Below, piece by piece: positions 1-64,000 of a DNA stretch of 64,000 bases; within the stretch, counting starts at the first letter, position 1, and every line of letters begins with the position of its first letter. Both the position numbers and the translations under genes were made by a program. Under the pieces are notes generated by a model that saw nothing but the letters and a program-made list of their open reading frames with translations, was not told where the DNA came from and ran no database searches. Source of the DNA: Dysidea avara (lineage: Eukaryota > Porifera > Demospongiae > Dictyoceratida > Dysideidae); NCBI RefSeq assembly GCF_963678975.1, contig NC_089274.1, positions 17,191,633 through 17,255,632 of the forward strand, read 5' to 3'.

Positions 1-430
1 AACCTAAAACCAGCCTCACAATGCCTTCATGGTGCCTTGGCAGGTATAACTAAACCCAAAAGTATGACCTGAACCTGAAACACGTCCAGTTGTTTATTAC
101 AATTTTTTAAAATTATGCCTTCAGACAAGTGTAATTCAATAAACTAAGGCTATCAGCTTGATTTTTTCGCTGTTTGACATCGCTTCAGCCTGACAGGTGT
201 ACAATGCATGCTTCTTGGACTTACCAGTTGATTGGAGGATATCAATTTTCGTGTTGTGGACCCTACATTAAATTACTTCATGGTGAAACAGGTACTCAAA
301 TTTTTTTAATAATTTGTAAGTAACCCCATTTGTATTCCATTGTAAAATTAGGCTGTGAGCAAACATGTGGGATTCTTGCAGATCCAGTCACATATGCAGT
401 GTGTTTGTGTGCGCACACGCGTGCATGTGT
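1..430. other. Flanking DNA left of duplicated segment A, no gene seen
   Basis: AT-rich DNA without a convincing exon. Homology to copy B stops near position 430, inside the intron after SNX19 exon 5. The last two SNX19 exons, present in copy B at 31206-31456, have no counterpart here. A GT-rich stretch (about 398-436) sits at the edge of the homology. Confidence 0.5.
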
Positions 431-443
431 GTGCGTCACTCAC

Positions 444-3400
444 TTGGAAAAAACTCCTTTATAACTTTCTGAGCTTGACATTTTAACTGAATACTTTCTT
501 GCTCACTAAGCCGCTCTCTTTGAGATGTGTCAAACTGTCCCCCAGGCCAAAACAAGTTCCTCAGGTGGTACATGGCCCTACACCACTGTACCTCATCTTC
601 TGTTACTGACAGCAACAAGTCTAGTATATACCCTATGGTGGCATGGTAAATAATGACAGACACCCTTATCTTACCTGTCAAGTTGCTTGCCAAACAAACT
701 TAGCATCCCCAGTTGAAGTCTCTCATTACACAGCCACGGTTCCTTTGTTGTCTTGCTAGTAATCTCTGTGACAAAACAAAAGAGGGCATTAGAGAGGGGA
801 GCCCTTTTCTCTTGTTCTTTAGCTAACAGTGTAACCATCCTGCTAGACACTGGTACAAAACTAGCTTTGAATAAAGTCAGAAGAAACTGGCACACTTGCC
901 AAAACGTTCTCATAAGGTAAGACTTAATACCACGAGAGGGTTGTTTCTGGATGCTTGTAGCAAGTGATTCTGCAAGTAACAATGTGGGTACAGGTGTATG
1001 AGAAGTGGGTGTGGTGGCTGCAGGAGAAGTCAGTGTGGCTGTAGGAGTAGATGCAGCTGTAGGAGAAGTAAGTGTGGCTGAAGGAGCTGCATCAAGTACA
1101 GGAGTAGTAGCAGTACTGGCAGTAGTTGCAAGTGGTGAAATGGTAGAAGAATCAGATAAGTGACTATCAGAAATGTTACTTTTCTTTGGAGCTTCATCTA
1201 CAGCTTCTAATGATTGGTGGTCGGTGTAAAAATGGCGTCGATCACTACTTGCAGTGACACTTGTAAATAGAACACTACTATCTGATGCACTACTTGATCG
1301 TGACCTCAGTGTAGATGGTTTATTGTCAGTCTGTGCTGCACAAGATGTCTCTATGTTCAGAGAAAGAGCAGGCAGTGTTGTGGTGTTGAGTGGCAGGTGA
1401 ATGTACAAGTAGTTGTTGAGCATCTTCTGTAGTGGAGCTCTCCTTGGCTATAACAGCAGAGAACACCAATATGGTTACATGTGATGTCACACGTAAGTGT
1501 CCATATACACTCTGTACAGTTACATACCAGGAGTGCATTGAATCCTATGTTGTATATACTCCATAAACATCAAAATTCAAACATGGCTACCATGTACTAT
1601 AAAAAGTAACTATTAAAATTCCTTATTAGGACACTATATGGAGGAGCATGCTTGAGTGCGTCATGTTACTAGCACAATGAAGCAGAGCTATCGAACAAAG
1701 TTGAATGGCACAACAGAAGAATGATAGCACAGGTGTGGTAAAATTCGTGAGTGATGGGAAATTTATTGCAGTGGGCCATTCCAAGCTGTTCCTTTGACTC
1801 GACCACCTTCCTATCAAAGCAGCTTCACTGCCTTTAAACAAAAATGTAGTAGTGGCCCATTCCATGTACCGTACGGAGGGAAACTTTGGAGGGGGGAAAA
1901 TTTGGCGAATCAAGCAAAATATCAGTTGGCAAAATAAAATTTGGCGAATTGTTAACAAAGCACACACCCTGTTTAATTGATTAGATTACTAATCGCTGTA
2001 CCTGAGGCGAGAACTAGAGTGCCATGCCTCTCAGCGGTTCGGCGCCTGGAGTCACCTACCAACCAAAAGGTAATAATACTATATAGACAGTAGATCTACA
2101 CCCTCTGGAATAGTGAATAATATGGTAGGATTCGCTACTTGTCACGCCCGTTTTGAGGTGAAGTTTGAGGATACCACGTGTATAGTAACTAGCTACCTAG
2201 TGAGGTAATCGAGCAAGGCTTGGCTCTAGCGTAATACCTGGTCCACTATCCCTTGATCAAGTAGAAAATTGATTAGTTCGAGGCTTGGTTTGCTATTTTC
2301 TTCGCCACCAAAATATTTGGATGGGGAAATTTGGCGAATTCATGGTCATTCGCCAAATTTTAACAGCACCAAAGTTTCCCTCCATACAGTATCCCTGTTG
2401 TGTGCAAGAATCATGGAACTAATGTCACTAGCACAAGCTGCCATGTTTGAATTTTGCCCATGATGCTTTAAAAAGTAATGTTTGGAGCTGCATGCTCCCT
2501 TGTCTAAAAGAATTCGATGCACTCCTGCACATACTAAATACACACATGCACAAATTGCAAAACCTGAATAAAAATATATTGATACACATATAAAATTTAT
2601 TGTTTCTTTAAGCCCATTAATTTGTAGCAAAAATGTTTTAAAGTGATGGAGATCGGATTCAACACATACAGACAGTGAAACTTTGTCCCTCAAAATATTT
2701 CTAGCCATACAGTTCCAAGGCTATAGATATGCTTGTATGTATTTCAACACACACCTTAACACTACTGGGCTGCAATCGGGATGATATGGGTTCAGCAGTA
2801 GCAGCCATGTTGCCTGTTACTGCTTCACAGTTAAAATTTAGAGCTTCCTCCCCAATTTCCTCCTCATCAATACAATAATTCTTGTATGCTTCCACTCCCT
2901 CCATCAAGAAATGATGGAACACTCCGCTGCTCCGGATCTCACTTGCCTTCCACAAGTTCTACACAAACAATAAGACAATTGACAACTACGATGAGCAACC
3001 AAGCATGAGTCACTTCACCATCAACTTCACAGCAGGACACTGGCACTTAGCAGTAGCAAAATAATAAAAATAATATGCAACGGTAAACCACCCTCCCTCC
3101 CCCCCTCCAACCATTTGTAAACAGTATGTGTATCAATTCATGGTCACAGCAATAAACAAGTAAATGTCACTGATTAATAGAATTTACCTAATGAGGCCAA
3201 AAAATTATGCTTATAACAAGGCAGCCTTACACCAATGAGGTTGTGTAGAATACACTTTAGGATCTACTTTATTTTCCAACTTATTACAGTGACATGATTA
3301 CACACTTAAGATAACACATACCCTGAGGTACATTTCCAGACCAGTTTTCCTCTCTTCAAGAAGCGGCACATCTCTTTCATCAAACCAAGATGTCACTTTG

Positions 3401-4896
3401 TGGAGAAGGAAGGAAACACTCTTTTTCTCAGGCAGCCTCATACCTGTCATAGACAATCTAAATGCTTTGTGTGATGATGAGCATGTACCTTCAAGAAACC
3501 TGGATAAAGGAGGTTTGTTTAGAGTAGCGTGTAGTTTCTCAAAGCGACTGTATCGCACTAGTGCATGTACCATCTGCTTTGGAGAGTCTTCCACACTAGT
3601 GTTGTCACTCTCATCTATGGCTTTAAGTGGAAACTAGAATAAACACAAAGAAAACTGCAACTGTGACAGATTGAAATACAAAATAGATTACAAAGTAACC
3701 TTTAACAGATATAATAGTTGACTGTTGTATTAAAGTACTTGAATAAGTAGATGCACATTCAAATCAGTATTTGACTATCAGAGCCCACATTAGCAAGCAT
3801 TTCTACCATCAAGTGTAGACAACAATCTTACCTGAATGATGTAGCCAAAATATCCTCCATGCTGGACATATCTCACACTCATGACTGAAACGGGTGACTG
3901 CTTTAAATCGTCAGATTGATCACGTGATGCTTCAAACGAAAGTGTAAGATTACTGCTTTGTGATTGGCTGTTGCTATGATACCCATGAACTGTCCGTCCC
4001 ATGTATGATGCATAACAGTTATGATGCGATAGGTGGTTGTTCTTTCCCAGTTCAGCGTTCTCTGCTTTAATTTGCCGCATTATCAATTCAATTCACTTGG
4101 GATTGGCAGGAGAAAGAAGATGGACAATAGCTTGGTAAAGAAAGTCTGGGTCACATATTCTGTTGATCATAGGAAGCACCACACGACAGGTTAGCACCTC
4201 TCGCACAAACAGACGACCTGCTTCACAATGTTTGTATTTTATTGGCAAGAGTGTGTCAAAAAATAAATCAATTATGTTCTTAATGTGTCGATACTCAGTG
4301 TTATAGCTAACCAGACTGCAGTGTACTGCATCATGGTGTTTTCCTTCAAAGTCTCTAACACATTCAAATCCTTGAACATCAAACTTTTTAACACCATTAG
4401 AGTACTATACAGCACTTTCACTGACTGCCTTTAACTGAGCAGTCACTAGTGGCAACACATCAGCCAATACCTCTTCAATGTTTATAGCACGGCTACGATC
4501 TTCCATCTTGATTGCAAGGTGCTCTAACAGCATGAGAATATCAGAAGGAAACTCAGTGTCATCTGAGATTTCTCTATACCAATAATTGACAAAGTCCTTT
4601 ATTATCAATTGGAAGATTTTCTTTGCCTCTTTCTGGCACAGCTCTTGAGTTCGTGTTGCCTTCTTCTTCAGACCAATTTTAAAGAAAATGGTGAATATTT
4701 CATTAAGGATGCCATCTAGAGTTTCCCGCCATGGACTAGCTCGTTGGTGGAATGCAGTCAGAGACGTCAACTGAGCAGTAAATACGAGGGTAACAAAACA
4801 AACAACCCCAACTCCAGTGTGGATAAAAAACAACACAATCGTAAACAGTGTCACTGGAATGATGAAGACCAGCCATCTTATCTGGGTGTAGTCCAT
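444..4896 (-). pseudogene. Sorting nexin 19-like pseudogene (copy A)
   Basis: Truncated, disabled duplicate of the gene at 31206-35529. The first exon starts at 4896 with a membrane-anchor-like hydrophobic segment and a PXA domain. The PX-domain exon at about 3322-3633 encodes the same residues as copy B, and the Ser/Thr/Ala/Pro-rich linker plus part of the nexin C-terminal domain lie at about 444-1440. Two nonsense codons interrupt the first exon: Gln CAG to TAG at 4405-4407 and Arg CGA to TGA at 4093-4095. A deletion of about 18 bp near 632-640 removes the normal acceptor of the fifth exon; the remaining nearest AG would shift the frame by one base. The last two exons are absent. It is very unlikely to make a full protein; a short PXA-only product is possible. 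The reading rests on direct comparison with copy B. Confidence 0.85.
1869..2389. mobile_element. TIR element with TA target duplication, present only in copy A
   Basis: The ends are inverted repeats about 22 bp long (CGTACGGAGGGAAACTTTGG at the left, its near-complement CCAAAGTTTCCCTCCATACAG at the right, trimmed to its core). The element is flanked by TA at 1867-1868 and 2390-2391. Copy B has a single TA at the matching site, so this is an insertion of about 521 bp. The TA duplication suggests Tc1/mariner-type mobilisation. It has no coding capacity. Further inverted AAATTTGGCGAAT motifs lie inside both ends. Confidence 0.8.
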
Positions 4897-5418
4897 TGCC
4901 GAGCCACTTCCTTTAACAAAAAATAAATAAAAAATCATCAACAATCAGCAAAAAGGATTCTGAGGATATTAAACTTTCATTGTACAAGAATCAACAAACC
5001 TAGGCAGAGTGCATTAAAGTTGGTGTAATGCAATTCAGGCTTTCTTAACTTACACTAATACCATCACAAGGGAACACCATTTAAATCATTTTCAATTGTA
5101 AGATTAAAAATAAAAAATGTAGATCTGATTATTTTTTTTAATAGGATTCTCAATGATTGGAATGGCTTTATACCTGCACTATGTTGTAAATGCTAATTCA
5201 ATTAATTGTTTTAAATCATTGTTAGATTCTCACTTAGCTAATTCTAGATTTATTTTTGTATAGCCATCTTATGATTGTACAAATTTTGTGTTGACCCGCC
5301 TTTACCGGTTATTAATAATACTAATAGATGTGTTGTGACTCACACGATAGTAATTTGTACCTGCTCTCAACACGTTTCACGTCGATTTAACTGAACAGCT
5401 TGCAACCATTGTAAACAG

Positions 5419-5949
5419 TAGTCTGGCGCCGCCCGCCCCTTCGCATGAGTAAGGGTCTGGTATGCTTAGTATCACCATATCTATGGTATCACCGAGTTGT
5501 TCTGGAGGAATTTAATTTGAATGTAATGACGTAACGAAAATGGAAGTGCCTCACCCAAAACTGTGGCAGAGATATTGAACTTTCTTCGCCTTTACACAGG
5601 CGAAAGTGGATTGGTCTACTTTTATAAAATACACATGTCTCCCTACCTAGGAAATCAGAGCGTAACATGGGTTTTTCGCCTATCAAACAAGGCGAAAAGC
5701 CCTTCCCGATATAACACTTTCTTCTCTTTGTTCTTTATTATAGTTAACCCCTTTTGTTTCTTCATGTAATGTTAGGGCGTTTGATTCATTTTTTTGACGT
5801 AACATACACAAAAATGAGCTGATTAAACGTGGAGCGTTTTGATTGGTTGCACCAGTTTTTGGTAATCCGGTACAACTCCACTATACTAAGAATACCAGAC
5901 CTCGTACCAGACCCTTACTCTATGCGAAGTGGCGGGCGGCGCCAGACTA
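5419..5949. mobile_element. TIR element with 9-bp target duplication, present only in copy A
   Basis: A non-autonomous element of 531 bp. Long inverted ends begin TAGTCTGGCGCCGCCCGCC and continue through a shared CTTCGCAT..AGTAAGGGTCTGGTA block. Flanking 9-mers TGTAAACAG (5410-5418) and TGTAAGCAG (5950-5958) differ by one base. Copy B has one uninterrupted TGTAAACAG near 36046, which is the empty site. A 9-bp duplication is most like Mutator-type elements, but the family is not established. The ORFs inside are short and look accidental. Confidence 0.85.
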
Positions 5950-7676
5950 TGTAAGCAGTGCAACGAGAAACCCAACATCACATCACGAGACACGTGCTTC
6001 TAAACTTTCGCGTGACTGAAAATTTCGTGAAGTCTAAATTATTATTTTATTTTATATTCCAATTCAATAAAAATCCACTAGAAAAAAATTCGTTATATAG
6101 TTCTTCATGTGTGATGCATTATAAAGAATAATCCATTTGTGCTACAGTGAATCATTTGAAAGTCTCTTGACATAATTAAACGGTATTAGTCCACGCTGAT
6201 TAGGATTTCCAAAGACATATCCTCGCTTAAAAGAAATAAAATAATTAAACCATGTTTAGTATCCCTCCCATTCTCTTACAAGCCAATCATTGCCGTGCTC
6301 CTTTGTTATGGCTAGCTTATCTCCTTCCTGAAAGGCCAGTTCATCCTTGTTATCTGGAGTACAATCATATAAGGCTTCCACTCGGTACAAGATTTGTGGT
6401 GGCTTTGGTGGAATCTGTGGAGAACTTGATCCATCTGGTACATCAATACTTGGTAAAGCAACACTATTTCTTAGAGTGCCTAAGAGAAGAAAAGAACATA
6501 GTGTTAAAAAGTAGACATGTCTTTTCTTTTACCATCTGATGATAATTTTGGTTTCCGCTTCGGTGGAACAAGAGGAGAAACTCTGTAGAGAAAACATGTG
6601 GCAATAAATCGGATGTTAAATAGACCTGAGTTTTAGTCACTCACTTATTATTAATTGGAATGGCATCCTGGGACTGTGACCGACTTGGAGGGAGTGGAGC
6701 CGACTGTTTGTTCTCTGTGGGCTGTTGCATTTGCTGTTGTTCATCTTTTTGTTTCTCTTCCTGTTTATCATCCTCCTCCTTCTCTTCCCCAATCGTACTG
6801 CATCAACACAGAAGCAAAACATTTGCAAGGGCACATATCAAGTCAGCAAAAAACATCCATTTGTAGTATATTAAAGGAGGTGTCACAAAGTACATTTAAT
6901 TTCGGGAACTATGTGACATGGTCACTAATATGAGGTAATGACAGGATACTAACAACACATATACACAGGTATTTTCCGTACGTTTCAGGACTAGCAGATT
7001 TTGTTCTTTTAAGAGCCAAGTGTGTAGCTGACACTATAGATGGCTGGTTGTAAGTGGAGATTGGCCGTGTTCGAGGAATCTTGCCGAATACATCAGAATG
7101 TCGTAGTACTTCAGGGACTTGATATACTTCATCATCTTCATCAACTCCCCAATCAATATTGACATTGTCACAAACATGTAGCTTCTTCCTTTGAGCATCT
7201 TTAAGCTGCAGATATCATAAGAATATCAATACAACCTGAAATTAGTGTGGATATGCAACACGCGAGTATATAGCTGTGTGTGCGTGCGTGTGTGCGTGCA
7301 TGAGACAGAGAGATAATTCTCTAAAGTGTCTTTTTGACAAGCTCCACTATACAACTTACCAATTCTAAACAGTCGGCAAATTGCTCCTCTTCTTCAACAA
7401 AAGACAATGGAGTCTGTTGTGCTTCATTCTCTATAGGTAGTCAAAAAGAAATTACACACAGGTGTACATGCACACAAACACACAAAGCTAAAAAAGAAAC
7501 CCTCCAGCTGTAATTGTTACAAGGTGATGCCCACCCCTGCAAATTACTGCGATATTCAGAATTAGTGTAGAACTGGGTAAATCCTCCTAAGGAGCTAGTA
7601 ACCCTTAGAAAGCTACATCATGTCTCACAGCTGAAGGTGGGTGGGGGTGTAGGCACATAGAATCCCACTAAGGCAG

Positions 7677-7750
7677 CACACACTCACACGTGCACAAACA
7701 CACACACACGTGCACAAACACACACACACACGTGCACAAACACACACACT
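7677..7750. repeat. CA-rich microsatellite with ACGTGCACAAA units
   Basis: Tandem CACACA tracts are separated by repeated ACGTGCACAAA units in an ankyrin-region intron. Copy B (about 37790-37832) has fewer units, so the tract has changed length since the duplication. Confidence 0.8.
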
Positions 7751-10700
7751 TACCAGCTTCAACATTTGCTCCATTTCTTAACAATATTTTCATACATTCC
7801 AGCATCCCCTGCTGAGTAGCAATGTGTAAAGCAGTGTTCCCTTCACTATCTGTAGCATTCACTGCACGACTGTCAACCACAACACATCAATACACATAAC
7901 AATGATTGGTACGGCTTCACCTATTGGTAGACATAAACTCCACAATGTGTAGGGATGTCAGGTCCTCTTGCTCTACAGCCAAGTGTAGTGCAGTGTATTT
8001 GTCCTCCTACAAGAATACACATGCAATTTCACATATAATTAGAGCACTAAACATTTGAAGTACTGTTCATATACTGTAGTGGTCTTAGATAATTAAGTGT
8101 TGCTATCATCAAAAGCATACTCTACAATGTAGACACCTTGATAACCAGGGGGCCAAGGGACCCAGAAATCAGGACACCTCACTAACATGGACACTCTCAA
8201 GGTGTCTGGAATACATCATTCTGGCAGACCCTTTTATTATCAACACCTTAATAAGTTTCTGTGGTAGTAAGGTCCGGTATTATGCACTAATACAAATGGG
8301 ACCATGAACTGGTGTTCTTATTAGCAAAGTAGTGCCCTCGTTTCATGGATCTAAATCAGAGTGCAGTCATAAGTGACAGGCTAGGGGATTGAAGCTAAGC
8401 TGAGAAGCTTACCCCCCTCAGAAAGATATTGGCTGACATTAAAATACAGAAAACTGAAAAAGAATAACAAGTGAATTACCCTGTTTGGTAATGGCTGAGT
8501 CATATCAACACCCTCAGCGTATGCTTGCAGTAGAGCACGAAAATCTCTAACATCTATAGCTTCATACAACAACTCCAAAGAATCAACAGTTTGACTACGA
8601 TCAATATACTTGCGCTGGACATATTTATTACGAATAAACTGTGCACGCTCTTCAGCATCAGTTTCCTTATTTGGCTTGGAATCAACAAGATTAGCTTCCA
8701 TTACTTCATTAAACAGTTGGTTACTCATAGAATATGCCACTAATAGTTCAAAAGTTTGTAAATCATCGAGGTCCAATGAGCAGATTCATGACACTTGTAC
8801 ACTAAGATTACGATGAATTCCTGAACATTGCAGGCACATTAGCACCCCAAGGTTTACCGATAGCCAAACTGGATCTGTGGTGGTGATATCATATGGTATC
8901 TCTGTTGTTATGGTGACTTAGCCCACCTTTATTGCCACAATCTACACATGATTGGTTGCCAGGCAACTGTTTGATCTTATCAACAATTTTTTTCACCAAC
9001 TCCTTATGTTGCTATACAAACAATAAAGTAAAATGTGGTTAAAGGAATCATGCACAAGTACACCACACACGCACACATGCACACACTAACTTGTTTTGTT
9101 GTGGTACCTATTCCACTCCTACGCCGAGACTAGACAGAGACAAACAGACATCGCATACACATTATACATCATACACCCACCACACGAGTGTGTTCAGTAC
9201 GACCCCCTCCACTAATAAACTTTGCCGTGCAATTGTCCATTGTTGCCTTCCACTCTTTCAGCTCAGCTTCTGTCTCTGCTGCAAACACATACGTTCTTTG
9301 TGCTACAGGGAAACAATATGCACACAATAATACAAACCTAAACTCCAACTCATAAAACTCAAGTCAAACATTATGTTAACCAGATGAGTATGATGCCAAG
9401 AAATTAAGAAATTAAAGTAAGCTCAGAGTTTCACTACTATACGCACAGATATGGACACACACAGTTTAACGTACGTGTAAATAATTCGAAGCAATACTTG
9501 TGTCCATCTTGTTCACCAATGTCATTACATTTAAAATTTAAAGGCGGAACAGCCAAACTTGGGGGATGGGTCTAAATTAAAGGAAAATGTTATGTTTCAA
9601 CAATACTATCATAAATTATAGAAGTATTGAAGTGAATTACATGCAATTAACAAAATAGCAGAAATACTGAAATACTAGCTCACATGACTGTTGGCCATTG
9701 TAAAGCCCATCATATTCGTGGAGCAATATTTCTTCTGCCATGCACGTCTAGCACTGAAATGTTCTACTATAAACCCATTACTAACAACAATGTTCATTCT
9801 CACAATTTAATATTGAGGTTTAGGATGTGGTCTGGTTTTTTGAGCAGGTATCCACTCTTTTCTGTGATGTCGGAAAATGTTGCTGTCTGCGCTTTGTGGT
9901 GTTGTACAACATCACTGCCTTTGAAATGATTTTTTAATCTTTCCTGTGACTCTCGCAGCTTCTTCCGGCATCCTTCCAACTCGGTACGATGCTTGAAATA
10001 CATACGACTAGTGAGATAATAGTTTGAGGAAACCGTATTCATACCTGCTGTACTGTTGCTTCTGCTTTCTCATTCCAGCCCTTAAACAGATCCATCAGTT
10101 TACTGCCCTCCTCAAAGTACCTGAGTACATGTGTGCAAGTACTATTAGCTAAGTTCAGTGGATAACTGCAAACACTTATTTGAGCCTTGGAGAGAGTACA
10201 ACATTCAGAACATAACTGGTGGATTGTCCTGCAATCACTGAAGGTTTGCCCTAGCCATTTTATTAGCCAAATATTAAACCATTCTAAGTATCAAAATTGG
10301 AAAGGATGAAACTAAAAGGTTAGACCTAGCCAACCAAAACAAATCTCACCAAAACCGAAAACTATTTAGGCCATTATTTGGTACTTATAGCAATGCTTCA
10401 CCACATGTAGCCACTTAACACAACATACACTACATACTTTTTCATCGACTTAGAGTAGCCCTGTAGATGCTCAGCAAAATCCACTCCTCTCTTAGACTTC
10501 ACATCCACAACATTCACCATATACTGCACAGCACTAATTAACTTAACAAATAACATCTTTAGTGCCTCACGTCAATGACACGTAGTTGAAAACGTCTTCT
10601 ATCTTCCTCCAGCTGTCCAGCAAGTTCTGCTGGTTGAAATGACTTGTCCTTCCATGGCTGACCAGCTGAACGAAGCTTGGCTCTTTCTTCCCTTTCAACA

Positions 10701-11378
10701 CGATGTCTAACACACACATTACACATTTAATCATGTAAAGATTATAGGAAAAGACCTTATTAACAAGGACATTAGATTTCACTTGCAAAAAAACCTGTTT
10801 CAGCACATTTGAAAAGGCAAAAACTAATTGGAAAAAAGAAGGAAATATAAATTATAGTGGTAATAAATTCTAAAGGGCACATTGTTACAGGGGGATGTAT
10901 CAGAAAACAATACGTACAAATAAGGTATACGTAGCTATGTAAGATAAACTCCCAGGGGAATGGACCCCTAAACTCACTTCGCAGATTCATAGACTGCAAC
11001 ATTCTTGTCAACGTAAGACTTGTACTTGCTCTGTGGAACAACAACAAAACCACCATTATCTCTGTATCAACTACAAGCAAGAGTGTATAATAATATTATT
11101 CACTCTTGCTACAAGGTAGTAGCTAGTCATGCAACATCAATTAACACACATTACAAAAATAAGTCTAAAAGGTCATATAGTAATTAGTTATGTCAACTCA
11201 TATGGGGGTTTACCCATCATCATGTGGAGCACACATGCAACAAGTAGACAATGATACTGGTATATAAACTGCAAATTTGTAGGGCAGGAAAGAGTGAATC
11301 ACAAACACTGCAACAAATGTATTCTGTTACATATACAACAGATTTGTTAAATTGCCATTTGTGATACCACACGTGGAT

Positions 11379-11809
11379 TAGGGCTGAGCGATACTGCCAT
11401 TTTAGTATCACGAACGATACTAAAGCCACTATTCATGATACTGAATAGTTCACGATACTTACAAATAAGTCAATCATAGCTGGTGCTACATAGCATATTG
11501 CTCAGCATTCCTGCAGGAAGTCCTTATAGGTGATAGCAAACTAGCCACTATCATCCTTGTTTACAGCAACAGTTATTGTAACACATGCTTTGAGGTTGTT
11601 ATGGTGTGCACACCTCTCTGCAGGGGAAACCAGATGGGTGGACTTTATCATTTCCAAGGATTCTTAGCCTAGTACTGCATAACAAATGGATTTTGAATGA
11701 CAGTAATGTACAGGCATGGTATCATGATAGTTAATAACAAAATATCGCGATATCGATACTTTCAAAATATCGCGATATATCGCTAAAACGGTAGTATCGC
11801 TCAGCCCTA
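11379..11809. mobile_element. hAT-type MITE with 8-bp target duplication, present only in copy A
   Basis: Perfect 16-bp terminal inverted repeats, TAGGGCTGAGCGATAC and its complement, bound a 431-bp AT-rich non-coding element. The 8-bp direct repeats ACGTGGAT lie at 11371-11378 and 11810-11817. Copy B has a single ACGTGGAT at the homologous site (about 41492-41499). The 8-bp duplication and a TAGGG-start TIR are typical of hAT transposons. Internal runs of CGCGATAT are also inverted. Confidence 0.9.
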
Positions 11810-12033
11810 ACGTGGATACCCATGATCATTGTAATGTGCTTCTGGTGAGGCTATTAATGGTATACATTTCTGCCAATGTATGTATGCTATAGCCCGTTGA
11901 TTCATATTTTGCAGCAATTTAAAAATCTAAGCATGCATATTAAAATGGTAAGACCACAAAAATTTGGTATGTTGAGAAGCCTTTTTTGCCAGTCATGAAA
12001 TATCAAACTTCTCATAGCATAATGCCACAGTGC

Positions 12034-12881
12034 CAGGGGCGGATCCAGGGGGGGGGGGGGGGCTTTGGGGGCTGAAGTCCCCCCCCCCTTCATATTTAGG
12101 CTTTACTTGCTGAGTATTATAATGAAATTTTGTCTTAGCATAATTATATGATCACTAATAATACAAATACTCATAAAACCACCTTATAAACATCTTTCCA
12201 AGGTATTATTAGTGGATTTATGCTAACGTTTATGTAACAAGGACCCGGATCAGCATTGGAGGTGTACAAGATCGAGATACTCTAATAGAGCAGTCAGCTA
12301 ACTACTCTAATAGAACATTCACTGGAAACATGTAGTTGGTTCTGTTATGGAATTTTTCCAAATCTGCCTGCACCTATACATATATACAATGAAGTGCATT
12401 GGTTTGTTTAAAGGGCTTCATTCATCCACTTGTGTAGTTAATATATATGGCAATACTTAATTCAGGTACACAATTTTCATTGAAAATGCTCTCAGATTCA
12501 ATCTTGTATTGTTCAAATTTCAAAATTTTCCACATTCAACATTATATTATTCTAACATGCACATATTCGGTGTTGTGCAATTGTGAGAGGGGTGCATCGT
12601 GTACTTGGTTGTCTGTACCTACCCAAACATTTTGATTAGCAAAATGCTTTAGAAAGCCATACCTATAATCTAAAGGCAGTATATGAAATATCTACAGGCA
12701 GAAAATATTATGAATTTTATGTGGAAATGTTTCCAAATTGCAGTATTTTAGCATCTATTTTTCAAAAATTTCCTGAGGGGGCATGCCCCCAGACCCCCCT
12801 AGTTCCAGCATGCTTCCTCTACCCAACAGATTAGTACCTTGAGTTAGCCCCCCCCTTTTATAAATCCTAGATCCGCCCCTG
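12034..12881. mobile_element. CAGGGGCGGATC-family TIR element, copy 1
   Basis: An 848-bp element with inverted ends CAGGGGCGGATC / GATCCGCCCCTG and G-rich/C-rich subterminal runs. It is flanked by 5-bp direct repeats AGTGC (12029-12033 and 12882-12886). Copy B holds one AGTGC with no insertion. A near-identical second copy lies at 19222-20080. An internal 62-codon ORF is present in both copies but resembles nothing I recognise, so the element is probably non-autonomous. Five-base target duplications at both sites help define the family. Confidence 0.88.
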
Positions 12882-13628
12882 AGTGCTACCGGTTGTTAAT
12901 GGCTAGAGCCAAATTTGAGTATGCACAACACATATAATCACACATATTTGTGCTAAAATAATACTAGGAACCAGTAACACGAGCTTTACCATGTCCAATA
13001 AACCTGTTATTGTAATATATGGCTGTTCATCATGTACACTTGTATTGTAGCAATAGATCTACTAACGAACTGAAAACCTTTTTGGAAAAAGACCCCACAA
13101 TGGTGCTTCATGTAACGATATATACTAATTAGACTATTCGCAGGGCTCTGTGATACCAAGCGTACTAAAGGGCTCAACAAGTACATCCAGTCTTGGACAT
13201 ATAACAACAACACTGAATCACTGAATATATTAAAATATATATATCTAGGTCCCAAACTGTGCATTATACAGAGAGTGCAGATGTGTGTTATATATACAGT
13301 TACATTACTCTGACTGAAGGGCTGCTTATCATCCATAAACCCAACAGCCATTATAAACATTTGGGCTAAACAAGTCTGACATAATACAACAAAAGTGCAA
13401 CACATATAATATTACTGTATAGTAATTTAATTCAATCGTGTAAAGTTTCAAAGGTAGAAAAATTACAAATTGTTGGTACTGAATAGTTAGCTATGTACAG
13501 GCACTGACAATTGAGGAATGAATAGAGTGACAGTCACAAATACCTCAACCTCATACAGTAGTACATGGTATTATAAAATTTGAATCTCAACTGGCTTCCC
13601 ATTTGCCTACAATGGCAATATTACATGC

Positions 13629-13987
13629 ATAGGCGGCGGAAAGGGGGGGGCTAGGGGGCTAAAGCCCCCCCTAGGTCTGCTGAGGGGGGGCTTAGCCCCC
13701 CCTCAAATTATCTTTCTTGGAGTGGGGCTGAAAACCGTGATAATTATAAAGATCGAGATACTCTAATAGAGCAGTCACTCTAATAAAGTAGTCAGTGTGT
13801 AGCGAGCTATGTAAGGATTTTTATGTAGTTTATCAGCTAGAAATGGTAGCTGGTGAGGTGGAAAGCTCTTGTGAGTTGGTTGTGACCTTTTTTTTTTTTT
13901 TTTGGTCTCACCTTACCAAACTACAGAAATAAGTCTGGGTCAGCTCAACGGAGCCCCCCCTCATATCAACTACTTCCTCCGCCGCTG
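13629..13987. mobile_element. GGCGGCGGA-family TIR element, present only in copy A
   Basis: A 359-bp insertion with imperfect inverted ends (TAGGCGGCGGAAAG at the left, CTTCCTCCGCCGCTG at the right) and long G and C runs. The 9-bp direct repeats ATTACATGC lie at 13620-13628 and 13988-13996; copy B has one. It contains a GATACTCTAATAGAGCAGTCA stretch (trimmed) also found in the CAGGGGCGGATC elements, so the two families may share internal sequence. Confidence 0.8.
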
Positions 13988-14536
13988 ATTACATGCTACC
14001 ATATAGCTGGTTATTTTCGAACCAGAAATTTTCGCAGGAACAGTAAAATCTGAAGTTCGAAGGTTTTAATTTCGAAGAATGCATATTTTGTGGATTTCAA
14101 GCAAATAGACAAAAAAATACGTAGTCTACGTGTGCTTGCCTTACTGATGGAGTCGAGGACGGAATAATCCCCACTTTTGCACACTAGAAAGAAGACTGAG
14201 TTATAGTATAAGTGGAGTAATAACAGTAGTTAGCAGCCACTGGTGAGGTAATCGTCAGCTAGATCAGGGTACAGCAGCAGACGGCATGGATTCCCAACAA
14301 CGGCCATTCTGAATAGTCTACTGGCTGAGTAATGATACTGTTTAACTGTTAATACTGAGCTTAAATCTGTAAAGAATAGCTACATGAGCGAATACGTGTG
14401 CGACCACGTGAAAGCACGTTATTTTTACTTGTGGGAATTTATTTTCGAAGAACAACAGGATTTGGGAATTTATTTTTGAAGAGAAGGACCTCTTCGAAAC
14501 ATCCGAAAATAAAAACCGTTCGAAAATGGGCGTCAC

Positions 14537-15386
14537 TATTCAGTGGACTGGACTACTGGACTGACATATTTTTGGTTTTTGCACATTCTATGGTTGGATT
14601 TACGGAGTCTTGCTAGTAAGAACTCTTTGGGCACCTGCAGCCCACTTCTAAACGCTTCTAAACACTGAAGACAAACAGTGGAATATGCGAAAACTGTCTC
14701 TTAATAATTTCGCTACTGTTCATTATGCCACTATACAACACGTATTCCTTACCTGGTGTGTAGTATAAATGCTGCAGGCAGTGCAGGGAATTCCAGCAGT
14801 GAATGTGACAGCAATAGTTAACCAGCAATCAACTAGCCAGTAGACAATATCCTTCAAGATATATCCTTAGAGCAAGCTTGAGGAGCAAGCTAGTCTCATT
14901 AGTCTTGCTCTCACTAGTCTCGCTGTTTCAGTGTAAGGGCTTATCAAATAAAGATTATAAGCGCCCATGCTGAAAAATCTCTAATTGGTAAGCCCCTGCA
15001 CTGACTAGAGAGGTCTGGCCATGCTGGCGAGACTAGCTTGCTCCTCAAGGATATCTCGAAAGGTTGTCTACTGGCTAGTCGATCGCTGGTTAACTATTGC
15101 TGTCATATTCAGTTCCCTACACTGCCTGCAGCATTACTACACACCAGGTAAGGAATAAGTGTTGTATAGTGGCATAATGAACAGTAGCGAAAATATTAAG
15201 AGACAGTTTTCGCATATTCCACTGTTTGTCTTCAGTATTTAGAAGTGGGTTGCAGGTACCCAAAGGGTTCTTACTAGCAAGACTCAATAAAACCAACCTC
15301 AGAATGTGTAAAAACCAAAAATATGTCAGTCCAGTAGTCCAGTCCAGTGTTCCAGTCCAGTAGTCCAGTCCACTGAATAGTAACCC
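14537..15386. repeat. Long inverted repeat (foldback), mostly deleted in copy B
   Basis: Arms of about 340 bp (14537-14880 and 15046-15386) are inverted copies with several mismatches and surround a spacer of about 165 bp. Copy B keeps only part of the left arm (43240-43398) and then joins directly to the sequence after the right arm. The join lies at a GAAAA shared by both breakpoints, which fits a deletion by microhomology in B. Short inverted GAGCAAGCTAGTCTC motifs lie inside the spacer. Confidence 0.8.
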
Positions 15387-16536
15387 CCCTCTGAAAATGT
15401 CTAATAACAACTATTGATGTCATGTGAAACCACTATATGTGGTTACACCAACATTATCTTCTCAATAACCATCAGACAATAGCAGCAAAACCCTTCACAT
15501 AGAGTGTATATGGCTTACCCCATGGAGGTCTGTGTCTATTACCAGGTTCAGTGAAGCCAGTAGAACATTCTTCATAGAGTTTACCTGCAGGGAATCCCCT
15601 AAAGAGTGTTACCATGGCAATGGTGCACTTACCATATCTCCAGTTAGTGAGGAAACTTGCTACAAGGTGACAAGAGTTATATTTTTTTAAAGTCTCTAAG
15701 TGTCTGTAATGGCATGTGCGTGTGTGTGTATGTGTGTGTAGTTTACATAATCGGGACTCCGCATCACTGAACACAATAGCAATTGATAGGTTGAATATAA
15801 CTATGCACTGAAATGTGTCATGTAGGTCAATGTATGCACGTGCAAATGGATACAATAGCTATACACGTACGTACAATCAGCAACCAAATTGCCATATCAG
15901 CCCCCAAGACACCCCAAATAGCTGATTATTATGGAACTTTGAGCTCCACGGCTTCTATCCATGTTAACCTCCTGGAAGTTACTAGTCTTTTCCAAGGTGG
16001 ATTTTCCTGCACATACTCAAGTGCTTAGGATGCTTTCCTCAGCAGATTCAAGTCTAATAGAGTTAACATAATGCTGCATAAATGTTCGTTTGATATCCAG
16101 CTTTTATTTCTCTTGTAATGCTGTGTACCCCTGGACACTAAACAAGACTACGCGACCGGCCACAATTGACGCAATAAAATACTAAATAGCTTTTTCATTG
16201 TACCAGTGATAAACATGATGTCATGCACTCATCCAGTATTTTCCATATACACAAACTGAGTACGTATGCAACAAAATTTAATATTTTATCTTCAAATGTT
16301 TAGTAAAACACTTCTTCATATTCTCCCTATTGTGTTGTGCATAGTATTCTCCCTATTGTGTTGTGCATATTGTCAATCTTATATCAATTGCTTTATTTTG
16401 CAGATTATTAAAACAAGGTACCACAGAACTTGCCAGCTTGAGCAATCCTAATGTAAGTGTATTTTGTTTCTGATTTTACAATAGACCATGTACAATCTTG
16501 GGGGCATGGTTTTGTAGTATTGATGCAAGAATATTA

Positions 16537-16762
16537 TAGGGATGGGCAATTATCCAATTATCATAATAGCAATAGTTGACATCGTCTTTTCATTAACTAG
16601 TGATAATTAAAATCGGCAATTATCGCATAATAATCGAATAGGTATCTTAAATATTTAGTTGAATATTTTGTTACAGTGGTTAAGTGTACAACAATCGTGA
16701 TAATTGTGATAATTGCTCGTGACAATAGTTGTACGACAGAAATGTTTATATCCCCATCTCTA
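16537..16762. mobile_element. hAT-type MITE within the left inverted arm
   Basis: The left end is TAGGGATGGGCAATTATC and the right end ATATCCCCATCTCTA. Flanking octamers GAATATTA (16529-16536) and GAATACTA (16763-16770) differ by one base, consistent with an 8-bp hAT duplication. Part of the same element is carried in the opposite arm up to about 21515, so it was present before the arms were duplicated. Confidence 0.75.
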
Positions 16763-19221
16763 GAATACTATAGTCTAACTTCTCGGACATTCCCTTAAGG
16801 TATTTATAGCTACAAATACAGATTATTGCATAAAAGTCGGTACTAATATAATTCCCTACCCCAGGAAGTAATAAATCCAGGACCAAGGACCTGCAGGGAT
16901 CCAGAAATTTTATATATTTCCACGTGTTTATGCATTTTTAGATGCCTCTGCAAGTCACAGTGTCTCGTCTTACATAGTCATAGCACTTCTGGAGCATCAA
17001 AGTACCTCACATGACGTCTATTGTCAGGGATCTAGACTGGCTGCTCACTGGTTAAAGCTGGCTTTCTGTATGACAAGTACACTAGTATTGTGTAATTGGA
17101 GAAATTTTGTGGGACATTTTTTTCCAGGAAATATTTTCCATGAAAGGGTGACTGCTGGTAGGAGCTGCTGGTTACACAAGCAGTTTGATAAATAGCCTTG
17201 TGTGCTTCATGTGGTGCATAAGAAGTTAAACCTTCTAGTATTTATTAATATTGGTGCGTAGCTGGAGGTGTGAAAATGAGCACCTATCAGAATGGTCTAT
17301 GCTAAGCAGTCCAAACCCTCTTTCAGAGTAGGCATGGATTGTGTGAGGCACCATGATATATATAGAGTAAGTGATGTGGTCATGCAAGACGGGATGCTGT
17401 GACTTGTAGAGGTAACAGGCATGAATATTGTGAAGTACCAATCGAGTTCTTCATTTCCAGGTCCACTGCTTATACCACCTCATATTATTTACACATTACA
17501 TATCGCAATAATAATTATTATTATTTATTGCTAGCATTTATATTCCAGGAAGTGAATAGTCTATGTGATAGATGATGATGGCCTATTAGTCAGTCTGCTT
17601 GCTTCAGCACTGATAAGCCCCCTGCCTATACTATGGTGAAGAGCCTTAGATGATCTGTAGATGTCCTTATACCAAGAAGCTTAAGGCGGCAATCAATCTG
17701 CAGCAATTGGTGACTTAATTGTAAATTAGCCAATTTCGACATGTAACCAACAATTCCTTTGTAGCATATCTAAGTGTGTATTAAATGTGTTTATGTATAA
17801 TGTACTGTAATGAGGAGTGAAAAACAAAATGAAGTGTCCATTTATATGTTGGTATTATTCTTCACTTGTACTGTACAGAGGTATTTGTGGAGCAGATTTA
17901 TAGGGACTTGCAATCATAGTTTGCAACACACACTTGAATGTTGCAGTAATATTTACACAGTCAGAAGTTTCGTGCTCCAAGTATGAAGCTTACATGTCTG
18001 GTTGATGTACATGTACTGATAGTACATTTGATAAACTTGTCTCACCACTATTATGTTTACTGTGTTACAAGCCTTGATTATTGCATTTTGAAAGAATCAT
18101 TGCACCACAGCATCGAGTGTTATGAAGATGACGTTGACTATAGAGCTGAAACAAACAGGTATTCTGTATACCAGTGTGTGGCAATGACCATGATACAACA
18201 AGACATCGAGATTGGGAGAATGGGCTGGAGTACTGTAGCCTTGTAACCTGACCCTTAATCTGTCACATGAGATCACATGACCCTCAAAGAATGGGTCATG
18301 GTAAATGTGTACCTCAACATCTATGATAAAGCTCAGGCTGGTATATTTGGTGGTATGCCTATTTATCCCACACCAGATGCCCTATATGATCCCTCCTAAC
18401 TGATATGCTACAGCGCAGCCCATGTCCCACTAACCAGCTGTAGTTTGGTACTATGAGTTGAAAGAAAGAGATTGGGAGGGACCGACCTTTGGTGGGATAA
18501 AATGTTTCCAGCACTGCAAACAATTAGTGATACTGCTGCTCCTTTGCTACCCTACTATAGCATAGAATAATCTAAAACAGGCAGACTGCTACATATGGTA
18601 CTACCCCAAACCTGTTGTTGATACTCTCTAATGAATACCACCATGCATAGTGATCAAGCTAACCCAATTGTTTAGTTATTTACTGAATAGTGCATAGTGT
18701 TCAATGCTAGTTCCCATCGACTGATGTTGTTATGGCCACTTAACCTTCGATTAAACTTGTAATATGCAACAGGTCTGAACAAGTGATAAAAATATACACA
18801 ACTTATAATTGACAAACAAACTATAAATTAGTTACAGAATAAGTTAGAATACACACTATTATAAACTAATTACATTGTGTGTGGTGTCTTCCCATAATCT
18901 CCAGAACACCGACAATTGCTAGAAATAAAAGACCACTAAACACCTTACAGAAATTGGGATAATTAAATTCAGCAAATAATCAACACTATTGCAGTAGTGG
19001 AGTAAGAAAGGCATTGGACACAAAGTTAAGTCAATGATGCATTGTATTGCAGCTGTTGTGGTTGGTGAAAAGGCACATCTTAGGCCTTAACAAGTTAGTC
19101 AATACAAATTCTTTAAAAGTTAAAGTTTAATAACTTACCAGAAGCATTTTGGGTCACTCTGAAACCACGCTAATTTTCCATTGACATGTAAGGCAGAAAA
19201 GCGACAATCTACATCACCGTT

Positions 19222-20080
19222 CAGGGGCGGATCCAGGGGGGGGAGGGTGGGGCTTTGGGGGCTGAAGCCCCCCCCCCCTTCATATTTAGGCTTTACTTGA
19301 TCAATATGCTGAGTATTATAATGAAATTTTGTCTTAGCATAATTATATGATCACTAATAATACAAATACTCATAAAACCACCTTATAAACATTTTTCCAA
19401 GGTATTATTAGTGGATTTATGCTAAAGTTTATGTAACAAGGACCCAGATCAGCATTGGAGGTGTACAAGATCGAGATACTCTAATAGAGCAGTCAGCTAA
19501 CTACTCTAATAGAACATTCACTGGAAACATGTAGTTGGTTCTGTTATGGAATTTTTCCAAATCTGCCTGCACCTATACATATATACAATGAAGTGCATTG
19601 GTTTGTTTAAAGGGCTTCATTCATCCACTTGTGTAGTTAATATATATGGCAATACTTAATTCAAGTACACAATTTTCATTGAAAATGCTCTCAGATTCAA
19701 TCTTGTATTGTTCAAATTTCAAAATTTTCCATGTTCAACATTATATTATTCTAACATGTACATATTCGGTGTTGTGCAATTGTGAGAGGGGTGCATCGTG
19801 TACTTGGTTGTCCGTACCTACCCAAACATTTTGATTAGCAAAATGCTTTAGAAAGCCATACCTATAATCTAAAGGCAGTATATGAAATATCTACAGGCAG
19901 AAAATATTATGAATTTTATGTGGAAATGTTTCCAAATTGCAGTATTTTAGCATCTATTTTTCAAAAATTTCCTGAGGGGGCATGCCCCCAGACCCCCCTA
20001 GTTCCAGCATGCTTCCTCTACCCAACAGATTAGTACCTTGAGTTAGCCCCCCCCTTTTATAAATCCTAGATCCGCCCCTG
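19222..20080. mobile_element. CAGGGGCGGATC-family TIR element, copy 2
   Basis: An 859-bp element nearly identical to 12034-12881 along its whole length, with the same orientation and ends. It is flanked by 5-bp repeats CCGTT (19217-19221 and 20081-20085). Differences from copy 1 are scattered single bases plus a small AT-rich insertion near 19300, suggesting recent movement of both. Confidence 0.88.
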
Positions 20081-20715
20081 CCGTTACTGAGCAAATGACG
20101 ATGATTTGATTATCCATATGGTGCAGTACACACATAGCTGACAATAGACTTACCTCAGCAGTATCCACATGACCCCAATTGCAATGAATCAACATCTGTC
20201 TGCCACTAGCACCTAATATAAAGAGGAACATTCACCATTTGTGACAGCAGTTGCTGGTCTTAACTGAAAATCAACACAATACGAAGGTGACTTGTGAACA
20301 GTAAATAACATGTCCGTTGTTGGAAACTTTAATAAATATGGGACACCTTTTAATGATTGATGGTACACACCATATATTATAGTCCCTTCCTAAAGAAATC
20401 TGAACATTTTATTGCAATGGATAATAGATATCCTACCATGTTTAATATAGTAGACAATAGTAACAAATTATCATTTGTTGTACGTTGTGAATGGATAAAT
20501 GTATCACTCATTTCTACCTACGTTAATATACCTTGTAGTAGATACTATGCTGCTATGTAGAACAAAAGTATTTGACAATTCACAATCAAGGTTATAACAA
20601 GTAGCTCCACTAATGACTGCACCAAATTAAAGTAATAAATGCATGTTCCTCACTATTCTTATATTAGTGGGAACTCTGCCAGTGCAAAATATCTGTTTGA
20701 TGAATCACTGTGTTT

Positions 20716-21262
20716 CAGGGGCGTAGCTATACCTGATTCTATATTTGACTGAATTTGTGTGGTTGAGAATCAAAACATGTGCTGTAATTTGGTGGAACTG
20801 CTCAGTATTGGATGTGTAAAGTAATTGTTTTATTAGATGTTTAATGGTAGACTGATGAAAGACAAACTAATTCCACTATAGGCCATAGTGCCCATCTTAT
20901 AATGCCGGGAGGCAGGAATATTAAGGAGGATCATTGTTTACTAAATTTCTCAATGTTGGTTATGAAGTATGCTAAAATGCTCAGTATGTGCAAGTACGTA
21001 GAAAAGACAGAAGAGTGAAAACGGAATATGATATTGGGGCTGGAGGCTAAGTTAGTCCATCTAAGCTTCTGTACTATTCATTCAGTAGTATCTTAGTCTA
21101 ATAAGCTGTACAAGCAGCAGTGTAGTAACTAGCTAGGCATAATTTCTTTTAAAGCAAATGTGCTAGAGTCCTCAGAGATGGGCTTGCATTGCTTGTTAAA
21201 TGGTTTGCATGGGGACAGCCAGACTTTGTGCCCGGGTAATTCAGAAAACTAGCTACACCCTG
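20716..21262. mobile_element. TIR element with CAGGG(G)CGTAGCTA ends
   Basis: Inverted ends CAGGGGCGTAGCTA and TAGCTACACCCTG. The octamer CTGTGTTT occurs at 20708-20715 and again at 21264-21271, one base beyond the right end. This fits a hAT-like 8-bp duplication with a slightly decayed end. No coding sequence is visible. Confidence 0.65.
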
Positions 21263-22195
21263 GCTGTGTTTTGTTGCATATTTTTACACAGTGACATAGC
21301 TAACAATGGTTGTAGGCAGAAAAAATACTTGGACAATTAAAGGACTATTTCCCAAATTCACCTATGTTTTACGCTGCCAAAGTTATCTACTGTACAGTAG
21401 CTTTCAGACCTTCCCCCTAGGATTGTGATTTTAATTATCATTAGTTAATGAAAAGGCAATGTCAACTATTGCCAACTAAATATTATGATAATTGGATAAT
21501 TATCCATCCCTATAATATTCTTGCATCAATACTACAAAACCATGCCCCCAAGATTGCACATGGTCTATTGTAAAATCAGAAACAAAATACACTTACATTA
21601 GGATTGCTCAAGCTGGCAAGTTCTGTGGCATCTTGTTTTAATAATCTGCAAAATAAAGTAATTGATATAAGATTGACAATAAAGATTGACAATACGCACA
21701 ACACAATAGGGAGAATATGAAGAAGTGTTTTACTAAACATTTGAAGATAAAATATTAAATTTTGTTGCATACGTACTCAGTTTGTGTTTATAGAAAATAC
21801 TGGATGAGTGCATGACATCATGTTTATCGCTGGTACAATGAAAAAAGCTATTTAGTATTTTATTGCGTCAATTGTGGCCGGTCGCGTAGTCTTGTTTAGT
21901 GTCCAGGGGTACACAGCATTACAAGAGAAATAAAAGCTGGATATCAAACGAACATTTATGCAGCATTATGTTAACTCTATTAGACTTGAATCTGCTGAGG
22001 AAAGCATCCTAAGCACTTGAGTATGTGCAGGAAAATCCACCTTGGAAAAGACTAGTAACTTCCAGGAGGTTAACATGGATAGAAGCCGTGGAGCTCAAAG
22101 TTCCATAATAATCAGTTATAGTCATGGCAATTGCAACAGCATGAACCGGCCAGCATCATGAGACATAACAAGCCACTGTTCTAACCATTTGGTTA

Positions 22196-23157
22196 CAGGC
22201 CTGCCAACCCTCACAGATTTACCGTGAGACTCATGATTTCACTACCAAGCTCAAGGTCTCACAAGCAGTAGCCCTAAACTCACGGATTTTTAGTTCAGCT
22301 TACCAATTCTCACGGATTATCACCGTAAAACTCATGATTTCTTTCACTTTCAAGCTCAGGCCAGACTCAAAGCTCTCAGAATGCCCTTTACCTGGCCTTT
22401 TCAAGTTCTCAGGGGATTTCCCCAGGTACGTAATTGTGGTACAACTAAGCAAGATCACGTGATTATAAAGGCGGGCATTGTGGCGTGGATTCCCCTTCGG
22501 CCTTCTATTTAATACCAATGCATTGGAAAGTATTTGGAGCAATATCTGGAGTTGATTTTAAGCGGTCAGTACTCTGATCAGAATACCAACTCTGAATCGC
22601 TTGGTTTGCACGTCACACAACTGAGAGACCCCACACAAGAGCACCTGCTTTCCTGGGTTTGTAGTCTATACAAATGGTATGTTCTATGTGTTTGGAGTAT
22701 TTTATTTGCTTTCAGCCTCTAGGATGAAATTGACACATCTCTAATTCATCACGTGATATTATAAGCACCTAGTGGCTTATATCAAGAACGTTCCATAGTC
22801 CGGTCATGTGTTACAACTTCACAGCAATAAAAGAGTAACTGTTTCAACACAGTGACTTCCGAGTAAGTACATTTATCTGGTGAAATAAGACTCGTGCACA
22901 CATTTACTGCAGGTCTAGCTATTCCATGCATAGATTAGTGATGTGCAACATGTTTTAAATCCTATATTAATGCCCATATGAAGATGGGCATGTATATACG
23001 TGTTGTATGGTAAAGGTGGCCTACTTGCCCATTGTATGGGTATGGGGGCTGTTGCAACTTGCTGTGTCTGTCTACAATAATGTGTAGATACAGCAGTCCA
23101 TTCGGGATGTCAAGACTGAGTCTCAAGGTTTTTCTGTTTCCTAGGTTGGCAGGCCTG
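22196..23157. mobile_element. TIR element with CAGGCCTGCCAACC ends
   Basis: Perfect 14-bp inverted ends CAGGCCTGCCAACC / GGTTGGCAGGCCTG lie 962 bp apart, with TGGTTA on both sides (22190-22195 and 23158-23163). The left half repeats a CACGGATT..ACCGT..CTCATGATTTC pattern at least twice. ORFs inside are short and unlike any transposase I know. Confidence 0.75.
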
Positions 23158-23659
23158 TGGTTATGTTGTTTCACCTGTAAGAATTTACGGTGAAAGCAAG
23201 CAACAGCACAAAGCAGAGATTCAGTAGTATAGTTTAAATTTCAACCTTGTTCTCTACCTTGCCCCATGTGTACATAACTAGTGAGCTTACAGTGTAAATA
23301 TGCATGACATTGTCAGGCACATTGGTAACCATCTGGTAGCAATAATGCCACACATTATGTTCAGTATATTAAAAGCTCGAGGCAAAATAGTGATTCATTT
23401 GCTCATACTATGAATGTGTGTGTACACAAGTCACTGCAAATTTAGTTTAACACAGGGGTGAGTTACCGTACCTTCCATCAAGGCGCCTTCCGTACCCATA
23501 ACATAGTCACCAGTTTATCTCCTTTATAAAGGTTACTCACTCGCAAGCTCAACTCGTCATTGTTACGCAGAAAACGTGGTTGACCACAACTCTGTGCGGT
23601 GATCACGTGATCAATCAGTTTCCTGTATTACGTAATTTTGTGGTTGAGCAAGTCTGTAA

Positions 23660-24556
23660 GGTAAATGGGGGTAACTTCGTGAAAAGTTTGCGTTTTTGTT
23701 TATAACTTTAGATATACAAAACCAATAAATACGAAACTTGGCTACAATCAACATGTGTTTATGTAGTCTAAGTTTGCCAAGTTACAATAGATTTGAGTAA
23801 TCGGTTAGAGAGATATGGCAGGAAATAGCCGATAGTGTCAAAAAACACGCAATGGGGGTAACTTCGTGAATTTACGAATTCTCCTGTTTCACTGCCTATA
23901 GCCATGGCTGAAACATGGATTGTTGCCAGAAAAGAGTTACACTAGACACTTTACCTACTTCTCCAAGTTAAAAGAGTCGAATAGAACAATGTACATGGTC
24001 CACTAAGTGGTTAAGAGCAAGTTTTGTAGTACCCGGAAAGTTTTTTAGCAAAAATTTTGTTATGCACCTATCAATGTATTGCCCCACTACCCCCCCCTCG
24101 GGCATATATGGGGCTATAGTGGGGATTTGACACAGCCGAATGTCAAATGCCCCATAGTAGGGCAAACCTATCGTGTCAAATCCCCACCGTTGGCCCCAGT
24201 TGCAACACGGGATTTGACATAGCGAAGGAAGTTACAACAAAAAAATATTTTGGTGCTTACTGAACGATCGTCAAATACCCCATAGTGGGACAGCAGTTTC
24301 GTGTCAATTCCCCCTGTAAAGCCCCACTTACGCCCGAGGGGGGGGGGTGGTGGGGCAATACATTGATAGGTGCATTACACATCATCAATTGAACGACGAT
24401 TTCATAAAAACTACAGAAGCTAGAGTGTCATACTTGGACTCAAAGTAATCACCATATCCTAGCGTATATACACAGAAAATATCAAATCGTTTGATCAAGC
24501 CATTAAAGAGTTTCAGCCGATCAAAGTCGAAATTCACGAAGTTACCCCCGCCTACC
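23660..24556. mobile_element. TIR element with GGGGGTAACTTCGTGAA ends, host of a nested MITE
   Basis: The outer ends are inverted: GGTA then a three-base variable stretch then GGGGGTAACTTCGTGAA, and its complement at 24535-24556. A further direct copy of the GGGGGTAACTTCGTGAA motif lies inside at about 23853-23870. No clear target duplication was seen. A different MITE (24063-24374) is inserted in it, so this is the older of the two. Confidence 0.7.
24063..24374. mobile_element. Nested MITE with TGCACCTATCAATGTATTG ends
   Basis: A 312-bp element with long inverted ends TGCACCTATCAATGTATTG followed by CCCCAC and C-runs, and the complement at the right. TTA flanks both sides (24060-24062 and 24375-24377). 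Internal inverted tracts around GTCAAATCCCCAC make it strongly self-complementary. A diverged relative lies at about 28449-28711. Confidence 0.8.
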
Positions 24557-25150
24557 TTACATAACGAGATTGCTTGAGAAATCGTCGTTGCTGATCAATC
24601 GAATCATTGTATTACGAATATTTATTAAACCCATTGAGCACACCGGCGACATTATTAAATAACGTTCACCCTGGACCGAGTGGTAGTCTCGACTTTTTCT
24701 TTTGTGTGGGAGCGGCAAAAGAACAAAGAAAAAAAAGCGGTCTGGGCACGAGCCGACTAACTGAGTGGCGCCAGTAAACATTTCATAAGGACGTGCATGG
24801 TGCGAGTGAAAGCGTCGCTGCTTGCCCTGCCAAGCTTCCATACCATGCCACAGCGTCTCTCTGTGGTTACCACGAGGATTACCATTGTCTTGTCGAATAA
24901 CGTAGGCGGCTGAGCAGTATAGTTACCGGTTCAGAACCTGCCAAAGCCAGACTATACTAGCCAGGAGTAGACAAGAAAGATTGTCAGCTTTCGCAAATTA
25001 TTACTGAAGTAGCGTCCTCATAACTCTGGGTTAACAGTCAAATACCACAATCGATACTATACGTTGCTTGTTAGATTTTAAATACATTTTGAAAACACCG
25101 TAATGTGGGTGTGCAATTGAACACCCTCACTCACGTGCGCATTCATAAGA
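24557..25150. other. No gene recognised
   Basis: Unique-looking sequence between the TIR element and the satellite-like tract. It has one 94-codon minus-strand ORF (24557-24841) without recognisable domains or flanking splice structure. I assign no function. Confidence 0.4.
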
Positions 25151-25159
25151 ACATGCTTG

Positions 25160-25990
25160 TTTACATTCCACTTTCATTCATAGCATAAAAGTCATTCATA
25201 GCATAAAAGCTAGTATTCAACATTCTCCAATGCACCTTACACATGCTCCCTCACCACATCAACTAAACTAAAGCTGACATTTCTCCAGTGCACCTTTCAA
25301 AAAAAAAAACATGCTGCTTTACAACAACTGTAGTTCTCAAAAGCACATATCGACTAAAGCCTTTCAAAACATGCAGTTTAACATCTCTAGTTCTCCAAAG
25401 CACCTTTCAAAAACTGAGAATTGCTGCTTCACAGCATCAAGTGAAGTTGACATTCAGCATTTCTCCTAAGCACCCTTCAAAAAAACACATCAATGCTGAC
25501 ATTCAGCAGTTCTCTCTAAAGCACATTTCACACCAATGCACCTTCCAAAAAACTATATAACATCAACGAATTCAACACCTATGCACCTTTCAAAAAACAC
25601 AATGCTGAAAAAAATATATGTGAACATTCAGTAGTTCTCTCTAAAGCACATTTCACACAATGCACCTTCCAACATTTCACACCAATGCACCTTCCAAAAA
25701 ACTATATACTGCTTCATAACATCAACGAATTCAGTGCCTATGCACCTTTCAAAAAAAAAACATACTTCAACTAAAGCTGACATTCAACATCAACCAAAGC
25801 TGACATTCAAACATCAACCAAAGCTGACATTCAGCACTTCTCCTATGCACCTTTCAAAAAAAACATACTGCTTCACAACATCAACTAAAGCTGACATTCA
25901 GCAGTTCTCCAATGCACCTATCAAAAAAAACATACTGCTTCACAACATGAACAAAAGCTGATTGATACTCAGTAGTTCTCCAAAAACTGT
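25160..25990. repeat. Degenerate satellite-like tandem repeat tract
   Basis: Irregular repetition of four short modules: AAGCTGACATTCAGC, AGTTCTCCAATGCACCTTTC, an A-run of 6-10 bases, and ACTGCTTCACAACATCAAC. The composite unit is roughly 60-75 bp and is often partial. Short ORFs here (for example 25288-25560) are translations of the repeat and are not proposed as genes. Confidence 0.75.
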
Positions 25991-25999
25991 AACTCCTTC

Positions 26000-26680
26000 T
26001 CCCTTCAGTAAAGTTCACAAATTTAAAGTATAGAAACTAGAAGTATAGGCGCTTGCTGTAAAACATTCATCCTCTGGATGTTGTTGTAACATACAGTAAA
26101 GTGGCAGAGTGGTAGCAGTGCCAGCAAAGTGGCAGCAGTGCCAGCAACATTGCACGCATGGATGCAGAGCCCCATGGCCCCAGGCCCCCAGCCCCCCACC
26201 CCGCAAGTTCCATAACTTACCATGCATATACCTGGCTGCCATCCAGAAAGGAGGAGCCCACATAGGTCTCCCAGGAGGAGTGGCTCCATATGGGGAATTC
26301 CAAAAGGCCTGGGACATCCCCAGCCATGAGTAAGCATATAAAAGCCAAAAAACTGAGGACCCTTGTCATATAGCATAGTTGAAGTATTAATGTAAGTGTG
26401 ACCAAAAGAGTAGAAGAACTCGAGTGAAGATTAGATTACTGGACTGGAATCTGGTGTGGAATCTAGACTAGAATCTGGTGTGGAATTGGAATTAGCTACA
26501 CTGGAAATTGCAAAATATCAATAGAAAATACTTTGCAGATGTACAAATTGATGTTGAATTGTTAGGACAGAAGCTATACACTCCTATAATAAATAGAGCA
26601 GTCTTAACTATATCCCCAAAGTGGATGCATCATCTCTTCTACTTTTCTACTTCGTAAAACTTTTGTTACGGGAGCAGCTG
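26000..26680. other. Possible solo LTR or Pol II promoter-like region
   Basis: A TATAAAAG box lies near 26336-26343, an AATAAATA motif near 26587, and TTGTTACGGGAGC near 26663. This order (TATA, then a poly(A)-like signal, then an abrupt end) recalls an LTR. I cannot find a matching second LTR, gag or pol in the window, so this is weak. Short repeats GGAATCTGGTGTGGAATCTAG and GTGGCAGCAGTGCCAGCAA are also visible. Confidence 0.25.
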
Positions 26681-26682
26681 TA

Positions 26683-26928
26683 ATGGCATACATAATATCT
26701 CATCATATACCAGAAGAATTATTATCACTTGATGAATTAAAATTTAAACATGCTCAGGAAACTTCAGAGCACTGGATAAATAGGCAGTTATATTTAACAG
26801 CTGATATTTCAAGTCCAAAAGAAGCTGACCAAAATCACGTTAATGGACAATTAGTACCTGGAACATTTACTCTTATACATGAGAAACCTAGCTCACTAGT
26901 TATTGGAACTATACTGACTAAGTACTAA
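26683..26928 (+). CDS. Hypothetical 81-residue ORF
   Basis: An uninterrupted ORF from ATG to TAA directly after the LTR-like region. The product is hydrophilic with no signal peptide, membrane segment or motif that I recognise. It might be the start of a lost retroelement polyprotein or a chance ORF. No flanking coding exon was found. I assign no function. Confidence 0.2.
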   Translation: MAYIISHHIPEELLSLDELKFKHAQETSEHWINRQLYLTADISSPKEADQNHVNGQLVPGTFTLIHEKPSSLVIGTILTKY

Positions 26929-26929
26929 A

Positions 26930-28448
26930 CAGCACTTTTACAAAAAGACTGATTGTAATTTAGCACATCTTTATGTGACTTAGGTTGTATACCCATCCAG
27001 TAAAGGTATTAAGAGTATGCATAATTTTTGTGTGTCGTACTTATCAGTAATCACATTATGTAGTTAGATTTTTGAAGCATGTGGTATAAAGCACCACCAC
27101 TTTAGTTTTGCAATTAGTAAGTTGATCGTGGCTGTGCATGCATCAAAATTGCATAGCTAATCAAGTCGGATATGTAGTATCTTCAGTTAATGGCTACTGT
27201 AGTGAGCTAGCTAAACATGCATGGAGCTATCATTGATACTGAGAAAGAACAACTTGAAAGATGAGAATTGATTAGATAGCTATCAAAATACTAAAATGAT
27301 TGATTGACTGAAACAAAGATAGATTATACATGCAATTACTAATGACTAATCTAAACAGGAAACCTGTATGCATATCTAATTGCATGGACAAAATGATGAC
27401 TGTTCGCTAGACTGAATTGCTATATCATTACACAGTAATTGAAGTCAGTCAAGTCTAAGTTCTATGAGAGCCAATGCCATTTTGTTTGCAAGGCTGTTAT
27501 AAACAAATCTTGTTAGTCATGCTGTGGTATACAATACTAAATACTATGCATTCATCTGCTACCAACATCATCTATACTCTAGATCTGCCAAAAAGTATTC
27601 GGGAACATAGCTACTGATGCAAACAATGTTTCTTAGCCAGATTTTTAACTGTAGGTTCTTTTAGAAGAAAAAGTGGACCTTTTTGTATTGTATGATGCAG
27701 GATTAAATCAGGATGTGCTTTAGCATGCAAAGCATGCAATGCTGAACTAGGCAGTCTGCAGCTGGGAGCATGCCCCCAGGAAAAAATAGGTACAATTTGC
27801 AGTCAATAAAATAGCATTGGAATGTCACAGTGATTATGGATGGGAAAGTCAGAGTGCTCTCCTATGATCAGCAGGGGCAGAGGAACAGGCAAAGTGCTTT
27901 AAGACAATGAAATTTACACATTCCATGGAGTTGAAGCATGGATGTTATTCATGCATGGAGGTCTGCCCTCACATATTGTAGCTAATGGAAACTCTGAATG
28001 TATTTTTAGACTATATGTTTTTGTCAATAAATTAAAATGTCCTATTAGAGTGATTGTTCTATTAGAGTGGTTGGTTGCTGTATGTAGACTAGGAGTATCT
28101 TGATCTTGTGTTACAAGTGCTGAATAAGGAGCACTTACTTCAGTGGTATATATTTAGTAAACTGTAGCTAATGGACTTTTGCTACTGAACCTTTTTGCTA
28201 AAATTATGGACCTTTTACTGAATTTTTTTCCAAGAGGGCAGTTCTTTCAGAACCCCCGAATCCCTGCCTACAGGCTGTAGGGGTAGCTATGCTGGCCCCT
28301 GATTGGCCCAGCAAGCAAAAGCAGGGGTAGATCCAGACTTTTTAAAAGGGGGTTCCACTCTGGAATTGGTAATTGCAACTTCAGTCGTGCTACGTAGTAG
28401 TAAGTACTAATTTCATAGCAAATACTCTACAGCAATGTTTCACTGTTA
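26930..28448. other. Intergenic, no gene recognised
   Basis: AT-rich sequence with no supported exon. It contains one occurrence of the dispersed CTATTAGAGTGATTGTTCTATTAGAGT motif (about 28043-28072, given here trimmed to its two halves) and a decayed TAGATCCAGACTTTTT end near 28327 like the CAGGGGCGGATC family. Confidence 0.4.
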
Positions 28449-28711
28449 TGCACCGATCAATAAAAATTTGTAGCACTTAACAGGCTATGAACCTCCCACA
28501 AGAATAACCTGTTTCCCACGGTACACTAGGTGGGGATTTGACAACTTGTCTATCTTGCCAACTTGTCTATCTTGCCAACTGGTGACGTCACAAAGAAAAG
28601 AGGAGGCAAGATAACAGTGTGGAAATGCGACAGGTGAGGAATTTGATAAGTCAAATCCCCACCTGAACTTCCCCAGGAGGGGGTGGTAGGGGATAATATT
28701 GATGTGTGCTA
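28449..28711. mobile_element. Diverged relative of the nested TGCACC MITE
   Basis: The left end TGCACCGATCAATA and the right end, reading outward AGCACACATCAATATTATC, match the ends of 24063-24374 imperfectly. Internal inverted GTGGGGATTTGAC / GTCAAATCCCCAC is shared. A short direct repeat TGTCTATCTTGCCAACT occurs twice near 28548-28580. Confidence 0.6.
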
Positions 28712-28913
28712 TAAATTCTTACCATTTCAGGCATTTAGAAATGCAGCTGAAGTCTAGTAGAAGTAACTGTAAAAGCTTTAACAAAGTGGATATAGTACCG
28801 GCACCGGTTACGAATGTGAACAGGTATTTTACCGGCACAGGTCCATCATTTACTGGACTATCAAACACACCAGTTGTATCTATGTGAGCTAGGGTTGGTA
28901 CGCGTCCAATATG

Positions 28914-29033
28914 CCCCGAGCATTCGACTTTAGGGCACGCGTCTAGTAGGTTTCTCCCGAGCATTCAACTTTAGGGGACGCGTCTAGTAGGTTGCCCCGA
29001 GCATTCAACTTTAGGGGACGCGAAAAGTAGTGA
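28914..29033. repeat. Three-copy tandem repeat of about 40 bp
   Basis: Three tandem units read CCCGAGCATTC-ACTTTAGGG-ACGCGTCTAGTAGGTT, starting near 28914, 28955 and 28995. The last two are almost identical and the third ends in GACGCGAAAAGTAG. Each unit carries an ACGCG core, unusual in this CpG-poor region. Confidence 0.85.
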
Positions 29034-29146
29034 TAGCGTTATGGGGTAGGCTAGGGTTCAGCTTTGGTTTTTTCTTCACTCTTGTTATAATATAGAAGTC
29101 ACTTCAGTCAGTTGTTTATAAGGTACAAACTAAGGAGGTGAGTAGC

Positions 29147-29235
29147 TGCGCACCGGTGGTACAGTGGTTACGAGCACTGATTATGAATATGGATGCCCGG
29201 GTTTGAGCTCCTGCTGAGGCAACTTTTTTTTTTTT
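29147..29235 (+). repeat. tRNA-derived SINE head (A and B boxes)
   Basis: An A-box match TGGTACAGTGG (29157-29167) and a B-box-like GGTTTGAGCTC (29200-29210) are spaced as in a tRNA gene. They are followed by a T-run at about 29225-29235 that could terminate Pol III. The B box has one clear mismatch, and I could not fold a convincing acceptor stem, so a tRNA-derived SINE is more likely than a working tRNA gene. Confidence 0.55.
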
Positions 29236-29579
29236 GCTTTCTTAGGTTTTTTGTCTAAGTTTTTTTAAATGCGTGTGACTGCCGGCACTATATAACTTGC
29301 TAAACTTTACCAGTTAGGCACTGGAGGGTGTACACAGAAGGCAGAGACTATTCGAGGTGTTTGCCCATAGCCTAGGAGCCTAAGCAAAAATCTTTGAGTT
29401 AAATATCCTAAAGTGAAAAGGGACAAATATCTAGAAGGGCTGAAAAAAGCCAACCCCATCGTGACTTGATCTGCAGGCCACCCAGATTCCGGGCTCGGAG
29501 CCAACCTTGGGGAGGCCAAGATAATTACTGCTGGGGTAGCTAGCAGCTTTAAGTGACTAAAGCCGGAAACCCTTCAACA

Positions 29580-30140
29580 ACATGACAACCTAGTTATTAT
29601 TATTGTTAATAATAATTAGTAAAGCCCTGCAAGGGTAACACGCTAATGTACAAATACACAATTATAAATTTGATAATAAAGTAGATAGGGATTCTTTAAA
29701 TTGTTCAAGAGTCAAGCCAGTGATGTTGCTAATAGGGAGATTGTTCCATTGGGGGATAGTTCTTGGGAAAAAGGAATAACGATATATGTCGGTAGATACT
29801 AGATAGTGGCGATACTTAAGAGGGTGTTGAGATCGAGTACTAGAGTATGATTGGCAGGGTAGGTAATTTACGGAACTTTTGAGGTGATTTTTTAAAGTAA
29901 AAGAAGGCGAGAATGTTTTCTTCGATCTTGAAGGGAAGGTCATTTCAAGTTCATTAACATCTGTGATATACTGTCTTGATCGTTTCTTCTCCAAGGTTTA
30001 TTTAACACAAATCTTGCAGCACGGCGTTGAATCATTTCCAGTTGGTGGATACACAGATACAGCATTCTGATGGTGGAGGTCCCAAATAGCTGAACAGTAT
30101 GTAAAATCAGTTGTTTGTAGCTATGTTCCTTAAGTTACCT
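29580..30140 (-). mobile_element. 5'-truncated non-LTR retrotransposon (RT C-terminal end)
   Basis: Reading the minus strand downward from about 30110 there are pieces typical of the C-terminal end of jockey/CR1-like LINE reverse transcriptases. These are YCSAIWD, then in another frame LEMIQRRAARFV, then after a further frame change FFPRTIPQWNNLP and a stop near 29662. A short 3' untranslated region ends in an AAT/ATT-rich tail near 29580-29610. At least two frameshifts and the missing N-terminal parts make it a dead copy. The minus-strand ORF at 29662-29994 is the longest remaining piece. Confidence 0.75.
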
Positions 30141-31205
30141 TGCGTGACTGTAGGGGTCATCCAAGTCGAACTGTTAGAACTGGAAATCGGATCGGGAATA
30201 GAACAAAACCAATTGGGGCGCCCGCTGTTTGAAACAAAGTCACTCTTAATGCTTTTACATTATCTGGACTATCTGTCATCTTCATGCTTTACTTATGAGT
30301 ACCTAGGTTGTTTATAGGGATCGTTTATACTCTGTTTCTATTTAATGCCTATCGACTGGTGTACAATCGAGGAGTACAACACTGTACAATATCTGTAGTA
30401 AAATCGTGCTGTTCTCAAAGGACTAGGTAATCTGCTGATTGACTTGATTAGTCAAAGTGTTCTTACCAATATGAAATAACTTGAGTAATTTCGTGGCGTA
30501 TCGGGCTCGCAACCTCCGAGGGTAGCGTCTAAAGATCAGTGCACAATGCAATTGGTAGCTGCATATTACAATGATGGTGTACTTCATTCAGTACACAGAA
30601 GTTTCCATAGGGTGGGTATTAAATAGAAACTAGTGTATGAAAATCCTGGACTGTACTGGAAAGATCTAGACTGTAATAGGTAGCTATATGTACTCTTGCA
30701 TGGAAGAGTAGCTATGCCAAACATAAGAGTTCAATATCAATAAGGATGTCAATCATTAATTCCATTGATTAACAGACTTCGTCAAATTCCATAAGGCATT
30801 CATTGTTACTGGTTTACTTTGTTGTGTAATTTTGTATTAGGTATTTGTTATGGTCTTGTACTGTGTAGCTAGTGAATTGTATTTTGTTTTTGGGGACCAC
30901 CTTGTACAGGCTCTAAGCCTTTTGTGTACCCTGTCATTTGACAAAATTAATTTGCTAAAATAATTAGCCCTGCATACCAGTGTAACAATATTTCATACTA
31001 CCAATAGTTAACTCTTGATACCACATATATAATCCCTATAGCAGAAATTTTTGAGGGTCAAAAATTTAATTGGTGAGTGATGGTACTGTTTTTGGAATAA
31101 AAACACAAGTTGCATTTTATGCACCCTCAAAATGTTCCACCTATATGGTAGTATGCATGGGTGAATATTGTCTTTATCATATTATAACACGTTATGTACA
31201 ATTAC
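30141..31205. other. Intergenic region downstream of SNX19-like gene
   Basis: No exon is supported. A 68-codon plus-strand ORF (30111-30317) has no recognisable features. The part next to 31205 is expected to hold the 3' UTR of the SNX19-like gene. Confidence 0.4.
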
Positions 31206-34200
31206 TTATAATACACATGTTCTGTGAAGCAGTAACTGATCAGTAAATTGTGACTGTGTGATCTCTGGTACCATCCTAGCAATCACCACATCCAAAACTT
31301 TGTAAAAAATGTGTCTACAAAGAGTGGTATGAGATTATAAATAAAAATATATATATATTTCACCTTACCTGTTGAGTCGAGGATTCTCCAAGCAAGCTAG
31401 AAAGAGTTGTATTGATTTGTCATAATCTTCCTGACCAAGTAGGGAACCAAAAAAATCTGTAAGAAATAAAATTCATCTGAGAAACTATATGTGGTCTGTG
31501 GTGTGTAATTCCATATACAGTACCTGCAATCCTGCATGCGCATGCATGCATGTCTGTGTGTAGTGTAGTGTATACCACTCACTTGGAAAGAACTCCTTTA
31601 TAACTTTCTGAGCTTGACATTTCAACTGAATACTTTCCTGTTCACTAAGCCGCTCTCTTTGAGATGTGTCAAACTGTCCCCCAGGCCAAAACAAGTTCCT
31701 CAGGTGGTACATGGCCCTACACCACTGTACCTCATCTTCTGTTACAGACAGCAACAAGTCTAGTATATACCTAAACAAAACATTGAAATATGGTGGCATG
31801 GTAAATGACAGACACCCTTATCTTACCTGTCAAGTTGCTTGCCAAACAAACTTAGCATCCCTAGTTGAAGTCTCTCATTACACAACCACGGTTCCTTTGT
31901 TGTCTTGCTAGTAATCTCTGTGACAAAACAAAAGAGGGCATTAGAGAGGGGAGCTCTTTTGTCTTGTTCTTTAGCCAACAGTGTAACCATCCTGCTAGAC
32001 ACTGGTACAAAACTAGCCTTGAATAAAGTCAGAAGAAACTGGCACATTTGCCAAAACGTTCTCGTAAGGTAAGACTTAATACCACGAGAGGGTTGTTTCT
32101 GGTTGCTTGTAGCAGGTGATTCTGCAAGTAACAATGTGGGTACAGCTGTATGAGAAGTGGGTGTGGTGGCTACAGGAGAAGTCGGTGTGGTGGCTGTATG
32201 AGAAGTCGGTGTGGTGGCTGCAGGAGAAGTGGGTGCGGCTGTAGAAGTAGACGCAGCTGTAGAAGTAAGTGTGGCTGAAGGAGCTGCATCAAGTACAGGA
32301 GTAGTAGCAGTACTGGCAGTAGTTGCAAGTGGTGAAATGGTAGAAGAATCAGATAAATGACTATCAGAAACATTACTTTTCTTTGGAGCTTCATCTACAG
32401 CTTCTAATGATTGGTGGTCGGTGTAAAAATGGCGTCGATCACTACTTGCAGTGACACTTGTAAATAGAACACTAGTATCTGATGCACTACTTGATCGTGA
32501 CCTCAGTGTAGATGGTTTACTGTCACTCTGTGCTGCACAAGATGTCTCTATGTTCAGAGAAAGAGCAGGCAATGTTGTGGTATTGAGTGGCAGGTGAATG
32601 TACAAGTAGTTGTTGAGCATCTTCTGTAGTGGAGCTCTCTTTGGCTACAATAGCAGAGAACACCAATATGGTTACATGTGATGTCACACGTAAGTGTCCA
32701 TATAAACTCTGTACAGTTACATACCAGGAGTGCATCGAATCCTATGTTGCATATACTCCATAAACATCAAAATTCAAACATGGCTGCCATGTACTATAAA
32801 ATATATAGAGGAGCATGCTTAAGTACGTCATGTTACTGGCACAATGAAGCAAAGCTATGAAACAAAGTTGAATGGCACAACAGAAGAATGGTAGCACAGG
32901 CATGGCAAGATTCGTGAGTGATGGGAAATTTATTGCAGTGGGCTATTCCAAGCTGTTCCTTTGACTCAACTACCTTCCTATCAAAGCAGCTTCACTGCCT
33001 TCATACAAAAATGCAGTAGTGGCCCATTCCAGTATCCGCAAGAATGATGGAACTAATGTCACTAGCACAAGATGCCATGTTTGAATTTTGCCCATGATGC
33101 TTAAAAAGTAGTGTTTGGAGCTGCATTCTCCCTTGTCCAAAGAATTCGATGTGCTCCTGCACATACTAAATACAGCACATGCACAAGTTGCAAAACCTGA
33201 ATAAAAATGTACTGATACACATATAAACTTTATTGTTTCTTTAAGCCCATTAAATTGTAGCAAAAATGTTTTAAAGTGATGGAGATCAGATTCAACACAT
33301 ACAGACAGTGAAACTTTGTCCCTCAAAATATTTCTAGCCATACAGTCCCAAGGCTATAGATATGCTTATATTTATTTCAACACACACCTTAACACTACTG
33401 GGCTGCAATGGGGATAATATGGGTCCAGCAGTAGCAGCCATATTGCCTGTTACTGCTTCACAGTTAAAATTTAGAGCTTCCTCCCCAATTTCCTCCTCAT
33501 CAATACAATAATTCTTGTATGCTTCCACTCCCTCCATCAAGAAATGACGGAACACTCCGCTGCTCCGGATCTCACTTGCCTTCCACAAGTTCTACACAAG
33601 CAATAAGACAATTGACAACTACGATGAGCAACCAAGCATGAGTCACTTCACCATCAACTTCACAGCAGGACACTGGCACTTAGCAGTAGCAAAATAATAA
33701 AAATAATATGCAACGGTAAACCACCCTCCCTCCCCCCCTCCAACCATTTGTAAACAGTATGTGTATCAATTCATGGTCACAGCAATAAACAAGTAAATGT
33801 CACTGATTAATAGAATTTACCTAATGAGGCCAAAAAATTATGCTTATAACAAGGCAGCCTTACACCAATGAGGTTGTGTAGAATACACTTTAGGATCTAC
33901 TTTATTTTCCAACTTATTACAGTGACATAATTACACACTTAAGATAACACATACCCTGAGGTACATTTCCAGACCAGTTTTCCTCTCTTCAAGAAGCGGC
34001 ACATCTCTTTCATCAAACCAAGATGTCACTTTGTGGAGAAGGAAGGAAACACTCTTTTTCTCAGGCAGCCTCATACCTGTCATAGACAATCTAAATGCTT
34101 TGTGTGATGATGAGCATGTACCTTCAAGAAACCTGGATAAAGGAGGTTTGTTTAGAGTAGCGTGTAGTTTCTCAAAGCGACTGTATCGCACTAGTGCATG

Positions 34201-35529
34201 TACCATCTGCTTTGGAGAGTCTTCCACACTAGTGTTGTCACTCTCATCTATGGCTTCAAGTGGAAACTAGAATAAACACAAAGAAAACTGCAACTGTGAC
34301 AGATTGAAATACAAAATAGATTACAAAGTAACCTTTAACAGATATAATAGTTGACTGTTGTATTAAAGTACTTGAATAAGTAGATGCACATTCAAATCAG
34401 TATTTGACTATCAGAGCCCACATTAGCAAGCATTTCTACCATCAAGTGTAGACAACAATCTTACCTGAATGATGTAGCCAAAATATCCTCCATGCTGGAC
34501 ATATCTCACACTCATGACTGAAACGGGTGACTGCTTTAAATCGTCAGATTGATCACGTGATGCTTCAAACGAAAGTGTAAGATTACTGCTTTGTGATTGG
34601 CTGTTGCTATGATACCCATGAACTGTCCGTCCCATGTATGATGCATAACAGTTATGATGTGATAGGTGGTTGTTCTTTCCCAGTTCAGTGTTCTCTGCTT
34701 TAATTTGCCGCATTATCAATTCAATTCGCTTGGGATTGGCAGGAGAAAGAAGATGGACAATAGCTTGGTAAAGAAAGTCTGGGTCACATATTCTGTTGAT
34801 CATAGGAAGCACCACACGACAGGTTAGCACCTCTCGCACAAACAGACGACCTGCTTCACAATGTTTGTATTTTATTGGCAAGAGTGTGTCAAAAAATAAA
34901 TCAATTATGGTCTTAATGTGTCGATACTCAGTGTTATAGCTAACCAGACTGCAGTGTACTGCATCATGGTGTTTTCCTTCAAAGTCTCTAACACATTCAA
35001 ATCCTTGAACATCAAACTTTTTAACACCATTAGAGTACTGTACAGCACTTTCACTGACTGCCTTTAACTGAGCAGTCACTAGTGGCAACACATCAGCCAA
35101 TACCTCTTCAATGTTTATAGCACGGCTACGATCTTCCATCTTGATTGCAAGGTGCTCTAACAGCATGAGAATATCAGAAGGAAACTCAGTGTCATCTGAG
35201 ATTTCTCTATACCAATAATTGACAAAGTCCTTTATTATCAATTGGAAGATTTTCTTTGCCTCTTTCTGGCACAGCTCTTGAGTTCGTGTTGCCTTCTTCT
35301 TCAGACCAATTTTAAAGAAAATGGTGAATATTTCATTAAGGATGCCATCTAGAATTTCCCGCCATGGACTAGCTCGTTGGTGGAATGCAGTCAGAGACGT
35401 CAACTGAGCAGTAAATATGAGGGTAAAAAAACAAACAACCCCAACTCCAGTGTGGATAAAAAACAACACAATCGTAAACAGTGTCACTGGAATGATGAAG
35501 ACCAGCCATCTTATCTGGGTGTAGTCCAT
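31206..35529 (-). CDS. SNX19: Sorting nexin 19-like protein (complete, copy B)
   Basis: Seven exons give about 927 residues: 34465-35529, 33955-34266, 33388-33591, 31827-32644, 31583-31770, 31369-31456, 31206-31314. All junctions are GT-AG and in phase. Order: a hydrophobic N-terminal segment (about residues 6-45); a PXA domain with NYWYREISDD; a PX domain (RYSRFEKLHATL, later EERKTGLEMYLR); a long Ser/Thr/Ala/Pro linker; and a nexin C-terminal domain containing LFWPGG and LENPRLNRHIFYKVLDVVI. There is no RGS domain between PXA and PX, which separates SNX19 from SNX13, 14 and 25. The family sits on endosome/ER membranes and binds phosphoinositides through PX. The start at 35529 is chosen because upstream in-frame sequence looks like an intron ending TTTTTTGTTAAAG. 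Human SNX19 is close in length (992 residues). It lies tail-first next to ASAP on the same strand. Confidence 0.9.
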
Positions 35530-38500
35530 TGCCGAGCCACTACCTTTAACAAAAAATAAATAAAAATCATCTACAACAATCAGCAAAAAGGATTCTGAGG
35601 ATACTTAAACTTTCGTTGTACAAGGATCAACAAACCTAGGCAGAGTGCATTAAAGTTGGTGTAATGCAATTCAGGCTTTCTTAACTTACACTAATACCAT
35701 CACAAGGGAACACCATTTAAATCATTTTCAATTGTAAGATTAAAAATAAAAAATGTAGATCTGATTATTTTTTTTAATAGGATTCTCAATGATTGGAATG
35801 GCTTTATACCTGCACTATGTTGTAAATGCTAATTCAATTAATTGTTTTAAATCATTGTTAGATTCTCACTTAGCTAATTCTAGATTTATTTTTGTATAGC
35901 CATCTTATGATTGTACAAATTGTGTTGACCCGCCTTTACCGGTAATTAATAATACCAATAGATGTGTTGTGACTCACACGATAGTAATTTGTACCTGCTC
36001 TCAACACGTTTCACGTCGATTTAACTGAACAGCTTGCAACCATTGTAAACAGTGCAACGAGAAACCCAACACCACCTCACGAGACACGTGCTTCTAAACT
36101 TTCGCGTGACTGAAAATTTCGTGAAGTCTAAATTATTATTTTATTTATTCCAATTCAATAAAAATCCACTAGAAAAAAATTCGTTATATAGTTCTTCATG
36201 TGTGATGCATTATAAAGAATAATCCATTTGTGCTACAGTGAATCATTTGAAAGTCTCTTGACATAATTAAACGGTATTAGTCCACGCTGATTAGGATTTC
36301 CAAAGACATATCCTCGCTGAAAAGAAATAAAATAATTAAACCATGTTTAGTATCCCTCCCATTCTCTTACAAGCCAATCATTGCCGTGCTCCTTTGTTAT
36401 GGCTAGCTTATCTCCTTCCTGAAAGGCCAGTTCATCCTTGTTATCTGGAGTACAATCATATAAGGCTTCCACTCGGTACAAGATTTGTGGTGGCTTTGGT
36501 GGAATCTGTGGAGAACTTGATCCATCTGGTACATCAATACTTGGTATAGCAACACTATTTCTTAGAGTGCCTAAGGGAAGAAAAGAACATAGTGTTAAAA
36601 AGTAGACATGTCTTTTAAACTAAGCTTTTACCATCTGATGATAATTTTGGTTTCCGCTTCGGTGGAACAAGAGGAGAAACTCTGCGGAGAAAACATGTGG
36701 CAATAAATCGGATGTTAAGTAGACCTGAGTTTTAGTCACTCACTTATTATTAATTGGAATGGCATCCTGGGACTGTGACCGACTTGGAGGGAGTGGAGCC
36801 GACTGTTTGTTCTCTGTGGGCTGTTGCATTTGCTGTTGTTCATCTTTTTGTTTCTCTTCCTGTTTATCATCCTCCTCCTTCTCTTCCCCAATCATACTGC
36901 ATCAACACAGAAGCAAAACATATGCAAGGGCACATATCAAGTCAGCAAAAAACATCCATTTGTAGTATATTAAAGGAGGTGTCACAAAGTACATTTAATT
37001 TTGGGAACTATGTGACATGGTCACTAATATGAGGTAATGACAGGATACTAACAACACATATACACAGGTGTTTGCCGTACGTTTCAGGACTAGCAGATTT
37101 TGTTCTTTTAAGAGCCAAGTGTGTAGCTGACACTATAGATGGCTGGTTGTAAGTGGAGATTGGCCGCGTTCGAGGAATCTTGCCGAATACATCAGAATGT
37201 CGTAGAACTTCAGGGACTTGATATACTTCATCATCTTCATCAACTCCCCAATCAATATTGACATTGTCACAAACATGTAGCTTCTTCCTTTGAGCATCTT
37301 TAAGCTGCAGATATCATAAGAATATCAATACAACCTGAAATTAGTGTGGATATGCAACACACAAGTATATAGCTGTGTGTGCGTGCGTGTGTGCGTGCAT
37401 GAGACAGAGAGATAATTCTCTAAAGTGTCTTTTTGACAAGCTCCACTATACAACTTACCAATTCTAAACAGTCGGCAAATTGCTCCTCTTCTTCAACAAA
37501 AGACAATGGAGTCTGTTGTGCTTCATTCTCTATAGGTAGCCAAAAAGAAATTACACACAGGTGTACATGCACACAAACACACAAAGCTAAAAAAGAAACC
37601 CTCCAGCTGTAATTGTTACAAGGTGATGCCCACCCCTGCAAGTTACTGCGATATTCAGAATTAGTGTAGAACTGGGTAAATCCTCCTAAGGAGCTAGTAA
37701 CCCTTAGAAAGCTACATCATGTCTCACAGCTGAAGGTGGGTGGGGGTGTAGGCACATAGAATCCCACTAAAGCAGCACACACTCACACATGCACAAACAC
37801 ACACACACACACACGTGCACAAACACACACACTTACCAGCTTCAACATTTGCTCCATTTCTTAACAATATTTTCATACATTCCAGCATCCCCTGCTGAGT
37901 AGCAATGTGTAAAGCAGTGTTCCCTTCACTATCTGTAGCATTCACTGCACGACTGTCAACCACAACACATCAATACACATAACAATGATTGGTACGGCTT
38001 CACCTATTGGTAGACATAAACTCCACAATGTGTAGGGATGTCAGGTCCTCTTGCTCTACAGCCAAGTGTAGTGCAGTGTATTTGTCCTCCTACAAGAATA
38101 CACATGCAATTTCACATATAATTAGAGCACTAAACATTTGAAGTACTCTAATATAAGGTTCATATACTGTAGTGGTCTTAGATAATTAAGTGTTGCTATC
38201 ATCAAAAGCATACTCTACAATGTAGACACCTTGATAACCAGGGGGCCAAGGGACCCAGAAATCAGGACACCTCACTAACATGGACACTCTCAAGGTGTCT
38301 GGAATACATCATTCTGGCAGACCCTTTTTATTATCAACACCTTAATAAGTTTCTGTGGTAGTAAGGTCCGGGATTATGCACTAATACAAATGGGACGATG
38401 AACTGGTGTTCTTATTAGCAAAGTAGTGCTCTCGTTTCATGGATCTAAATCAGAGTGCAGTCATAAGTGACAGGCTAGGGGATTGAAGCTAAGATGAGAA

Positions 38501-41500
38501 GCTTAGCCCCCCCCCCCCCCCTCAGAAAGATATTGGCTGACATTAAAATACAGAAAACTGAAAAAGAATAACAAGTGAATTACCCTGTTTGGTAATGGCT
38601 GAGTCATATCAACACCCTCAGCGTATGCTTGCAGTAGAGCACGAAAATCTCTAACATCTATAGCTTCATACAACAACTCCAAAGAATCAACAGTTTGACT
38701 ACGATCAATATACTTGCGCTGGACATATTTATTACGAATAAACTGTGCACGCTCTTCAGCATCAGTTTCCTTATTTGGCTTGGAATCAACAAGATTAGCT
38801 TCCATTACTTCATTAAACAGTTGGTTACTCATAGAATATGCCACTAATAGTTCAAAAGTTTGTAAATCATCGAGGTCCAATGAGCGGATTCGTGACACTT
38901 GTACACTAAGATTACGATGAATTCCTGAACATTGCAGGCACATTAGCACCCCGAGGTTTACTGATAGCCAAACTGGATCTGTGGTGGTGATATCATATGG
39001 TATCTCAGTTGTTATGGTGACTTAGCCCACCTTTATTGCCACAATCTACACATGATTGGTTGCCAGGCAACTGTTTGATCTTATCAACAATTTTTTTCAC
39101 CAACTCCTTACGTTGCTATACAAACAATAAAGTAAAACGTGGTTAAAGGAATCATGCACAAGTACACCACACACGCACACATGCACACACTAACCTGTTT
39201 TGTTGTGGTACCTATTCCACTCCTACGCCGAGACTAGACAGAGACAAACAGACATCGCATACACATTATACATCATACACCCACCACACGAGTGTGTTCA
39301 GTACGACCCCCTCCACTAATAAACTTTGCCATGCAATTGTCCATTGTTGCCTTCCACTCTTTCAGCTCAGCTTCTGTCTCTGCTGCAAACACATACGTTC
39401 TTTGTGCTACAGGGAAACAATATGCACACAATAATACAAACCTAAACTCCAACTCATAAAACTCAAGTCAAACATTATGTTAACCAGATGAGTATGATGC
39501 CAAGAAATTAAGAAATTAAAGTAAGCTCAGAGTTCCACTACTATACGCACAGATATGGACACACACAGTTTAACGTACGTGTAAATAATTCGAAGCAATA
39601 CTTGTGTACATCTTGTTCACCAATGTCATTACATTTAAAATTTAAAGGCGGAACAGCCAAACTTGGGGGATGGGTCTAAATTAAAGGAAAATGTTATGTT
39701 TCAACAATACTATCATAAATTATAGAAGTATTGAAGTGAATTACATGCAATTAACAAAATAGCAGAAATACTGAAATACTAGCTCACATGACTGTTGGCC
39801 ATTGTAAAGCCCATCATATTCGTGGAGCAATATTTCTTCTGCCATGCACGTCTAGCACTGAAATGTTCTACTATAAACCCATTACTAACAACAATGTTCA
39901 TCCTCACAATTTAATATTGAGGTTTAGGATGTGGTCTGGTTTTTTGAGCAGGTATCCACTCTTTTCTGTGATGTCGGAAAATGTTGCTGTCTGCGCTTTG
40001 TGGTGTTGTACAACATCACTGCCTTTGAAATGATTTTTTAATCTTTCCTGTGACTCTCGCAGCTTCTTCCGGCATCCTTCCAACTCGGTACGATGCTTGA
40101 AATACATACGACTAGTGAGATAATAGTTTGAGGAAACCGTATTCATACCTGCTGTACTGTTGCTTCTGTTTTCTCATTCCAGCCCTTAAACAGATCCATC
40201 AGTTTACTGCCCTCCTCAAAGTACCTGAGTACATGTGTGCAAGTACTATTAGCTAAGTTCAGTGGATAACTGCAAACACTTATTTGAGCCTTGGAGAGAG
40301 TACAACATTCAGAACATAACTGGTGGATTGTCCTGCAATCACTGAAGATTTGCCCTAGCCATTTTATTAGCCAAATATTAAACCATTCTAAGTATCAAAA
40401 TTGGAAAGGATGAAACTAAAAGGTTAGACCTAGCCAACAAAAACAAATCTCACCAAAACTGAAAACTATTTATGCCATTATTTGGTACTTATAGCAATGC
40501 TTCACCACATGTAGCCACTTAACACAACATACACTACATACTTTTTCATCGACTTAGAGTAGCCCTGTAGATGCTCAGCAAAATCCACTCCTCTCTTAGA
40601 CTTCACATCCACAACTTTCACCATATACTGCACAGCACTAATTAACTTAACAAATAACATCTTTAGTGCCTCACGTCAATGACACGTAGTTGAAAACGTC
40701 TTCTATCTTCCTCCAGCTGTCCAGCAAGTTCTGCTGGTTGAAATGACTTGTCCTTCCATGGCTGACCAGCTGAACGAAGCTTGGCTCTTTCTTCCCTTTC
40801 AACACGATGTCTAGCACACACATTACACATTTAATCACGTAAAGATTATAGGAAAAGACCTTATTAACAAGGACATTAGATTTCACTTGCAAAAAAACCT
40901 GTTTCAGCACATTTGAAAGGGCAAAAACTAATTGGAAAAAAGAAGGAATTATAAATTATAGTGGTAATAAATTCTAAAGGGCACATTGTTACAGGGGGAT
41001 GTATCAGAAAACAATACGTACAAATAAGGTATACGTAGCTATGTAAGATAAACTCCCAGGGGAATGGACCCCTAAACTCACTTCGCAGATTCATAGACTG
41101 CAACATTCTTGTCAACGTAAGACTTGTACTTGCTCTGTGGAACAACAACAAAACCACCATTATCTCTGTATCAACTACAAGCAAGAGTGTATAATAATAT
41201 TATTCACTCTTGCTACAAGTAGTAGCTAGTCATGTACAAACAATTTACTCTGCAACATCAATTAACACACATTACAAAAATATGTCTAAAAGGTCATATA
41301 GTAATTAGTTATGTCAACTCATATGGGGGTTTCCCCATCATCATGTGGAGCACACATGCAACAAGTAGACAATGATACTGGTATATAAACTGCAAATTTG
41401 TAGGGCAGGAAAGAGTGAATCACAAACACTGCAACAAATGTATTCTGTTACATATACAACAGATTTGTTAAATTGCCATTTGTGATACCACACGTGGATA

Positions 41501-43927
41501 TCCATGATCATTGTAACGTGTTTCTGGTGAGGCTATTAATGGTATACACTTCTGCCAATGTACGTATGCTATAGCCCATTGATTCATATTTTGCAGCAAT
41601 TTAAAAATCTAAGCATGCATATTAAAATGGTAAGACCACAAAAATTTGGTATGTTGAGAAGCCTTTTTTGCCAGTCATGAAATATCAAAACTTCTCATAG
41701 CATAATGCCACAGTGCTACCAGTTGTTAATGGCTAGAGCCAAATTTGAGTATACACAACATATGTGACCGGATTTGCGAAAAGGTACCTTTTCCACACAT
41801 TTTACATGCCAGCAAACAAAATGATGTAACAATTGACCCTGTACACTGATTAACTTGCTCTTAGTATCAAAACACAGCCAAATACTGTAGCTACACTCAT
41901 GGAAAATTTCAGCAAATTATATGACATGATCAAAAAGTTATGAAGCTTCAATGTTCAAAAAATGGGTCAAATTTTGTGTGTGAAAAAGGTACCTTTTTGC
42001 AAATCCGGTCACATATATAATCTCACATATTTGTGCTAAAATAATACTAGGAACCAGTAACACGAGCTTTACCATGTCCAATAAACCTGTTATTGTAATA
42101 TATGGCTGTTCATCATGTACACTTGTATTGTGGCAATAGATCTACTAACGTACTGAAAACCTTTTTGGAAAAAGACCCCACAATGGTGCTTCATGTAACG
42201 ATATATACTAATTAGACTATTCGCAGGGCTCTGTGATACCAAGCGTACTAAAGGGCTCAACAAGTACATCCAGTCTTGGACATATAACAACAACACCGAA
42301 TCACTGAATATATTAAAAAATATATATCTAGGTCCCAAACTGTGCATCATACAGAGAGTGCAGATGTGTGTTATATATACAGTTACATTATTCTGACTGA
42401 AGGGCTGCTTATCATCCATAAACCCAACAGCCATTATAAACATCTGGGCATACAACAAAAGTGCAACACATATAATATTACTGTATAGTAATTTAATTCA
42501 ATCGTGTAAAGTTTCAAAGGTAGAAAAATTACAAATTGTTGGTACTGAATAGTTAGCTATGTACAGGCACTGACAATTGAGGAATGAACAGAGTGATAGT
42601 CACAAATACCTCAACCTCATACAGTAGTACATGGTATTACAAAATTTGAATCTCAACTGGCTTCCCATTTGCCTACAACGGCAATATTACATGCTACCAT
42701 ATAGCTGGTTATTTTCAAACCAGAAATTTTCGCAGGAACAGTAAAATCTGAAGTTCGAAGGTTTTAATTTCGAAGAATGCATATTTTGTGGATTTCAAGC
42801 AAATAGACAAAAAAATACGTAGTCTACGTGTGCTTGCCTTACTGATGGAGTCGAGGACGGAATAATCCCCACTTTTGCACACTAGAAAGAAGACTGAGTT
42901 ATAGTATAAGTGGAGTAATAACAGTAGTTAGCAGCCACTGGTGAGGCAATCGTCAGCTAGATCAGGGTACAGCAGCAGACAGCATGGATTCCCAACAACG
43001 GCCATTCTGGATAGTCTACTGGCTGAGTAATGATACTGTTTAACTGTTAATAATACTGAGCTTAAATCTGTAAAGAATAGCTACATGAGCGAATACGTGT
43101 TCGACAACGTGAAAGCACGTTATTTTTACTTGTGGGAATTTATTTTCGAAGAACAACAGGATTTGGGAATTATTTTTGAAGAGAATTAAGGACCTCTTCG
43201 AAACATCTGAAAATAAAAACCCTTCGAAAATGGGCGTCACTATTCAGTGGACTGGACTACTGGACTGACATATTTTTGGTTTTTGCACATTCTATGGTTG
43301 GATTTACGGAGTCTTGCTAGTAAGAACTCTTTGGGCACCTGCAGCCCACTTCTAAACGCTTCTAAACACTGAAGACAAACAGTGGAATATGCGAAAAATG
43401 TCTAATAACAACTATTGATGTCATGTGAAACCACTATATGTGGTTACACCAACATTATCTTCTCAATAACCATCAGACAATAGCAGCAAAACCCTTCACA
43501 TAGAGTGTATATGGCTTACCCCATGGAGGTCTGTGTCTATTACCAGGTTCAGTGAAGCCAGTAGAACATTCTTCATAGAGTTTACCTGCAGGGAATCCCC
43601 TAAAGAGTGTTACCATGGCAATGGTGCACTTACCATATCTCCAGTTAGTGAGGAAACTTGCTACAAGGTGACAAAAGAGTTATATTTTTTAAAGTCTCTA
43701 AGTGTCTGTAATGGCATGTGCGTGTGTGTGTATGTGTGTGTAGTTTACATAATCGGGACTCCGCATCACTGAACACAATAGCAATTGATAGGTTGAATAT
43801 AACTATGCACTGAAACGTGTCATGTAGGTCAATGTATGCATGTGCAAATGGATACAATAGCTATACACATACGTACAATCAGCAACCAAATTGCCATATC
43901 AGCCCCCAAGACACCCCAAATAGCTAT
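31575..43927. repeat. Segmental duplication, copy B (direct repeat of 436-15921)
   Basis: The matching unit to copy A. Its flanks continue into the same genes on both sides: the last two SNX19 exons to the left and the N-terminal ASAP exons to the right. This marks B as the original locus. It carries one TIR element lacking in A (41763-42013) and lacks five that A carries. Confidence 0.92.
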
Positions 43928-45355
43928 ATTTAACACCAAATTGTCAAATAAAGCACCACCAACATACAAATACAAACCACAATACAATGAATATCACACT
44001 TGTAAGCTCTGCAGTAAAAATAATAATTATTTATAGTGTGTCTGTGTGTGGGTAGTAGACTCACTTGCACTATCAACCCATAAGTGATGAACAAGCTACC
44101 TATTATGGAAGAGACAAAATGGAAGTATTCAGCAAAGCAAACACAGCAAATTTGATGAACCTCGAGTTGACTAGCTAGCAGACCAAAACACTTGAGGTAA
44201 CTCATTTAGTTATATAGACCATGTGCGTGCTAAGGCGTTGCGCTTTATCACATCATCTAAATAACACATCCGCCATTCTTTGAAGGCAAAAAACGTACGC
44301 ATTCTATGCCTAGGAAACTTTTTTAATGCTAATACGAAAGAATTGCACTGAAAGATGGAGTAGCGCTGGTATAAAGTAGGTTACTAGGTAATAGTATATA
44401 ACATACTTGTTGCATGGTGAGTTATTCCGCTTAGGGAAGGTTTTTGCAATAGAACACTCGATATTTTTGCCCTCACTTTTCTCATAAACTATCGTGAAAC
44501 TTGAAGCCGTAGCAACTTTTTTCCAGTTTCTGCCTGATCACGCCTTAGCGCGCACATGGTATATATGTGCCAGACTTTCCCATTTCTTGCAGTGAATTGT
44601 TTGATATTTCTACCACTATAATTGTCACTAAAAATTTGTTCACTACTTTTCTGGGGATTTTCTAAGAAAGAAAATTTTTCCTTTAAAAAATCGGGTATTT
44701 TCAAAACTACAGCTGTCCTTGTTTCTCTACATGATCAAACTATTTTCTAGTGATACAGGTGCCACTCATCTTAATGTCTGCAACAAGATCTTTCAACTAT
44801 GTTGCTCTAAATTATCCACTCCACCGAAACCACGAAATAACTCCCTGCCATATTTGAAATTATTTTACAAGGAAATAAGACACATTGAACAGGTCTAACA
44901 TTTCTCGTGTCCTGAGAAGTAGTGAACAACTTTCATATATGCTGCACTGCTGGTCAACTTGACTACAATACAAAATGTGTTTGGCTGACCTGTTGTGGCC
45001 TCGCTGTATGCAACCTGTTGTCCAAATCGCTTCAACTCCTCTGCAAACCCAACTAATTTATTTTGATATTCATCTCCAACAGATGTGAGGTCCTTCAACG
45101 AATCCCTTAGCCCAATCACCGTCTTCTTGTCTGAATGTAAACTCTAATATAAATGGCATCAGTTATTGTAGCATTCCAGGAGTATGCCTAAAAGCATACC
45201 TGCTCTAGGGATAAAACATCCTTCTTAACTTTCGGCATGATGGTTTGAAAGTGTGATATGCCGGGAGATTGGAAGTCCTCGTCCACTTCGTGAATAAAGT
45301 CATCGAACATGGTACGAATCCGATTGAAGTCCACTGGTAGCTCTGTGGTCGCCAT
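36233..45355 (-). CDS. ASAP-type ArfGAP: BAR, PH, ArfGAP, ankyrin, SH3 (complete, copy B)
   Basis: A multi-exon gene. Exon 1 (45200-45355) starts MATTELPVDF. BAR exons follow at about 44990-45147, 43530-43660, 41080-41130 and 40020-40810; one more N-terminal BAR exon may lie unresolved between 43.7 and 45 kb. The PH domain (KSGYLLKKP, with the C-terminal helix containing EWKATMDNCMAKF) is encoded at about 39320-40000. The ArfGAP zinc finger has CVDC and CLQCSGIHR with the catalytic Arg (38880-39115). Ankyrin repeats include NTALHIATQQGMLECMKILL (37840-37960). Then come an acidic/Pro-rich linker (SAPLPPSR, VPPKRKPKL) and a C-terminal SH3 (YRVEALYDCTPDN..GLIPFNYVKRL) split by the last intron. 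The SH3 exon has an in-frame run past the donor to a false stop; splicing restores the domain. ASAPs are Arf1/Arf6 GTPase activators at adhesions and recycling membranes. The start is 154 bp from LRRC9. Confidence 0.9.
41763..42013. mobile_element. TIR element with TA target, present only in copy B
   Basis: A 251-bp insertion with inverted ends TGTGACCGGATTTGC..AAAAGGTACC continuing to about 37 bp. TA lies on both sides (41761-41762 and 42014-42015). Copy A has the uninterrupted site near 12932. Tc1/mariner-like mobilisation is inferred from the TA. Confidence 0.82.
44217..44561. mobile_element. TIR element in the first large intron of ASAP
   Basis: Inverted ends ACCATGTGCGTGCTAAGGCG and CGCCTTAGCGCGCACATGGT differ at one or two bases and are bounded by TA-rich flanks (TATATA). 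It is non-coding; the 71-codon minus-strand ORF overlapping it looks accidental. It lies outside the duplicated segment. Confidence 0.7.
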
Positions 45356-45509
45356 CTCTGCCGTCAATAATCGACAAAAACAAGTTGGGTGTCTTGTATC
45401 ACGGCTACTCTATTTGCAGTATGTTATTCACTTCGATCTCCGCTACTCTAATCCGTAAATTTATTTTGCTGCGCTCTATATAGAGCAAATGGTTTTTATC
45501 GAGCGCTAG
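45356..45509. promoter_or_regulatory. Bidirectional promoter between ASAP and LRRC9
   Basis: Only 154 bp separate the two divergent start codons, so both core promoters and 5' UTRs must fit here or overlap the first exons. TATATAGAGC near 45477-45486 is TATA-like. Otherwise the interval has no obvious core elements. Shared control is inferred from spacing only. Confidence 0.6.
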
Positions 45510-57097
<11,588 letters not shown>

Positions 57098-57294
57098 TCA
57101 CACAATTGTTAAATGGTTATTAAGTTTATTGGTGTGTTCACTACACAGATTTAGCAGAGATAAAAGAAGTCGAAGATAACCGTCAAACTTTCAAAATATC
57201 ATTTTTATTGCTCATGATCTTTCAAAATTTCATTCATTCATTCAAATGCGTACAGCTTTTTTAGCGCGTAAGAGTAAATATTTTATTTGTCGAA

Positions 57295-58224
57295 ATGGCA
57301 ACCGCTTCGATAGGAACTGAGGAAAAGCCGTCTCGTTGTCCCGTGAAACACTCTGTAAGTTTACTTGTGGGTTTAATATTCCAAGAAAAATTGCTATCAA
57401 TCTGAAATTTTATATTACAGGCATCACAACGTCCATCTGAATGTCCTGCCAACGCTGGTAAAGACAAATTAGACCCTTCCAATATGGTATGGTGAACACA
57501 AAATTAAGTATAGCGCATTTGTGAAATGAGCGAATATGAACATGCATCCCTACAAAGTGAATAAAAGTCGACGTGTAGGGCGTTTGCTATAATGGCGCTT
57601 ATTTTCATTAGATGCCAGCAAGCCCAAATGAACCAATGGAAAACCAGCCATTCTCCTTGTCCAAGAATCGACAGTTATCATCGATACCTAAAGGTGGTAC
57701 GAATTCCGACAAATGGGTGTACCCTTCAGAACAAATGTTCTTCAATGCCATGATAAGAAAAGGCTGGAAGTTTTCAGAGGAACAGCTAAAGCCTGAAGAC
57801 ATGCAACACATTATTACAATACACAATAAGAACAATGAAGATGCCTGGAATGAGATATTGAAGTGGGAGGCTCTTCATGCAAAGTGTGTAGACACCAGCA
57901 GTCTATATCTGCTTGTCAAATTTTGTTTTTCCTTCCTACAGGGACTGTACTAATCCCAAGCTATTGAGATTTCACGGTCGAGCTAAAGATTTTTCACCAC
58001 GGGCAAGAATCCGTAGCTGGCTGGGTTATGAGCTACCATTTGATCGTCATGACTGGGTGATTGATAGATGTGGTAAAGAAGTACGGTACGTAATTGACTA
58101 CTATGGCTGCGACCCTCAACCAGATAGATCTGTACCCATCTTCATTGATGTCAGACCTGCCCTAGACTCATTCTCAGCTTTCAAGGATAGAGTGCTTGTC
58201 GCTTTTCGTAGGTGGACTTCTTGA
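57295..58224 (+). CDS. HCCS: Holocytochrome c-type synthase (cytochrome c haem lyase)
   Basis: Four exons (57295-57354, 57421-57486, 57612-57883, 57942-58224), in phase, give 226 residues; human HCCS is 268. The enzyme joins haem covalently to apocytochrome c (and c1 in animals) in the mitochondrial intermembrane space. Two Cys-Pro haem-binding motifs (CPVK at residues 15-18, CPAN at 28-31) stand in the variable N-terminus, followed by LDPSNM. The conserved body has [14 protein letters not shown], the haem-ligand His of [10 protein letters not shown] (about residue 113), [10 protein letters not shown], then [29 protein letters not shown] and DVRPALDS. The C-terminus RRWTS matches the family. 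The N-terminus is shorter than in vertebrates. It begins about 200 bp after LRRC9 and converges on the desaturase gene. Confidence 0.96.
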
Positions 58225-58332
58225 TAATTACAATAAATTATTATGGTACATACAATAAAAGCATTACACTGTACAATGTACAAGCAATAAAAACTCTATT
58301 AAAATTCTAAAAGCTATATGATTTGTAAGTCA

Positions 58333-60790
58333 TTATGATTCATGATATGCATGATAGTAAATTTCTCCAGAGTCACGTAATGACCTGTTGTAAATGTTGG
58401 GATAGATTTTAGTTACAAGATTTATTTTGCTCACCTAACAATATCACCAAATGCCTCCCAAGTGTTCTTTAGCTGGTATTCTATGCCGTATTTTGCACAG
58501 AGCTCTCGCACACGAGGAGCAGCTTTGTAATAGTTGTGACGAGGCATGGTTGGGAATAGACTACCAAAACGTTTACCAATAAACTATATGATAGCAGCTT
58601 ACGACAATTTGATAGCTTACTGGTGTTCTATTTGGTGGTTTAGATGACCAGTGAACCAATCCCAGAAAAATGAAGAATCAGTGTTCCTTGTACCTCTTAG
58701 CTGTTAAATCACAAGATTTTTTTAGTATACAAAAATGTATATATCAAATTTACCTGCATCTCAACCCAGCCCTCTTTCTGGTCCAGGTTCACCTCCATTG
58801 GAATATGGTTGGATTGAGTCACCCACACAAACCAGTGGCTTTCTAAAAACCTACACATTTCCCACCAAGTTTTTAACAGTATGGTAAATACGCTTTCAGT
58901 TACCTCATAAAAAAGTAGAATACAAAATTGGCCCAAAATCCACCAGTCAGTGGAGCAAATAACAAATGAAATCGTAAATAATACAACAAATCCCATACGA
59001 CGTCCTAGACCAACAAATCTCACATTAAAAATTCTGATTTCAGATATTTCAACTTACCACCCACTGTCCATTCTTTATCAAGTAGTATACAACTTCCAAA
59101 TGGAAATAGATAGGAATTAGAAGTGGAGGCCCCACTGTAGTAGTTAAACATTAACACACACAACCATATGTAATGTGTGATTTACTTAAGAAGAAATAAT
59201 TGTGTTGGAATCGGTAAGGCATTATTCCCCATTTTCTCTTGCCCCACTAGTACAGATCATGCAGTGAATACAGTCACACTGTAACAATCCATCTACCTTC
59301 TCAGGAATTATCTTTCCAACAAGAAATAGCAAAGGAATACTTACATCTGGGTCTTTTAAGAACTGCCAAGATAGAACAATTTAAAACAAATTCTATGTAC
59401 ATTCATAGATATTACTTACCACGTTAGGCTTAGCGTGATGTTGAAAGTGCCTGATATTCCACCAATAGCATGAAGCACCTTTTAGCCCTTCTTGGACAAC
59501 GTGGTGAGCAAGGTGATTCATCCAGGATTTCTTGAATACAGACAAATGTCCAAAATCATGCTGCAGCCAGCCAGCTTGTGCCTAGAGAAAAGGTTTGATG
59601 TTAAATGAAGGGCTTAGTCAGACAACACACATGCAAAGACTAACACACAAACCCGTAAAAGATGCTTACTTGTCCAGTAGCCAGCAGAATGGCTGCCATA
59701 ATGTAGGGCACCCATCCAATCCCCCAATACTTGAGGACAACCCAAGCAGCTACCTCAAATAGGATGATGTGTAGTAAGTATATGGTAAAGAAGGTCACGC
59801 TGGGTGTGAATAATTTCTGTAATAGAGTAATGATTATGTAATATGCCGTCATTCATAATTCCTTATAAATTAAGTTAAGATTATCTTTAGCATGTGATTG
59901 TCACACAGGTACATTAATTACAGGCCTGCCATAAAACAGGCACTGTGTATTTTATTGATATAGTATTAAACCACACATGGCTATATAATTCAAGCTATAT
60001 AATGAACAGTAAAACCTGGTTTACAACGAAAATTAATAAGGTCACCAGTTTTTAAACCTGTCCAACTCAAAATTTCAATAATTATTTAACGTATGATTTG
60101 TGCACAAATTTGCTGCATAGCTACCTAGCTCTATAAAACAATGCAGCCATTTACTTAGTAACAAAGTGAACTGCAAATTGTAGGTCACTAGTAACAGTTG
60201 GATTTCAATGTATTCAACACATCACTGTCAACATGCTACCTCTTTCTCAAACTGTTTTCTCAGTTCTAAGAATTCTCTTGATACAGGTGTCAACTATAGG
60301 GACACAGAGCCAATGCAGCTAGGGGTGCTAGTTAACAGTGTAATACACACCTCTTTTTCTGATGCTAACAGTGACCCAATGTGCAGCGGCTTCAAGTACT
60401 TCCTCACATAATCCTTGTCAATATGAAATGATTCAAATGCAACCTGTAAAATCAAAAACAAAACATGACATACTGTGCATGGCTGTGTAGACGAAACATT
60501 TTAAATTGAAAAAGGTCAAACATTTAAAAGGTCACTCTGCATTACAACCTTTCCAAAGCTAGCTTTTTATAGTTACTTACGGTAGCGTCTTGCCCGCCAT
60601 AATGTCCTAGTACTTTACTGCCGCCTGGATGGCGAGGAAGCCAGTTTGTTACGTTGTACACTTCGCCGTGTAAGATGACCCAGGAATCACCAGGCTTTCT
60701 GTGCTGCGCTACCTCTTCCCTGGTGTACAAAACCTGGTCGCCAACTCCGCGTCTTCGTAATAAGGCCCCGTTAGGAGTATTCGGTGCCAT
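58333..60790 (-). CDS. Front-end fatty acid desaturase with N-terminal cytochrome b5 domain
   Basis: A multi-exon gene starting [11 protein letters not shown]. Exon 1 (60581-60790) encodes the cytochrome b5 haem site [20 protein letters not shown]. Downstream are hydrophobic membrane spans and the three histidine boxes: HDFGH in [15 protein letters not shown] in [10 protein letters not shown], and QIEHH. The last box is split by an intron: HLNHQIEH then [11 protein letters not shown] Gln in place of the first His in box three is diagnostic of front-end (delta-5/delta-6, FADS1/FADS2-like) desaturases of ER membranes acting on polyunsaturated acyl-CoA. The final exon is 58333-58384, encoding [16 protein letters not shown], like the vertebrate C-terminus. 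Reading through the donor at 58434 would give a false earlier stop at 58431. Regioselectivity cannot be told from sequence. Confidence 0.94.
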
Positions 60791-60931
60791 TTAAACTGCT
60801 TTGTTTTACAAGAGGTGAGCCACGCCTTGAAGCTTGCAACTGTGGAGTGATTTAAAGTCACGTGACCTGTTACAAATTTACAGAATTATAAATAAACACA
60901 GTATTTACAAATAAATTAATTGAGGAATTAA

Positions 60932-62382
60932 TTATCTTGTTTCATGCCTTGATTCATGTGATACAACTTCAATTGCTCCTTGAATAGCTCTTTCAACTAA
61001 TCCACTAGAAATAGTGTCAACCATACTTGTACTTGAAGTCTCAGGTAAAAATGATGAAGATTGGTCCGTCAACACCTTTCTTACAGCAGCACCAACAGAA
61101 GATTCTACCACACAATGTGCAACTACTTCCATGCTTTCTTCTAATAAACTAGGGGTAGGGGTGTCACCATTTATAGAGCCCAAGTCTGATACGCTCTCAG
61201 AAATGCCACTACTCATATCTGATATCGGTGTTGATACCTCTAACTGTCTTGATGTTTTGTTAGGATTGTACATCATTCCAGCAGTGATCATGTTTGTGAT
61301 ATAGTCAGTTTGTTTTTCTCCTTGTTCTTGTTGTTTTCTGTGCATATCTTCATTTAAGTTCTCTAAATTTTTCATTGCTTGACGATAATTTGATTTTGCG
61401 TCTGCAAGCTGCTGTTCACCAGCTGTAATTTGAGCTTTCAACTCCTAAACATATTGTCTAGTAAACAGAAAGATAAACATTGTATCCCACTACTTGCCTG
61501 TATTCTAGGTAAACACTTTTGTCTTTCTTCTAAATATGGTCTACAAGACAAAACACAAATATTAGCACTGATTTATTCAATGCTTACGTGTCTGTGCATG
61601 TACACGCAAACACACACACACACACATACATTCGCACTGCTAACCTTACTTTTCTGATGGTACCACGTAGTTTTCGTTCAGTGGTGTTGTATTCCTGTAC
61701 AATTACACTCAACTCACTAGCTTTAGCTTGGTGCATCTGCTCAAATAATCTCTTCTCCTTTTCAGCTTCAACCACCTATTAACACATAATAGCTACAATC
61801 CATAGTCACCTAGAATAGTGACAATACCTTGATGATAGCATTGTTTAATATTTCTTGCCATGCCAGGTCAATGGCTTTAGTGTCACTGTTATCAGAAGTG
61901 ACAGCAGAATCTTGTAATCCTTTTTCTGCCAGAGCTTCCTTTGCTTTAGCATCTGCTAGTTGGTTAGAAGCTTTCTCAAACTGCTGCGCGGCTTCCTGGA
62001 GTTCCTTTTGCTTCTACAACCACTAACGTGTAACACTCACACTCACTACAAACCACGCTACCTTCTTGGCTTCTGCCAAAACTCTAAAGAACGGCTGAGC
62101 TTTTTTAAGCTGAGACTCATATCTTCTTTTAAATGCTTTAAACGACTTCTCTAATGCCGAAACTTCAGTCTTACGTACCTGTTAATATAATATAGTAAAG
62201 GCCTACACCCTAGGTATAAATGAACGCACATCTAGTCCTCTCTCTATCTCGTTAATCTTCGCTGCTTGTGTATTTAGTGTGTCTAACTCTTTGAATATCT
62301 TGTCCTGTAATTCCTTACTAATAGACAACTGTCGCTGTAAGCCATTCTCGGAACCTGTAGTACCAACTCCGCTGTCGGCCAT
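60932..62382 (-). CDS. SH3BP5: SH3 domain-binding protein 5 family (Rab11 exchange factor)
   Basis: Start MADSGVGTTGSENGLQRQLS at 62382; the stop is at 60932-60934. At least six exons (about 62230-62382, 62070-62180, 61980-62020, 61830-61980, 61650-61775, 60932-61441). The N-terminal two thirds are almost entirely heptad-rich coiled coil, including LDTLNTQAAKINEIERGLD, KKAQPFFRVLAEAKK, VEAEKEKRLFEQMHQAK and YNTTERKLRGTIRK, matching the SH3BP5/SH3BP5L core. That core folds as a V-shaped coiled coil and acts as a GEF for Rab11. The C-terminal tail is Ser/Thr-rich and poorly conserved. It begins only about 117 bp from the eEF1B stop and ends about 140 bp from the desaturase start. Invertebrates usually have a single member, so SH3BP5 versus SH3BP5L is not distinguished. 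Confidence 0.9.
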
Positions 62383-62499
62383 TTTTATTTTACCCCCTTA
62401 GTCCCGCCTTCTTTACTCACGTGACAATTCTTAATTCCTCTTTTATTGGTGAATTTCTAAAACTATATCAAATGCTTTAGCAGTTAACAAAAAATAGTA

Positions 62500-63105
62500 T
62501 CATAATTTATTAAAGGCAGCTATATCCATACTTTGGATCTGTGAACAACAAAATTATTAGGGTAGCAACCATCTATGAGTTTTCTCACCAAATCTTCAAA
62601 TTTACATATTTCTTCTTCCAGAAAATCTGTACTAACTTTATCATCTTCAACAATACACGATATTTGCAGCTTCTGAATTCCATATCCCACCGGTACTAGT
62701 TTGGCTGTATGAAGAAAATCATTAATTTTTATACAATACACAGGTTAACGTAGTGTGTACATACAAGCTCCCCAGAGTAAACCATCTGTGGCGACACTTC
62801 TAACTTTTGTCTCCAATTCCTTCATGTCTAGACAGCAGATTTTGCACACTTCACAATACAAACACAAAGCAATTTATTTACCAGTTTCATCGTCCCACTG
62901 AAATAAAATAACAGCCATGTGATAAATGCTAAATATTTCAGTATAAATTCTTACCGGCTTTACTTCCAACACTAAGCTAGACTTTGCTACAGGTTTTTCT
63001 GTAACATCAACGACAATTTAAACACTTCTATTGAACAATATCCTTACTCTTAGCTGCCTTAGGAGGTTGAACAGGTTTCTGCTTGCTGGCAGAAGTATCA
63101 TCATC
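62500..63105 (-). CDS. eEF1B beta/delta subunit, C-terminal exchange domain (5' end not resolved)
   Basis: Guanine-nucleotide exchange factor for eEF1A in translation elongation. Exons seen from upstream: 63105 downward [80 protein letters not shown]; and a last exon with [12 protein letters not shown] ending at 62500. These match eEF1B-beta and delta, including the WDDETDM and [12 protein letters not shown] motifs and the C-terminal AAFNK. The penultimate exon runs on in frame through its intron (62520-62585), which would give a false C-terminus. The N-terminal exons lie in 63.1-64 kb or beyond and were not identified, so beta versus delta is open. Confidence 0.9.
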
Positions 63106-64000
63106 CTGCACAAGTGTATACACATGAGCTGACAAGGGACCAAGTACACTACATATGAACATATGTATTGATTTGATCTATTGTCAAGAACAACAGCCTA
63201 AAAGGAATGAGCGGTACAACCGCATGCCAGGTTAATTACACACTACATACACACTTCAATTTATCATTAATAAACTGTCTATGCTTTAGTGTCCAACTCT
63301 CCAACACCTAAATACATGCGTCATTCCTTAGTCATACAAATCTACAATAGATCCAAAGTTTTAGCTGTAATTAAGGTCTGCTATCACAGTTTATGGTACA
63401 ATTGTTAACACTGTGACTGCCTGTGCTACAATAAATTAGGCCTTTAATCATTGTTTAATTGAAGTTAATCAAGTGTCGATGATATTGCTCTAACAAGTTA
63501 ACAATAAGGCAAAGAGAACGTGCTTGAATGAACCATGACCCATGGACTATTTGGATGGAAGCTACCACTTTGCAGTCACTTGTAGCTGGCCTTATGTTAG
63601 GTGCCCATGGCCATTTCGTATTTATACAAGTAGCAAAAAAAGCAACCACAGCAAACTACATACATCAAAATTTATCATCATCGTATATTGGGACACATGA
63701 CACAGGTATTCGGTCTTTCAAGCTAACAATAATGGCAAAGAAGTCTTGTGAAGGTTCTGGGATGGATGTGATATGATCCATGGATTACTCATACCAAGGT
63801 GCTGGGATTGGACAAACATTTTTGAGACCATAACTAAGATGTATGTCTAATCTCCTCTGACACAAGCTACACGTTTTATAAAACAGACCAGTTATAACGT
63901 TTTCATTAATGATGAAAATACTCAAAATAGCCATTAGGAAACTTCGTAGGAACTGTCCATTTTGATTAGCTAAATTGCACATGGGTCCCAACATTTTAGT
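63106..64000. other. Probable intron/upstream of eEF1B, no exon identified
   Basis: No exon is supported. Two partly similar blocks about 226 bp apart (near 63497-63560 and 63721-63790) share TAACAATAA, GGCAAAGA and CCATGGA motifs, suggesting an old local duplication. The plus- and minus-strand ORFs here overlap these blocks and have no recognisable domain. Confidence 0.4.

Follow-up and report, generated by a model that had tools for sequence, protein, structure and literature searches.

Transposon differences between two copies of a duplicated gene block in Dysidea avara: five insertions and a doubtful sixth

When one copy of a duplicated block carries transposons that the other lacks, which of the differences are insertions, and what do they date? 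The window analyzed here, a stretch of 64,000 nucleotides (contig C3, 17191633-17255632, in a genome of 550.8 Mb and 108 contigs), holds two such copies, A and B, and offers a clean small natural experiment in which MITE activity is dated against a duplication. A sequence-only reading had described six exact insertions, five in A and one in B, numbered E1 to E6 here, by at least five element families active after the duplication, with a load strongly skewed to A as the pseudogene copy.

The two copies and their genes

Self-BLAST of the window extended by 30 kb in each direction (124 kb, free of N) placed copy A at about -1093 to 15923 on the + strand, with positions 1 to 15923 inside the window and the start upstream of it, and copy B at 31212 to 43925, also on the + strand. 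They are direct copies about 15 kb apart, and outside the duplication ends their flanks match each other in short repeats only across this 124-kb self-comparison. With a 2.56-kb core of B as the query, A and B were the sole long matches among the best 40 of 158 candidates scored; the remaining 38 matches were short and all fell inside the first ~134 query bases. A third-copy search with a 9.9-kb query was uninformative, being swamped by a dispersed repeat, with A and B themselves absent among the matches listed. Rfam gave nothing at gathering scores within the window.

Two genes lie on the - strand of B, and the names used for them are provisional ones drawn from their domains. The first would be a sorting-nexin-like (SNX-like) gene, with a PXA match at E 9.8e-33 and weak PX and Nexin_C matches, both under the curated cut-off; its PXA-domain reading frame (34423 to 35604, - strand) gave no PDB match at E 0.01. 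The second would be an ASAP-like gene, with ArfGAP at E 4.5e-26, Ank and SH3 matches that pass the cut-off, and a weak PH match that falls short of it. The best PDB match of its ArfGAP frame (38503 to 39021, - strand) is PYK2-associated protein beta. Codon-by-codon comparison with B revealed two nonsense changes in the A counterpart of the PXA frame and one in that of the ArfGAP frame, and B is open at these codons. Ten of 12 stretches, which are stop-to-stop reading frames rather than verified exons, were compared in this way and gave 9 synonymous and 26 non-synonymous changes, stops included; the other two, gapped in B, were left out of the codon count. With three nonsense changes in the SNX-like and ASAP-like genes, and with B open within the frames compared, the earlier description of A as the pseudogene copy holds.

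Empty sites, target duplications and element families

For each element, an empty site was predicted by combining 12 bp of flank per side with one target-site duplication (TSD), and the edits separating this prediction from the other copy were counted. The predicted sites of E2, E3, E4, and E5 lie 0, 1, 1, and 1 edits from B, respectively, and that of E6 lies 3 edits from A, whereas that of E1 lies 8 edits from B. Of the six exact insertions claimed, E2 to E6 thus stand as described with corrections (0-3 edits), and E1 is doubtful. The corrections concern target duplications that had been called exact: the E5 duplication is best taken as 8 bp and not 9, the right TSD of E2 is one substitution off, and the E6 site reads CA in A.

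E2 (5419 to 5949 in A, + strand, 531 bp) has 28-nt inverted ends and a 9-bp TSD (5410-5418 and 5950-5958) with one mismatch, the right copy at 5950 reading TGTAAGCAG, one substitution from TGTAAACAG. In other E2 copies the 9-bp TSD is exact in 25/29, has one mismatch in 2/29, and has more in 2/29; at 10 bp, it is found in 0/29. E3 (11379 to 11809 in A, + strand, 431 bp, ends TAGGGCTGAGCGATA) is flanked by an 8-bp TSD (11371-11378 and 11810-11817), which is exact in 26/29 other copies and carries two mismatches in 3/29, with 0/29 exact at 9 bp. Copies in duplicated pairs were tallied separately in these counts. Cross-paired controls gave TSDs with at most one mismatch in 2/812 cases for E2 and 4/812 for E3; TSD length is a family property, not chance.

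E4 (12034 to 12881 in A, + strand, 848 bp, ends CAGGGGCGGATCC) has a 5-bp TSD (12029-12033 and 12882-12886), and such a TSD was present in 2/2 copies of its family with flanks read, AGTGC at 12029 and CCGTT around a relative at 19222-20080. E5 (13628 to 13987 in A, + strand, 360 bp) has ends CATAGGCGGCGG and CCGCCGCTG and the TSD ATTACATG (13620-13627 and 13988-13995). Its length is taken as 8 bp because the ninth base can be the element's first base, matching the next genomic base by chance. This 8-bp TSD is exact in A and in two of three other full-length copies and is not exact in the third. E6, the insertion in B (41763 to 42013, + strand, 251 bp), has 40-nt inverted ends (95%, a few flanking bases included) and lies between TA at 41761-41762 and TA at 42014-42015. 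A reads CA where B has TA at 41761, and the TA duplication is found in the B copy and in 1/1 fetched relative. The inverted arms of E1, E2, E3, E4, and E6 measure 44, 28, 28, 16, and 40 nt, respectively, some including a few flanking bases; for E5 no end-to-end inverted pair was reported, and its ends match by eye only. Some details sit less easily with the overall history proposed below, namely, the target of E6, which is TA only and CA in A, and the other copies without a matching TSD in the families of E2 (2/29), E3 (3/29), and E5 (1/3).

A genome search with each element and a comparison of divergence within families, a check proposed along with the original claim, placed E2 to E6 in five multicopy families and showed E1 to be multicopy as well, with the E1 copy more diverged. 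Many full-length copies were among the 40 scored for each of the six elements, and copy numbers are lower bounds, as the best 40 of 472 to 2524 candidates were scored per element. Among these 40, the nearest full-length identities (gaps counted, rounded) were 89%, 90%, 99%, 98%, 95%, and 100% for E1 to E6, respectively, and a partial match of E2 (query 59-468) reached 95%. The raw BLAST identities of E2 (90%) and E5 (95%) had hinted that these elements were old; gap-free substitution counts removed this suspicion for both and did not clear E1. Private substitutions, without gaps, amount to 4/499 in E2, 2/431 in E3, 1/837 in E4, 2/350 in E5, and 20/516 in E1, and for E6, 1/251 bases differs from the nearest copy. 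The relatives compared numbered 7 for E1, 29 each for E2 and E3, 2 for E4, 4 for E5 with one partial, and 1 for E6; with few relatives, such counts are upper limits. The low values of E2 to E6 fit the ~0.5% per lineage by which the copies diverge on the right-hand side of the duplication (98/9921 between the copies up to A 15674).

The nearest relative of E4 is the copy at 19222 to 20080 (+ strand, 98%), which lies in the spacer ~6.3 kb to the right of E4, in the same orientation and with its own TSD; the next relative is 97% identical (best 40 of 2524 candidates). Among 18 variable sites in these three sequences, 9 single out the next relative, 8 the 19222 copy, and 1 E4. Under random placement, the chance that the nearest relative lies ~7 kb off in 550 Mb is about 3 in 100,000 by hand arithmetic, so local movement is likely, and the two copies would be linked by a local hop.

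Mutator-like (MULE) MITEs have 9-bp TSDs, and E2, with its fixed 9-bp TSD and inverted ends, is similar to them, a likeness confined to TSD and ends. E1 and E6 are TA-flanked, as are TA-target MITEs of the Tc1/mariner or other types; we presume these superfamily names, MULE for E2 and Tc1/mariner-type or another TA-target class for E1 and E6. E3 is hAT-like by its TSD and E4 hAT5-like by TSD length; the 8-bp TSD of E3, the probable 8-bp TSD of E5, the 5-bp TSD of E4, and the inverted ends of E3 and E4 resemble those of hAT MITEs, including hAT5, again in TSD and ends alone. According to PMC12730594, hAT5 elements have 5-bp TSDs, and TA TSDs also occur in Harbinger-related elements, that is, outside Tc1/mariner.

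We regard E2 to E6 as well supported insertions of five multicopy MITE-like families after the A and B sequences separated. This much of the claim that at least five families were active after the duplication survives; the timing relative to the duplication had been over-read, since presence or absence dates an insertion to after the last common ancestor of two sequences, which may be a pre-duplication allelic split or the last gene conversion. Element ages do not tell insertion after the duplication from insertion after an earlier allelic split. Small insertion ages are equally expected from allelic presence and absence inherited via two haplotypes.

The situation is the same as in related-empty-site analyses of MITE insertions in paralogous segments, where a TSD-flanked element in one copy faces an uninterrupted target in the other. 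There is no difference in kind from such cases, although here two A-only blocks look lost in B and one claimed site is unclean. The differences at E1 to E6 are ordinary transposition between paralogs, a known kind of event. In literature on paralog insertions, empty sites, and gene conversion, no title or abstract start described the A/B locus, and literature searches with the terminal letters of the elements returned matches unrelated to transposons, as judged by title and abstract start.

Divergence levels, the E1 site and blocks absent from B

From A 437 on, A and B show 188 differences in 11,980 aligned bases; positions -1093 to 436 were left out of this count, and their aligned part (-1093 to -844) is 86% identical. 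A change point at A 2810 (B 33443) sharply separates 78/1802 differences (4.3%) on the left from 110/10178 (1.1%) on the right, a fourfold contrast. Its log-likelihood gain is 38.9, and 200 shuffles (every tenth split tried) reached at most 6.9. Of two smaller steps, the one at A 15674 (gain 8.9) is attributed to the raggedness of the right end; the other, on the left side at A 1589, has a gain (5.9) that shuffling also reaches. The low-divergence side has long stretches outside Pfam-supported reading frames, which makes constraint unlikely as the cause. Conversion between the copies, or recombining haplotypes, would explain the two levels. The same abrupt change of paralog identity within one alignment is described for interlocus gene conversion in segmental duplications (PMC4467073); here, the similar side is ~13 kb long, and conversion is one reading among others. 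The mosaic means that A and B do not have one single age, and it is one modest lead in otherwise ordinary genome evolution.

E1 (1869 to 2389, A only, + strand, 521 bp) is TA-flanked, with 44-nt inverted ends that are 84% complementary, TA included. It sits on the divergent side of the alignment and E2 to E6 on the similar side, so the element ages follow the local age of the duplication. That E1 was inserted in A at a TA, as originally proposed, and not lost from B has in our judgment somewhat less than an even chance. Its TA on both sides, as in 7/7 other copies of the family, and its breakpoints, which coincide with the element ends, argue for insertion. However, B is 8 edits in 26 bp away from the predicted empty site: it is without the T preceding the TA and without ~9-10 bp just past the TA, and its CCAGTATCC can be taken for a CA dinucleotide outside the element end joined to another inside it. 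The 20/516 private changes of E1, an upper limit, also exceed half of the left-side divergence (about 2.2% per lineage), and they differ from the 8/1280 of E2, E3, and E5 pooled (Fisher p=3e-6). The E1 family is not uniformly old, as a sister copy has full-length matches up to 97% while the best genomic match of E1 is 89% (best 40 scored), and the E1 copy itself is the odd one. A scan with 15 bp on the left and 8 or 15 bp on the right found no single deletion junction giving B exactly, and a separate 9-10 bp difference beside E1 is required under the insertion and loss models alike. Loss from B, short of proof, would fit at least as well as insertion in A.

Two further length differences above 200 bp in favor of A, absent from the sequence-only reading, were found: a 703-bp block at A 14691-15393 and ~1.1 kb upstream of 437, extending past the window start. 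The 703-bp block lies almost wholly within E7 (14528 to 15386, + strand), a fold-back element of ~859 bp that is full-length in A; B holds its left ~165 bp only, ending near 43394-43400. Among the best 40 of 1168 candidates, one of which is A, all 39 other scored places start no later than query base 28 and end no earlier than base 819 of 859. Given these near full-length places, and with ~165 bp followed by flank in B, the A copy is complete and B has a stump that lost the rest, and we read the 703-bp difference as a deletion in B and not an insertion in A. For the upstream block, 691 of its bases as the query gave 39 other scored places that are 72-77% alike, so the block probably existed before A and B split and has since gone from B. 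As both blocks look like losses from B, this locus shows that a block present only in A need not have been inserted there. Of the eight length differences exceeding 200 bp, two look lost in B and one is unsettled.

Order of events and competing readings

We consider the following overall history quite probable. A block with the SNX-like and ASAP-like genes would have been duplicated in direct orientation, and copy A would then have lost function. Once the sequences had separated, E2 to E5, non-autonomous DNA elements from four different families, would have entered A, and E6, from a fifth family, would have entered B. Movement would be by cut-and-paste, in which a staggered cut is filled in and leaves target duplications of 9, 8, 5, 8, and 2 bp, with transposases presumably supplied in trans. 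E1, which lies where the duplication is older or escaped homogenisation, would be an older insertion or, slightly more likely, an element lost from B, and E7 would predate the separation and have been truncated in B. The order of these events, like the cause of the two divergence levels, is reconstructed from the observed structure, TSDs, empty sites, family membership, and relative divergence; without an outgroup, no change or indel is polarised.

An inherited allelic polymorphism, in which the duplication joined two haplotypes and the elements had inserted earlier in one allele, appears unlikely. The pooled private divergence of E2 to E6 is 10/2368, where ~12 would be expected by hand arithmetic if they were as old as the right-side split, so they are not clearly younger, and the 4.3% and 1.1% mosaic resembles recombining haplotypes. 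Against this, two conserved genes carry three nonsense changes in A, which is easier to square with a redundant copy than with an allele of a locus present once.

The strong skew of the load to the pseudogene copy lacks statistical support at this locus: 5/6 insertions in A correspond to a two-sided binomial p=0.22, and without E1, the figure is 4/5. Among the length differences exceeding 200 bp, 7/8 leave A the longer copy (p=0.07 in a hand-calculated sign test). That the working copy B is kept lean, with fewer gains and the shedding of elements (part of E7, ~1.1 kb upstream, and perhaps E1), with the dead A retaining and accumulating them, is a conjecture to which we give little credence.

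Loss of E2 to E5 from B by precise excision or by recombination between TSD copies is very improbable, for although part of E7 and probably the ~1.1 kb upstream of 437 are gone from B, four independent footprint-free losses would be needed. Divergence of 1-4% with transposon presence and absence is typical of heterozygous haplotypes and is what A and B show, yet it is hardly credible that they are two haplotypes of one locus misplaced side by side by the assembler, as homology stops at both ends in 124 kb without N, short repeats aside, and the 2.56-kb core finds A and B alone as long matches (40 of 158 candidates scored).

Elsewhere in the genome there are further intrachromosomal duplications with comparable identity, which makes the skew testable genome-wide. 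Among 67 loci fetched for other purposes, with the E2 and E3 loci of the window in their number, there were three pairs of segmental duplications with 98.5-99% identity, each sharing an element. The bases adjoining the shared element are identical in each pair, and these three pairs are examples of elements predating their duplication.

Divergence between the duplicate copies

Alignment of the direct duplicate copies A and B revealed an abrupt step in divergence, from 4.3% to 1.1%, at A 2810 / B 33443. This observation suggested gene conversion or a haplotype mosaic.

Sequence shortened or missing in B

The fold-back element family (~859 bp) was complete in A (14528–15386) and truncated in B (43245–43400). 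Additionally, a block of ~1.1 kb in A, spanning about −750 (upstream of the window) to 420, was missing from B. This block contains an old, divergent copy (72–77% among the matches listed) of a repeated sequence of ~595 bp. B holds a dispersed repeat at 35678–35960, with genome-wide matches of 80–89% among those listed.

A nearby relative of E4 and the right end of A

Among the best 40 of 2524 candidates, the nearest genomic relative of E4, a MITE-like element in A (12034–12881), was the copy at 19222–20080. Both copies lie in the same orientation, separated by ~7 kb, and carry 5-bp target site duplications that differ from each other, making a local hop likely for this pair. The right end of A falls at the start of a repeat (15918–16614), of which a second copy lies ~5 kb away in inverted orientation (21427–22119); this repeat may have had a part in the duplication breakpoint.

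Further segmental duplications

Three further intrachromosomal segmental duplications (98.5–99%) were present among the 67 retrieved loci, namely L034/L035, L048/L051, and L053/L072. Both members of each pair share a copy of E2 or E3, MITE-like elements found in A at 5419–5949 and 11379–11809, respectively, with the same flanking bases.
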